From: a virus
Reading direction: 5' to 3' (one strand)
Virus record (IMG/VR): IMGVR_UViG_3300029787_000084
Location: 1-49,428 of that record
DNA: 49,428 nucleotides
The position numbers and the translations under genes were made by a program. Shown here piece by piece: positions 1 to 49,428 of the stretch. The notes below the pieces were generated by a model, which had not been told where the DNA came from, did no database searches, and saw only the letters and a program-made list of their open reading frames with translations. Numbering within the stretch: position 1 is the first letter of the stretch; every line of letters starts with the position of its first letter.

Positions 1-596
1 GCCTCATTATGAAGACCTAATGTTAAATCACCATTATTGAACAGAACTGTGCCACTTGTTACAGCCGCATTTTCTGCTGTTGTTCCTGTTGCAGAACATA
101 CTAGATTAATATCTGGATCACCACCTGTTGGAACTTCTAGACACATAAACTCTACTAGATAAGGTATACCGTTTACAGCACTTGTAAGTTCAGCGATATA
201 GGCATTTGCTGCCCCACCATCTGTACCAATAACATCATCGGCTGTACCACCTGATGCTAGACCACCATGTAAATCAATCAATATGGTGGTTATAATATCA
301 CCACCAATTTTATTTATGAATGTGTTAATAGCGGCATCTGTAATACCAGAACCGTGAGCATTTGGGGTTACGTTAAATATTGTAGCAGCTGTACCTAAAC
401 TTGCATTATTAGAGCCTGTTGATGTACCTGCGGCTACGATGTTGTCTCTACCTGAAGTTGCTACTTTTTGTACTTCTAAGACACCACCACTTGATGCAAC
501 AATCTGTTCTGTAATAGCTCCAGTTGTTGCGCTTTGAGAAACGGTTTTAAGACCGTTCTTAGAACGGACTGCACCTGAAAAAGTTGTATTAGCCAT
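1..596 (-). CDS. Virion structural protein downstream of capsid (possibly 3'-partial)
   Basis: The frame opens at ATG 596 with a good Shine-Dalgarno (AAGGAGAA at 601-608) and stays open to the window edge, giving 198 complete codons. The protein starts MANTTFSGAVRSKNGLKTVS and is rich in Gly, Ala, Thr and Ser, as is common for small virion surface or decoration proteins next to the capsid gene in marine phages. It has no membrane segment or catalytic motif. It lies just after the major capsid gene in the late operon, separated by a hairpin. If position 1 is joined to 49428, a TAA appears right at the junction after ...HNEA, so the protein may be almost complete. Structural role is inferred from position and composition; exact function unknown. 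Confidence 0.7.
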   Translation of the reverse strand, partial: MANTTFSGAVRSKNGLKTVSQSATTGAITEQIVASSGGVLEVQKVATSGRDNIVAAGTSTGSNNASLGTAATIFNVTPNAHGSGITDAAINTFINKIGGDIITTILIDLHGGLASGGTADDVIGTDGGAANAYIAELTSAVNGIPYLVEFMCLEVPTGGDPDINLVCSATGTTAENAAVTSGTVLFNNGDLTLGLHNE

Positions 597-651
597 GTAA
601 TTCTCCTTGTCTTGGCTATTGTCAGCTTACGCTGTCAAGGTGAAAGTTAAA

Positions 652-677
652 GGGGGCATCCATGAACTAATGCCCCC
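652..677 (-). terminator. GC-rich hairpin after capsid gene
   Basis: GGGGGCAT (652-659) and ATGCCCCC (670-677) form a perfect 8-bp stem with a 10-base loop in otherwise AT-rich DNA. In the late (minus) direction it follows the capsid stop by 14 bases and is followed by TTTAACTTT, not a clean T-run. It may be a leaky terminator or mRNA-stabilising hairpin that sets capsid against downstream expression. Confidence 0.6.
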
Positions 678-690
678 CTGCGTTTGCTAG

Positions 691-1602
691 TTAAGCGGCT
701 CCTGTTGAACCGTAAATTCCAAGTGGATCAGATACACCGAAAGAGTATCTCTCTCTTGCTTTGTATCTTACGTTTCCAGTATTGAAATCTCCGTCCATAC
801 CAGTTGCCATAGGAGTTCTAACGAAATGCTTTAATCCGTTAGGAACGTCTGTCATTATAAAGAAAGCATCGCTATCTGTTAGATAATGATTAACTCTATA
901 GCCCTCTGGTATAGAACCATTGGTCTTAATAGCGTTGATATCATTATCAGCAGTTCCTACTCTCAAGTCTGTTTGTAGCAATCTAGTTGCTGTAAACATA
1001 AGTGCAGGAGGCACGATTAACTTTCTTGGCTTTGCTGCGATTAACAGTCCTCTTTCATCTACGAAAGCAGCGATGTCAATGACAGCTTGCTCTAGAGATG
1101 TTTCGTTGAGGTCAGCCGCTACTGATGGCTGATTTCTGTTGTTACCACCTGCCACAGTACCATGAGAGGCACTAAACAAGAACGCACCGTCACCAGATGT
1201 GAATGTATCAAATCCAGTGTTAAGCAGTGATGCTGCTTTGGTTTGCTTTGTATAAGCCATAGCTCTGGCAAGAGCCTTTGTATAACGTGCTGAAAGGCTG
1301 TCATACAAATTGTCTTCCATTGCTTCCTCAGTGATAGAGAAACCCATAGCGACAGTTTCATGGTTGAAACGTGCTGTGAATGACTCTTGTGCTGTGTCAT
1401 AAGAGATGGATGCACCTTCCTGTTTAACAGGAGCCGCACCGAACCCAGACAGCTTTACTTCTTCCTCAAAACTTCTATCGGAGTTTTCAGTTTCATAAAT
1501 GTCTGCGTGTTCATTCTCATAGCCATCGTACTCTAGTCCGAACAGTGCGTTAAGACCAGGTAATAACTCTTTTAAGAGTTGCGCTCTACTTACTACTGCC
1601 AT
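691..1602 (-). CDS. Major capsid protein (HK97 fold, Mu gpT-like)
   Basis: The 303-residue protein forms the icosahedral shell. It starts MAVVSRAQLLKELLPGLNAL and contains the stretch around residues 35-125 (NSDRSFEEE..., GFSITEEAMEDNLYD..., ARAMAYTKQTKAASLLN) that I recognise from Mu gpT-like and marine-phage HK97-fold capsid proteins: an extended E-loop-like region followed by the long spine helix. The length is normal for a capsid without a protease domain. It follows the scaffold, a head-associated gene and a cement gene, the usual order of a head module. The start is 2 bases after the cement gene's stop, with AGGTGG just upstream. Capsid assignment is strong; the subfamily is an inference from memory of the motif. 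Confidence 0.9.
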   Translation of the reverse strand: MAVVSRAQLLKELLPGLNALFGLEYDGYENEHADIYETENSDRSFEEEVKLSGFGAAPVKQEGASISYDTAQESFTARFNHETVAMGFSITEEAMEDNLYDSLSARYTKALARAMAYTKQTKAASLLNTGFDTFTSGDGAFLFSASHGTVAGGNNRNQPSVAADLNETSLEQAVIDIAAFVDERGLLIAAKPRKLIVPPALMFTATRLLQTDLRVGTADNDINAIKTNGSIPEGYRVNHYLTDSDAFFIMTDVPNGLKHFVRTPMATGMDGDFNTGNVRYKARERYSFGVSDPLGIYGSTGAA

Positions 1603-1604
1603 GA

Positions 1605-2207
1605 TTAACCACCTCCTGGTGCGTTGCCAGAAACAACACCTATGCCATGTTGATGACCAGTGTTAAATTTAGCTAACATGATTGGGTAGGAAGAACCTCT
1701 TTCATCACCATCATAGCCACCTAACCAATCAATAATTCTAACTGGCAAAGCTGCTGTAACGGCTGTTGTGCTTATGTCTAAAGACACACGAGATATTCCA
1801 AATGTAGAACTTGATGCTGTTTGCTCTAACTCTACGTTAGAACCAATGTCATCATCATTTACTGTTCCGTCTGCTTGAACGGCAAACGTAACATTTGGAT
1901 CATCAGCGACATAAGCCATACCTTGAGTATGGGCTGTTCCTGACCATTGTTGACTGAAACTAAGCTGACTTGTGCTTAGATCAATATATTTACATCCAAG
2001 AAAAATACCGATTGGCGTTGCCGCACTTGTACCTGTATCTTTTTGAACAGTGACTGTAGAGCCATCGTCATTTAACTTGACGACATCTCCATAACAAATC
2101 CTTGTGGAGTACGAGGATAGGATTGGATACTGGCGAAAACCACCAGTATACTCTCCACCGAGAGTGCCTACAGGTCGCAAACCAAAAGGAGCAGATGTGC
2201 TAGACAT
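1605..2207 (-). CDS. Capsid decoration (cement) protein
   Basis: The 200-residue protein begins MSSTSAPFGLRPVGTLGG, the opening typical of the marine-phage cement/decoration family encoded directly before the capsid gene (APFGLRP followed by a small beta-rich body). Residues 60-110 contain the family-like IGIFLGCKYID...QQWSG...YVADDPNVTFAVQADG pattern. It probably binds the outer capsid surface to stabilise the full head. There is no signal peptide or membrane segment. It is in the late operon, 13 bases after the preceding gene, with GGAGGT upstream of the ATG. Family recognised from pattern; function inferred from family and position. Confidence 0.75.
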   Translation of the reverse strand: MSSTSAPFGLRPVGTLGGEYTGGFRQYPILSSYSTRICYGDVVKLNDDGSTVTVQKDTGTSAATPIGIFLGCKYIDLSTSQLSFSQQWSGTAHTQGMAYVADDPNVTFAVQADGTVNDDDIGSNVELEQTASSSTFGISRVSLDISTTAVTAALPVRIIDWLGGYDGDERGSSYPIMLAKFNTGHQHGIGVVSGNAPGGG

Positions 2208-2220
2208 ATGTCTACCTCCA

Positions 2221-2655
2221 TTAAGTTGATCGGGTGCTTCGCTCTGGTTTTAGAACGGGCATCCGAGGGTCATTGTTACGCAAGTAAGAATTGTCCACTG
2301 ACTCGATTTGCCTCTGAGACATCTCTTTGTGAGCTTCCTTACGAGCCTCTACTTTTTCGGTTGCGTTACTGCACAATAGCAATCCACCAACCTCTACATT
2401 GTCCTTCCATCTTGAGTCTATGTCTGACATGACTTGTAACTCAGGGAAGTCCTTTGCGGCTACTGGAGTCCATCCTTCACGAAATTTGGCAGATACATTA
2501 GGTGTATCAGATTGACCCATTACAGATGTTCTAATCCAACGAAATTTAACACCATTTCTAGGTTCAGGCGTTGGCAAAAGGGTAGGACGCTCCCATCCTT
2601 TTTTTCGTAAGTCCATCTCACGGGTTTCGCTATCTCTGGTTTCTCTATTAGCCAT
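2221..2655 (-). CDS. Head-module protein of unknown function
   Basis: The 144-residue hydrophilic protein has a Trp-containing N-terminal half (KGWERPTLLPTPEPRNG, FRWIRTS) and a central KFREGWTPV...PELQVMSD segment followed by VEVGGLLLC and a charged helical tail ending near ENDPRMP-like sequence (NNDPRMPVL). I have seen this arrangement in phages between scaffold and capsid genes, but no function is established. It overlaps the end of the scaffold gene by 8 bases, so the two are translationally coupled. Minor virion or assembly factor is the likeliest role. Confidence 0.75.
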   Translation of the reverse strand: MANRETRDSETREMDLRKKGWERPTLLPTPEPRNGVKFRWIRTSVMGQSDTPNVSAKFREGWTPVAAKDFPELQVMSDIDSRWKDNVEVGGLLLCSNATEKVEARKEAHKEMSQRQIESVDNSYLRNNDPRMPVLKPERSTRST

Positions 2656-3580
2656 TTGATTGATCCTTCATTAATTGCGCTGCATACTGCTCATTGCTGA
2701 GTCCAAGTCGCTTTGCGAGTGCTACTTGGGTTCTTGTTAGACGCACTGTGCGTGATTTTTTTCCGTGTCTTTCAACGGGGGCTACCACGTTTCCATTTTG
2801 GCGTTCAGGTGCTTCTTGCTGAACTTCAAACTTTTCAGGGAATATATTTCTCATTCCCTCATCTATCTCTTTATAATACTGTTCCGAGCCTGGCACAATA
2901 CCTTTTTGTTTTAATTGTTCATGTATACCCATTGCTGTGCCACGCATGACTGTGTCTTTTTCAAACCAAGTGTTGTTTTTTTGCCAATCCAAATCTCTTT
3001 CTGAAAGAACAGGCTTTTGAGGTTTAGGCTCTTTATCTACTTGTGGTTGCTGTGGTTGAGGCTGATATTCATCTACACGAAACTGCTCATTATGAAGTTT
3101 AGACATTTTTTCTTGAGCTTCTAGAAGTTTATCAGGGTCTCCTGACTCATATGCTTCTTTATAGTCTTTTTTTGCTTTCTCAAGCTCTGCACCTACTCTG
3201 CCTTTTGCTTGATCAATAAGCATTGATTCGCCATCAGCTAAAGTTTTTCTAAGATTTTCGTTATCTTTTTTTAGATTTTCTGCGTATTTTAACGCCTCTT
3301 CACTAAGTCTTTTGGCTTCTTCTTTAGCTCTTCTTTCTTCGTGATAGTCATACTTTAGCTTAGATATTCTTTTTTGAACATTGTCACCATAGTTTTTTAT
3401 TTCTTCTTCTGAATCTTCTTCTGGTTCAGGTTCTTCTTTTCTTTTTGCTACACGATCTTCTTCAGGAGTATCGTCAACTATTTCTACTTCAAAGTCATCT
3501 TCATTGGTTTCTTCTTTTTTAGGAAGCTCTTGCATGTTTTCATCTGAAATAACTTCCTGCTCTTCTGCTAAATTATTCAT
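2648..3580 (-). CDS. Scaffolding protein
   Basis: The 310-residue protein is very acidic at its N-terminus (residues 1-65 are full of Glu/Asp) and has a long predicted coiled coil (about residues 65-170, KLKYDYHEERRAKEEAKRLS and onward), a Gln/Pro linker, then a segment resembling phage scaffolds (DLDWQKNNTWFEKDTVMRGTA...IPGSEQYYKEIDEGMRNIFP) and a basic C-terminus suited to capsid binding. The position between portal/GroES and capsid genes fits an internal scaffold that is lost from the mature head. The start overlaps the co-chaperonin stop (ATGA). Confidence 0.85.
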   Translation of the reverse strand: MNNLAEEQEVISDENMQELPKKEETNEDDFEVEIVDDTPEEDRVAKRKEEPEPEEDSEEEIKNYGDNVQKRISKLKYDYHEERRAKEEAKRLSEEALKYAENLKKDNENLRKTLADGESMLIDQAKGRVGAELEKAKKDYKEAYESGDPDKLLEAQEKMSKLHNEQFRVDEYQPQPQQPQVDKEPKPQKPVLSERDLDWQKNNTWFEKDTVMRGTAMGIHEQLKQKGIVPGSEQYYKEIDEGMRNIFPEKFEVQQEAPERQNGNVVAPVERHGKKSRTVRLTRTQVALAKRLGLSNEQYAAQLMKDQSNG

Positions 3581-3948
3581 ACTCTTCTATACCCTCTTGG
3601 ATCATCGACAACAGCTTCAACAGTGTCATCATTAATTAATCTAAACTCTTCATTGTGAATTTTAAAACGAGTGCCTGAGTACGATCTAAAGATTACAAAG
3701 TCACCTTCTTTACAGTAAGCACCATTTGGAAACTTGTCTTTGTCTTTATAAGCATCATCACCCACCTTAACAACAAAACCTATAATAGAGGCTATACCTT
3801 CTGCATCTCTTAAAGCGTCAGGTACATACACACCACCTTCGGTTTTTTCATCTATCTGAACAGGGGATATTAAAAGTTTGTAGCCTTTCGGTTTTGGCAT
3901 TTGAGAAGCTACTTTTGGTTCTTCTTCTTTCTTTACGGCTGAATACAT
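3577..3948 (-). CDS. GroES-like co-chaperonin
   Basis: The 123-residue protein matches the 10-kDa chaperonin fold. It has a short charged N-terminal extension, KPKGYKLLISP as the first strand, a mobile-loop-like segment DEKTEGGVYVPD, GFVVKVGDDAY, then KEGDFVIFRSYSGTRFKIHN, which corresponds to the GroES VGD-x-V-x-F...G...K...E core, and ends DDTVEAVVDD. GroES caps the GroEL chamber; phage versions such as T4 Gp31 adapt it to fold the phage capsid protein. Its place inside the head module, next to scaffold, cement and capsid, supports that role. The start is chosen from GAGGT 4-5 bases upstream of the ATG. Host specificity is not readable. Confidence 0.85.
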   Translation of the reverse strand: MYSAVKKEEEPKVASQMPKPKGYKLLISPVQIDEKTEGGVYVPDALRDAEGIASIIGFVVKVGDDAYKDKDKFPNGAYCKEGDFVIFRSYSGTRFKIHNEEFRLINDDTVEAVVDDPRGYRRV

Positions 3949-4000
3949 TTTTACCTCATGCAGTGATTAAGGATCACAGTTCCTTGCGTTATAAACGAAA

Positions 4001-4016
4001 AAGTTCAAGTGAACTT
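4001..4016. repeat. Palindrome copy 1 (AAGTTCAAGTGAACTT)
   Basis: Exact copy, extended by A- and T-tracts to a 10-bp stem, in the 71-base gap between the GroES-like gene and the small gene at 4020-4211. The T-run could act as a weak bidirectional terminator. Confidence 0.95.
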
Positions 4017-4019
4017 TTT

Positions 4020-4211
4020 TTAATCATTAACTATTCTTTTTTCTATGTCAAGTATGTCTTCATGCAATTTGTTTAGACAACGATACTCTCCAACCATTCT
4101 AGAGTATTCGTTCATGTCATTTGCATTTCCAGAAGCTATATGCTCTTTAAGGTCTTCTTTATAGTCTGATATTTTTTTTAAAATAGGAGAGTAAATACTA
4201 TCACTACTCAT
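4020..4211 (-). CDS. Small helical protein after portal
   Basis: A 63-residue hydrophilic protein (MSSDSIYSPILKKISDYKED...) predicted to be almost entirely helical, probably a helical hairpin. It overlaps the portal stop by 8 bases. A small coiled-coil protein in this place could be a portal or scaffold accessory, but I do not recognise a family. Confidence 0.7.
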   Translation of the reverse strand: MSSDSIYSPILKKISDYKEDLKEHIASGNANDMNEYSRMVGEYRCLNKLHEDILDIEKRIVND

Positions 4212-6615
4212 TACTTACAAACTCTCTAGCAAGATCAATTCCTTCTTTAAAGCCTTGCTTCCCTTCTTCTATCTTAGTTTTTTGCTCGTCTAAGATTGCT
4301 TTAGAGGCTACCTTTGCTACTTCTATTTCTTGGTCTTTCTTCTTTTGTTCTGCGTCTAATCTTATCTTTGCAAGATCAAGTTGTTTCTTGTGTTCAAACT
4401 CTGCTTCTTTTAACGCCAACTCTCTTTGTTGTATTTGCGTTAGTGGGTCTTGTTTGTTCTTTTCTGCCTCTTGTTGAGCCATCTCTGTTTTACTTTTCTC
4501 TAATACAGAAGCCGCAGCTTTTGCTGTTAATCTTGAAAGCTCTTCCTCTACTGTTTCTGGCATTGGTTTTTCTTCGTCAGGCATTGGAACGCCTAGCTGT
4601 TGCTCTATTTCGGCTCTGTACTGAAATGCTACATGTTCAGTTATATGAGCCGCCAAAGCGTTTTGTATGGCAGACGCAAAGGGCGATTGACCAACGATTT
4701 GCTGTATCTTTGGGTCTTGAGCAGCAGCAGTATGTACAGCAATGTGAGCCTCATGGTCTTGGTACTTAAACGCTTTGACAGGTTCTTGTTTCATTATTGC
4801 CATGTTTTCGGCAACAGGGTCTTTAGGTTTAATGTCTTCTGGTAACTTAATAATTGTATCTGCTTCCTGTATGCCCAATACTTCTAGCATCTGTCGATGC
4901 AGTTTACCCATGTCATATAGCTGTGGTGCTTGTTGGGCTAGTTGTAGGGCTGATTGGTACTGTGTTACACGTTGTGCCATTGTGGAAGCATTAGGGTCTG
5001 ATACAGGTATTACGTCCACTCTGCCATCAAAGTCTTTTGTTCTTGAGAAGTCTCCCTCTATTTCGTAAGTGTACTCAGACGGCATAAAATCATGTATGCA
5101 CTTTGCTAGTATTCTAAGTTCTTTCTTCAAAGCCGCATGAAGCCTTGATTGAACTCCAGACATAACTTTCATTGATCTCTCTAATAAAGCTAGTGTAGTG
5201 CCAACTGGAGCATTAGGGTTCATGTTCCCTACTTGAACATCAGCTATTGAACCAATTCGTCTTCCTTCTTCGACAATATTCCCCAATAACTGGTAAAGCA
5301 CTGAGGATGGTTCTTTATAAGGTATAAACGTAATGGAATCTCGTATCGCACCACCAGGAACATCGACATCCCTGAACTCACCAGGCATAAGAGGCGAATC
5401 ATCCCCTTTAATACGGAGACCCCTAGCTTTAAGACCAGCAGGAAGATTCGATAACGTACCTGCATCAATAAGCTGACGAAGGATGGACGTTGCCGATTTA
5501 GCCAATCCACCAATAAGGTGAATAAGCCCTGTGCCGTAGAAACCAAGGCTTGGAAGGTATCTGTAATGAACAAAATATGGTCTTTTAGATTTCTTTGGGT
5601 CGTCTTCATACCAATTCTTTCTTATTGATAAAATAGTTCTAGATGATTTGTCTATTGTTACAACATAAGGTCTTGCTAATCCATCAGAGTCTTCAAATGG
5701 CTCTGGCATTTCTAAATCAACATGCATTTCTAATATAGTGTGCCTGTCATCATCATCATAAACCGAATCACTGCCCTCCATCTCATCATACTTTTCTTGT
5801 ATGTCCGACTCATCTCTTGTGGGTTCTGGAAGCTCTATATCTCTATAAAAACCATTTACTTGTAATTCTCTAACTTGATTCTCTGTTTTCTTCATTACAT
5901 GGGTATACCGTGAACAAGACATTAAATCGGATGCACCATAGGAAACTACAAAATCTTCAGCAGGTACAAACATGGAGCATGGTCTTTCCATGATTGGGTC
6001 GTAATAAACTTTTTTAAACGCTGATCCTGCAAGGGGTAGACGGAAAAGCATTTGTTCCATCTCGTCACGGTATTCTGTCATTTCTTCGGTAAGCATATGG
6101 TTCATCTCATGCTCTACACGTTTTGACTGTTGTGTTTTTTCTTTTGTTGTTTTGCCTACAATTTTTGTACGAACAGGTCCTGAAGCAGGAAATATCTCAC
6201 CCATTGCTTGTGCTTGAAACCTAACTATGGCTTCCGATAGCAAAGGATGAAAAACTCCAGATGCACCTTCCCAAGGCTGTGACCTTTCTTCTATCTTCAT
6301 ACCTAAAAGATCAAGACCTTTTACATAAGACCTAGACCATTCTTTTCTTGATGTCCTGTCGGAATCAAAGTCTTCAACAAGACCTGATGCTATCTCTTCT
6401 AAATCTGCATCTTCAATAAATTCAGCTAAGTTTGAGTTATGGTCAGGTCCGACAATTCCTTCTGTCAAGCCACCTTCAAAGTCAACAACTATACCACCAT
6501 CTTCTGTTTCTACTGAAACAGAGTCAGGATTTACAACCTCTACTTTAAGTTCTGATTCTTCAGGGTTTCCCCCTTCTTCTACCTCAAAAGGTTCAAGATT
6601 TTTATCTACTGCCAT
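4204..6615 (-). CDS. Portal protein
   Basis: The 803-residue protein forms the dodecameric head-to-tail channel through which DNA is packaged and ejected. An acidic N-terminal 60 residues precede the recognisable portal core: WSRSYVKGLDLLG, RSQPWEGASGVFHPLLSEA, SAFKKVYYDP, then RYLPSLGFYGTGLIHLIGGL, SATSILRQLIDAGTLSNLPAG and PNAPVGTTLALLER. The last is typical of large podovirus-type portals. The C-terminal 250 residues are Gln/Glu/Lys-rich and helical, consistent with a long barrel. The start overlaps the preceding stop (TAATG). Assignment rests on these motifs, length and position between terL and scaffold. Confidence 0.9.
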   Translation of the reverse strand: MAVDKNLEPFEVEEGGNPEESELKVEVVNPDSVSVETEDGGIVVDFEGGLTEGIVGPDHNSNLAEFIEDADLEEIASGLVEDFDSDRTSRKEWSRSYVKGLDLLGMKIEERSQPWEGASGVFHPLLSEAIVRFQAQAMGEIFPASGPVRTKIVGKTTKEKTQQSKRVEHEMNHMLTEEMTEYRDEMEQMLFRLPLAGSAFKKVYYDPIMERPCSMFVPAEDFVVSYGASDLMSCSRYTHVMKKTENQVRELQVNGFYRDIELPEPTRDESDIQEKYDEMEGSDSVYDDDDRHTILEMHVDLEMPEPFEDSDGLARPYVVTIDKSSRTILSIRKNWYEDDPKKSKRPYFVHYRYLPSLGFYGTGLIHLIGGLAKSATSILRQLIDAGTLSNLPAGLKARGLRIKGDDSPLMPGEFRDVDVPGGAIRDSITFIPYKEPSSVLYQLLGNIVEEGRRIGSIADVQVGNMNPNAPVGTTLALLERSMKVMSGVQSRLHAALKKELRILAKCIHDFMPSEYTYEIEGDFSRTKDFDGRVDVIPVSDPNASTMAQRVTQYQSALQLAQQAPQLYDMGKLHRQMLEVLGIQEADTIIKLPEDIKPKDPVAENMAIMKQEPVKAFKYQDHEAHIAVHTAAAQDPKIQQIVGQSPFASAIQNALAAHITEHVAFQYRAEIEQQLGVPMPDEEKPMPETVEEELSRLTAKAAASVLEKSKTEMAQQEAEKNKQDPLTQIQQRELALKEAEFEHKKQLDLAKIRLDAEQKKKDQEIEVAKVASKAILDEQKTKIEEGKQGFKEGIDLAREFVSNE

Positions 6616-7424
6616 TATCTAATTCTAAAGTTAGTGCCTTTTGTAGCTAGACCCCCACCTCTCATTTTAAGAACCTTGCCACCTTTAGCGTAAGTTTTTT
6701 TCTTCATCTTACCACCACTAGCGTACATTTTCTTTTTCATCATTCCACCACCACGCATCTTGCCTTTTCCGTCAGCTGCGTAAAATGGAACTTTCTTTCC
6801 GTCTTTCTCGACCATTTTAAGCTTACCACCACCTGCGTAGCTTTTTTTCTTCATCATTCCACCACTTGCTTTCTTCTTAAACTTTTCAGCTTCTTTCTTA
6901 GAAACTTTTTTAGGAGCAAACTTGTTAGCCCATTCCTTTAAGGTCATGCCTTTTTTCTTTAGCTCTTCTCCTGTAACAGCTAATTTCTTAACACCGTTCT
7001 TGTCAAAGAAATATTTTTGACCTTTTTCTTTTGCTTCTTTTATTGATCTAGGCTTACCTGCTAACGGGTCTTTTTTAGTTTCTTTCTTTTTCTTTAAATC
7101 TTGTTTTCCTGCTAACGCTTGTCTTTGAACTTCTGTTAACGTGCTTGCTGCCGTTTTTGCTCCCAAAGTTAGCCCTTTTGGTTCTTTTGATTTGATTGGT
7201 TTCTTTTCTTTTTTAATCTTTGGTGGAGCAGTTGTTACGCCTTGCCTTGGCATGTCTGGACCTCTTGCAGGTGGGTACGCAACTATTCTTGTAGGGTCGT
7301 TACCTTTAGCTTTATCTTTCTTTATTATTTCTTCGGCTTTCTTTTTGCCGTAATCTGTCCCCATAGAACGTTTAACTCTTTCCTCAAAAGTTATGCCTTT
7401 CTTTTTTTTATCTTTTTCTGCCAT
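6615..7424 (-). CDS. Lys/Gly-rich protein with internal repeats and C-terminal MRGGG tag
   Basis: A 269-residue, extremely basic protein of low complexity. Residues about 190-250 contain three imperfect repeats of the type (GG)MMKKK-x-YA-x-GGK, interleaved with two MRGGG motifs, and the protein ends MRGGGLATKGTNFRIR. The same end pattern occurs in the next two upstream genes. It lies between the portal gene and those genes with a TAATG junction to the portal. The high positive charge suggests DNA contact inside the head. I do not know a characterised homologue. Confidence 0.75.
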   Translation of the reverse strand: MAEKDKKKKGITFEERVKRSMGTDYGKKKAEEIIKKDKAKGNDPTRIVAYPPARGPDMPRQGVTTAPPKIKKEKKPIKSKEPKGLTLGAKTAASTLTEVQRQALAGKQDLKKKKETKKDPLAGKPRSIKEAKEKGQKYFFDKNGVKKLAVTGEELKKKGMTLKEWANKFAPKKVSKKEAEKFKKKASGGMMKKKSYAGGGKLKMVEKDGKKVPFYAADGKGKMRGGGMMKKKMYASGGKMKKKTYAKGGKVLKMRGGGLATKGTNFRIR

Positions 7425-7455
7425 AATGTACCCCTACGTTTTTTTTAGATTAATA

Positions 7456-7704
7456 CTATGTTACTCTGTAAGTCAATTTTTTTTGAACTATACCACCACC
7501 ACGCATTTTACTCATTTTACCACCTTTTTTGTACTTAGGTGTACCTAAGAATTTTCTTCCTGTTATGGTGTGGGTCTCTCTAACTCTATTGCTGACATCT
7601 AGTGGCAGTGTGGTTTTTATGAATTTTGAGTAGTCTATTTTCTTTGACCTGTAGTCTCCTATAGCTTTTATGTACTTTCGCTCATCTGGAGTAAAAGCAG
7701 GCAT
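7456..7704 (-). CDS. Small basic protein with C-terminal MRGGG tag
   Basis: An 82-residue protein with an ordinary soluble N-terminal half (MPAFTPDERKYIKAIGDYRS) and a basic tail with KYKKGGKMSKMRGGGIVQKK and the last residues TYRVT. The tail resembles those of the adjacent genes at 6615-7424 and 7704-8753. It starts in a TAATG overlap with the upstream gene. Probable minor virion protein; function unknown. Confidence 0.7.
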   Translation of the reverse strand: MPAFTPDERKYIKAIGDYRSKKIDYSKFIKTTLPLDVSNRVRETHTITGRKFLGTPKYKKGGKMSKMRGGGIVQKKLTYRVT

Positions 7705-8753
7705 TACCTTACCTTATATCCTGATAGACTTCCTGACCCACTTCTGACTAGACCTCCACCACGCATCGCTTTTGTTTTAGTTATTTTTTTCTTTTTATTT
7801 TTTTCTGCTTCAGCTTTAGCTTTATTTTTTCTTGCCAACTTGCTTCTTGCTACTTTAAAATCAACAGACTTTACATAATCATCTGACTCTTTTATTAAAT
7901 CAGCCGTGTCTTTACTAAAGCCTCTTTCCTTCATAAGTTTTACGTTTAAAGGAACTGGTTTCTTTTTTCTTTTAGGTGAATCAGGTGAAGTTCCAAACGC
8001 TTGGCTTTTATATGCATCTTTCCCATATTTTGTAGCCATCTTCATATCAGAGAAATATTTTTTGTCGAATTTCTCTTCAAGAGCGCTTTTTTGCTTTCTA
8101 AACTCAGCATCTCCTGATGTTCCCCTGCCTTTAAATTTTTCTCTAAGTTTCTTTATTTTTTCATCTAATTCTGATCTAAGATTTTTTTTGGTTCTTCCTG
8201 CTGCTACATCTGATCTGTTGCCTTTCATTAGTAGGTCTATGTCAGCATTACCACCTGCACTCATTCCTTTTATTCCACCAAGTTTTTTTGTAAATCCTAC
8301 TATAGAACCTGATACTGTTTTAGGCATCTTGCCAGTTTTTAGGAACTCGTTTCTCTTTCTTGTTACCCCTGCTTTTGCGCCAAAACCAAAGTTTTTCATC
8401 TTCAGTCTATTATCTATTCTACCTATAGCTTTGTCTCTCTCTTTAGATAACTTTGATTTATTTATTGGACTATCTGCTCCAGATATTCTTTTATCTAACT
8501 CTTTTACTTTGTTTCTTATTTTTTTTAACCCAATAAATTTTGGAGAAATATCTATCTTTCCTCCCTTTTGTTTTTCTTTTTTAGCCACTTTGCCTCCATT
8601 TCTCATTCCTTTAAAACTATCGTGATCTTGTTTAATGTACTTTTCCAGTTCTTCTCCAGAGAAGTTTTCTCTTAAAAATTTTAATTCATCCTCTCCATAT
8701 ATTTCTATTATCTTAGGTCCGAACTCTTTTATTAATTCTCTTTTGCTTGCCAT
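7704..8753 (-). CDS. Lys-rich virion-associated protein with C-terminal MRGGG tag
   Basis: A 349-residue basic protein starting MASKRELIKEFGPKIIEIYG. A TTG three bases further upstream would extend the frame, but ATG 8753 forms a tight TGATG junction with the terL stop and is preferred. It has an N-terminal helical domain, GMRNGGKVAKK and QKGGK motifs near residues 50-70, long charged helices, and the end AMRGGGLVRSG...GYKVR shared with its neighbours. No catalytic motif is visible. Late-operon position next to terL suggests a head or packaging role. Confidence 0.7.
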   Translation of the reverse strand: MASKRELIKEFGPKIIEIYGEDELKFLRENFSGEELEKYIKQDHDSFKGMRNGGKVAKKEKQKGGKIDISPKFIGLKKIRNKVKELDKRISGADSPINKSKLSKERDKAIGRIDNRLKMKNFGFGAKAGVTRKRNEFLKTGKMPKTVSGSIVGFTKKLGGIKGMSAGGNADIDLLMKGNRSDVAAGRTKKNLRSELDEKIKKLREKFKGRGTSGDAEFRKQKSALEEKFDKKYFSDMKMATKYGKDAYKSQAFGTSPDSPKRKKKPVPLNVKLMKERGFSKDTADLIKESDDYVKSVDFKVARSKLARKNKAKAEAEKNKKKKITKTKAMRGGGLVRSGSGSLSGYKVR

Positions 8754-10264
8754 CAATAATACTCCACTGGTCTTCTATATTTTGGTTCGTCATCCCAATC
8801 ATCTCTTTCTGCTCTGACCCATCCCCCTTGACGAAACCTTAAAAGAGCTTGGGTTGTACTATCTACTAAGTCGTCATGGTCACCTGCTGGGAAAGAAGCA
8901 CATTCTTCAATAACCTCATCAGCCCATCTAGTTGGATAGTACCATATACTACCACTAGAAAACAAGTCTGTAACTGCATTAACTCTTGCAATTTTATCGT
9001 TACCTCTGGTCGGTGTAAACTCTGTAACAGGTATTCCCATAGCACGAAGCTCAAAAACTAAAGGCGCACCTGATGCTTTTGCCTCTACAATCATCTGATC
9101 TGGTTCAAACTCCCAATACTTATCGTATGCGGCACGTTTTAACTCTGGAAACTCTAGTTTTTCTTTAAATGCATCCAAGAGAATCAGGTGTGGTCTTGTT
9201 TCATCAACGTCTTTATGGTGGTAAAACACACCCCAAGTGGTACATGCACTGTAGTCACTGCGTTGTGTCTTTAAAAACGCTGTGTCCCACGATTGAATTA
9301 TACATTCACAGGGTGGTAGCTCTGATTCTGTCCATTCATTCCACCATTCACGTTTAATTAACGCTCCTTCTTCCGATGTTGGGTCTTGTTGGTACTGTGC
9401 GTTCCATTTTGCTACAGGTAATTCAGCTTTTAAGCTCTCTAATTCGTCTAAATTCCAAAATTCACCCCATAATGGGTTACCAGAGGGCATAATTGCAGGT
9501 AATTGTATCAATTCCCACTCATCTGCACCTTCTCTTTCGGTCATACTCTTTAAAATTTGACCTGTTAGGTCTCTTTTTGACCATCTGGTCATAACTAGGA
9601 TGATCGCACCTCCTGGTTGTAGACGTTGACGAGGACCTGAAGTGTACCATTCATATACTTTGTCATATACATCGGGGTTGTACTGCCCTAATTGGGCTTC
9701 CTGCTCTGAGTGTGGGTCATCAATTATAAGAATATCAGCACCTTTACCTGTTACAGCACCACCAACACCAATAGCGAAGTAATCACCACGTTTGTTTGTG
9801 TTCCATCTACCTGCGGCTTTACTGTCTGTAGACAGTTCAATGCCATTGAACACGTTTTGGAAGTCTTTTGACTGTATAAGGTTTCTTACTTTTCTACCAA
9901 AGCCAACTGCCAACTCAGCAGTGTGGGCTGTTTGGATCACTTTCTTATCTGGATACTGCCCTAAGAACCAAGCAGGAAAAAGGAACGATGCAAATTCAGA
10001 CTTGGTATGACGGGGTGGCATATTGATTATCAATCTTTTTAGTTCGCCACGAGCAACTCTTTCAAACGCTTCAGCCATAACCTCATGGTGAGGTCCTCCT
10101 ATAAAACCAGACCACATAGCTTTTACAAAAGTTAAGAAGCTAGTTTTAGATTCTTCTTTTTGTTTTACCTCTTCATATGATTCGAATAGTTTTAAAACAT
10201 CCCTTTGTTGCTCCAAGGGAAGCGAAGCAAGCTTACCTTTTATATCTTTTAGATTTAGGTTCAC
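8753..10264 (-). CDS. terL: Terminase large subunit
   Basis: The 503-residue packaging motor has both expected domains. ATPase: a degenerate Walker A PPRHTKS (83-89), the following FASFLFPAWFLGQYP, Walker B ILIIDDP (178-184) and a VMTRW coupling-like motif (224-228). RNase H-like nuclease: QSWDTA with D327, MIVEAKASG with E394, and GDHDDLVDS with Asp 462-468, the acidic triad that cuts concatemeric DNA. The PPR-H-x-K-S form of Walker A is typical of many phage TerL proteins. It overlaps both neighbours by a few bases, so it is part of a coupled operon. Confidence 0.96.
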   Translation of the reverse strand: MNLNLKDIKGKLASLPLEQQRDVLKLFESYEEVKQKEESKTSFLTFVKAMWSGFIGGPHHEVMAEAFERVARGELKRLIINMPPRHTKSEFASFLFPAWFLGQYPDKKVIQTAHTAELAVGFGRKVRNLIQSKDFQNVFNGIELSTDSKAAGRWNTNKRGDYFAIGVGGAVTGKGADILIIDDPHSEQEAQLGQYNPDVYDKVYEWYTSGPRQRLQPGGAIILVMTRWSKRDLTGQILKSMTEREGADEWELIQLPAIMPSGNPLWGEFWNLDELESLKAELPVAKWNAQYQQDPTSEEGALIKREWWNEWTESELPPCECIIQSWDTAFLKTQRSDYSACTTWGVFYHHKDVDETRPHLILLDAFKEKLEFPELKRAAYDKYWEFEPDQMIVEAKASGAPLVFELRAMGIPVTEFTPTRGNDKIARVNAVTDLFSSGSIWYYPTRWADEVIEECASFPAGDHDDLVDSTTQALLRFRQGGWVRAERDDWDDEPKYRRPVEYY

Positions 10265-10467
10265 TGTTTCTTTCTGTTTCTTCTTGCAGAAACTACTCTA
10301 AGGTTACTTTTTTTATTGTTCCTTGGGTTTCCGTCTTTGTGATCTATGTGCTTCTTGTCGCCCTTCTTAACTGTTCCTTTTTTTAAAGCAGCGTTACGAT
10401 TTTTATTTCGCAAAGCACGTTCTTTCTTCATTCTTTCAGAAGCATGGTATCTTCTATATTCACTCAT
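10261..10467 (-). CDS. Minimal HNH-like protein next to terL
   Basis: A 68-residue, very basic protein with HIDHKDGNPRNNKKSNLRVV (residues about 40-59), which resembles the core of HNH_3-type nucleases (H-x-D-G-x-x-x-N-N...N-L). There is no DNA-binding AP2 domain and no separate metal-binding knuckle, so it is a bare ββα-metal-like module. HNH proteins next to TerL help DNA packaging in several phages; that is established for HK97-type systems, and is only an analogy here. ATGA overlaps link it to both neighbours. Nuclease activity is uncertain. Confidence 0.65.
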   Translation of the reverse strand: MSEYRRYHASERMKKERALRNKNRNAALKKGTVKKGDKKHIDHKDGNPRNNKKSNLRVVSARRNRKKQ

Positions 10468-11399
10468 TTAAAACTCTTTAGCATAGCCACTAACCCTCCT
10501 TGCTTGTATCCACGCTCTTTTGTAAGAGCATCTTTAGCCATAGCATCTATCTGACTAATTAAACTTTTCCCATGCTTTGTTAAATTAGGTGGGTTGTATT
10601 TGTAACCAGGCATTTTTAAATTTCTATCTAACAGATGCATATACCGTTCTTCGCCTTGTAGGTCTTTAACTCGTTCAGGTAATTTGTAACCTAAAGCTCT
10701 TAGTAGGTCTAAACCAAAATGACCAAGCTCATGTCTAGCAGTTTTTTCAAAAGGCATTGTTTCTTTTGCTTCCTTTATATCTTCCTCAGTTGGCATAGTG
10801 CCTTCTTCTATTCTTCTCTTTAAGCTTCTATCTACGTCCTTTATTCCTAGTTTTTCTAAAAAACTTTCAAAATAACCTGGCTTGAAATCTTTACCTACTT
10901 TTAGTGCTTCTTTCTCAACATCATCTGCGTATATGTTTTGTGCAAACTTTCCTTCGTTAGTATCTATAATTTCTTGATCAAATACATTGGGTCTTTGTAC
11001 AAATATTTCTGGAAGGGTTGGGTCTTTTGATCTTACTCCAGAGTAATCCCTTAAAGCACTTTCTGTTGGTACATATAATCCCCTTACATTTGTGCCTGAA
11101 GCTGATCTAGCGCCTATTGCATCCCTTAATAATTTATCTAGCCTTTTTTCTGAGTCAGATTTTTCTACGCCTTTCTTTCTAGGAAGTATGTATTTTAAAA
11201 CCTGCCCATAATCTCCACCAGTAAGCTGTTCTATTCTACGCATAGCAAGTCGAGAGACAAAATCATCTTTCAGAAACTTTTGCATTTCTGCCCTGTACTC
11301 AATATCACCTAAACTGTAAGGCTTGTTGTAGGGACTAGTCCTAAAGGGACTAGGTGGGGGTACTCTAGCTGATTTAACTCTTCCTGATTTTCTTGCCAT
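10464..11399 (-). CDS. Late protein with HELGH zinc-metallopeptidase motif
   Basis: A 311-residue basic protein containing TARHELGHFGLDLLRALGY at about residues 220-239. HELGH (223-227) matches the HExxH zinc-binding motif of metallopeptidases. I cannot place the third ligand with confidence. It ends YKQGGLVAMLKSFK, a GGLV motif seen in other virion-region proteins here. It lies directly upstream of the HNH-like and terL genes with an ATGA overlap. It may be a virion-associated peptidase or a head-maturation factor; no serine prohead protease is visible in the window. Function is an inference. Confidence 0.7.
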   Translation of the reverse strand: MARKSGRVKSARVPPPSPFRTSPYNKPYSLGDIEYRAEMQKFLKDDFVSRLAMRRIEQLTGGDYGQVLKYILPRKKGVEKSDSEKRLDKLLRDAIGARSASGTNVRGLYVPTESALRDYSGVRSKDPTLPEIFVQRPNVFDQEIIDTNEGKFAQNIYADDVEKEALKVGKDFKPGYFESFLEKLGIKDVDRSLKRRIEEGTMPTEEDIKEAKETMPFEKTARHELGHFGLDLLRALGYKLPERVKDLQGEERYMHLLDRNLKMPGYKYNPPNLTKHGKSLISQIDAMAKDALTKERGYKQGGLVAMLKSFK

Positions 11400-11425
11400 T
11401 TTTCTCTTTACACCCTTCTCTCTTT

Positions 11426-11497
11426 ACGGTATACCGTTATAATACGGTATACCTCTTTACGGTATACCAACACTATAAAACTCTTTTACGGTATACC
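11426..11497. promoter_or_regulatory. Four-copy ACGGTATACC operator-like array
   Basis: ACGGTATACC occurs at 11426-11435, 11444-11453, 11459-11468 and 11488-11497, all in the same orientation; each contains the palindrome GGTATACC and the first extends to the perfect 12-mer ACGGTATACCGT. Two perfect TATAAT hexamers (11438-11443 and 11498-11503) sit against copies 1 and 4. The array lies between divergent genes (minus gene starting at 11399, plus gene starting at 11502), where a repressor or activator array would be expected. No matching -35 box is obvious. Confidence 0.7.
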
Positions 11498-11501
11498 TAT
11501 A

Positions 11502-11732
11502 ATGGAAATAACACTACCCGTACTGTGGAACTTTATACTGACTTTAGTTATAGCACCGATTGCCTGGTATATCAAATCACAAAGTGATGAACTCAAAAGA
11601 GTTCAAATACTTCTAAACAAAACACGGGAACAGTACGTTCACAAGAACGACCATAAAGATGACATAGATAGAGTGGTCGAACACTTAGTGAGACTAGAAC
11701 AGAAGCTAGATAGCCTATTAGCCTCCAAATAA
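11502..11732 (+). CDS. Small single-pass membrane/coiled-coil protein
   Basis: A 76-residue protein with one N-terminal transmembrane helix (about residues 4-24, LPVLWNFILTLVIAPIAWYI) followed by a charged coiled coil (ELKRVQILLNKTREQYV...VEHLVRLEQKLDSLL). This layout is common among small phage membrane proteins, including some lysis accessories. It is the only plus-strand gene inside the packaging region and lies directly behind the ACGGTATACC array. No Shine-Dalgarno precedes the ATG, and a TATAAT overlaps it, so the translation start is uncertain. It converges with the small minus gene at 11736-11888. Confidence 0.65.
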   Translation: MEITLPVLWNFILTLVIAPIAWYIKSQSDELKRVQILLNKTREQYVHKNDHKDDIDRVVEHLVRLEQKLDSLLASK

Positions 11733-11735
11733 GCG

Positions 11736-11888
11736 TCACTCAGTAGGCAGTGAACCCAAATACAACACAAAGTACCACCAAACCATTAAACCCTCTGTAT
11801 CACCTTTAATTAGTCTTTCCCCTATATAGCTAAACAACACTATAAACCAGAACCATTCCCCTACCTTGAACCTAGAAATGAAATCCAT
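11736..11888 (-). CDS. 50-residue membrane protein
   Basis: A short frame (MDFISRFKVGEWFWFIVLFS...) with two hydrophobic stretches, about residues 11-23 and 34-45, separated by a polar turn with YIGERLIKGDTEG. The composition (Trp/Phe-rich, charged loop) is protein-like. It stops 3 bases from the stop of the convergent plus gene, which argues that both are real. There is no clear Shine-Dalgarno. It is located in the late direction between terS and the HELGH gene. Function unknown; a holin-like or moron role is possible. Confidence 0.45.
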   Translation of the reverse strand: MDFISRFKVGEWFWFIVLFSYIGERLIKGDTEGLMVWWYFVLYLGSLPTE

Positions 11889-11945
11889 ATCATTTTATGT
11901 GCAGAATACTATACATATGTTGTGCCTAGCGCCATGCTTGTCATA

Positions 11946-11966
11946 GGGGGGTGGGGGTAGGTGGGG
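11946..11966 (+). other. G-tract abutting the terS stop (possible G-quadruplex or packaging site)
   Basis: Runs of 6, 5, 2 and 4 G occur within 21 bases, immediately before the terS stop codon on the opposite strand. It is the most G-rich stretch I see in this AT-rich window. The rest of the gap between the two small genes and terS (11889-11945) has no feature I can name. Confidence 0.6.
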
Positions 11967-12452
11967 TTATTCTCCAAGAAGTAATCGTATCTTTTTCTCT
12001 AATTCCTCTTTTATATCCTCTGATGTTTTAGATTCATCCTCTATCACATGAGTGTTGGAAAATAAATTAACTTCTCTGATCTTCCCTAGCAATTCAAGAG
12101 AGCGAACTCTACTTGGAGCAGTTCCATTTTCAAAATCGGAAGCTTCTCTCTCCAAGGCATTTATTATTTTCTCTCTTCGACCGAGCGATTGAGTCAACCG
12201 AGTTTCTTCTAATTGTCTTTTCCTCTCTTCGTAATGGGGGACAAATTGGGGAGAATGAAAAAGCCTATGGGCTTCTTTCCTAGTATTGGCATCACTCATC
12301 TTTTCACAGTTATAAGACTGCCTATAAGCTTCGGTATAAGTACAAGCTGTATCAACTCCTATTCCTAGTATTAAATCCAAGAACTTAGACTGCTTCGCAG
12401 TCAGTACAGACCGAGCTTTTGGTTTGCCTTTTATTAATCTTAATTTTGTCAT
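11967..12452 (-). CDS. terS: Terminase small subunit
   Basis: The 161-residue protein should recognise viral DNA and start packaging. LTAKQSKFLDLILG (residues about 17-30), a helix-turn-helix-like ACTYTEAYRQSYNCEKMSDANTRKEAHRLFHSP region and RSLELLGKIREVNLFSN (about 125-140) follow the pattern of the Terminase_2 small-subunit family. A longer frame starts at 12473, but that ATG lies inside the 16-bp palindrome, whereas ATG 12452 has GGGAG 6 bases upstream and is preferred. It is the first gene of the minus-strand late operon, facing the early promoter region. Confidence 0.8.
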   Translation of the reverse strand: MTKLRLIKGKPKARSVLTAKQSKFLDLILGIGVDTACTYTEAYRQSYNCEKMSDANTRKEAHRLFHSPQFVPHYEERKRQLEETRLTQSLGRREKIINALEREASDFENGTAPSRVRSLELLGKIREVNLFSNTHVIEDESKTSEDIKEELEKKIRLLLGE

Positions 12453-12465
12453 TTTTAACTCCCAG

Positions 12466-12481
12466 AAGTTCATTTGAACTT
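12466..12481. repeat. Palindrome copy 2 (AAGTTCATTTGAACTT)
   Basis: Exact arms with the centre TT (AA on the other strand). It lies in the 5' leader of terS, and its ATG is a false upstream start. Confidence 0.95.
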
Positions 12482-12605
12482 TTTTTGATATATATAAAAA
12501 ATAATACTTTTTTTTTGTAGCACCTATTGTAATTCAAGAATTAATGCTTATATATACTATATAACAATATTAAATAATATAATCAAATATAGGAGTGATT
12601 ACTAA
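12482..12605. promoter_or_regulatory. AT-rich divergent promoter region, late vs early
   Basis: A 124-base, nearly pure A/T region between terS (minus) and the first early gene (plus). On the plus strand TTGTAA near 12529 and TATATA about 18 bases further on are a plausible sigma-70-like pair; several other TATA-type boxes occur. The early gene's ribosome site AGGAGTGA lies at 12591-12598. Promoter placement is an inference. Confidence 0.45.
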
Positions 12606-13337
12606 ATGACTAAATCAAATCAAACTACTTGGGCTATGACTAAATCAACAACCGACTCTATCGGTGGATTCCAGAAGACTATCAATAGTGCCGAAGCAAA
12701 TCGCAAGGTTTGTTCCGAAGAAGTTAATGGAGCAAATATCAGTATCTATTCCCACACAGTTGCTTCTTTCAATTCCTACAATAAGGACAAAATCAGAACT
12801 GCTGACATGAAAGCATTAAGAGAGGGCTTGAAAGATGCTGGTCTTACTGAAGCTTCTGCCAAGAGAAAAGCAGAAAAGACTCAATGGGTTTTTGTTGCTC
12901 TCAGAAAAGAGAATAAAAAGAATCCAGGCTATTTTCCCACACAAGCGACTCCAGAGTTTATCAAAGAACTTTTTGATAGTCTTGAAATAAAATCTGAGTC
13001 AAAGCTTACATCTCATTTCAATCCTAAAAAGCCTTTGACTAAAGCACAGACAATTATCCGATCTATTTTTGGAGAAATGAAAGAGGACAAAACTGGAATG
13101 AAAGGTGGTCTGGATGCAAAAGACTATGCTGAGTTCAAGACACTCTTTGATGCTGAAGTTATAGCTAGAGAGGAGAGAGTTCAAAACGAGGCTGAGGCAG
13201 AGGCAAAAAAGGAATCTGAAATTAATGCTCAAGATGAAACTGCTGATGCTATGGATGAAATTATTGAGAACTGTGGAGATGATATTCCTAATGCTCAAGC
13301 TGATATGGATAACAACCCTTTCCATGCCATGCAATAA
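12606..13337 (+). CDS. First early protein, unknown
   Basis: A 243-residue soluble protein starting MTKSNQTTWAMTKSTTDSIG. The N-terminal two thirds are mixed and include a basic segment (ASAKRKAEKTQWVFVALRKENKK). The C-terminal 60 residues are strongly acidic (AEAEAKKESEINAQDETADAMDEIIENCGDD) and end NNPFHAMQ. No domain is recognised. As the first gene after the early promoter region, with a strong AGGAGTGA ribosome site, it may be an abundant early host-takeover or nucleic-acid-binding protein; the acidic tail would fit a DNA mimic or partner-docking tail, but this is speculation. Confidence 0.75.
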   Translation: MTKSNQTTWAMTKSTTDSIGGFQKTINSAEANRKVCSEEVNGANISIYSHTVASFNSYNKDKIRTADMKALREGLKDAGLTEASAKRKAEKTQWVFVALRKENKKNPGYFPTQATPEFIKELFDSLEIKSESKLTSHFNPKKPLTKAQTIIRSIFGEMKEDKTGMKGGLDAKDYAEFKTLFDAEVIAREERVQNEAEAEAKKESEINAQDETADAMDEIIENCGDDIPNAQADMDNNPFHAMQ

Positions 13338-13360
13338 TGCAAATCTTTCAAGAGATCGGA

Positions 13361-13376
13361 AAGTTCAAATGAACTT
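13361..13376. repeat. Palindrome copy 3, within a 34-base hairpin
   Basis: AAGTTCAAATGAACTT, exact. Flanks pair further: 13352-13367 and 13370-13385 form a 16-bp stem, counting G-T wobbles, just after the first early gene. Likely an intercistronic terminator or processing hairpin. The rest of the 13338-13511 gap holds a tandem AAGCTTATCA pair and a poly-T stretch. Confidence 0.95.
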
Positions 13377-13511
13377 TCTGGTCTCCTTAGAGATGGGTAT
13401 TATATGATTTTCTTGAATTTTTTTTTCAAGCTTATCATAAGCTTATCACAAACTCGCACATTGCATTGTCGTGTGCAACTTAAATTAATGTTCAACTAAT
13501 AGGAGTGACTA

Positions 13512-13850
13512 ATGAACAATAAAACTGAACAACAAATAATAGATCACATTCGTGAGAAAGCAGAGTCTTTTGACTTTGGAAAGGTTGACGAACACCATGT
13601 ACCACAACCACGCACTTGGGCAGAGGTAGAACGCAAGTGGAGTAAGATGGGTATTAAGGAAACACTTCAATCAACTTCTAGTGATAGATGTTTAGAAGTA
13701 GATAGTTTAGCTTGGAGAATAAATGATCTTGGAAAAGAGGTTCAAGAATATTTCAATACTATCCATAAAATTAAGGCTATTTGTGAAAGAGACATAGATG
13801 CTTCAGCAAAGAACTTTTTGATAGAGAAAATAGTAGAAAAGTTCAAGTGA
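13512..13850 (+). CDS. Early protein carrying a TSSDRCLEV element
   Basis: A 112-residue mainly helical protein (MNNKTEQQIIDHIREKAESF...), function unknown. Residues 56-64 read TSSDRCLEV, encoded by the 27-bp palindromic repeat that recurs in the gene at 16276. The C-terminus VEKFK and its TGA stop come from the 16-bp palindrome at 13839-13854, so an element insertion may have created the present end of the protein. The AGGAGTGA ribosome site is close to the ATG. The next gene is the MoxR-type ATPase. Confidence 0.75.
   Translation: MNNKTEQQIIDHIREKAESFDFGKVDEHHVPQPRTWAEVERKWSKMGIKETLQSTSSDRCLEVDSLAWRINDLGKEVQEYFNTIHKIKAICERDIDASAKNFLIEKIVEKFK
13673..13699 (+). repeat. 27-bp palindromic element B, copy 1
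   Basis: Arms AACTTCTAG and TTAGAAGT flank TGATAGATGT. It matches the copy at 16674-16700 at 26 of 27 positions and is read in the same frame as TSSDRCLEV. Confidence 0.9.
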
Positions 13851-13854
13851 ACTT
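13839..13854. repeat. Palindrome copy 4, supplies a stop codon
   Basis: Exact AAGTTCAAGTGAACTT. It is read as K-F-K-stop at the end of the preceding gene. Confidence 0.95.
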
Positions 13855-13906
13855 AATTAGTAAATTAGTTTTAAATATAATCATAATAAATAAATAGGAG
13901 TGAAAA

Positions 13907-14977
13907 ATGAATATTATGAAAATGTCAGATGCCAAGGCATCACTAGTATCAGTGTTAGATTATAATGATAGTCTAGCCGATAACCACCAAGATGCAGATA
14001 AGATTGTACCTTATATTGTAGGTCAAGCTGGTCTCGGTAAAACATCAATCGTGCAACAAGCATGTAAAGATACTAATCGTGGTCTAGTAATACTATCACT
14101 AGCACAGTTAGACCCTACTGAACTAGGGGGGATTCGTATACCATCTGAAGATCGTAAATCGGTGAACGTCACCAAACCAGATTGGCTTGTTGAGGTCGAA
14201 AGACAAAATAGTTCAAGTGAACTTTCTGGAGGTGCAGTATTTTGTGACGAACTAGCACAAGCACCTACTTCCCTACAGAATACGTCTAGGCAGTTAGTTA
14301 ATGAGGGTCGAGTTGGTCAATGGCATTTGCCTAAAGGTTGGCATGTGGTCGCCGCAGGAAATAGATTATCTGACAAGGCAGGAGCAAATCGACTCCCTAG
14401 TCATATGAAAGATTGCTTGACGTATTTTAATGTCGAGGGAGATGTTGAGGACACTTGTAATTACTTTGTCGATATCGGAGTTGACTTTAAAGTGATCGCA
14501 TATCTCAGAGCAAATCAGGATTTTTATTGCAAAAATGATCCTAGTCAGGATAGCAATCCTACACCTAGATCATGGCAGAGAGTCGGCAACATGCTAAAGA
14601 TGAAAGGCATGGATGCTAGACGATTGACTCAGATGATTGCTGGTCAAGTTGGCGAGTCTGCTTGTGCCTCTTTTGTAGGTTTTCTAAAAGTAATAGCTGA
14701 TGTTCCAGAGTTCCTAGACCTAGACAAGCTTATTGCTAATCCAAAATCTGCTAGTCTTCCAGAGAGACCAGACGTAATGTATGCCTTATGTTCTGCTTTA
14801 TCCTCTAAAGCTAATAGCAAAAACATAGGCAATATATTGCAGTATGTTGAACGTCTAACGGCTAAAGAGATGGGAGTTGTACTAGTCAAGGATGCCTTGC
14901 GAAGAGACAAGACTCTTAGGTCACATGCTGATGTTAAAGCATGGGTTCGCAATACTGGTAGGGAGATGATAGTATGA
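13907..14977 (+). CDS. MoxR-type AAA+ ATPase
   Basis: A 356-residue AAA+ protein of the MoxR/RavA kind, which remodel partner proteins, usually together with a VWA-domain protein. Walker A GQAGLGKTS is at 39-47 and Walker B VFCDE at 111-115, followed by AQAPTSLQN typical of MoxR. A conserved GRVGQWHLPKGWHVVAAGN segment is the sensor region. The 16-bp palindrome encodes SSSEL (102-106) in the loop just before Walker B. It overlaps the VWA gene by ATGA, so the two are co-translated and almost surely act together. The AGGAGTGA site precedes the ATG. Confidence 0.88.
   Translation: MNIMKMSDAKASLVSVLDYNDSLADNHQDADKIVPYIVGQAGLGKTSIVQQACKDTNRGLVILSLAQLDPTELGGIRIPSEDRKSVNVTKPDWLVEVERQNSSSELSGGAVFCDELAQAPTSLQNTSRQLVNEGRVGQWHLPKGWHVVAAGNRLSDKAGANRLPSHMKDCLTYFNVEGDVEDTCNYFVDIGVDFKVIAYLRANQDFYCKNDPSQDSNPTPRSWQRVGNMLKMKGMDARRLTQMIAGQVGESACASFVGFLKVIADVPEFLDLDKLIANPKSASLPERPDVMYALCSALSSKANSKNIGNILQYVERLTAKEMGVVLVKDALRRDKTLRSHADVKAWVRNTGREMIV
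14209..14224. repeat. Palindrome copy 5 inside MoxR ATPase
   Basis: TAGTTCAAGTGAACTT (first base differs), read as SSSEL just before Walker B. Confidence 0.9.
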
Positions 14978-16179
14978 ACATGTCTCCAACAATGACTCCA
15001 GAACTAAAGATATCCAGAGCAAAGACTAAGCTTATACTTGGATATCCATTCTTTGGATGCAATCTGATCACAACCCCTATCGTTGAGGTAGGGGAAGAGG
15101 TCACCAGAACAATGGCTACTGATGGCAGAAGTATATTCTGGAATAGAGAGTTCGTTGAGTGGTGTTCAGTTCCTCAGATTATCTTTACTTTTGCCCATGA
15201 GGTTATGCACATTCTTTATAAGCATCCTCTTAGAAAGAAAGGCAGAGAGCATGTCAGATGGAATAAATCTTGTGACTATCCTATTAATCAGATTCTTAAA
15301 GATGCTGGTTTTGAACTTGTCGATAATATTCTATTGGATTCAAAGTTTGGTAATCTGCCAGCAGAGGTAGTCTATAACAGACTCCCACCAGAACCAGAGA
15401 AACCAGAGGGAAAGGGAAAAAGTTCAAATGAACCTTTTGATGGTGGCTCTTTTGGTGAGGTTATTGACCCAAGGAATCCAGATGGCACGTTATTATCTGA
15501 TACTGAGCTTGGAGAGTTAGAGGGAGAGATCGACCAGAAGCTTCTTAATTCTTCCAAACAAATCATGGCTGGCAATTTGCCTAAAGAGATCAAAGATATG
15601 ATCAAGAAGTTGTTAGAGCCTAAAGTTGATTGGAGAGATCAGTTGTTGAGGTTTGTGCAAGGTGGAGACAATCCAGAGGATTTTACATTCTCTAGGTTTA
15701 AGAAGTCTACTCTTGAGACAGTTGGTACTCTTATGCCTACTAGTGATAGAGTTGGAGTTGCTGATGTTATTGTACTGCATGATCAGAGTGGCAGTATGGC
15801 TACACCAGAGCATGAGGTTGCATTTACTGAACTTAATGAGATCACCACGACTCTTTGTCCTAAGAGTGTCACAGTAATACCTTTCGACACTAGTGTTGCT
15901 GAAGAGGGTATACGTCACTATGAACAAGGAGAGGAGATAGACAAGGTGGAACTTGTTAGGTCTGGTGGAACGTCAATAACACCATGCTTCAACTATCTAG
16001 AGGAGCATGACCTAGTAGGTGAGGACACTAAGGTAATTGTTATGACCGATATGGGTATATGGGATTATCCTAAAGGTGACAATATTCCTCATTATGAAGT
16101 TCTTTGGTGTAATGTTTCTGGTAGTAACGAGGTAGCACCATTCGGAGACACTATACTAGTGAAAGAAGATCAAAGGTAA
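14974..16179 (+). CDS. Metallopeptidase-like / VWA protein, partner of MoxR ATPase
   Basis: A 401-residue two-domain protein. The N-terminal domain has FAHEVMHILYKHP with HExxH (H75, E76, H79) and the nearby WNKSCDYPINQIL (DUF2201-like putative metallopeptidase). The C-terminal VWA-like domain has a MIDAS motif D-x-S-G-S (D270 to S274) and VIVMTDMG. The domains are joined by a Pro/Gly/Lys-rich linker into which the 16-bp palindrome contributes SSNEP (150-154). VWA proteins are the substrate-binding partners of MoxR ATPases, and the ATGA overlap with that gene supports a functional pair. The target in the infected cell is unknown. Confidence 0.88.
   Translation: MNMSPTMTPELKISRAKTKLILGYPFFGCNLITTPIVEVGEEVTRTMATDGRSIFWNREFVEWCSVPQIIFTFAHEVMHILYKHPLRKKGREHVRWNKSCDYPINQILKDAGFELVDNILLDSKFGNLPAEVVYNRLPPEPEKPEGKGKSSNEPFDGGSFGEVIDPRNPDGTLLSDTELGELEGEIDQKLLNSSKQIMAGNLPKEIKDMIKKLLEPKVDWRDQLLRFVQGGDNPEDFTFSRFKKSTLETVGTLMPTSDRVGVADVIVLHDQSGSMATPEHEVAFTELNEITTTLCPKSVTVIPFDTSVAEEGIRHYEQGEEIDKVELVRSGGTSITPCFNYLEEHDLVGEDTKVIVMTDMGIWDYPKGDNIPHYEVLWCNVSGSNEVAPFGDTILVKEDQR
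15420..15435. repeat. Palindrome copy 6 inside VWA gene
   Basis: AAGTTCAAATGAACCT, one mismatch, read as SSNEP in the inter-domain linker. Confidence 0.9.
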
Positions 16180-16191
16180 CCCTATAGGGTT
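16178..16191. terminator. Perfect 14-bp palindrome after VWA gene
   Basis: AACCCTATAGGGTT starts within the VWA stop codon. It is followed 5 bases later by palindrome copy 7 and a T-run; together they may end or attenuate the MoxR/VWA message. Confidence 0.5.
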
Positions 16192-16196
16192 TAGGA

Positions 16197-16212
16197 AAGT
16201 TCAAATGAACTT
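16197..16212. repeat. Palindrome copy 7
   Basis: Exact AAGTTCAAATGAACTT followed by six T in all, in the 96-base gap before the gene at 16276. Confidence 0.95.
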
Positions 16213-16275
16213 TTTTAGACCCTATGCAGATACCTTTGTGTATCAATGTCATAAACAAAACAAGGAGTGAAAGTA

Positions 16276-17136
16276 ATGACAAATTTATTTAAGCATGGTT
16301 TAGTGCATCCCCATAAGGTTAAGGAGTTGTACAACCAATCTATCAAAGATACCATTAATACTCTTGGAGTTCCCAAGAATATTATTAAGCAAGTCTTTAA
16401 GATAACAGAAAGCTATTACTGTAGGCTAGAGGAAAAGAATTTATCTGATGAAGACAAGCTATGGTACTCAAACTTAGTTGAATCATGTAATGGTCTTGAG
16501 GGTAGTGGCAGAGATTTACCATTACCTCTGAAGAACATGTGGCTAAGTGGTAAAGCAATCAAGCAGTTTAGAAGACATAGAAACTCTTCTAGGAGTAAAG
16601 ACGGATTGATACAATCAACTAAAAATGCCATTATTAGTAATGTTAATTCTGTATTGTCCTCAGAGTTCCCAAGAACTTCTAGTGATAGATGTCTAGAAGT
16701 TTTCGTAGGCAGTAAATCATATCCTAAAGGTTTCAGTAGACCAGAGGATGAAACTGGTTTTCAACCTAGTTACAAGGCTAACTTTGGTTTGGCTTGGGTT
16801 AAGAAAGTCTACGACAAGGGTCTTGCTACAATTCAATCTGGCAAAAGAAAAGTGCTTACGATTCTACTAGAGCATGACCCATATCAATATCTGACCGAAG
16901 ATGGCATTGATTGTTATAAGGGTAGTTTCCTTGACATACGATTCAAGCACCGAGGTTCTGGTCAGTATGGCTATAAGATGATACCAGAATATCTTGAGGA
17001 CTATTGTTTGCTTATTAAGGAAACTGACAATGGCAAAGTGTTTGGTATTGGACAGAGTATATCTAAGGCTATGTCACTGCTAGAACGTAGGCAAAATGCC
17101 AAGGTTATGAAATCTTTAATGGAGAATGAACTATGA
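16276..17136 (+). CDS. Early protein carrying a TSSDRCLEV element
   Basis: A 286-residue soluble protein starting MTNLFKHGLVHPHKVKELYN. A GTG nine bases upstream is in frame but overlaps the AGGAG motif, so ATG 16276 is chosen. TSSDRCLEV (about residues 135-143) is encoded by the palindromic element shared with the gene at 13512. No known domain is recognised. A C-terminal block (ILLEHDPYQYLTEDGIDCYK...YLEDYCLLIKE) looks like a compact alpha/beta domain. Position directly after MoxR/VWA, with the same ribosome site, suggests it belongs to that module. Confidence 0.75.
   Translation: MTNLFKHGLVHPHKVKELYNQSIKDTINTLGVPKNIIKQVFKITESYYCRLEEKNLSDEDKLWYSNLVESCNGLEGSGRDLPLPLKNMWLSGKAIKQFRRHRNSSRSKDGLIQSTKNAIISNVNSVLSSEFPRTSSDRCLEVFVGSKSYPKGFSRPEDETGFQPSYKANFGLAWVKKVYDKGLATIQSGKRKVLTILLEHDPYQYLTEDGIDCYKGSFLDIRFKHRGSGQYGYKMIPEYLEDYCLLIKETDNGKVFGIGQSISKAMSLLERRQNAKVMKSLMENEL
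16674..16700 (+). repeat. 27-bp palindromic element B, copy 2
   Basis: Arms AACTTCTAG and CTAGAAGTT (to 16701) flank TGATAGATGT. It encodes TSSDRCLEV in the same frame as the copy at 13673. Confidence 0.9.
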
Positions 17137-17264
17137 ATATTGGAGAGATGTTTGATTGCATTAAGGGTATTACCTTAAAAGACCTAGTAATCATTTTACT
17201 TATAGCAGTTCTTGTTATGGCATGGTTCATGGTTGCTATGCACTATGGTGACTATCATGTTTGA
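17133..17264 (+). CDS. 43-residue membrane protein
   Basis: A short frame overlapping the preceding stop (ATGA). It reads MNIGEMFDCIKGITLKDL followed by one strong transmembrane helix (VIILLIAVLVMAWFMVAM, about residues 19-36) and a short tail. The next small membrane gene overlaps its end by 8 bases. The two may form a pair in the inner membrane. Function unknown. Confidence 0.6.
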   Translation: MNIGEMFDCIKGITLKDLVIILLIAVLVMAWFMVAMHYGDYHV

Positions 17265-17439
17265 TTTCTGGAGTGGTAATATCTTTAATAAGATAGCAGT
17301 TGTTTCTGGAGTTATGTTTGTCTTGCTGACACTAGGTTGTATTGGTGCAGATAACAAAGATGAAATGTCTGGATGGCTATCGTTAATAATGTTCGACACA
17401 ATGATGCTGATCGTTGGGTTGATAGGTTCTGAAAAATAA
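17257..17439 (+). CDS. 60-residue two-helix membrane protein
   Basis: Starting at ATG 17257 (MFDFWSGNIFNK), the protein has two hydrophobic helices (about residues 13-28, IAVVSGVMFVLLTLGC, and 40-56, WLSLIMFDTMMLIVGLI) with a charged loop (ADNKDEMSG). A longer frame from 17212 would overlap the previous gene by more than 50 bases and is not favoured. It ends the MoxR/VWA transcription segment just before a strong hairpin. Function unknown. Confidence 0.6.
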   Translation: MFDFWSGNIFNKIAVVSGVMFVLLTLGCIGADNKDEMSGWLSLIMFDTMMLIVGLIGSEK

Positions 17440-17446
17440 TGAACAT

Positions 17447-17476
17447 GGTAACCTTGGCTGCCGTACCAGGGTTACC
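17447..17476 (+). terminator. Strong 11-bp hairpin
   Basis: GGTAACCTTGG (17447-17457) pairs with CCAGGGTTACC (17466-17476) through one G-T wobble, with an 8-base loop. Two bases later comes palindrome copy 9 and its T-run, making a tandem terminator-like structure between operon segments. Confidence 0.65.
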
Positions 17477-17478
17477 AA

Positions 17479-17494
17479 AAGTTCAAGTGAACTT
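17479..17494. repeat. Palindrome copy 8
   Basis: Exact AAGTTCAAGTGAACTT with T-run, 7 bases upstream of the next gene's AGGAGTGA site. Confidence 0.95.
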
Positions 17495-17512
17495 TTTTAA
17501 TAGGAGTGAAAA

Positions 17513-18286
17513 ATGAAAAATAATATAAGTGAATATAAGCGTTACAAACCAAGATCATATAAAGGAGTTGTTTATTACTACTACTCTTTAACTCTAGAAC
17601 GATACTTTTACGACTACGAATATACAAATTGTTACAATCGTGATCTAGGTAGCATAGCAGTTAGAATAATTAAAGACGGAGAAGAGTATATGGAGGGTTT
17701 CTTCAATGCCTATCACTCAAATCGTTTAGAGGAAGATTTTAAGTTTAAAGAGATTGGATATAGCAACTCATATTGGGTTCAGTATGCTGACCAAAACAAT
17801 GTGCCAAAAACAGTTGATGGATTGCGAATAGATTTTCCATGTGTGGGAAAAGGTGCTTTGAAAAAGACTCCTATAAGACAGAGAGAGGATGCTTTTAACA
17901 GAGGTGCTAGATTTGATGTTTTTATTGGTGACAAAATGGATACTGATGTTGGTGCTAAATTTAGAGGACTTCATAAAAAACATGAGGGTCTTTGTAGTTG
18001 GAGACCTCAGAGAATAAAGATAGTGGACTATCATAATCTAAGACGTAAGTATGAAGAGTTACAAAAGTTTAGGAGTGGTATGTTTGATGACACTTTAAGC
18101 TATCCTAACAACATGCGATATTTAAACTTAGATGATGGCACTAGCATGACAAAATCAGAGTATGAAACTATCAGAAAAATGGTGGATAGTGATTACCGAA
18201 CTAATGATGAAATTTTGAATAGTACTAATGATGATGACTACCATGATCTAAGACGTACATTGGTGGAGATAGATGATGATGTATGA
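17513..18286 (+). CDS. Early hypothetical protein
   Basis: A 257-residue protein starting MKNNISEYKRYKPRSYKGVV, rich in Tyr, Asn and Asp, with an N-terminal beta-rich half (VYYYYSLTLERYFYDYEY...) and a charged helical C-terminal half ending with an Asp-rich stretch (STNDDDYHDLRRTLVEIDDD). DYHNLRRKYEELQ and DYHDLRRTLVEI are two similar short segments. There is no recognised domain. AGGAGTGA precedes the ATG and the stop overlaps the next gene by 14 bases. Confidence 0.75.
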   Translation: MKNNISEYKRYKPRSYKGVVYYYYSLTLERYFYDYEYTNCYNRDLGSIAVRIIKDGEEYMEGFFNAYHSNRLEEDFKFKEIGYSNSYWVQYADQNNVPKTVDGLRIDFPCVGKGALKKTPIRQREDAFNRGARFDVFIGDKMDTDVGAKFRGLHKKHEGLCSWRPQRIKIVDYHNLRRKYEELQKFRSGMFDDTLSYPNNMRYLNLDDGTSMTKSEYETIRKMVDSDYRTNDEILNSTNDDDYHDLRRTLVEIDDDV

Positions 18287-18725
18287 GGAAAATGATGGGG
18301 GAGAATGGTACTATAGAGAGTTTATGCCACTATCCCCCCGTAGCAAAAAAGTTAAATTGCATTGGGGGTCTCAGCCTATAGCAATAGCATCTGAGGTTTC
18401 TTTGCCTGACGTTGATGAATCAATAAGAGAAATACATAAAAGGTTAGGTGAAACTAAGAAAGTTTCAAGGAAGAGATTTTATAAGCTTGTTGGTGAATAC
18501 ATAGTTGGTCTAGGTTTTGAATGGACTTCAACTATGGGAATAGGACAAGGATGCACAGTGCATTTAAGAGAGGGTGAACTGCCTAATGGTAGGCTTATAG
18601 TTAAATGTTCATCTGAATTAGTAGCAGTAGTTGATGGAGTTGTTCATCACTACTACGACCCTAGACGTGACGGAGATCGTTGTGTCTATGGATATTGGAA
18701 ACGTATAAACAAAAACAAGGAGTGA
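18273..18725 (+). CDS. Conserved phage hypothetical protein
   Basis: A 150-residue protein whose second half (TVHLREGELPNGRLIVKCSS...VAVVDGVVHHYYDP...DRCVYGYW) resembles a family of uncharacterised phage proteins with the pattern LP.GRLIV...HYTAVIDGVI..TYDP.R...RCVYGYW. It is a compact alpha/beta protein without obvious catalytic residues. It starts with three consecutive ATG codons, and the first is used here. Function unknown. Confidence 0.75.
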   Translation: MMMYEENDGGEWYYREFMPLSPRSKKVKLHWGSQPIAIASEVSLPDVDESIREIHKRLGETKKVSRKRFYKLVGEYIVGLGFEWTSTMGIGQGCTVHLREGELPNGRLIVKCSSELVAVVDGVVHHYYDPRRDGDRCVYGYWKRINKNKE

Positions 18726-18728
18726 GAA

Positions 18729-19079
18729 ATGGAACTACCAATAATAAAATTAAAAAAAGATGAAGACCTAGATGACAGAGTATCTTGGTGTTATGCAGTT
18801 GTTAATTTGCCAGAGGGTGATGAAAATTACTATTGCATACAAGAGGTTTACTTTCAAAAAAATCCAGATGGTTCGACTAAACTAGTAGGTTACTGTGAAC
18901 CAGACATTGGCGCTAGTAAACTATCTGATCTAAAAGAACTGCTAAGATGGTTGCCTCATAAAATGTCTGATCTATCGGACTATGGCTTCCAAGGTAAGAC
19001 TCTACACAGGGATGACTTCCATTCTGAAGAAAGTTCAAGTGAACTTTTAGAGGAAATACAATCAGCGCAAGAGGTGTAA
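18729..19079 (+). CDS. Conserved phage hypothetical with inserted SSSEL element
   Basis: A 116-residue acidic protein starting MELPIIKLKKDEDLDDRVSW. The body (CYAVVNLPEG...YYCIQEVYF...PDIGASKLSDLKELLRWL) resembles small phage proteins with the pattern CYAV..P.G...I.EVY..., whose function is not known. Residues SSSEL near the C-terminus come from palindrome copy 9 within the acidic run EESSSELLEE. The AGGAGTGA site precedes the ATG. Confidence 0.75.
   Translation: MELPIIKLKKDEDLDDRVSWCYAVVNLPEGDENYYCIQEVYFQKNPDGSTKLVGYCEPDIGASKLSDLKELLRWLPHKMSDLSDYGFQGKTLHRDDFHSEESSSELLEEIQSAQEV
19031..19046. repeat. Palindrome copy 9 inside 18729-19079 gene
   Basis: Exact AAGTTCAAGTGAACTT read as SSSEL. With flanks it shares 19 bases, GAAGAAAGTTCAAGTGAAC, with the copy at 24265. 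Confidence 0.95.
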
Positions 19080-19080
19080 G

Positions 19081-19269
19081 ATGAGTAGATTAAAAGATGA
19101 GGTCATTGAAGATACATCTAAGTTAGGTGAGATCATTGAAAACTGTAAACTTGAAATTGAAGCACACAAGAATGGTCATATTGTAGATGCTTTTGATCAT
19201 GGTGTATCACAAGGCAGATCAGATTTTGCTGACTCCATTTTAAAACTTCTTGGATTATTAAAAGAATGA
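19081..19269 (+). CDS. Small helical protein, last gene of first early operon
   Basis: A 62-residue helical protein (MSRLKDEVIEDTSKLGEIIE...) one base after the previous stop and followed by the terminator region. HGVSQGRSDFADSILKLLGLL is its most conserved-looking part. Function unknown. Confidence 0.7.
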   Translation: MSRLKDEVIEDTSKLGEIIENCKLEIEAHKNGHIVDAFDHGVSQGRSDFADSILKLLGLLKE

Positions 19270-19282
19270 TCTAATATGAACA

Positions 19283-19328
19283 CCAATAGGCACAAGTCTG
19301 CTAGGGTTCACTCCCCCTTGCCTATTGG
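19283..19328 (+). terminator. Long inverted repeat after early operon
   Basis: CCAATAGGCA (19283-19292) and TGCCTATTGG (19319-19328) form a perfect 10-bp stem around a 26-base loop containing a run of C. It lies 8 bases before the next terminator; it may be part of a composite terminator or RNA structure. Confidence 0.5.
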
Positions 19329-19336
19329 AAAACTTG

Positions 19337-19371
19337 GGGTAGGTTGTGATTATTCCTACCCTATTTTTTTT
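19337..19371 (+). terminator. Rho-independent terminator 1 of early operon
   Basis: GGGTAGG / CCTACCC, 7-bp stem with 11-base loop, followed by TATTTTTTTT. Classic intrinsic terminator for plus-strand transcripts. Confidence 0.85.
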
Positions 19372-19398
19372 AGTAGACACTTCATATCCTTCCAACTT

Positions 19399-19425
19399 AA
19401 CCCTCACTTCGGTGGGGGTTTTTTT
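19399..19425 (+). terminator. Rho-independent terminator 2 of early operon
   Basis: AACCCTCAC / GTGGGGGTT stem (one T-G pair) closed by a stable C(TTCG)G tetraloop and followed by five more T. Second terminator in tandem. Confidence 0.85.
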
Positions 19426-19550
19426 ATATTGGTATCAAATTAACTGATATTGGTATCATTTGGAGTACACTATATATATATAGATAGTGTACCTCATATG
19501 GTACTGTAAATATATCATATGATATAATGTGTATCTGATATGGTACTGTA
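19426..19550. other. Iteron-like AT-rich control region
   Basis: Two pairs of direct repeats: ATATTGGTATCA at 19426-19437 and 19447-19458, and ATATGGTACTGTA at 19496-19508 and 19538-19550. Between them is an inverted repeat GTACACTAT (19465-19473) / ATAGTGTAC (19484-19492) around an AT dinucleotide run. It lies upstream of nothing on the plus strand and near the primase-helicase gene, which suits a replication origin or regulator site. The rest of 19551-19871 holds palindrome copy 10, a terminator and no gene that I can support. Confidence 0.5.
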
Positions 19551-19655
19551 GTATTTGTGGGTAGTGTTGTGGGTAGGGATTCCACTAAAATAAATATCCT
19601 TAAAAATCAACAACTTATAATGGATTGGCGGCGGACAATAAAGGGTTACCTAAAA

Positions 19656-19671
19656 AAGTTCAAGTGAACTT
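19656..19671. repeat. Palindrome copy 10
   Basis: Exact AAGTTCAAGTGAACTT in non-coding DNA; the flanks CTAAA and TTTAG extend the dyad imperfectly. Confidence 0.95.
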
Positions 19672-19716
19672 TAGTAAGCCTATCGCTTTTTTCCTGCTAA
19701 AAAGGGTTTCTAAAAG

Positions 19717-19740
19717 AAAAGGACTCCGAAGAGTCCTTTT
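19717..19740 (-). terminator. Terminator of primase-helicase/RusA operon
   Basis: AAAAGGACTC (19717-19726) and GAGTCCTTTT (19731-19740) form a perfect 10-bp stem. On the minus strand the loop is TTCG closed by C-G and the stem ends in TTTT, a textbook intrinsic terminator; the A/T flanks would let it act in both directions. Confidence 0.8.
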
Positions 19741-19871
19741 AAGTTTAATAAATATGTCAGAGTGAAAAAACATATAAATCCACGATTCATATATGTCACA
19801 GATTTATAGAATGTCAAGTCACAAAGGTATCAGCTTATCATAATGTCGTGTCCAACTTCGTGACCAACTGC

Positions 19872-21632
19872 TCAGAAAGGTGGGTCAGAGGGTAACTCTT
19901 CTAGCGTCAGAAAGTCATCATACAAACCTTTTGCCTTAACTTCTTTATATGCACTAGTTATGGGGTCGTAGTCTAATGTGGTGTCTCCTTGCTTACCTAC
20001 CCATGAATATCTACATTTCCAACAATGTATTTCTGCAACAGTAGACTTGTCTGGATTCGGTCTATGTACAGTTATGCCGAGGTCAGCTTTAGAAAAGAAT
20101 GAGGCACTACCACTAATATCGTAACCCTTTGGTACAGGAACTTTTCCACTAGTATCTCTCATCATCTTTGTCGGATGAGCTATGAAGAACATATGTATGT
20201 CGTAGCTTTGGGCAAACACTCTCAGTTGTGATAGCATAGACGATACCCAATCTGTTTCTTTCTCGTCTACGTTAGAACGATTGATATAATTGTATGGGTC
20301 TATTACGCAACCCTTTATGCCGTCTTTCAGGACAGAGTAACGCAATCTTTCTAACAATGACTCCAATGTAGGTAGAGAGCCGTCTGCTTGATAGACAAAA
20401 CTAAAATGATCTTTTAGAAACCTCTTCCCGTACTCAAGTTCCTTTTGTGAAAGTCTTGGTTGCAGTCCCTGAAAGAAAGGCTTACCAACTATCTTAGATA
20501 TAAGTTTAGCTATGTGTATGTCTGGTTGGTTTTCAAAACTTGCTACAGCAAACTTCCACCCCTTCTCCTTCGCTAAGTTGATCATTAACTGATCAACGAA
20601 CTCACTCTTACCTGAAGAGGGATGCCCAGTTACTATACTTAACTGTGATGGTACAATAGTAAATAATTCATCTACATTCTTGTAGCCAGTTGACTCTCCC
20701 TTTCCAAAACCCTCAACGTAAAGTTTATCCAGTTGCTTATAGAAATGATCTGCCGAATACAACCCTGATACTGGGAAAGGCTCTGCTTCATCAACTAATG
20801 CCAGAAGTTCAAGTGAACCTTTTTTAGTGAGAACTTCATTTGCATCTTTGCAATCTTCTGGAAACATAACACGATAACATTTATGTCTGCCAATACGTCT
20901 TGCAATCTCTTCGGACATGGCTTTACCTGCCGAGTCATTGTCAGTTGCGATAACTACTTTCTTTACGTCCTTGAGCATTTCCTTTGCGTTCCAAAGGAAC
21001 TTAAACTTCGTATCGCTCTGAGGGTCTATCTCTCCTTCTGACACTTTCATAACTGCTCCATTAGGAACAGAAACTACGTTTTCGCAGGAAGCTTCAAGGA
21101 ATGAAATCAAATCAACTTCCCCCTCACAAATTACTAATGGCTTCTCAGTATCTATTTTATCAACATTAAAAAATGTCTGTGGCGAACCATTACAAGCAAA
21201 CCCTTTCTCTTTAATGGATCGAATTTTTGATGCGTAAACTTGACCCTGATTCGTGTATGGAAACATTATACATTCTGTCTCGTGACCAACTGAATTTATG
21301 TAATTAGTGACCGACTTCAAGCCTACTTTATTTGCAGTTTCTTGGCTAATTCCTCGTTTAGATAGCCACTCTAAGCTATTGTTTGTTAAGTCTTTTTCGT
21401 CAATGCTCTTCATTACAGACATGTGGATTACCTCTTGTTCTTGTTTATGAAATTCTGAGCCAGATAAATCACAATGGTGGCAGTAATATACTGCACCATC
21501 ACCATCAACCTTAACTGATAATGTTCTTAAATTTTTTTTCTTCCGATCACGGCACTCAACTGATGGACATTGGATTTTATGTTGCCCTAAATTTAAATTG
21601 AGAACCATGCTTCTTATTTGCAAGTTTTCCAT
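19872..21632 (-). CDS. Primase-helicase (T7 gp4/Twinkle-like)
   Basis: A 586-residue replication enzyme with primase and helicase in one chain. It has an N-terminal zinc finger with C22, C27, C51 and C54, and a TOPRIM domain with VICEGEVDL (E170, E172) and VVIATDNDSAG (D231, D233). The RecA-like helicase domain has Walker A GHPSSGKS (336-343), Walker B-like GCVIDPYNYI (D445) and FFIAHPTK. It should unwind the fork as a hexamer and make primers. Palindrome copy 11 adds GSLEL (272-276) in the linker between the TOPRIM and helicase domains. It is transcribed opposite to the flanking early genes together with the RusA gene. Confidence 0.93.
   Translation of the reverse strand: MENLQIRSMVLNLNLGQHKIQCPSVECRDRKKKNLRTLSVKVDGDGAVYYCHHCDLSGSEFHKQEQEVIHMSVMKSIDEKDLTNNSLEWLSKRGISQETANKVGLKSVTNYINSVGHETECIMFPYTNQGQVYASKIRSIKEKGFACNGSPQTFFNVDKIDTEKPLVICEGEVDLISFLEASCENVVSVPNGAVMKVSEGEIDPQSDTKFKFLWNAKEMLKDVKKVVIATDNDSAGKAMSEEIARRIGRHKCYRVMFPEDCKDANEVLTKKGSLELLALVDEAEPFPVSGLYSADHFYKQLDKLYVEGFGKGESTGYKNVDELFTIVPSQLSIVTGHPSSGKSEFVDQLMINLAKEKGWKFAVASFENQPDIHIAKLISKIVGKPFFQGLQPRLSQKELEYGKRFLKDHFSFVYQADGSLPTLESLLERLRYSVLKDGIKGCVIDPYNYINRSNVDEKETDWVSSMLSQLRVFAQSYDIHMFFIAHPTKMMRDTSGKVPVPKGYDISGSASFFSKADLGITVHRPNPDKSTVAEIHCWKCRYSWVGKQGDTTLDYDPITSAYKEVKAKGLYDDFLTLEELPSDPPF
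20805..20820. repeat. Palindrome copy 11 inside primase-helicase
   Basis: AAGTTCAAGTGAACCT, one mismatch, read on the minus strand as GSLEL in the interdomain linker. Confidence 0.9.
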
Positions 21633-21675
21633 GATTCATTTTTTCTCTGACTTTTTGCATTAAAAATGAATACAA

Positions 21676-22092
21676 TTATTTTGTCAAGTAATCTGGTATT
21701 TCCTCTTGTCTAAACTCTGAAACTCTAATGATTGTTCTAGGATTTTCTTTGTCTAACCCCCAATAGATATGCTTCTCTTTTACTTGCCTATCGTTGTAGT
21801 AAACGTAGTCTTGCATACAATCGAGTATTAATGATTCGTCTAAGTCTGGTCTTCTTGATGCGTAATAGATCATCATTTCCACCTTTACATATTCTTCTGT
21901 AAGTGGGCTAACTTTAGGGATTTGTTTCTGAAATTCTTTAACGTAGTTCAATGCTTTTTGAGACTTTATGGGTATCATTCTACCTTTAATCATAACCAAC
22001 TTACGAGAGTTTGCTTTGCTGGCAGGTTCACCATAAATTGTAAACATAACATTAAATAAACTTTTTGTAGCATTTTTTATTGACATTTGCAT
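21676..22092 (-). CDS. RusA-family Holliday junction resolvase
   Basis: A 138-residue protein with the RusA pattern: IYGEPASKANSRKLV, then RRPDLDESLILDCMQD and VYYNDRQVKEKHIY. The acidic residues D83, D85, D91 and D101 occupy the metal-binding positions of RusA, which cuts four-way junctions as a homodimer. In phages it resolves replication and recombination intermediates before packaging. Several Met codons near the N-terminus leave the start uncertain (MFTIYGEP at residue 16 is an alternative). It lies 43 bases upstream of the primase-helicase in the same direction. Confidence 0.88.
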   Translation of the reverse strand: MQMSIKNATKSLFNVMFTIYGEPASKANSRKLVMIKGRMIPIKSQKALNYVKEFQKQIPKVSPLTEEYVKVEMMIYYASRRPDLDESLILDCMQDYVYYNDRQVKEKHIYWGLDKENPRTIIRVSEFRQEEIPDYLTK

Positions 22093-22143
22093 AACGAGTA
22101 CCTATATAAGATTTAACTATAATAAAATAACATAGAGTCCACA
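22093..22143. promoter_or_regulatory. Short divergent promoter region
   Basis: A 51-base gap separates the divergent RusA and nuclease genes. TATAAT occurs at 22118-22123 on the plus strand, a good -10 box for the rightward recombination operon. No clear -35 box is visible. Confidence 0.4.
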
Positions 22144-23007
22144 ATGATTACCAACAAGTATGGTCTACCAGAGGCGTTTGTCAACTTCGCCAAATTAGAT
22201 AAGTATTCCAAAGGGGATGCAGATATATCAGTCACACAGTTGATTGATAGTCCTAGAGTGCTTTTAATGAGAGAAAAGCACAAGGGCAACATTACGACTG
22301 ATGCAATGGACATGGTCTTTGCATTATTCGGTACAGCAGTTCACTCCGTACTTGAGGGAGCAACAGGCAAGAACACCTACAAAGAGCAGAGAATAAATAA
22401 AAAAGTAGATGGATGGACTCTTTCTGGAGCGATAGACCAATATGAAATAGAAGATGATGGTGTCATCATAACTGACTATAAGGTTACTTCTGTTTGGTCT
22501 GTCATATTCGATAAGCAAGAATGGGTTAATCAATTAAATGTGTATGCTTACTTGCTTGAGAAAGAAATCAACAAACCTATTAAGACAATTCAGATATGTG
22601 CAATTCTAAGGGATTGGAATAGGAGACAAGCTTCGATTAAGGCTGACTATCCCCAAAACCCCATTGAAGTGGTAGACATACCTCTATGGTCTTTAAAAGA
22701 ACGTACAGAGTACGTTGAAGATAGAATGGCATTACATCAGAACGCACGACAGTTGTTTGATCAGAATCAAGAGATGATTCGTTGTGATGAAAAAGAGAGA
22801 TGGGCGAAAGCTGATGTATGGGCAGTTAAGAAGAAAGGTCGTAAGTCTGCCCTCAAACTTTTTGACAATGAGCAAGATGCAGAAGATTTTGCTTTTGAAA
22901 AAGACTTCTATGTCGAGTATCGGCAAGGAGAGAACTCTAGGTGCAGTGGTAACTACTGTGCAGTTGCTGAGTTTTGTTCACAATATAAGGATATAATAAA
23001 TGAGTGA
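22144..23007 (+). CDS. PD-(D/E)XK nuclease (RecB/Cas4-like exonuclease)
   Basis: A 287-residue nuclease. FALFGTAVHSVLE supplies the conserved H67 of RecB-like nucleases. GAIDQYEIEDDGVIITDYKVTS supplies D98 and the D111-x-K113 catalytic pair, and QLNVYAYLL is the following conserved Q-x-x-x-Y helix. A C-terminal RCSGNYCAVAEFC has three closely spaced Cys that recall the Cas4/AddB iron-sulfur region, but a fourth Cys is not obvious. With the annealing protein and SSB-like protein downstream it probably forms the exonuclease part of a phage recombination system. Confidence 0.88.
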   Translation: MITNKYGLPEAFVNFAKLDKYSKGDADISVTQLIDSPRVLLMREKHKGNITTDAMDMVFALFGTAVHSVLEGATGKNTYKEQRINKKVDGWTLSGAIDQYEIEDDGVIITDYKVTSVWSVIFDKQEWVNQLNVYAYLLEKEINKPIKTIQICAILRDWNRRQASIKADYPQNPIEVVDIPLWSLKERTEYVEDRMALHQNARQLFDQNQEMIRCDEKERWAKADVWAVKKKGRKSALKLFDNEQDAEDFAFEKDFYVEYRQGENSRCSGNYCAVAEFCSQYKDIINE

Positions 23008-23188
23008 TAAAAATAAATTTAACATTGAAACTGAGTATTATAATTGGCTTGAGAAATGTCCTTTGTCACATTGGCAAACGATATCAGAGCATAAGCACAC
23101 TGATCACATAGCAGTGACAGTAAAATTTAAGATACCTAAAAAAAGTTCAGTTGAACCTTTAGATGATTACAGAGGCATGGATCAATGA
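23000..23188 (+). CDS. Small hypothetical with SSVEP element
   Basis: A 62-residue protein (MSDKNKFNIETEYYNWLEKC...) that overlaps the nuclease stop by 8 bases and the next start by 4. CPLSHWQ and a strand-like DHIAVTVKFKIP are visible. Palindrome copy 12 encodes SSVEP near the C-terminus. Function unknown. Confidence 0.7.
   Translation: MSDKNKFNIETEYYNWLEKCPLSHWQTISEHKHTDHIAVTVKFKIPKKSSVEPLDDYRGMDQ
23143..23158. repeat. Palindrome copy 12 (degenerate)
   Basis: AAGTTCAGTTGAACCT: centre GT and one arm mismatch; read as SSVEP. Confidence 0.75.
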
Positions 23189-23418
23189 ACATAGAAACAC
23201 TGTACTATGTTCTGTATCTAATAACTGTTCCAGACATTCTAACTGATGGTCAGAATGTTCATAGGATTGCTTTTGAACATCAAAAGGATTGCCTTTACAT
23301 GGCTCACACTTTGAAGCAAGAGCTTGACCCAATTTCCAGAAAGCAACAATGCCAAGAACTTACTGCATACGACTTTGTTGTTAAAGTTCCACTGCCAAAA
23401 CCAGAGGGGATGCTATGA
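23185..23418 (+). CDS. Small hypothetical protein
   Basis: A 77-residue protein (MNIETLYYVLYLITVPDILT...) with a hydrophobic N-terminus, about residues 5-17, that could be a strand-rich core or weak membrane segment. The C-terminal half is polar with three Cys in the whole protein. ATGA overlaps tie it to both neighbours. Function unknown. Confidence 0.65.
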   Translation: MNIETLYYVLYLITVPDILTDGQNVHRIAFEHQKDCLYMAHTLKQELDPISRKQQCQELTAYDFVVKVPLPKPEGML

Positions 23419-23558
23419 GCGATAGTAAGAAGTCATTTTATATAGATTGGGATTCGTTAAAGCTGAAGCCAATAACACGAGAGCAGAGGAAAAGTCAGAA
23501 GCTATCTGCAATAGGGAAACGTAAAGCTTCTTTGCCAAAAAAGAAAAAGACTAAATGA
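23415..23558 (+). CDS. 47-residue basic protein
   Basis: A short frame starting in an ATGA overlap with the preceding stop (MSDSKKSFYIDWDSLKLKP) and ending with a Lys tract (KKKKTK). The next gene starts one base after its stop. The spacing fits a real gene; the Lys-rich tail suggests nucleic-acid contact. Family unknown. Confidence 0.6.
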   Translation: MSDSKKSFYIDWDSLKLKPITREQRKSQKLSAIGKRKASLPKKKKTK

Positions 23559-23559
23559 C

Positions 23560-23862
23560 ATGGATAACAATAGGTACGAAAAGCTTAAACTTAAATGGTG
23601 GTCATGGAGCAAGAAGAACCCCAAGGTTGGGGAGTTGTTCGACAAGTTTACTTTAGAAGCTATTAACAAAGGTCATAAGAATTTATCGGCTTGGCTGATA
23701 ATTAACAGAGTAAGGTGGGAGACTAGTGTAGTAACGTATGGTGACCCATTTAAGATTAGTAACGATTATATAGCAATGTATGCACGATACTTCATGCACA
23801 GATATCCACAGTATGAGGGATTTTTTAAAACTAAAAAAATGATTGGAGAAAATGATGAGTGA
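23560..23862 (+). CDS. Conserved phage hypothetical protein
   Basis: A 100-residue protein of a small family I have seen widely in phages: NPKVGELFDKFTLEAINKGHK, IINRVRWETSV, then FKISNDYIAMYARYFMHRYP and a terminal GFFKTKK. It is helical and soluble; no function is established. It sits between the nuclease and the annealing protein. Confidence 0.78.
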   Translation: MDNNRYEKLKLKWWSWSKKNPKVGELFDKFTLEAINKGHKNLSAWLIINRVRWETSVVTYGDPFKISNDYIAMYARYFMHRYPQYEGFFKTKKMIGENDE

Positions 23863-24553
23863 TAAATCAATATGGCAGTCTCTTAAAACTATTAATGTAG
23901 AGGAAGAGAAGTTAGTCGAATCAAAGAATGGTCTTAGGTATATATCTTGGGCTATGGCATGGAGCAGATTATGTGACATGTACCCCGATGCTAAAATGGA
24001 AAAGCATTGCAACGAACAAGGTCTACCTTATTTTAAGGATGACCAAGGGTGGTGCTTCACTAAGGTTACTGTAACTGTTAAGGATAAATCTATAACTGAG
24101 GTTTTACCAGTTCTTAGCTTTAACAATAAACCAATACAACATCCAAACTCTTTCCAAGTAAATACATCTCTAATGAGATGCTTGGCGAAGGCTATAGCGT
24201 TACATGGTATGGGTGTAGCCGTTTATTCTGGAGAAGATTTAAAGGAAGATACAACTCAAGAAGAAAGTTCAAGTGAACCTTCTGTTACTGTTTTCGAATC
24301 ACCCCAGGATATTAAACATCCCTTTTCTGTGAAGAGTCCAACTGGAGAAGTTAAGTCTGGCGATGAAACACTGAAAACAATAATTAGTGTATTTGATGAG
24401 TTCTTACCTCAATGCAGTAGCTACGAATCAGTGAGCAACTTCTGGAAAGACAACAAGGTTGGATTGTCTTTGATAGAAGAGAAAAACAAGAAAGAGTTTC
24501 AGAGAATCAAAGATGATTTTATGAATAGACGTAATAATTTTAAACCACAGTAA
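23855..24553 (+). CDS. DUF1071-like single-strand annealing protein
   Basis: A 232-residue protein starting MSDKSIWQSLKTINVEEEKL. The N-terminal 130 residues match the DUF1071/Sak-like group of annealing proteins (SIWQSL...NGLRYISWAMAWSRLCDMYP, VTVTVKDKS..EVLPVL, SFQVNTSLMRCLAKAIALHGMG). These bind ssDNA and promote strand annealing in phage recombination, usually with an exonuclease and SSB, as found next to it. SSSEP from palindrome copy 13 lies in the flexible linker before the C-terminal helical part. Starts at 23843 (TTG) and 23852 are possible, but 23855 has GGAG at 6-base spacing. Confidence 0.82.
   Translation: MSDKSIWQSLKTINVEEEKLVESKNGLRYISWAMAWSRLCDMYPDAKMEKHCNEQGLPYFKDDQGWCFTKVTVTVKDKSITEVLPVLSFNNKPIQHPNSFQVNTSLMRCLAKAIALHGMGVAVYSGEDLKEDTTQEESSSEPSVTVFESPQDIKHPFSVKSPTGEVKSGDETLKTIISVFDEFLPQCSSYESVSNFWKDNKVGLSLIEEKNKKEFQRIKDDFMNRRNNFKPQ
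24265..24280. repeat. Palindrome copy 13 inside annealing protein
   Basis: AAGTTCAAGTGAACCT, one mismatch, read as SSSEP. Confidence 0.9.
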
Positions 24554-24563
24554 GGAGAATAAC

Positions 24564-24860
24564 ATGAGTAACTTTCAAGGTCCTAACGGAACACTGTTCC
24601 CAAACCAAAACAAGAAGATGGACAAGCATCCAGACTACACTGGAGAACTGGAGTTCGATGCAGAAGCCATACAGAGTATAAGAGAGCAGATAACATCTGG
24701 TGTCGAGTACCCTAAAGTTTCTATAGCAGGTTGGAAAAGAGTTGTTAAGAAGAACGGAAACGTTTTTCTTTCTATCAAGGCTAGTCCCACTAGAGAGAAA
24801 GTGGAGAGAGATAATCAGCCTAGTCCTCAACCAAGTAATGATGATGACTTCTCGCTATAA
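24564..24860 (+). CDS. SSB-like single-stranded DNA-binding protein
   Basis: A 98-residue protein: NGTLFPNQNKKMDKHPDYTG, then a GW-containing strand pair (VSIAGWKRVVKKNGNVFLSIKAS), and a disordered Pro/Gln/Ser tail ending DDDFSL. The acidic, aromatic end resembles the protein-docking tip of SSB (DDDIPF). I recognise the GTLF...HPDYTG...GW...FLS.K layout from small phage proteins placed next to annealing proteins. It likely coats ssDNA during recombination or replication. Start has GGAG upstream. Confidence 0.7.
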   Translation: MSNFQGPNGTLFPNQNKKMDKHPDYTGELEFDAEAIQSIREQITSGVEYPKVSIAGWKRVVKKNGNVFLSIKASPTREKVERDNQPSPQPSNDDDFSL

Positions 24861-25131
24861 GGTGAGAGACAAAAAGTATCTTGGTATAGTAAGACAAGAG
24901 CCTTGCTTGATTTGTGGAAAAGAAAGTGAGGCTCATCACATTATGTACGCAGAGCCTAGAGGTGTAGGTCTAAAAGTCGGAGACAACTGGACAGTTCCAA
25001 TTTGTCACGAACACCATATGTCTATCCATCATTACGGAAACGAAAAGAAGTGGTGGATATTCCAAGGTGTAGACCCCATTGAATGGGCAGAAAAGAAATG
25101 GAGAAAGTACAATGAAGCTAGACAGAAATAG
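24838..25131 (+). CDS. Ref/DUF968-like HNH-type nuclease
   Basis: A 97-residue zinc-binding protein. PCLICGKESEAHHIMYAEPRG...KVGDNWTVPICHEHHMSIHHYG shows a CxxC pair, HH, and C-x-x-HH-x-x-x-HH, as in DUF968 proteins and the P1 recombination nuclease Ref; WWIFQGVDPIEWA follows as in that family. It probably cuts or binds branched DNA. An upstream extension to 24742 is an open frame overlapping the SSB-like gene and is unlikely; the first of three ATG codons at 24838 is taken, overlapping the SSB-like gene by 23 bases. Confidence 0.78.
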   Translation: MMMTSRYKVRDKKYLGIVRQEPCLICGKESEAHHIMYAEPRGVGLKVGDNWTVPICHEHHMSIHHYGNEKKWWIFQGVDPIEWAEKKWRKYNEARQK

Positions 25132-25357
25132 AACGGACTACCTCAAGGCAGGGTCGTATGATGTTGTTGTTGAGGTTGTATATCACAGAACAAGACGAGT
25201 GAGAGCATTAGACGAATCACAAGCTAAAGCTTTCGCTAAAGAACGAGAAGAAGGATATGCAAAAAGACGTTATGACAAAATGAATAAGATTGCTTATGAA
25301 GTAATGAAAGTATCTTCAGTAAACGTAACCCCTCTACAGGAGAAGAAAGATGGATGA
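25112..25357 (+). CDS. Small basic hypothetical protein
   Basis: An 81-residue protein starting MKLDRNRTDYLKAGSYDVVV, chosen because GGAGAAAG lies upstream of this ATG; the frame is open to 25079 but without a ribosome site. VVVEVVYHRTRRVRALDESQAKAFAKERE suggests a strand-helix fold. It overlaps both neighbours. Function unknown. Confidence 0.7.
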   Translation: MKLDRNRTDYLKAGSYDVVVEVVYHRTRRVRALDESQAKAFAKEREEGYAKRRYDKMNKIAYEVMKVSSVNVTPLQEKKDG

Positions 25358-25799
25358 TGTAAAAGAACTTGCTCTTAATTTTGAGGCAGTAAAGGTTTCT
25401 ATGTCACAAGACAAGAACGGAACTAACTTGAGGCTTTGTATACATCCAGATGATGTACCACAAGAACTACATCAGCATTGGGTGGGCAGTAGATACATGG
25501 TTGCTATGGTAAAGCTTAATGATGAAGACGAACCAGAGTTAAGTGAAGACCAAGTCAAGAAGCAAAGATTATTTAAGAGTGCAGTAATGGTTTGCAAGGA
25601 AAATACTTTTTGGGATTATCTTGCAGACACAAACCCTTTTTCTTTGGATATAAAAATAAACTCTGAAGATTCTTGTGCTGATGAATTAAGGAAAAGACTA
25701 GGAATAGAATCAAGAAGTGAATTGAAAACCAATGAGGTTGCTCTGAAGAAGTTTGAATCTATTCTTTTAGATTATCGTGAACATACAGAAATACTATGA
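25350..25799 (+). CDS. Conserved phage hypothetical protein
   Basis: A 149-residue acidic protein. LRLCIHPDDVPQELHQHWVGSRYMVAMVKLND and the C-terminal LRKRLGIESRSELKTNEVALKKFE match a phage family with the pattern HPDDVP...VGTRYMVALVE...GI.SRSELD.N..A...F. No function is established. AGGAG lies 7-8 bases before the ATG. It precedes the DNA methyltransferase with an ATGA overlap. Confidence 0.78.
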   Translation: MDDVKELALNFEAVKVSMSQDKNGTNLRLCIHPDDVPQELHQHWVGSRYMVAMVKLNDEDEPELSEDQVKKQRLFKSAVMVCKENTFWDYLADTNPFSLDIKINSEDSCADELRKRLGIESRSELKTNEVALKKFESILLDYREHTEIL

Positions 25800-26887
25800 T
25801 TACTATCAAAATAGGTAATTGCTTGGACGTTCTCAAGGAACTACCCAAGCAACACTTCCATACTGTGGTCACCTCTCCCCCTTACTACGGATTGCGTGAC
25901 TACAATACTGGAACTTGGATTGGTGGTGACCCTAATTGTCCACATAAACGTCTAACTAAGATTTCAAAAGACACTGCAACTGGTCATGCAAACATGCACG
26001 AACATGGAGATGTGGTAGGAGATGCAATTTATCGCCAAGAATGTCCAATTTGTGGTGCAAAACGTCAAGATGAGCAAATTGGCTTAGAATTGACCCCACA
26101 GGATTACGTCAGACGGCTTGTAGAGGTGTTTAGTGAAGTCAGACACACGTTAAGAGATGACGGCACTCTATGGCTTAATTTGGGGGACTCATACCATAAC
26201 TATCGTGCAGATGGTGGAAGCAACGTAAAACAGACACTACATAACACAAAACACGACCAACCAGACAGTAGTCCTCATAGAGCAAACAAAATTAATGGTT
26301 TAAAGCAAAAAGACTTAATGGGTATTCCTTGGCGAGTAGCACTCGCTTTACAAGAAGATGGATGGTATCTACGACAGGATATTATTTGGCATAAACCAAA
26401 CCCTATGCCTGAGTCTGTAAAGGATAGATGCACAAAAGCACATGAGTATATCTTTCTTCTCAGCAAGAACTCACACTACTACTTTGACCATGAGGCTATA
26501 CAAGAAGAGGCAACAGATTGGGGAACTAGAGATAGGTCAAATGGAAAGTATCACAATGAGGGTACAGGTCTATCTCCCCACACAGGACTAGAGAAGTCTT
26601 ACGAAACTAAAAACAAACGATCAGTATGGACAGTAAACACTAAGCCATACAAAGAAGCACACTTTGCAGTCTTTCCTACTGATCTTATCGAGCCGTGTAT
26701 CAAGGCAGGTTCTCCTAAAGATGGTTACGTTCTTGACCCCTTTGGTGGCTCTGGCACTACAGGGTTAGTGGCAGATAGACTAAACAGAAACGCAACAATC
26801 ATAGAACTTAACAAGGATTACATCCAGATAGCAGAAGATAGGCTTATGGGCGAGACACCACTATTTACGAAAGTGAAAGTAGAATGA
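25796..26887 (+). CDS. DNA methyltransferase (beta class, N4-C or N6-A)
   Basis: A 363-residue SAM-dependent DNA methyltransferase. Motif IV TSPPYYGLRDY (26-36) comes first and motif I DPFGGSGTTG (314-323) near the C-terminus, the order of the beta class; the SPPY form is commonest in N4-cytosine enzymes. WLNLGDSY, the DIIWHKPNPMPESVKDR target-recognition segment and a zinc-ribbon-like pair CPH / CPICG near residues 48-80 are also present. No restriction enzyme is next to it, so it probably protects phage DNA from host restriction. Specificity cannot be read. Confidence 0.92.
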   Translation: MITIKIGNCLDVLKELPKQHFHTVVTSPPYYGLRDYNTGTWIGGDPNCPHKRLTKISKDTATGHANMHEHGDVVGDAIYRQECPICGAKRQDEQIGLELTPQDYVRRLVEVFSEVRHTLRDDGTLWLNLGDSYHNYRADGGSNVKQTLHNTKHDQPDSSPHRANKINGLKQKDLMGIPWRVALALQEDGWYLRQDIIWHKPNPMPESVKDRCTKAHEYIFLLSKNSHYYFDHEAIQEEATDWGTRDRSNGKYHNEGTGLSPHTGLEKSYETKNKRSVWTVNTKPYKEAHFAVFPTDLIEPCIKAGSPKDGYVLDPFGGSGTTGLVADRLNRNATIIELNKDYIQIAEDRLMGETPLFTKVKVE

Positions 26888-27165
26888 CAAAGAAAGAAGA
26901 TATAATAGGAAAAGCACAGGAAACTGTGGGAGCAAGGGGAGATAGCTACGGAACTCCTTACACAAACTTTAGTCGAATAGCAGAACTATGGTCATGTCAT
27001 CTTGAAAGAGACATAACAGTATATGATGTTGGAGTGCTGTTTATATTAGCGAAAGTCGCTAGGTCAAAGGAAGACATGAACCATGACGACACTTGGATTG
27101 ATATAGCAGGGTACGCAGGTGCAGTTTCAGAAGCAATAGAAGACGATAACAAAAAGTTCAAATGA
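26884..27165 (+). CDS. DUF6378-like protein
   Basis: A 93-residue protein with RGDSYGTPYTNFSRIAELWSCHL, DVGVLFILAKVARSKED and HDDTWIDIAGYAG, the pattern of DUF6378 proteins found in many phages, whose function is not established. The final KKFK and the TGA stop are made by palindrome copy 14. It is the last gene of the rightward recombination operon and meets the giant gene tail to tail. Confidence 0.78.
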   Translation: MTKKEDIIGKAQETVGARGDSYGTPYTNFSRIAELWSCHLERDITVYDVGVLFILAKVARSKEDMNHDDTWIDIAGYAGAVSEAIEDDNKKFK

Positions 27166-27169
27166 ACTT
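27154..27169. repeat. Palindrome copy 14 at convergent gene ends
   Basis: Exact AAGTTCAAATGAACTT. It contains the TGA stop of the plus gene and touches the TAA stop of the minus gene, the only separator between the two operons. Confidence 0.95.
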
Positions 27170-30100
27170 AATCGGTAGCACCCAGTTCAGATAGGTAACC
27201 TAACTTTACATTCTTCATTAGCTGATTACCTCTAGATATAAGTTTCTGTATATTTTTATCTAAACGCTCTAGCTGTAGTTCTTTCTTATCTTCATCAAGG
27301 TCTTTGTCTCGTAGTATTTTATTTCTAACAGAAGTCAACTTCTGTCTCTTAGAGTTTATTGCTCTTATAATTCCATATATCTTTAGTTCATCGGGATACT
27401 TCTGACGAACTCTTTGTATTTCGCTTTGTTCTCCAGACTCAACTGCAGCTTTAAGTTCCTTTCTGGCTATAAACACTTCGTTTCTTTTCCGTATGAAGTT
27501 ACCAGTGTCTTCTCTTTCTGATGTAGAGTAGACTGCCCTTCTTAGAATAGGCACTGTTCTTAGGAAGTCTCTGGCTTCTTGACCAGTTAGACCCTCCTCA
27601 AAGGCTTCAAAAGCCTCTCCTGACCCTATGTTGTACCCTAACTCCAAAGACCTCTTAACAAACATACCTGCACCACCAGTAAAATATCCGAATATAAAGT
27701 CTAGTGTATCTGGTGAAAAATCAAGAATACCACCTCTAACGTCAGAGCCACCACCTATGCCGAGAAAACCAAACTTATTTAACAACTGTGCTGTGCCTAC
27801 AGCAAATGGTGATGCACTATTCCAATATGCCTGACTGTCTGGAGTGCCGACTGCAAACTGTGACACTTGCTTGTATATAGGTGTTTTATCGTAATCTATG
27901 TTTTGACCCAAGCTTATCCAAGGATCAACGGCTGTGGGCATTACAAAGTTCCAAAAGCTTTCTGCTCCACCTAAAGGATTAACTGCTTCTAAAGTTGTTC
28001 CAGTGATGCTTGAGGTTGCTTGGGCTGCAGTATAGCCTCCCCTCATTCTTCTACTCAAAGAACGACCTAAGTTTGTTGCCATATTAACTCCGTATGGCAG
28101 TGGAACTGTACCAAATGTTTTGCTTTCTATATCCTCTCCTGTGATTGCTTGGGCTATATTCACACCAACATTAGGTATAATCAAATTATGCTCTAGCATA
28201 AAATCAGTGAGCTTATCATATTCTAGGTTACCTTCTTCATCTTCATCGGAAAGCAGGGCATTTAATTGATCCATCATAAATGAAAAGAAGAATATTCCCA
28301 TCCACATTTTTCTGACCTTTGAAGATTTAGAGAACGCTTGTAACAGGGCAAATGAACCCTGTAATGATGCGTTATAAAACAAGTATAATGAGTTAAATAT
28401 GGGCTTGTAATCTCCACCTTTAGCAAAGTTCACTGTTATGTTACGAGCGGCTAGAGCGGCTTGCCTTGGACTATACTTTCCAGTATCTAACAATGTTTGA
28501 AATGTAGAAACACGGATGCCGTTTTCAGCGGCTGTGTTAAGGTTTTCAACAAGAGACACTAAACTTTTAACTCTACCTCCTGCAAAGCCATCATACATTG
28601 CTTTTGCTTTACCTTTTAATCCTGCATCTGATATGTCGTTTAATATGCCACCAAGGTCATTGACTTGATCTTCTAAGGTAGTCATCTGGTTAGTAACATT
28701 CTTACCACCATACTTTACGAACTCAAAATATGCTTTAGCCTCTTTAGAAGTAGTGTCTGGATTTTTGCTACGAATAGCTCTCATAACACCTCTTGAATAT
28801 CTAAAAGCATTTTTCCCAACATTTACCTTTAAGTTTTCTCCTTCATACTGATCTATATTTACAACTGCTGTTTGAAGGTCACGAACAAAGTTTGGTATAA
28901 CGAAAGCAGGGTTATAAGTTGTGTTTATGCTTGAAAGAAATCTGTTAAATAAACCTATCTTTCTAACGAAAGCATCAGCATTTTCTCCTAATGAACCAGT
29001 GGTGTCCCCTCTAAAAGCTCCTGCAATCCTAGTATCATTAAAACGAATCACTATCTCCTGACCCCTTTCCTTGACCACAAGTATATGCTTGTCCTCCATT
29101 AGCTCTCTTGTGCTAATTGGATTCTTACTTATGGTGGCAGTTCTAGCGTCAAGTCTTCTAGTTTCTGGTCTTATGTCCTGTATCTGAGCAAACTCTTTTA
29201 GCATATCAGGGTCTTGCCTAATCATGTTAAGCATAGTTAAACCTATTTTATTTCTATCTCCTCTTATTAAAGAGTTGGAGTTTTGAGTTAGAAGATTAGC
29301 TATAATATTGGGAGAGTAATCCATTCGACCTTTAACACGGAGGTCTTCTAGACCATTAGAGCCATACAGTGGTTTATTAAATGAGCCTCTGTTAGAATAA
29401 TCTACTGTCTCATCCTCAGTGTGGAACACACCTTTTAACGGTACATACTCTTTCCAACCAGAGCCTTCACCAAATATTCTTTGCAAACCAGAATCTGTAC
29501 GAATTTTGTTTGTGTCAGCTACTATAGCTCTTACTTTATTTCTAATGTCATTTAAAAGTTCAAGTGAACTTTCTTTGTTTCTAAACCAACCCAATATAGC
29601 ATCAGCTTCTGCATTAGACATTCCAGAACCACGATCAGGGAACTTATTAACTCTATTCTTGTCTATACTAGTTACATACCTGTTTCTTTCTCTGGCATGT
29701 AAAGCATATAGATATGCTTCTGCCATAGCTAAATTCTTGCTTTGCTTTCCATAAAGTAGTTTCTTCCAAAAACTAGGAGTAAATTCATCAAGGAAGTTTG
29801 CAAGAAATCCGTTCTGATCTGAGTCAGAAGAATCTCGTGACACTCTCTTTAAGTCATCAACTTCTGCATCAGTAAAGTTTAACTTCTTAATATCGTCTAT
29901 TAAGTCTTTGTAGCTTCCTTTGTGTCTCTGTTCTATCTTATCTCCTGTTTCACCCTTCATGGTTTGCTCTTGGAGTATTGGGTCTAGAGCATCTGAAAGC
30001 TTAAACCCTTTCTCTTGTAGCTCATCTACCATTCTTGCCGCAGGTATCATTCTATCTTGAAATTTTCTAACAACCCAATCAGCTAAATCTTTAGATTTCT

Positions 30101-33100
30101 GTTCATCAAATCCAACAAAAGGTATTTTCTTGCTCCCAAACACAGGAATAAAATCAGGAACTTTACCCATTAGTCTGTTTGCTATAGCGTTAGCTGATGC
30201 TGTGTACATCATTTTATGTTGATGAGCCTGTATATCTTCTCGTATAGAGCCTTCTATTCTGTCTTCTTTTATCTCTTTGTCTGGAAGTAAACCTATACTT
30301 CTTCTTACTGTTGGGTCGGCTCTCCTGGCATCACGTTCATCAATGATTCCTTGTTGCTGTTCTTGGATGTCTCTGTTCTTTTCTTCTTGGGGTTTGAACT
30401 CTGAGAGCTTTTCCCTAACGACTGAAGCTCTTTGAACAGTCCTAGCATTTCCTGATCGGGGGTCAGTTCCACCAGTGACACGGAATCTATCTGTTGGGGG
30501 GAGTGCTTTTTCGATATCGTCATTTTCTATTCCTTCCTTTCTTAATACGTCTATTGCTCCGTCTACATAGTCGTGTTCACCTCCACGACCCTCTCTAACG
30601 CCTAAAGCTTTAAACAAGCTCTTTTCGTGAAACCACATTAATGCTTGGAAGTCTGCGTTTGTTAATGCTCCCTTGCTTATTACGTCTGTTTCTTCAAGTA
30701 TTTCTATGGCTCTTTTAGTGGCGTTTCTCATGTACGTTCTGTGACCACCACTATCAGGTGCTTCTAATATAGGTCCGAAGAAGTTATTAATCATATTTGC
30801 AGATTCTCTAGACAGAGGAGAACTTACATCAATTCCTGCTGCTACCCTATTTGCATTTTGCCTTGCAAGTCTTTCCTCGCCTGTAAGACCTTTAGTACCC
30901 TCATCTCTAATTCTATTGTACTGCCTCTCTCTTTCTTCAAAAAAAGCTTTTGATAAATCTATTACATTTTGATCTAACTTATTCTTTTGATTTCTAAATA
31001 CAGGCTTACCCACTTCCTCTATGGCTATTCTTAAAGAATCTCTATCTACTTTTGTAAGCTGACTTTTAGGAGTTTTTAATGCGTTTATAAATCTATTGTA
31101 GTTATTTACTTTTGTTTTATCTTGGCTTGACCTGAAAGGGCTTCCAGTAATTCTATTAAAGAACCTCTGCCACCACATATCCATAGTTATATTGTCGTAG
31201 TTTCCTCTAAGGTTCTGATAAAATCCATTACCTATCTTAGGTCCGAACACTATAGATTTGGTAACAACAGTATCTTTTAACTCTGAGCTTAAATTTTTAG
31301 CTATGTTTAATTTGTAATCTTTATCTAACTTTTTGAGAAAAGGGCTGTCCTGAAGTTCTTTTATAGTAACTTTCTCATCAAGAAACTTAGCTATAGCTAG
31401 TTCGTCACCCAACTCGTCTTTCATTATATTAAAAAACTTAAATGACTTTTGCATGGCTTCTACTCTTTTGCCATAACCTCTAATCTCAAACTTACCTGTA
31501 TTAGCCCATGATCTATAAGCTTTAAGAGCATGAGATGCATTGTCTAGCACAGCTTCACCATTTGAAGTGACTGCCAAAGCATAATCAAAAGCTACTTCAT
31601 GCCTTGCATCAGAAGTTATCTCAGGATGAAGTATAGAGAAAAGTTGCTTTGCTAATGTTAACTTTTCATTATACCAACCTATGGCATTTCCATCTTTAGC
31701 TAGAGCAAGTTGTGCTTCTGCTGCCATTATTCTGGCAACTCTTTCAAAGTCCTCTGGTCTGTTAAGTCTGTAATCAACTCTAAAGTCTTCTCCAGACCTT
31801 TTCATTCTGGCGTTTGTATAATCACGAATTATCTGCTCTGCTTTTCTCTGCTCTGGCTCTCCGTTAATAATTGGTAGAGAGTTTATAAACTTTAATGTTT
31901 CTTGATCTATATCTGGAAGAGCAGAAGCGTTGTACTCATCTTCTGTTAACAATCCTATAGCTCTTCTCAACTTTAATGGAGTCTCTCCATAGATTGTATC
32001 GTACATATCTATGTCATCTCTCATTATCTTCCCAGGTCTTATTAGAACATTTTGCTCGTCATCGTTAGTGAAGATATCGCCTTTGCCAAACTGTGGAGCT
32101 ACAATTATATCTTTTTTATCTACAAAATAAGGGAGAGCCTCTGGCTCAACTCCCCTTTCTTCTACAAATTGGTCACGCAATGGAGGCAGAGATAACATTG
32201 CTCCTCTTTTTGCACCCTCTTTATTAAGAGCGTAGTCATGTGCTACCCCTAAATAAAGACCTTTGTCATCAACAGTTCCCAATCTCCATACAGGTATAGT
32301 GTCAGGCAAATGCTTTAATTGCTGTTGAGTTATGTTATACATGTCATCTTGTATAATTTTTATAATGTCAATGTTTTCAGGGTTAATATCATATTCTTGT
32401 AGGTACTTAGAATTTCCTATTCTTACCATAAGACGTTGACGCAATATGTCATCTATACTGCTGAAGTATAAACTTGCTATATCGCCTTCTGTGGGGAAAG
32501 TTGATGGGTCAGCCCAATAGTCATCTCTTATCTTGAGGTATTCTTTGGTTACAGGGCTAACTTTCAAACCATCTTTTTCCATCTCTGCTATGAGATCAGG
32601 TAAATCTCTGCCTTTGTACTTAGGATTAGGTTCATTTACAGGAACGTTATCTATACCCATAGGCAGTTTATCTTCAAACGATGCATCTTTTTTGTCGGCA
32701 TCTAATGTTCTATCTATAAGGATAGAGCCTGACATCTTGCCTAGTTGTTTTATAAACTCCTTTTCGTCTATAAACTTACCATTTACCATTTTGCCTCTTG
32801 AAATCTTAGAGTACATTGTCTTAGCAGTGGCAGAACGCTCTTTGGCTTTCCTTGTGCCTCCTATTTTACCTGACTTAATGCCATCAAACACATCTTCTAC
32901 TGTCTCAAAACCATTGTCATTATGAGACATAAACAATGAACGGAAGAACTTTATTACCCTTTGAAATAGATTTTGAGGCTTACCACCTACTTTAAGTTTG
33001 TCATCCATGTAATCACGGAACATTTCAGCTACTGCTTCTTCTTCTACTAACTCTCTATATTCAGATAGCTCTTTCTCATTCATCTGCTCAATAGGTTTGC

Positions 33101-36017
33101 CTGGCTGATAAATTCTTGCTGACTGCTGAAAGTATGTGTAGTTTCTTTGAAGAAGCTTTCCCTCTCTCCAGATAGACACTTTCCTAGACTTAACAGCGTT
33201 AACTAAAGTCTGATACTCTGCATCTGTAAATAAACCTAACGCTCTAAGTGAGTGTATAACTTCATGGTTTAGTATGCCCTTTAGCCGCTTATATACTTCC
33301 CTTAGACCTTCTTTGTTCTTAAATGAGTCAGCATCAAATAACTCAGTAGCAAGAGTAATAACACGCTTGTTGTGACCTGCTCTTTTCTCTGTTCCAAATG
33401 TTATAGTTTTTTCGTTGGGGTCTATGACGTTTTGCGTAACCAACTCAACCATATCTGGTTTGAGTTTTAAGTCTTTAATAAGATAGGTTCTTAGCTTATT
33501 AGCCACCTTTTGCATATTAACTCTGTATTTAAGAGAGAATGGCTTACCAGTAGCTACTCTGGAGTTTGCTGTAAAGTTGTTTCCTTCATGCTGTTCATGG
33601 TTAAATTGTTTACTAGCGTGGGCATCATCAAGTCTGTCTTTTAATGCTTTTTCATCTACAGTTAGTTTCTGCTCTTCCTGAACACTTGCATCAAGTTCTG
33701 TTATTTTAGCTCTTAACTTGTTGTCATCTTCTGGTGTTTCTACCTTTTGCTCTAAGGCTTTCTTTTCCCTTCTTAATCTTCTTGTTTTATTTTTTTGAAG
33801 TTTAAGTTTATCTTGAACAGCTTTTCTTCTGTAAAACAACAACTCAGGATTATCAGGGTCACCACCTGAACGCCCTTTCCTAGTGTTGTCCACCATCGAG
33901 TCACTGGTCTCCATACCATCTATTTCATCTCTAGCAGTCTTTATAGACCCTTCTATCCTGTCTATTTTTGTTTGGATAACATCAACTGTTCTTCTAAGCT
34001 TAGTAGGAGACTGATTAACTGTTTTTTTCTTGCCAAGCTGATTGTTAAGAACTGTAGCTACAGAAGCTTTTAGTTGAGATATTTTTTCTGGTGTAGCGTT
34101 CTTAGCAGGTGATCTAAAGTTAGTTTTCAATACTTTATTAAACCTACTAATATTATTAGTTATTTTACCATCTGCTTGTTTTATGTATATTGGTAACCCT
34201 CGCAGCTGCTCAAGGCTCTCTACTTTAGCATTAGCTTTTTCTAACTGCTCTCTGCTTTTCTTTAAATTAGCTTCCTCTTTAGATATACGTCTTTCTAGCT
34301 CATTGGCTCTAATAGCATCTCTACCTAGTGTAAAACGCTGTTCTTTTTTGAACTGCGTTTTAGTTACTGCTTTTACTTTGGCTTCAGGAGTATACGTTCT
34401 TCCCTCAGTGGCTCTTATATTGCCCATTCCAACCAAGTCATTTCTTATGGACGTAATAAGTTCACTTGAACTATTTTTAACTACACCTTCAATTATGTAG
34501 TCCATCTCAAGCTCTGAGAACCTTGTTTTCTTAGATTTCTTTATAACATCTAACACCTTTTCATACTGATCGTAGCTGTATTTTCTAGGTGGTTGTAATG
34601 GTATTTCTGTTCTATCAACGTCTAAGCCTTGCTTCGCAGCCAACTTCTCAGAAGCCACATTACCTAGAGCAAGTCTAACTTCTCTTAGAGTTATAGGTAT
34701 GTCCTTGAATATTATCTTTCCAGTATCAGGATCACGACCTTCTACATATATTAACTCACCCTTCTCGTTTCTTTGTGTTTCTCTCCATCTTCGTATCTTC
34801 TGCAACTGCTCCTCAGTTAACTCCTGGTCAGACACTTCCCTCTCGGCTATCTGCTCTGATGCTAGTTTCTCATCTGTCTGAGTTAATCCACTGTTAGTAG
34901 GTGTTTCTTCCTGTGCTGTAAGTGCTAGTGGGTTTTGATTGTAGGATTTATTTTGATTTGTCTGTGCTTTTTTGTTTTCTTGCTTCTTTATTTCAATGTC
35001 TTCTTCAAGCTCTGCATTAGCTTTTATCTGTTTGTTAGGACCTGATAGCTCCTGTGCAGTAGCAACAGTACCTCTAACAGCACCACCTACTATACCTCCT
35101 GCAACGGCTGCCTCTAGATACTCTTCCATTGCCTCATCGCCAAAAGGCTCAAGACCTGCTTGTATCCTCTCTATCATTTGTTGACCAACTTCTGTTAAGC
35201 CCTCTACTACGACACCTGATCCTGCAGCTCCTGCCACGCCAATCCCTGATGCTATCTTTGGCTTAACAACTTCTAGTTTAGTAAGAAGACCATCTGTCTT
35301 AAATTTACTTGGAACAAACTTACCTCCTGCTTGGGCTACCTTTGTAATAAATTTTAAACCAAAGGTTTCAAGAAGTGCTTGTGGTAGTGTCGCTAGAAAA
35401 GCCGCCCCTTCGTTTACTTCAACCTTTCTTCCTGCGTCTATGTCTGCCTCTTTCTGACGTTCTCTGTTAGCACCTAATAACAGAGGTACTGTCATAGCAA
35501 ATGTACCTATAAGAGCGGCAGGGGCTACCAAGGGTGCTGATATTAAAGCTGCCGCACCACCTGCTATTGCACCTGCACCCATAGCTAAACCCATCTGAGG
35601 ACCTGCCTGACCAAGGGCTTCTCCTGCAAACTTTGCTGCCGTTCCTACGCCTTCAACTTCTTTTAGTCTTGTTAGACCCTCTGACTTCTGAGCCGCTGAA
35701 TCAGTGTAACTCTCTGATATATCACCAAAGTAGTTTGCCATACCCTCTAAGCCAGTTGACTCACCTAGACCTTGCATAGCAGAAGCTAGGTGTGCGCCTA
35801 TCAAGTCAGTGCTTACATCAATAGCACCAAAGATACCTGATCTTGGTTTGTAAGCTGTTTCAGATTCTATCTGGCTGTCTACAGAAGGAACACCACGTTC
35901 TCTTTGCGTGATGTAGTTCTTTATACGATCTTTTTCTTCGTCTGTTGGGAGTTCTCCTGCAATGTTTACAGGGTAGTATCGACCTGTATTTGGGCTTCTG
36001 ACCAGTTTAAGAGGCAT
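27168..36017 (-). CDS. Giant internal/ejection protein with HExxH and LPD38-like domain
   Basis: A 2949-residue protein, 18% of the window. It opens with LVRSPNTGRYYPV, then a Gly/Ala-rich hydrophobic region (about 125-185 and 265-330) able to insert in membranes. Long charged coiled coils follow (about 570-860). ILNHEVIHSLR holds HExxH (H918, E919, H922), a metalloprotease-like site. Near the C-terminus TTYNPAFVIPNFVRDL (about 2366-2381) matches the LPD38 type of large polyvalent protein domains. Such proteins are packed in the head and ejected with DNA; that role is inferred from family and position after the other internal proteins. Palindrome copies 15 and 16 add SSLEL and SSSEL. It is the last gene of the late operon. 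Confidence 0.88.
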   Translation of the reverse strand: MPLKLVRSPNTGRYYPVNIAGELPTDEEKDRIKNYITQRERGVPSVDSQIESETAYKPRSGIFGAIDVSTDLIGAHLASAMQGLGESTGLEGMANYFGDISESYTDSAAQKSEGLTRLKEVEGVGTAAKFAGEALGQAGPQMGLAMGAGAIAGGAAALISAPLVAPAALIGTFAMTVPLLLGANRERQKEADIDAGRKVEVNEGAAFLATLPQALLETFGLKFITKVAQAGGKFVPSKFKTDGLLTKLEVVKPKIASGIGVAGAAGSGVVVEGLTEVGQQMIERIQAGLEPFGDEAMEEYLEAAVAGGIVGGAVRGTVATAQELSGPNKQIKANAELEEDIEIKKQENKKAQTNQNKSYNQNPLALTAQEETPTNSGLTQTDEKLASEQIAEREVSDQELTEEQLQKIRRWRETQRNEKGELIYVEGRDPDTGKIIFKDIPITLREVRLALGNVASEKLAAKQGLDVDRTEIPLQPPRKYSYDQYEKVLDVIKKSKKTRFSELEMDYIIEGVVKNSSSELITSIRNDLVGMGNIRATEGRTYTPEAKVKAVTKTQFKKEQRFTLGRDAIRANELERRISKEEANLKKSREQLEKANAKVESLEQLRGLPIYIKQADGKITNNISRFNKVLKTNFRSPAKNATPEKISQLKASVATVLNNQLGKKKTVNQSPTKLRRTVDVIQTKIDRIEGSIKTARDEIDGMETSDSMVDNTRKGRSGGDPDNPELLFYRRKAVQDKLKLQKNKTRRLRREKKALEQKVETPEDDNKLRAKITELDASVQEEQKLTVDEKALKDRLDDAHASKQFNHEQHEGNNFTANSRVATGKPFSLKYRVNMQKVANKLRTYLIKDLKLKPDMVELVTQNVIDPNEKTITFGTEKRAGHNKRVITLATELFDADSFKNKEGLREVYKRLKGILNHEVIHSLRALGLFTDAEYQTLVNAVKSRKVSIWREGKLLQRNYTYFQQSARIYQPGKPIEQMNEKELSEYRELVEEEAVAEMFRDYMDDKLKVGGKPQNLFQRVIKFFRSLFMSHNDNGFETVEDVFDGIKSGKIGGTRKAKERSATAKTMYSKISRGKMVNGKFIDEKEFIKQLGKMSGSILIDRTLDADKKDASFEDKLPMGIDNVPVNEPNPKYKGRDLPDLIAEMEKDGLKVSPVTKEYLKIRDDYWADPSTFPTEGDIASLYFSSIDDILRQRLMVRIGNSKYLQEYDINPENIDIIKIIQDDMYNITQQQLKHLPDTIPVWRLGTVDDKGLYLGVAHDYALNKEGAKRGAMLSLPPLRDQFVEERGVEPEALPYFVDKKDIIVAPQFGKGDIFTNDDEQNVLIRPGKIMRDDIDMYDTIYGETPLKLRRAIGLLTEDEYNASALPDIDQETLKFINSLPIINGEPEQRKAEQIIRDYTNARMKRSGEDFRVDYRLNRPEDFERVARIMAAEAQLALAKDGNAIGWYNEKLTLAKQLFSILHPEITSDARHEVAFDYALAVTSNGEAVLDNASHALKAYRSWANTGKFEIRGYGKRVEAMQKSFKFFNIMKDELGDELAIAKFLDEKVTIKELQDSPFLKKLDKDYKLNIAKNLSSELKDTVVTKSIVFGPKIGNGFYQNLRGNYDNITMDMWWQRFFNRITGSPFRSSQDKTKVNNYNRFINALKTPKSQLTKVDRDSLRIAIEEVGKPVFRNQKNKLDQNVIDLSKAFFEERERQYNRIRDEGTKGLTGEERLARQNANRVAAGIDVSSPLSRESANMINNFFGPILEAPDSGGHRTYMRNATKRAIEILEETDVISKGALTNADFQALMWFHEKSLFKALGVREGRGGEHDYVDGAIDVLRKEGIENDDIEKALPPTDRFRVTGGTDPRSGNARTVQRASVVREKLSEFKPQEEKNRDIQEQQQGIIDERDARRADPTVRRSIGLLPDKEIKEDRIEGSIREDIQAHQHKMMYTASANAIANRLMGKVPDFIPVFGSKKIPFVGFDEQKSKDLADWVVRKFQDRMIPAARMVDELQEKGFKLSDALDPILQEQTMKGETGDKIEQRHKGSYKDLIDDIKKLNFTDAEVDDLKRVSRDSSDSDQNGFLANFLDEFTPSFWKKLLYGKQSKNLAMAEAYLYALHARERNRYVTSIDKNRVNKFPDRGSGMSNAEADAILGWFRNKESSLELLNDIRNKVRAIVADTNKIRTDSGLQRIFGEGSGWKEYVPLKGVFHTEDETVDYSNRGSFNKPLYGSNGLEDLRVKGRMDYSPNIIANLLTQNSNSLIRGDRNKIGLTMLNMIRQDPDMLKEFAQIQDIRPETRRLDARTATISKNPISTRELMEDKHILVVKERGQEIVIRFNDTRIAGAFRGDTTGSLGENADAFVRKIGLFNRFLSSINTTYNPAFVIPNFVRDLQTAVVNIDQYEGENLKVNVGKNAFRYSRGVMRAIRSKNPDTTSKEAKAYFEFVKYGGKNVTNQMTTLEDQVNDLGGILNDISDAGLKGKAKAMYDGFAGGRVKSLVSLVENLNTAAENGIRVSTFQTLLDTGKYSPRQAALAARNITVNFAKGGDYKPIFNSLYLFYNASLQGSFALLQAFSKSSKVRKMWMGIFFFSFMMDQLNALLSDEDEEGNLEYDKLTDFMLEHNLIIPNVGVNIAQAITGEDIESKTFGTVPLPYGVNMATNLGRSLSRRMRGGYTAAQATSSITGTTLEAVNPLGGAESFWNFVMPTAVDPWISLGQNIDYDKTPIYKQVSQFAVGTPDSQAYWNSASPFAVGTAQLLNKFGFLGIGGGSDVRGGILDFSPDTLDFIFGYFTGGAGMFVKRSLELGYNIGSGEAFEAFEEGLTGQEARDFLRTVPILRRAVYSTSEREDTGNFIRKRNEVFIARKELKAAVESGEQSEIQRVRQKYPDELKIYGIIRAINSKRQKLTSVRNKILRDKDLDEDKKELQLERLDKNIQKLISRGNQLMKNVKLGYLSELGATD
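29556..29571. repeat. Palindrome copy 15 inside giant protein
   Basis: Exact AAGTTCAAGTGAACTT, read on the minus strand as SSLEL near residue 2149. Confidence 0.95.
34458..34473. repeat. Palindrome copy 16 inside giant protein
   Basis: AAGTTCACTTGAACTA, last base differs; read as SSSEL near residue 515. Confidence 0.9.
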
Positions 36018-37643
36018 TTAACCTCCATATACAGAAGTAGTTACATCTTTTGAAGCTCTCTTGCCTTCTAAAAGACCATCATAATAGTTGAATTTTTCTA
36101 ATGTTCTTTTTCTCAGTTCTATTATTTCTGCTTTTTTCTCTGGAGACATTGTCATTCCATCAACACCACCTAACTGATCATCATATTTTTGTATTCTTGA
36201 AGCGTAGTCATCTACTAAATTTGCTAACTCTTTTTCATCTAGTTCTGATTTAGCCAAAGCTTTCTTTAGAGCTGCCGCAGTTGTGGCACTTGCTACTCTT
36301 TCTTTTCCTGCAATAGTTTCTTTTGTAAGCATAGCCTGAATATCCATACCTCTAAGTTTAGCAAGTTGATCTTGATAGGCTTTGTTTGACATGGCTAGTG
36401 TTTTTAGACCCTCGCCAGTGTCTGATAGCTGTCCTCTCTTTGCCAAGTTAAGACCAAACTGCATCAACGCAAGGTATCTGTCTTGATCTCTCTGTGCTTT
36501 TGCTGACTCACGATCTTCCTGTATCATACCTAGTATCTTGTCGAAAGACGATGAACCTGCTGTATTTCTTGGTGGTGGAGGGGGTGTTTTAGTGTCTGTA
36601 TCTACAGTATCATCAAAAGACTCATCATCTGTTCCTGTCTTTTCTTGTCTGATTATTCTGTCATCATATGGAACGTTACTAGCGTCACCTACTGTGGTTT
36701 GACCCACCATGTCCTGAAATTCTGGTTTTATTGTACCGTCTTTATTATAATACTTACCAAATCTTTCATCCCATTTAGCAGCTTTGTCTATGTCATACCC
36801 AGTTACACCACTAAAGCCAAACAATTTCCCTAACTTGCCGCTATATTTTCCTGTGTCGTCTGGTCTAGGAGAAACTTCAGGCAATAAACCTCCATTACTC
36901 ATACTGACTACACCACCTTCTTTTAACATAGCCATTCTAGGGTCTTCGTTCATAGCTCTCATTATGGGAGGCATACCCTTACCACCAAAACCTCTTCTGA
37001 TTTCTTCTTGTTGTCTTTGAGCCATACTAGGCTCTGATAGATTTACCTCAAACCTTTCTTGAGCCATATTGCCAACTTCACCTACAAAGTCCTGCACTTC
37101 TTCCTCTGTTCTACCCTGCACTCTACCTGATATGTCACGACCTAAATTATCAAGACCTGACTGAAAGGTTCTTCTTCCCATAGGAAAATGCCTGTTTTCC
37201 TGATAATCCATTAGTCTAGGTTGACCCATAGCCACCATTCTTGAGTTTATAAGACCACCATAACTCATTCTTAACGGCTCTTCATCTTCCATAAGCATTA
37301 AATCTTGCTCTTCTTCAGAAGGCATTTCTTCAGGTGTAGCCCTTTGGGGCATCATGGCTTCCAATCCTGTGTTACCTGCCACGTTAGTCTGAGGAGACAT
37401 TGTCATAGCCATGTCGCTTACAGCTTGTGTTGGCATACCTGCTCCAGTAACTAGTTGCTCTGCCACTGTAGGTCTTTCTTCCTGTTGACTCATCTGGTAA
37501 TCTTTTTTAATTCTGTCTCTTCTGTTAAGCTCATTAACTGCCAAGAAAGCAGGTACAGAAGGATTAGGGTCAACCACTATCCTCTTTACAGAGTCTTCTG
37601 ACATGTCTTTAAGTCTATCTTCAATCTGTAATATATTAAGCAT
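36018..37643 (-). CDS. Internal virion protein, Met/Gln-rich
   Basis: A 541-residue low-complexity protein (MLNILQIEDRLKDMSEDSVK...). It has an acidic Met-rich region near 100-125, GG-hydrophobic motifs (MSYGGLI, LKEGGVVSMSNGGLL) and a Pro tract near 350. The C-terminal half is helical (LMQFGLNLAKRGQLSDTGEGL...). Such proteins occur in marine podoviruses beside the giant ejection protein. Its stop abuts the start of that gene. Probably packaged in the head; not experimentally assigned. Confidence 0.75.
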   Translation of the reverse strand: MLNILQIEDRLKDMSEDSVKRIVVDPNPSVPAFLAVNELNRRDRIKKDYQMSQQEERPTVAEQLVTGAGMPTQAVSDMAMTMSPQTNVAGNTGLEAMMPQRATPEEMPSEEEQDLMLMEDEEPLRMSYGGLINSRMVAMGQPRLMDYQENRHFPMGRRTFQSGLDNLGRDISGRVQGRTEEEVQDFVGEVGNMAQERFEVNLSEPSMAQRQQEEIRRGFGGKGMPPIMRAMNEDPRMAMLKEGGVVSMSNGGLLPEVSPRPDDTGKYSGKLGKLFGFSGVTGYDIDKAAKWDERFGKYYNKDGTIKPEFQDMVGQTTVGDASNVPYDDRIIRQEKTGTDDESFDDTVDTDTKTPPPPPRNTAGSSSFDKILGMIQEDRESAKAQRDQDRYLALMQFGLNLAKRGQLSDTGEGLKTLAMSNKAYQDQLAKLRGMDIQAMLTKETIAGKERVASATTAAALKKALAKSELDEKELANLVDDYASRIQKYDDQLGGVDGMTMSPEKKAEIIELRKRTLEKFNYYDGLLEGKRASKDVTTSVYGG

Positions 37644-37648
37644 TGTAT

Positions 37649-38533
37649 CTAACCAAAGTATTTAGCTCCACTAAGAGCAGTTAAACCTAACCCTATAGCT
37701 CTTCCGAATGGGTCATACGGGGTCATTTGCCTTGTAGACGTACTAGGCTGTACAGGTATGCCTCTTAGAACTGATGACAGTAAACCAAGTTTCTCTTGTG
37801 GGTATCCTTGTTGTCTCAAGAAGTCCTGATAGGCTAGATCAAGACCTGCTTGGTCTCTTCCCATCCCTGCTTTTCCTATTGTTTCTAGAAGCCTTGCTGA
37901 CTCAACATCACCTGCTCTGGCTCTTTCTGCTAGATTAGCGTACTGACCTGCCGCACCTATACCAAGTCTTTGACCTTCTACATCAGCCGCTCTGTCAGAC
38001 TGAAACAAACCTGAAGCCTGTTGAAATGCCTGTTGCCTACCTGCTCCCTCAATATCAGCTAATCTGTCGTATAAAGCTTCTTCTCCTAACGCTCTTTGGA
38101 CACCTTCCCTAGAGCCTCCAAACGCTCCTGATTCAATAGCTCCTGCTCTACCACCTGCTATCTGCTGTCTATAGTCATCAATAGCACCTTTTTTCTGCCT
38201 ATCTATAACGGCATCCATGTACGGTGACATATACTTGTCTACTTCTGCACCTGTAAATTGTCTAGGCTGATATGCCATACCCTGTTCTATTCTAGTACGA
38301 GCCTTGTCCAAACCAGGAAGACCTCTTGAGGCAATGTCTCTTACCATACCCTCTGAATCTAAAATATCTTTACTAGTATCAGCTATCCTTTGACCACCAT
38401 AAGGCTCATAGTCTCTCTTTGACTCTGATTCTGTTCTCTGTAGTAGTCTTTCAAAATAAGGTCTTACATACTCAGGCAGGTTAGTCTGAGTAATCTCCTG
38501 TTTTGTTGTTGTAGGTGCTGATCCTTTACCCAT
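37649..38533 (-). CDS. Helical internal virion protein
   Basis: A 294-residue Ala/Gly/Gln/Arg-rich helical protein starting MGKGSAPTTTKQEITQTNLP. FERLLQRTESESKRDYEPYGGQRIADTS and YMSPYMDAVIDRQKKGAI are characteristic of a virion-protein family I have seen in marine podoviruses. It is soluble with a hydrophobic C-terminal tip. It overlaps the next upstream gene by 8 bases. Likely part of the ejection or internal core complex. Confidence 0.75.
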   Translation of the reverse strand: MGKGSAPTTTKQEITQTNLPEYVRPYFERLLQRTESESKRDYEPYGGQRIADTSKDILDSEGMVRDIASRGLPGLDKARTRIEQGMAYQPRQFTGAEVDKYMSPYMDAVIDRQKKGAIDDYRQQIAGGRAGAIESGAFGGSREGVQRALGEEALYDRLADIEGAGRQQAFQQASGLFQSDRAADVEGQRLGIGAAGQYANLAERARAGDVESARLLETIGKAGMGRDQAGLDLAYQDFLRQQGYPQEKLGLLSSVLRGIPVQPSTSTRQMTPYDPFGRAIGLGLTALSGAKYFG

Positions 38534-38942
38534 TTACTTCCATCCTATATGCTATGTAATCTGGCTTCCAACCATATTTATCTAACCATTTACCCCAAGC
38601 TTTTCTACCATAACCTTCCAAGTGACTACATTTGTTTTCTTTTGCAAACTGCTCAATAGTTTTCTGTACTTCTGGTAGCCACTCTTTCATTCTTGTTCCA
38701 CCTATAAAATCCATAGCTAACGCTCTTCTCTCAGGATATTCTATAACACGAGTTGTTATTGCGGCTACTACCTTTGTTCCATCCATAACTACCCATAATT
38801 CATAAAATCCTTGATGTAGATACTCTTTTACGTCTTTTATACTTAACTTACCTTTTGCTGTTTCTACAGCAGGTTTTAATACTTTCTTAACATCTTCCCA
38901 TACAACGTCAATTACTTGCTTTGGAACAGCACTAAATATCAT
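38526..38942 (-). CDS. GNAT-like internal protein
   Basis: A 138-residue protein with an acetyltransferase-like arrangement: HQGFYELWVVMDGTKVVAAITTRVIEYPERRALAMDFIGG, then WLPEVQKTIEQFAKENKCSHLEGYGRKAWGKWLDKYGW. This is the strand-strand-helix order of GNAT proteins, but the acetyl-CoA loop (Q/RxxGxG/A) is not clear. T7 gp13, an internal-core assembly protein, is similar in size and fold. A structural role is favoured because it is between internal virion proteins. Confidence 0.72.
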   Translation of the reverse strand: MIFSAVPKQVIDVVWEDVKKVLKPAVETAKGKLSIKDVKEYLHQGFYELWVVMDGTKVVAAITTRVIEYPERRALAMDFIGGTRMKEWLPEVQKTIEQFAKENKCSHLEGYGRKAWGKWLDKYGWKPDYIAYRMEVNG

Positions 38943-40117
38943 GCAACAGACTTTCTTATAACATTCATCATATTTTTCTCAGGAGGTTGCTTAGTTGTTC
39001 CATGTCTAGCCCTTCTTACTTCTTTCATAAGGTCATCTAACTTCTTAGCTCCTGCATTTGTAGAACCATTTCCTATGTCTGCAACAGCATCAGCCGCTAC
39101 AACGTATTCACCATCTGCTACCTTCAAAGGCTCACCACTTCCTGACGGAGACATTTCATCACTTACTATCTCAGCATCAATGCTGTCGCTCATGCCGTCA
39201 CCTTCTCCTTCTAGTAGCCTACCTAAACCTGCTTCTCCACCACCCATCTCTCCAGATGCCACTCGCATCTGTAAATCACGGAGTGCTTCACTGCCAAACG
39301 CTTGAACAAATACTGAAATATCTTTCTCAGGATCAGATGACATTCCTTGCAACGCTCTTATAGCATTAAGCATTATTTCTTGAGGGTCATTACCTTGCAT
39401 ATCTGCCTGACCACCCTCTCTCATGCCAGCATCTGCCATTGTTAATGGCGAGTAACCCTCTGGCGTGAACTCTCCTGTCATAATATTATTAGCTTCTCTC
39501 TGCATAGCAGGATTCAAAGCAATCCCTGCAACGTTGCTTAGTGCATCTTGAACCTTTGGATTGCCTAGTAGCCCCACCAATCCACCCATATTCATAACCT
39601 GTGTTCCATAGTTAGGAGCTACACCATAGTCAAACTCTGCATCAAAGCCTGGTCTGTAGCCAGGAGGTGGTCTTCTCATTATTCTCCTGGGTGCCATTCT
39701 TTCTCTATTGTCAAAATCAACATCCTCTTCTTCTGGCATTGCAGGAGGAGGTATAGCTCCTTGAGCTATAGTTGCCTGACCTAAACTAACAGGGTCTTTT
39801 AATGTGGTCATTAGGTTTTGACCAAAGGTTGGAGTTGAACCCGTTGCAGTTTGCACTGCCTGTCTAGCTGAGTCTGTAACTGCTTGACCAGTTCCTGCAC
39901 CACCAAAAGCTTCTAACCCCTTACCTAGAGCTTGACCACCAAAGAAACTTAAAGCTCCTGTCTTTACACCCTCTTCAAAGTCTCCTGTCTCCATAAATCT
40001 TCCAAGACCTGATCCTACTGCTCCTGCACCCACTGCTCCAAGAGTTCCAAGTATGCCAGTTGTTGCTCCTGCACCTAAACTTGATCCTAATAATCCTAAT
40101 ATTAAAGGGAGTGCCAT
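38939..40117 (-). CDS. Virion protein with ADGEYVV domain
   Basis: A 392-residue protein. The N-terminal 60 residues are Gly/Ala-rich and membrane-like (LILGLLGSSLGAGATTGIL...), and the middle has Pro/Met-rich segments and MNMGGLVGLLG. The C-terminal domain has LKVADGEYVVAADAVADIGNGS...GAKKLDDLMKEVRRARHGT, a recurrent marine-phage domain of unknown function. ATG 40117 is preceded by GAGGT and is preferred over TTG 40120. It overlaps the next gene by ATGA. Probable ejection-complex component. Confidence 0.8.
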   Translation of the reverse strand: MALPLILGLLGSSLGAGATTGILGTLGAVGAGAVGSGLGRFMETGDFEEGVKTGALSFFGGQALGKGLEAFGGAGTGQAVTDSARQAVQTATGSTPTFGQNLMTTLKDPVSLGQATIAQGAIPPPAMPEEEDVDFDNRERMAPRRIMRRPPPGYRPGFDAEFDYGVAPNYGTQVMNMGGLVGLLGNPKVQDALSNVAGIALNPAMQREANNIMTGEFTPEGYSPLTMADAGMREGGQADMQGNDPQEIMLNAIRALQGMSSDPEKDISVFVQAFGSEALRDLQMRVASGEMGGGEAGLGRLLEGEGDGMSDSIDAEIVSDEMSPSGSGEPLKVADGEYVVAADAVADIGNGSTNAGAKKLDDLMKEVRRARHGTTKQPPEKNMMNVIRKSVA

Positions 40118-40126
40118 CAATAACCT

Positions 40127-40234
40127 CTAAAAAAGTTCACTTGAACTTTTATCATACAACAAGTCGAATGTGAAGTGAAGTCTTTTGCGTCTACAGATAT
40201 GTTCATAAACAGCCAAAACCACAATAAAAACCAT
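40127..40234 (-). CDS. Possible 35-residue membrane peptide
   Basis: A short frame (MVFIVVLAVYEHICRRKR...) with a hydrophobic start and basic stop-transfer-like segment, ending DKSSSELF, where SSSEL is encoded by palindrome copy 17. No ribosome site is evident, so it may be chance; it matters because the palindrome is again in the same frame. Otherwise the 40118-40256 gap holds only the palindrome. Confidence 0.3.
   Translation of the reverse strand: MVFIVVLAVYEHICRRKRLHFTFDLLYDKSSSELF
40133..40148. repeat. Palindrome copy 17
   Basis: Exact AAGTTCACTTGAACTT with A- and T-tract flanks in the gap between two late genes. Confidence 0.95.
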
Positions 40235-40256
40235 ATAGATGTAAAAATTCTTCGTA

Positions 40257-40559
40257 TTACCATTTTACTTTATCTGCCCAATATGCCGCTGACATCTTTC
40301 CCTTGGCAATATTTTTACCATGTCTAGCCTTAAAGCTCTTACGTTTGTTCTTCATGCGTTGTGATTCTCCTGCTTTAGGTTTACCTGCTGTGCCTTTTAA
40401 CTTTCCTACGGCTTTACCTTGTTGACCAAAGCGTATTGTTTTAATCTTGTCGCCTTCTTTGGCTACAACTATGTGTGACTTCTTTGGATGACTAGGCGTT
40501 CTCTTTGGCTTGTTAAACCCTGATACACCTGCTCTAGCTAATCTTGGGTCTTTACTCAT
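40257..40559 (-). CDS. Small basic AAYWADKVKW-family protein
   Basis: A 100-residue very basic protein (pI clearly high) ending KRKSFKARHGKNIAKG...SAAYWADKVKW, a C-terminal signature shared by many marine phage proteins of unknown function. It starts MSKDPRLARAGVSGFNKPKR. It overlaps the lysozyme gene by 8 bases. The charge suggests DNA or virion-core binding. Confidence 0.8.
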   Translation of the reverse strand: MSKDPRLARAGVSGFNKPKRTPSHPKKSHIVVAKEGDKIKTIRFGQQGKAVGKLKGTAGKPKAGESQRMKNKRKSFKARHGKNIAKGKMSAAYWADKVKW

Positions 40560-41061
40560 TGATTTCCATCATCTTTATAGCTTTTTCAGTTGTCTCTTTG
40601 TTTCTTCTTGTCCAACCTTTACCAAAAGTATTGAATGTTTTTAATGACTCATAGAAATTCTGACGTATCTTACCAAACTCTTCTATAACATATTCTGTAT
40701 CTTGTGTTTTAATTAACGCTAATGTCTTCGGACCTATAGCACCATCCTGTGATGCCCCACATATTTTCTGTATAGCCTTTGCGCTGCGACCAGTTCCCGA
40801 ATTAACAGCCCAGTCAAAAACCACCCAATCAACGCCAGATTCTAGGTCATCACATTTACAGCGATTCCAGTAGTTTTTCTTATATATAGGAGCTACATCT
40901 TCGACTGTAAGGTCTTTCATGTCCTTAGTACCACCCCATTTCTCATACACTCTCTTCGTAACTCCCAGGTTTGTTTCGCCCCCAGGGTCTTTTGGATGAT
41001 TCACATAGCCCCCTTCGTGGTGTAGTAACATTTTTAAACACTCGTCAAAATTATCTTTCAT
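40552..41061 (-). CDS. Endolysin (GH108 lysozyme)
   Basis: A 169-residue muramidase that cuts host peptidoglycan at lysis. LLHHEGGYVNHPKDPGGETN carries the GH108 catalytic Glu (E16 in HEGGY) and the following NLGVT; YWNRCKCDDLESGVDWVVFDWAVNSG and DGAIGPKTL are the later family motifs, the last belonging to the C-terminal binding half. No signal peptide, so export would need the adjacent holin. Length is normal for the family. Confidence 0.92.
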   Translation of the reverse strand: MKDNFDECLKMLLHHEGGYVNHPKDPGGETNLGVTKRVYEKWGGTKDMKDLTVEDVAPIYKKNYWNRCKCDDLESGVDWVVFDWAVNSGTGRSAKAIQKICGASQDGAIGPKTLALIKTQDTEYVIEEFGKIRQNFYESLKTFNTFGKGWTRRNKETTEKAIKMMEINE

Positions 41062-41338
41062 TGTCTTCCTCCTTTTTTACTATAATAGCATTTTTTATAA
41101 TAAAATCTATCCAATCCTTTGACATATCGTAGGAGTAAAACCCCTGACAATACTTGCAAGTAAGCTGATCATCCACTTTCTCCATAGTATGACCACAAAC
41201 TTCGCACCTAATTGATGGTGGCGTTATTATTCTCTTTATCCTTTGGAAGATAAACTTCCACATAGGAATTACATTGTGGGCAGGATAAATTTGTAACCAT
41301 TGTATATTCTTCATTGTTTTCAACATCATGGTCACCAC
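41051..41338 (-). CDS. Zinc-ribbon protein overlapping another frame
   Basis: The C-terminal part has CEVCGHTM...LTCKYCQGFY, two CxxC knuckles of a zinc ribbon, followed by a helical tail. The frame is open from 41338 with GGGGTGG upstream; an internal ATG at 41263 is the alternative start. The part between 41208 and 41338 overlaps a different, well-supported gene in another frame, so the true N-terminus is unclear. It overlaps the lysozyme start by 11 bases. Function unknown. Confidence 0.55.
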   Translation of the reverse strand: MVTMMLKTMKNIQWLQIYPAHNVIPMWKFIFQRIKRIITPPSIRCEVCGHTMEKVDDQLTCKYCQGFYSYDMSKDWIDFIIKNAIIVKKEEDNER

Positions 41339-41375
41339 CCCATATTAACTCATTTTTACAATGCCAACATTTCAT
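41208..41375 (-). CDS. 55-residue zinc-ribbon protein MKCWHCKN
   Basis: A short gene with MKCWHCKNELIWGGDHD at its start and NLSCPQCNSYVEVYLP later: two CxxC knuckles forming a zinc ribbon. I recognise this as a widespread small marine-phage protein of unknown role. The start overlaps the holin stop (ATGA) and AAGGAT lies 7 bases upstream. It is below common ORF length cutoffs. It lies between holin and lysozyme. Confidence 0.8.
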   Translation of the reverse strand: MKCWHCKNELIWGGDHDVENNEEYTMVTNLSCPQCNSYVEVYLPKDKENNNATIN

Positions 41376-41767
41376 TTTGTTAATCCTTTTTGCTTTTCAT
41401 ATGTCCTCAAGCCGCCAATTCCTAGCATACCACCTAAAACCGTTAGCAACGTACTCATATCGAAATCTGGCAAATCTGGAACATCTACTCCTGCAAATGC
41501 ACATACGAATATAATTATATCTTTTAGGAGAAAATGATATAGGAACGCAATCGCACAGACCCAGCCAACTGCTGGTCGCCAGCCTCCCTTAAACAATGAA
41601 CCTGACTGTGCTTCAGCTTTATTGACCTCTATTTGCGAAAGTGCCAATTCCTGAGCGTGTTTTGATCCAATCGTAGCTATTTCGTGGGCAAGCTTTGCTT
41701 TTTGATCCTTGTCCTCAATAAATTTATCTAGCAACCCTGTAACAGGTGCAATTAAACTTTGTAACAT
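41372..41767 (-). CDS. Holin (3-TM family)
   Basis: A 131-residue protein with an N-terminal helical soluble part, GGWRPAVGWVCAIAFLYHFLL (TM1, about residues 61-81), DIIIFVCAFAGV (TM2) and LLTVLGGMLGIGGLRTYEKQKG (TM3 and tail). The GGWRP...W and GLGGLRTYEK-like ends are the signature of 3-TM holins (PF11351-like). It makes the membrane lesion that lets the lysozyme out. Adjacent to the endolysin as usual. Confidence 0.9.
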   Translation of the reverse strand: MLQSLIAPVTGLLDKFIEDKDQKAKLAHEIATIGSKHAQELALSQIEVNKAEAQSGSLFKGGWRPAVGWVCAIAFLYHFLLKDIIIFVCAFAGVDVPDLPDFDMSTLLTVLGGMLGIGGLRTYEKQKGLTK

Positions 41768-42006
41768 TATCTAAACCTCTTAACTTTCTTAGCTATACTT
41801 TTAGGCTGTTTAACAAATTGTTTACCTGCTTTTGTACCTTTACGTTTAGCTTTTGTTGTTGATGCGTATTCTTGTGGAGACAATGATTTAATTGCTTTTT
41901 CAGGCAAATAGCGTTCACCTGTCTTAGCACTAGGCTTACCACTTTTGGTTCTCCACTTTTGTTTTGACCAGTTCTTTAAACTTTTTTGTGACTTTTTAAG
42001 TGGCAT
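41767..42006 (-). CDS. DUF5872-like basic protein
   Basis: A 79-residue basic protein: SLKNWSKQKWRTKSGKPS, TGERYLPEKAIKSLSPQEYASTT and GKQFVKQPKSIAKKVKRFR match the DUF5872 pattern. Function unknown. Shares its stop/start with the holin (overlap of one base). Confidence 0.82.
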   Translation of the reverse strand: MPLKKSQKSLKNWSKQKWRTKSGKPSAKTGERYLPEKAIKSLSPQEYASTTKAKRKGTKAGKQFVKQPKSIAKKVKRFR

Positions 42007-42011
42007 TTTTC

Positions 42012-42308
42012 TTAGGTCTTCCCCTTTTTCGTTTTGTGCTTTGCTCTAATTTCTTCTTTTGCCTTTTTGGCGATTTGAGCTTGTTTGGTTTTTCCTGAGA
42101 CTTTTGCCCTTTGCTCCATGACAGTAAGGATTTGAATTTTTCTAGCAAACGGTTTGCTAATACGCTTAACCTTACGAGCAGTTGCTTGGGCATCTGCCAC
42201 AGTGGCAAATCTAATATTGACTGTATCTTTGGGATTTTCATCTGTATAAAGCCTCCTTCCAGAACCTTTTGGTTTTTTTCCTGTTCCTAATTTAGGGTCT
42301 TTCGCCAT
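42012..42308 (-). CDS. Small basic conserved protein
   Basis: A 98-residue protein: MAKDPKLGTGKKPKGSGRRL, YTDENPKDTVNIRFATVADA, KPFARKIQILTVMEQRAKVSGK and a Lys tail, a pattern I have seen in several marine phages. A competing frame at 41996-42241 lies in its shadow. Starts in a TAATG overlap with the upstream gene. Function unknown. Confidence 0.8.
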   Translation of the reverse strand: MAKDPKLGTGKKPKGSGRRLYTDENPKDTVNIRFATVADAQATARKVKRISKPFARKIQILTVMEQRAKVSGKTKQAQIAKKAKEEIRAKHKTKKGKT

Positions 42309-42601
42309 TAATTCTTATAACCACCACCTGCTTTTTTGTATCTAGCGGCTAGTAATTGAGCTTTTCTTGCCGACCATTGACCAGGCTTGCCTCCAGACGA
42401 CCCTGCTTTTATTGCTGAAAACATTCTCTTTCTCATGCCTGGTTTTGTGTAGTTACCTGCTTCGTTTACTTTAGATTTAGCTTTGCCTCCTGTCTTTAAA
42501 CTTATAGACTTTAATGCTTTAGCTTGTCCTGCGTGTGCTTTACTAGCTTTAGTTAGTTTACTAGCTACTTTCTTTATTGTTTTTTTAGCTCTTGCTGTCA
42601 T
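42308..42601 (-). CDS. Small basic GGKPGQWSARKAQ-family protein
   Basis: A 97-residue Lys/Ala-rich protein starting MTARAKKTIKKVASKLTK (GGAG 6 bases upstream of ATG 42601; a start at 42622 lacks one). The C-terminal KVNEAGNYTKPGMRKRMF...GGKPGQWSARKAQLLAARY is the hallmark of an uncharacterised phage family. It overlaps the EF-hand gene by 17 bases. Confidence 0.82.
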   Translation of the reverse strand: MTARAKKTIKKVASKLTKASKAHAGQAKALKSISLKTGGKAKSKVNEAGNYTKPGMRKRMFSAIKAGSSGGKPGQWSARKAQLLAARYKKAGGGYKN

Positions 42602-42926
42602 CTTTAGCTCCTCTCTTTGCAAGCTGATTAAATCCTATAAAGGAAGCCAAGACTCCCATGTTACTTAATACCCAAATTTCAGCAATTCCTGAGAGGTGGT
42701 CAATTCTTTCAATAGGAACAAGGGGTGTCATTAACACTATAATAAAAGTTGTTACTGTTAATGCAGAAAACCAAACCAGATATCTTTGTTGATCTTCTTT
42801 TTTATCTCGATTTTCTAAAAGAACCATACGCTCTCGCATAGCCATTTCTTGATCTGATACTATACCATCACCGTTGGTGTCAGCTTTTTCCCATATAGAA
42901 CCTTTTTCTAATTGCTTTTGTTTCAT
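42585..42926 (-). CDS. EF-hand membrane protein
   Basis: A 113-residue protein with a single EF-hand calcium loop DTNGDGIVSDQE (residues 16-27), a charged helix, and two transmembrane helices (about 50-69, WFSALTVTTFIIVLMTPLVP, and 82-99). This mix is recurrent in marine phages near lysis genes. A calcium-sensing holin-like or virion role is possible; nothing is established. It overlaps the methyltransferase stop by 4 bases. Confidence 0.82.
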   Translation of the reverse strand: MKQKQLEKGSIWEKADTNGDGIVSDQEMAMRERMVLLENRDKKEDQQRYLVWFSALTVTTFIIVLMTPLVPIERIDHLSGIAEIWVLSNMGVLASFIGFNQLAKRGAKDDSKS

Positions 42927-43477
42927 TCTACTCTTCCGTAAAATTTAGTCTGATCTTTGTTATTCTCATCAAAATAATACCAACAACAATTATCCTTACC
43001 AGTATTCTTACTACCCTCTATCCACTTTATTCTACCAATACTTACAACTTTCTTCAACATTTTCTGAAAAATACTGCTTTGTTTAGTATGCATCCAATCT
43101 GCATCAAACAATAACCATGCAGGCTTTATTGATGTTAAGTGAAATATAAGTGGATGAAGAACCTCTCTATCCCAAGGTGGATTAGTTATAAAACAATCCA
43201 TAACTGGCACATCTTCTGCCATTAAACTTAGTGCATTTTTCTTAACTATATCTTTTCTTTGTGGCTCAATATCACAAGCATAACTGCATATAAAACGTAA
43301 CTCATCTAATTGCATTACGTTTATTTTCTCTAAATGATCTATTAATGCACCATTACCTGCACAAGGCTCTACAAAATGTTTTACATTTTTTAAATGAGGA
43401 AACAATGGCTCTACTGCCTCTTTTGGAGTTGGATAATAATCCCTTGGGATTCTCTCAAAGTTACTTCTTTTGCCCAT
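42923..43477 (-). CDS. Late SAM-dependent methyltransferase
   Basis: A 184-residue class I methyltransferase with motif I FVEPCAGNGAL (about 35-45) and motif IV TNPPWDR, the NPPW form typical of N6-adenine enzymes. IPRDYYPTPKEAVEPL precedes motif I, as in Dam-like and phage N6A enzymes. It is short, without a clear target-recognition domain. It sits in the late tail/lysis region, so it is expressed later than the methyltransferase at 25796 and may modify virion DNA or another substrate. Confidence 0.8.
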   Translation of the reverse strand: MGKRSNFERIPRDYYPTPKEAVEPLFPHLKNVKHFVEPCAGNGALIDHLEKINVMQLDELRFICSYACDIEPQRKDIVKKNALSLMAEDVPVMDCFITNPPWDREVLHPLIFHLTSIKPAWLLFDADWMHTKQSSIFQKMLKKVVSIGRIKWIEGSKNTGKDNCCWYYFDENNKDQTKFYGRVE

Positions 43478-43478
43478 T

Positions 43479-43775
43479 TTATGGAAGACTTACTGTTACT
43501 GAACCTAAAGCTGATGTTCCAGATATACCTTGTGGATGAGGAGTATTAACCTTACTAATTTTTAAAAAACCATTATGTTCAAATATTGATCCAACTTCTA
43601 AATTGTCATCATGTGATTGTAAGTTAGTTAATACCATTTCAGTATGCCTACCTTGTCCTCCTGAGTTCTGTTGCTCTGTATACAAAGCAAAAGCTCTTAC
43701 TATCTGTGTAATATATTGAGGGTCATAGTCCGTAGGAGCAGACGGAAAGAACGGTATAGGTACTTTGCCTACCAT
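43479..43775 (-). CDS. Small tail-module protein
   Basis: A 98-residue protein starting MVGKVPIPFFPSAPTDYDPQ. QIVRAFALYTEQQNS is a short helix and the rest is beta-rich, ending with GSVTVSLP. It directly follows the large tail/stabilisation gene (overlap of one base) and may be its partner. Family pattern familiar from marine phages, function unknown. Confidence 0.72.
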   Translation of the reverse strand: MVGKVPIPFFPSAPTDYDPQYITQIVRAFALYTEQQNSGGQGRHTEMVLTNLQSHDDNLEVGSIFEHNGFLKISKVNTPHPQGISGTSALGSVTVSLP

Positions 43776-45904
43776 TATCTTCTACCATCTTGCCTAATAT
43801 CTATTCTAGGCGTTCCTAAACGCCATGTAACACCTGCATCTGTACTTTCTAACCTAACAGCAAATGAACGCCCTCTGAGGCGTATATCAGCCTTCTCAGT
43901 GTATAACTCTATAGGCGTACTAGCTGATTGCGTGACGGTGCTTGAATCTGAGTTCTCGTATGTAGTGCCAGGGAATCTTCTAGCTTTTACTGTAAGGTTA
44001 ACGCTTGGTGATGTTGCCGTTGATTCTCTAAACGTAACATCTGGTATAACCCTGTTAGCTAAAAAGAATTTATCTCCATCTCCCATCGTTATTTGACTAG
44101 ATTCTATATACGATGTTATTCCTGAAGCAGGAGACTCTGAACCGTCATCTAAACCAAACTCCTGATAATATAAGTAATTATCTGTTGATGCGGCTACAGG
44201 ATATAAAAGAACACCTCTATCCACCCACGCTGTTCTTGCTAATGTGCCATAATACCAAACATTTTGCTCGTAGTTATAAACAACGTAACTGTCATTGGTT
44301 GTTGATTCTGATGATGGATAAAACCACCATACTTCTGAATAAGCACTATTCTGACCAGACACTATTTTAGTGTCCTGATCTCTGTTTAAATTGTTAAATA
44401 CATAATCTTGCACTGTGCATGGTAACTTTTGTGTTCGACCATTATAGACATAGAACTCTCTATAACCCATCCAGTAAACTGATTCTTCTACAGCTACGGC
44501 AGAGTTTTCAGATATTATGGTGGTATTTCTGCCAACCTCTGTAATACCAAATGTAAACGGAGGTCCGATAAACTGTAGTGCATGAACTGACACATCTGTA
44601 ATAACCAATGTCTGTTGTTTGGTTTGTACGGCTGTAATAATCTCTGATCCTGTACCAATACGCAATTCTCCTGCTGTATTAGTAGCTAAAGCGTTCCACG
44701 CTGTAAGACTTTCCTGAGAACCAAAACGAATTAGTAATGGGTCTTGAACCCCACTGTTTGTTTCGCTGTCACAACCAAAGGCTAAAATGTGTCTGTCTCT
44801 TTCAGAGACTATTATTTTCTTGGCTACAGTAGGTGCATTAGTAGAGCCTGATAATGATGTTATATTAACAGCCCTTGCCGATGTACCACCTGATCTATCC
44901 CAATAGAATATTCCACCATCTCTAACATTCATAACAAGGTCTTCGCCAAAGTTATCGTGTGACCAATGACGTAACTGCGCTCCTGATATGGTTGTTGTCG
45001 CAGGAATACCCCACCCACCTAGTGCCTCTGTTACTGTAGCATCATCAGCATGGGTAGCCGCTGACGTTCCAAACAAACCCCTTGTTAAACCTGTAAAAGT
45101 TGTTGATGTTTTGCCTGTATGTTGAATTAGTTCGCTATCTATTAATATATATCCTGCTGACTCAAAATTAGCCGCTGAATCTACTGTTACTGATGTTGCA
45201 GATGCTGTCATTCCACTGCCATCGTTTACGGCTGTCGTAGCCGCTGAACCACTAATACCACCCCATATACCTGCACCCCATCCTGTTCCGTATGAGTTAT
45301 CTTCTAAACCTACGTTTAGTTGATATGTGCCAACTGTAGAACTTCCTCCTTTGCCACTACCGTTATCGTTTGAGTTTGCTGTTACTGCGCTACCACTAGT
45401 GTCTTTTGCTGATATAGTATAGGTATTAGAGGCTGTTACGGAGGCTATTTGATACTCTTGATTTATAACGGCTGCTGTTATATTCCCACTAGCATGAAAT
45501 GCTGTAGCTCCACTAAATGTTACATAGTCATTTATATTTGCACCATGATCTGTGTCTGTCACTGTAATTGTAGAACTGTCAGTGGATGCCGTAAAAGTTA
45601 CATCTCCTGCTGAAGTAGTTAATCTTATAGGCGTTACGTCATAATACACACCACCTGCGTTTAAGTAATACTTTTCACTTGTACCTATACCTATAAAGTT
45701 TGTGTTATCTAATGCTGTCCAAGTATGCAAAGCACGACAACTACCTTGAAACTGTGTATCAGAATACTTTGTCCAACCACCTATTTTTTCTGGAAGACCT
45801 GCTCTAAACCTAATCTTATTACAGTCAAACCAACCACCTTCGTTTGTATAGGATGTTGAGTCTCTGTTTATACCTGCTCTAAACTGTAATTTAGTTAAAG
45901 CCAT
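43775..45904 (-). CDS. Tail/stabilisation protein
   Basis: A 709-residue beta-rich protein starting LTKLQFRAGINRDSTSYTNEGGWFDCNKIRFR...PEKIGGWTKY, an N-terminal motif I associate with P22-like tail accessory (stabilisation) or tubular proteins of marine podoviruses. Between residues about 95 and 260 are Ser/Thr-rich immunoglobulin-like repeats, probably inserted. Later segments (WVDRGVLLYPVAASTDNYLYYQEFG) suggest a beta-propeller. It probably joins portal and fibres. Placement in a tail role is strong; the exact homologue is not. Confidence 0.8.
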   Translation of the reverse strand: MALTKLQFRAGINRDSTSYTNEGGWFDCNKIRFRAGLPEKIGGWTKYSDTQFQGSCRALHTWTALDNTNFIGIGTSEKYYLNAGGVYYDVTPIRLTTSAGDVTFTASTDSSTITVTDTDHGANINDYVTFSGATAFHASGNITAAVINQEYQIASVTASNTYTISAKDTSGSAVTANSNDNGSGKGGSSTVGTYQLNVGLEDNSYGTGWGAGIWGGISGSAATTAVNDGSGMTASATSVTVDSAANFESAGYILIDSELIQHTGKTSTTFTGLTRGLFGTSAATHADDATVTEALGGWGIPATTTISGAQLRHWSHDNFGEDLVMNVRDGGIFYWDRSGGTSARAVNITSLSGSTNAPTVAKKIIVSERDRHILAFGCDSETNSGVQDPLLIRFGSQESLTAWNALATNTAGELRIGTGSEIITAVQTKQQTLVITDVSVHALQFIGPPFTFGITEVGRNTTIISENSAVAVEESVYWMGYREFYVYNGRTQKLPCTVQDYVFNNLNRDQDTKIVSGQNSAYSEVWWFYPSSESTTNDSYVVYNYEQNVWYYGTLARTAWVDRGVLLYPVAASTDNYLYYQEFGLDDGSESPASGITSYIESSQITMGDGDKFFLANRVIPDVTFRESTATSPSVNLTVKARRFPGTTYENSDSSTVTQSASTPIELYTEKADIRLRGRSFAVRLESTDAGVTWRLGTPRIDIRQDGRR

Positions 45905-45913
45905 ACTATTCTC

Positions 45914-47215
45914 TTATGTTCTAATAATATAGTTTAATATTATCGTAGGCTGTACGTTGTTATGTGCCGAACCACTGCCAGTGCTAGATGTTGTAATCGT
46001 AGCTGCTGCACCTAACTGACCACTACCACCCCTGTTTGTAGAATCACCACCCACTTGCTGTTGGGCGGCAACGGTGTGCGTGTGTGCAGGTAACTGTGCT
46101 GTTGACAATGTATGCGTTTCAGAACCTCCTGTGTCTCCCAATGTATCACCATTAAGACCACCAGTTTGATCAGTAAGTCTATCTGCTGATGATCCCCCCA
46201 TGTCATCTTGACCTGCAACAACTCTTCCTCTTAAATCTGGCAAGTTAAAAGTTGACGACCCATCACCTGTTCCATATGTAGTACTTATGGCAGAAAATAA
46301 GTCTGCATAAGTTGATCGTGAAATAGCCTGTCCATAACATAACAAAAAGCCTGTTGGAGCAGATGTTCCTGCATAAGGCATTAGTGCGCCAGTAGGCATA
46401 ATATATTCCTTAAAGTCACTCGCAGGTACTGATTTCATCGTACCACCATCGTTAACAACCACACCATCAGTGTCTGCTATGGTTATAGAACTACCTACAG
46501 ATGTGCCTCCGTCTAGTAAATTTAGCTCAGCTGCTGTAGACGTTATAGCCGTAGCGTTAATTGCAAGTTTACCTGTAACCACGTTAAACGTGCCGTTATC
46601 TTCTATTCTAGCAACTTCTGTTCCATCTCTTTGTTGAAATATTATGTCTTTTTCATCAACAACAGGTCTAATAATCACATCGCTAGAAGAGTTAGTAATT
46701 CTTAGTATTTCTGTATCACTAACAGAAAATTTAAAATCTCCTCCTGCTGCATCTAAATCAATATCATCAGAACTAGAGGTTTTAATACCTTTAACTTTAA
46801 GTCCTGAAGTTAAATCAGTGACTGCTGCTCCTGATCCTGCACCATCTGCAAATATAATAGCTGAATCTCCTGCTAAAATACTTACGTTAGCACCAGAGCC
46901 TTGTGTAAATGTAGCCGTTTGGCTTGTTCCGTTTTTTACAAAGTATAGCTTGTCTGCATCATTAGGGCTTATAGTTACTGTATTAGTTCCAGAGGGCGAT
47001 CCACCTAAAACAAGAACTTTGTACATACCATCAGACAAACTACCATCTGATGTTGTTAGTGTATGAGTTGTTCCAGATAAAGTTATTGCACCTACACCAT
47101 TTACTAACCTGTCTATAATATCAAAATTTGTGTTTGTAGTAGTACCCCAAGCTCCTGCCTTTTCACCAAGACCGATTTTTTCTATACCACCATTTAATGT
47201 ATATGTACTTGGCAT
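45914..47215 (-). CDS. Tail fibre with phage tail collar domain
   Basis: A 433-residue fibre. The N-terminal MPSTYTLNGGIEKIGLGEKAGAWG fits a virion-attachment domain. The middle is Ser/Thr/Gly-rich beta structure with TAAELNLLDG, a common fibre spacer. The C-terminal collar domain has MPYAGTSAPTGFLLCYGQAI...STFNLPDLRGRVVAG (about 275-340), then a His-containing end (QLPAHTHTV) as in receptor-binding tips. It should bind the host surface. Confidence 0.9.
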   Translation of the reverse strand: MPSTYTLNGGIEKIGLGEKAGAWGTTTNTNFDIIDRLVNGVGAITLSGTTHTLTTSDGSLSDGMYKVLVLGGSPSGTNTVTISPNDADKLYFVKNGTSQTATFTQGSGANVSILAGDSAIIFADGAGSGAAVTDLTSGLKVKGIKTSSSDDIDLDAAGGDFKFSVSDTEILRITNSSSDVIIRPVVDEKDIIFQQRDGTEVARIEDNGTFNVVTGKLAINATAITSTAAELNLLDGGTSVGSSITIADTDGVVVNDGGTMKSVPASDFKEYIMPTGALMPYAGTSAPTGFLLCYGQAISRSTYADLFSAISTTYGTGDGSSTFNLPDLRGRVVAGQDDMGGSSADRLTDQTGGLNGDTLGDTGGSETHTLSTAQLPAHTHTVAAQQQVGGDSTNRGGSGQLGAAATITTSSTGSGSAHNNVQPTIILNYIIRT

Positions 47216-47230
47216 TGCTTCTCCTTAAAA

Positions 47231-47246
47231 AAGTTCACTTGAACTT
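47231..47246. repeat. Palindrome copy 18
   Basis: Exact AAGTTCACTTGAACTT with A- and T-tract flanks, between two tail genes. Confidence 0.95.
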
Positions 47247-47253
47247 TTATACC

Positions 47254-47616
47254 TTATTGTATGACATCTGTCCACGTTTGAGATGCCCCAGTTGTTATGG
47301 ATGTCCATGACTGAGAAGCACCTGTTGTTATAGTTGTATAGCTGTTGCCTGGTGCAGGTATCATTAATCCCCATACTGTTTCATTTCCTAACTCACCTAA
47401 CATAGCTAAACCTGTTAAAGATACATTAGCCTTACCAACCACACTTTCATCACCTAATGTACCTACTGCACCTGTAGCTGAAAACCCAGATACTTCAGCA
47501 TCAGCAGTTACAGTCTCGTCACCTGCTATAGCTGTAGTATTAACGCCAGAAAGATGTACAAAAGTACCAGGAAGTTGAGCAAGAGCTAACTCCGATATGG
47601 AGCTAAAGCCAAGCAT
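47254..47616 (-). CDS. Small repetitive virion protein
   Basis: A 120-residue Ala/Gly/Thr-rich protein. Two beta repeats of the type AxxGDExVxGxAxVxxxG cover residues 25-80, and the end has a near-duplicate pair (ITTGASQSWT, ITTGASQTWT). The start ATG 47616 shares its A with the preceding TGA; a TTG three bases upstream is not needed. Minor tail or fibre protein by position. Confidence 0.75.
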   Translation of the reverse strand: MLGFSSISELALAQLPGTFVHLSGVNTTAIAGDETVTADAEVSGFSATGAVGTLGDESVVGKANVSLTGLAMLGELGNETVWGLMIPAPGNSYTTITTGASQSWTSITTGASQTWTDVIQ

Positions 47617-47786
47617 CAATCAGCCGCCTCGGCTGTGTTACCTTCTGCTACCCATTCAAGGTACTCTTGATAGTCAGTGTTACCTTCAGCCACAGGTATT
47701 GATAAAAATCTACCATTTCCTTCGTCTTTTAAGATAGCACAAAGTTTGCCTGTTGAGGGTGAATTACAAAGTTTATAAGTTGCCAT
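47616..47786 (-). CDS. 56-residue tail-module protein
   Basis: A short gene starting MATYKLCNSPSTGKLCAILK, with the recurrent phage segment SIPVAEGNTDYQEYLEWVAEGN near its C-terminus. NxDYQ.YL.W...GN occurs in small tail assembly or fibre-chaperone proteins. It begins 3 bases after the fibre gene stop and ends in a TGATG overlap, so it fits the operon exactly. Confidence 0.78.
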   Translation of the reverse strand: MATYKLCNSPSTGKLCAILKDEGNGRFLSIPVAEGNTDYQEYLEWVAEGNTAEAAD

Positions 47787-47789
47787 AAT

Positions 47790-48890
47790 TTAAAGCTCCG
47801 ATTTAAAGGCAAAGTATGCCGCACTATTGTTTGTTTTAAGATATCTGGCTTGCCCATCTGACGATACAGTAGTGTCAGGTGTTGCGTAAAAAGATGCCCT
47901 TACAGTAGTTGCGTGTTCAATAGTAAAAGCTCCATCAATACCACTACTTACTCCTCCTCCATGCCAAAGATAATAATCTCCACCATTTACTTGGTCAATA
48001 GTAGCCGCATCTCTCATAGCTCCTAAAGGATAGTCTATTGAAAGTTGAGCAGTGCTACTGTTATATTCAGGTCCTGTAGCAATAGCTTTATTAGTACCAG
48101 AAGCAATAAGTTGATAATAACGTCCACACTCATGTAAATCTTGCGCAAAATTTTTATGCTCAAAGCTCGTTGGGTTCTGCCCTACTTCCATCTGAAGACC
48201 AGTGAGAAAGAATGTTCTTGACGTACTGTCAAAGAATGAAGATATACCAACGTGTCTGTTAGCTGACGTAACAGATGTCCATGTTGTGCTTAATGTACCA
48301 CTTGTAAAATTAGACCCTGCATGGAGAACAATATTTAAAGCAAAACTTAAAGCATTGTCGTCATCTAACGCACCTGTAGTGTCAGCTACAAAAGTTAATT
48401 CTACTCTTGTCCAATCTGTTGTTACGTTAAATGTTTGGGATATCTGTCTTGTATTGTCATAGTCGTAGAGTTCACACACATAAGTTGCAGACGCATTACC
48501 TTTTACATAGAAACTAACAGACACAGGAACAGCACTACTCGTACCCTTATTTAGTGTCTGTAAATTTTGTCCTTCAAAGTTATGTTGAAGCATTACTAAT
48601 TCATTTGCAGCGATAGATGTATCTGCTGTGGTACAAGCCAGTTTTAAACTATTTGCAAAACCACTAGGACCTGAACCGTCTTGTGTCATGGTTAAACGTC
48701 CTGCTGTATTTGCGGCAGACAAATAAACCCTATCTACTGTAAAGTATCCTCCAGATGCACCTAATCCTGTGCTTGACGTTCCTCTCTGTGCCACATTCAT
48801 TGCACCATTAATGACTAAATTCCTGTTTACTCCACCACCACCTGCGTTAATGTTGCCTATAAGGTTTGCTAATTCTGCTGCTTTGCTCAT
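47790..48890 (-). CDS. Tail fibre / carbohydrate-binding protein
   Basis: A 366-residue fibre protein. After a short N-terminal attachment helix (MSKAAELANLIGNINAGGGG) comes RNLVINGAMNVAQRGTSSTG...YFTVDRVYLS, the typical start of a jelly-roll carbohydrate-binding fibre domain, followed by VSFYVKGNASATYVCELYD and LTGLQMEVGQNPTSFEHK. It probably recognises host polysaccharide. It overlaps the preceding gene by ATGA. Confidence 0.85.
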   Translation of the reverse strand: MSKAAELANLIGNINAGGGGVNRNLVINGAMNVAQRGTSSTGLGASGGYFTVDRVYLSAANTAGRLTMTQDGSGPSGFANSLKLACTTADTSIAANELVMLQHNFEGQNLQTLNKGTSSAVPVSVSFYVKGNASATYVCELYDYDNTRQISQTFNVTTDWTRVELTFVADTTGALDDDNALSFALNIVLHAGSNFTSGTLSTTWTSVTSANRHVGISSFFDSTSRTFFLTGLQMEVGQNPTSFEHKNFAQDLHECGRYYQLIASGTNKAIATGPEYNSSTAQLSIDYPLGAMRDAATIDQVNGGDYYLWHGGGVSSGIDGAFTIEHATTVRASFYATPDTTVSSDGQARYLKTNNSAAYFAFKSEL

Positions 48891-49300
48891 GCTAAGTCTC
48901 CTGCTACTTGATAATAAGCATATCCTGGGTCATCTGCTGTGTCTGCACCATTACCTGCTGTATAAATAAATCTACATAAAGATGCAGAATTTTCGTTGTT
49001 AGCATTAGAGTTTGTAATACAAACACCTGTATTACCTGCTAAAGAATTTCCACTTCCAAATAAAGAATAATTTGCATTACCCATGTTGTTAGTAAAATTA
49101 TATTCAAAGTCTCCTGTGCCATTATCTAAAATAGATGTGGTATTAAGACTATCTTGTAATGTGTTGGGATTTAATCTTGCCCATGCTTTAATTAACCCCT
49201 GTTGTAAATTAGTCTCAACAGATGTACCTTCACTTGTAACTGTAATGCTACCTGCTGTTGTTCTACCCTGTAATTTATCTACCTTTAGTTGTGATGTCAT
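48887..49300 (-). CDS. Fibre-associated beta-rich protein
   Basis: A 137-residue protein starting MTSQLKVDKLQGRTTAGSIT, a sequence common at the N-terminus of marine-phage fibre proteins, then a beta-rich domain with many Asn/Gly (YSLFGSGNSLAGNTGVC...). ATG 49300 forms ATGA with the upstream stop and is preferred to the in-frame ATG at 49312. Probably a short fibre or fibre-tip partner. Confidence 0.78.
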   Translation of the reverse strand: MTSQLKVDKLQGRTTAGSITVTSEGTSVETNLQQGLIKAWARLNPNTLQDSLNTTSILDNGTGDFEYNFTNNMGNANYSLFGSGNSLAGNTGVCITNSNANNENSASLCRFIYTAGNGADTADDPGYAYYQVAGDLA

Positions 49301-49428
49301 AATACTGTCCAATACCCACTAACTGTAACGGTGGCACTGCTTCCGATGGTTATAGGACCTGCACTCAGTCCGTTTGTTGTACTGCTAATTGTTATGTCAG
49401 CACTGATTGTTTGTCCGTTTGTTCTTAC
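49297..49428 (-). CDS. C-terminal end of a fibre protein (5' truncated)
   Basis: An open frame enters from the window edge and ends at 49297: 43 residues with TNGLSAGPITIGSSATVTVS and a final GYWTVL. This NGLSAGPITI...VTV...W.V ending is a frequent C-terminal cap of marine-phage fibre proteins. Its start lies outside the window. Joining 49428 to base 1 would not supply one, because an in-frame TGA is reached within three codons. Confidence 0.75.
   Translation of the reverse strand, partial: VRTNGQTISADITISSTTNGLSAGPITIGSSATVTVSGYWTVL

Follow-up and report, generated by a model that had tools for sequence, protein, structure and literature searches.

The stretch of viral DNA analysed here (the window) is a whole 49,428-nt IMG/VR record, a 49.4-kb contig from a marine phage. 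It carries 18 copies of the palindrome AAGTTCANNTGAACTT with one mismatch or none, and when three mismatches are allowed 22 sites are found against 6.2 expected (sd 2.6, maximum 12) from 100 dinucleotide shuffles of the window. Eight copies lie wholly within genes, and the other ten comprise seven intergenic copies, two that provide a TGA stop and one in a likely terS leader; these ten are intergenic or at gene edges despite a genome that is approximately 95% coding. All ten are perfect, and six of the eight intragenic copies have one mismatch. The 14.8-kb early arm holds 13 of the 18 sites (p = 3e-4).

Among the late genes, an intergenic site (4001..4016) occupies a slot that is also filled in genomes G001, G002, G041 and G042. 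Further left, just 3′ of the major head protein gene, there is an Rfam match to the Mu-gpT-DE RNA (594-640, minus). The next site (12466..12481) is in the divergent region between terS and the gene for P243, an uncharacterised 243-aa protein encoded by the first gene of the rightward (early) arm (12606..13337, plus strand). This copy overlaps a possible terS start, but because a better start (MTKLRLIKG, after GGGAG) sits downstream of it, it is probably in the leader rather than in coding sequence. A site directly 3′ of P243 (13361..13376; motif match, slot and folding) forms the tip of a long hairpin, as does one between the VWA gene and a 289-aa gene (16197..16212; motif match and folding). 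Between these two, one copy gives the TGA stop of a 112-aa ORF, with MoxR 60 bp further on (13839..13854; motif match and slot), one encodes SSSEL before Walker B of the MoxR ATPase (14209..14224; motif match and homologue alignment) and one encodes SSNEP at residues 149-153 of a metallopeptidase/VWA protein (15420..15435; motif match, domain search and alignment). The 289-aa gene (16267-17136) belongs to an uncharacterised, fast-evolving family that adjoins MoxR/VWA in 30 of 37 genomes and has no Pfam or PHROG match.

Further sites lie upstream of gene 17513 (17479..17494; motif match and promoter context), within gene 18729-19079 as SSSEL (19031..19046; motif match) and between genes (19656..19671; motif match). 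They are followed by three intragenic copies placed by motif match and alignment: GSLEL at residues 271-275 of the primase-helicase (20805..20820, minus), SSVEP in a 62-aa gene (23143..23158) and SSSEP in the tail of an annealing protein (24265..24280). A copy at the convergent junction (27154..27169) supplies the stop of a 93-aa gene and abuts the 3′ end of a giant gene, within which motif matching and comparison with relatives place two more, encoding SSLEL near residue 2150 and SSSEL near residue 516 (29556..29571 and 34458..34473 (minus)). The giant protein itself (27168-36017) is 2949 aa long, with an LPD38 polyvalent-protein domain, and its complete homologues in relatives that bear the motif are 2,800-3,200 aa long. 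The last two sites, found by motif match, are directly 3′ of -10-like boxes: TATGATA, approximately 20 bp before the start of a 393-aa gene (40133..40148), and TATAAA, approximately 23 bp before the start of a tail gene (47231..47246).

Spelling and position of the sites in related phages

Relatives, many IMG/VR contigs that share core genes, were gathered by pattern and protein searches. A de novo palindrome search of approximately 40 related genomes returned one dominant palindrome each in most of them, at 2-5 per 10 kb. GTTCA..TGAAC is the spelling of the window's lineage and many others; AAAGTTA....TAACTTT (the GTTA....TAAC class) is found in G040-G043 and, its centre there being 5 bases long, in G044; AGTTCT..AGAACT (GTTCT..AGAAC) in G049; TTTGTAC....GTACAAA (TTGTAC....GTACAA) in G045, G047, G048 and G053; and AAAGTACT..AGTACTTT (AGTACT..AGTACT) in G058, the class of some small contigs being based on 1-3 sites. 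The motif is absent from the best-matching records of phage collections (e.g. HTVC027P, CRP-7, 45A6 and Vibrio 1.205.O).

Several slots are filled across motif classes: the terS leader in 16 genomes of four classes, the 3′ end of the giant gene in 16 genomes of three, and also the primase-helicase near codon 273, the tail of the annealing protein, the stretch that follows P243 and the 393-aa gene's leader. The primase slot reads GGT TCA CTT GAA CTT (GSLEL) in the window, AGT TCT ATA GAA CTT (SSIEL) in G041, AGT ACC ATA GCA CTT (STIAL) in G058 and, in another frame, AAA GTT CTA GAG AAC TTA (KVLENL) in G049, each version approximating the palindrome of its own genome. Comparison of these sequences shows that the positions of sites are kept while the DNA spelling and the encoded peptide change.

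Peptide and DNA at the intragenic sites

It had been predicted from the window that all intragenic copies are read in one frame, and this was confirmed, as eight of eight read SSxEL, SSxEP or GSLEL, offset 2 of the 16-mer. The further claim that one-frame use is non-random also stands, since the bias persists in related GTTCA phages (binomial p = 1e-4 against a null from the phages' own codon usage, which predicts 53% offset 2). Intragenic sites in 21-24 related phages with the same motif are at offset 2 in 41 cases, offset 1 in five and offset 0 in one; counted as distinct gene positions, the GTTCA lineages have approximately 29 in the SSxEL frame, five in the other open frame and one in the stop-containing frame. 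Codon usage and local composition were rejected as the cause of the bias, since 29 of 34 positions use this frame where their nulls predict 53% or 36%. The rule is restricted to the GTTCA motif, and other classes prefer other frames: in GTTA lineages the SSxEL-type frame occurs 12 times and KVxxNF 11, most sites of the GTTCT lineage read VLxNF, and 10 of 11 sites in TTGTAC lineages give LYxxT. Written symmetrically in the SSxEL frame, a GTTA-lineage site would hold TAA, and most of the copies read in this way carry GAA (G for T). We infer that the alternative V-[QH]-x-N-F peptide is selected against in loops, and that sites persist in loops or linkers that tolerate the available polar peptide, with the frame set by motif spelling and protein tolerance.

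The placement of the copies in loops and linkers was borne out in part: they do occupy tolerant loops, linkers and tails, with the hydrophilic frame strongly preferred, but the VWA copy, thought to separate the peptidase and VWA domains, is inside the metallopeptidase domain (DUF2201_N, residues 12-241). The MoxR copy precedes Walker B as described (a PDB search with MoxR, for mapping the loop position, gave no match), the primase copy, placed between TOPRIM and helicase, sits just after TOPRIM (residues 167-268), and the annealing-protein copy, placed before the tail, sits at the end of the SSAP domain. Alignment with homologues gave a mixed answer on precise insertion. Three of five usable copies, in MoxR, VWA and the annealing-protein tail, have their SSxEL in length-variable regions, and two are same-length substitutions without a gap: GSLEL against GKDGI in the primase-helicase, and KKSSVEP against KKSASEH in the 62-aa gene. 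The original prediction saw in the intragenic copies an inserted, tolerated peptide of the kind known from Rickettsia palindromic elements, which are long mobile inserts whose palindromes within genes are read in frame. The sites of the window are 16 bp, often arose by substitution, and are re-spelled with their position kept. The analogy thus fails on substitutions without indels, slots re-spelled per lineage and the use of other frames elsewhere, and comparison of related phages gave no sign of mobility.

At four intragenic sites, codons for residues shared between the window and G002 are identical in 19 of 19 cases, whereas 30-48% differ elsewhere in those genes. In 21 related phages, 30 of 35 SSxE[LP] peptides are motif-encoded, and the five with non-motif codons compare with 7.9 expected from composition. 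Homologues thus keep the DNA and not the peptide, and SSxEL peptides in other codons are no more frequent than composition would give. These comparisons show that selection at intragenic sites acts on DNA rather than on peptide, and the SSxEL peptide is best explained as a by-product of the DNA site.

P243 as the candidate reader of the sites

P243 was singled out by its co-occurrence with the motif and by covariation of its residue 87 with motif spelling. Clustering found it in 33 of 37 genomes and a profile search added three of the remaining four; G057, the last of these, lacks both P243 and the motif. Every lineage that bears the motif and was sampled in enough sequence has P243, and protein and motif are both missing from ten relatives among phage records. 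AlphaFold2 models of two members give a helix at residues 65-77 or 64-77, a turn at 78-81 and a helix from 82 (pLDDT 83-85, pTM ~0.6), a helix-turn-helix-like unit as read from secondary structure. The second helix (residues 82-105; 12849..12920, plus strand) has residue 87 six residues in; its arginine codon in the window (12864-12866, plus strand) would specify the proposed specificity residue.

Across segment 82-93 of 98 P243 loci, many of them near-duplicates or fetched through the GTTCA motif, the context of residue 87 is KR in every GTTCA lineage, KK in GTTA, GTTCT and AGTACT lineages and [NDE]K in TTGTAC lineages; that is, R87 goes with GTTCA and K87 with the other spellings. An arginine with a TpG step, and a lysine where TpG is lacking, is chemically sensible. 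In a post hoc search for discriminating columns, which covered approximately 4,700 columns of 13 core proteins, only residue 87 of P243 was fixed within both classes, as R and K respectively, and eight other core-protein columns separated the motif classes but only with mixed residues. On a primase tree, helix state and motif state need three changes each and agree in all pairs, so three switches occur together among independent lineages, two of them on strongly supported branches; the correlation thus rests on only two to three independent switches, a number at which the pair test is powerless. Contigs from outside the first set follow the same pattern: a phage contig of a Porticoccaceae MAG has SAKRYWENS in the helix and 22 GTTCA sites, and four new contigs (L353-L356) have NK helices, TTGTAC-type near-matches and no GTTCA sites. 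One 62.5-kb contig binned in a Porticoccaceae MAG (G059:C14, NYWV01000005.1) is a probable near-complete phage of this phage family and gives a lead to the host.

Searches of Pfam, PHROG, PDB and phage records returned no meaningful relatives of P243; the G055 member had no match among 50,697 phage records, 30 members gave no ParB-family match, and no fold match was found in PDB. One uncultured-phage protein in BFVD matches it. Other candidate binders were considered and rejected. XRE/CI-type (HTH_3) repressors occur in only 4 of 25 genomes, and P243 itself has no Pfam match; terS, MoxR, VWA, primase and the other core proteins have no column fixed by motif class. We consider it very likely that P243 reads the palindromes as DNA sites, and conclude from sequence comparison that it represents a new family of phage DNA-binding proteins, with putative binding and dimerisation.

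Dispersed operators, genome organisation and other readings

We propose that the palindromes are probably operators, scattered over the genome, for a dimeric protein that the phage encodes and that tunes transcription; P243 is the most likely candidate. The helix-turn-helix-like unit of P243 would read each half-site, with R87 going with the TpG of TGAAC/GTTCA. The first early gene, adjacent to the site of the divergent control region, would supply P243, which would bind at 10-20 places per genome and block or tune transcription at leaders, at gene ends and inside long genes. Intragenic sites may exist since their position matters, with the coding sequence adjusted around them, in the window's lineage mostly through the frame that gives a soluble SSxEL peptide in a loop; a change in P243 specificity would then lead to re-spelling of the sites, often in place. 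A transcription regulator with dispersed operators, possibly roadblocks, is favoured because of the leader sites after -10-like boxes (40133 and 47231), the site in the divergent region and the concentration in the early arm. Promoter-like patterns in the early arm are no commoner than in shuffles, and a rigid dimer would not usually go with an odd spacer like that of G044. P243 is less likely to be a classical immunity repressor, as no match to a tyrosine integrase (PF00589) was found in 25 partly incomplete records.

A close parallel is with the stoperators of Cluster A mycobacteriophages such as L5 and Bxb1, which also comprise tens of short sites across the genome and one phage-encoded protein, in comparable places and with a motif that diverges between relatives together with the protein, if P243 binds DNA as proposed (PMC6550527; PMC9283540). 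Stoperators are 13-bp asymmetric sites that mainly share one orientation; their repressor binds as a monomer, and the phages are temperate, with an integrase or parABS (PMC6550527; PMC9283540). The sites of the phages studied here are palindromic and many are intragenic, none of the searches related the P243 family to the Cluster A repressor, and the 25 records gave no tyrosine integrase. The repeated element of SPbeta is likewise read by one phage master regulator, MrpR, but has approximately ten promoter-region sites and a recombinase-fold repressor in a temperate phage (PMC10516654). KorB of plasmid RK2 is also a single global DNA-binding regulator with dispersed operators, and can act over a distance, although it is a ParB-family CTPase clamp (PMC11790492) and P243 has no recognisable ParB/Srx CTPase domain.

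Another possibility is that P243 binds the sites but organises the genome, in compaction, segregation, replication or packaging, as do ParB, MatP and DdrC-like proteins. We regard this as unlikely, although it merits consideration since sites are conserved in mid-gene and at the convergent junction, places unlike promoter operators, and the evidence for regular spacing is uneven. In three of eight genomes tested the sites are spaced more evenly than at random (G012, p 0.004; G043, 0.027; G059:C14, 0.029), so even spacing was rejected as a general rule, and spacing is not regular in the window or G005. The lack of a tyrosine integrase among the 25 records also suits genome organisation, and the long C-terminal helices of the P243 models suggest oligomerisation; against it, sites cluster in the window's early arm and at leaders, and no ParB or other known domain was recognised in P243. 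At its most far-reaching, and as a tentative suggestion, a new DNA-binding family would organise the genome in lytic growth through 10-20 fixed palindromes, even inside essential genes, and each change of the recognition residue would have led on to re-spelling, so that the primase and other proteins would have changed residues solely to keep a DNA site.

A role of the palindromes as hairpins in RNA, for termination or processing, with the RNA read by P243 or a host nuclease, is improbable. All of the sites are able to fold as RNA (five intergenic ones at -6 to -9 kcal/mol), and some intergenic sites, 13361 and 16197 among them, top long hairpins whose arms vary between relatives yet pair; but most sites have no extended stem, only a minority of intergenic ones having one, the A and T conserved on either side of the centre are unable to pair, and the closing position is unpaired in approximately 40% of GTTA-lineage sites with intact AAAGTT arms. 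At intragenic sites, in mRNA sense, G-U (16) and A-C (15) mismatches are equally common, with no preference for wobble, and RNA pairing is therefore not maintained. The long inverted repeats tipped by the palindrome (13346-13391 and 16186-16223) have equivalents in G041, G042 and G002, with folding energies of -20 to -31 kcal/mol, and their outer arms diverge but pair across lineages (GGGTTTA/TAGACCC in the window, GGGGATC/GATCCC in G040); they may be elements for RNA processing or termination that incorporate the site.

A host protein reading the sites, with P243 merely tracking lineage, is highly improbable: a host regulator could impose a motif on its phages, but the motif varies even among close lineages of phage and follows both the presence of P243 and its residue 87, and no GTTCA site occurs in the rest of the 1.9 Mb Porticoccaceae MAG, the candidate host. 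A tiny mobile palindromic element that inserts a tolerated peptide in one frame, as first proposed, is barely credible, since the preferred hydrophilic frame and the three of five comparable cases in length-variable loops have to be set against indel-free substitution in the primase and the 62-aa gene, re-spelling of the same position by lineage and the other frames of other lineages.

Read as operators for P243, the sites would provide a natural record of a regulator and all its sites changing specificity together, with five or more spellings, two or three independent switches, a single candidate for the specificity residue and re-spelled sites within genes. They also suggest a testable function for a family that the libraries searched leave unannotated, in marine phages for which metagenomes are the only source here. 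That selection for a DNA site can dictate protein sequence is a warning when conserved peptides in phage proteins are interpreted.

Two other repeats were seen in the window. A 27-bp direct repeat, AACTTCTAGTGATAGATGTYTAGAAGT (96% identical; 13673-13699 and 16674-16700), lies inside two early genes and contains an inverted repeat, and the 10-mer ACGGTATACC (11426-11437 and elsewhere) is counted seven times over both strands, one copy being the perfect palindrome ACGGTATACCGT.
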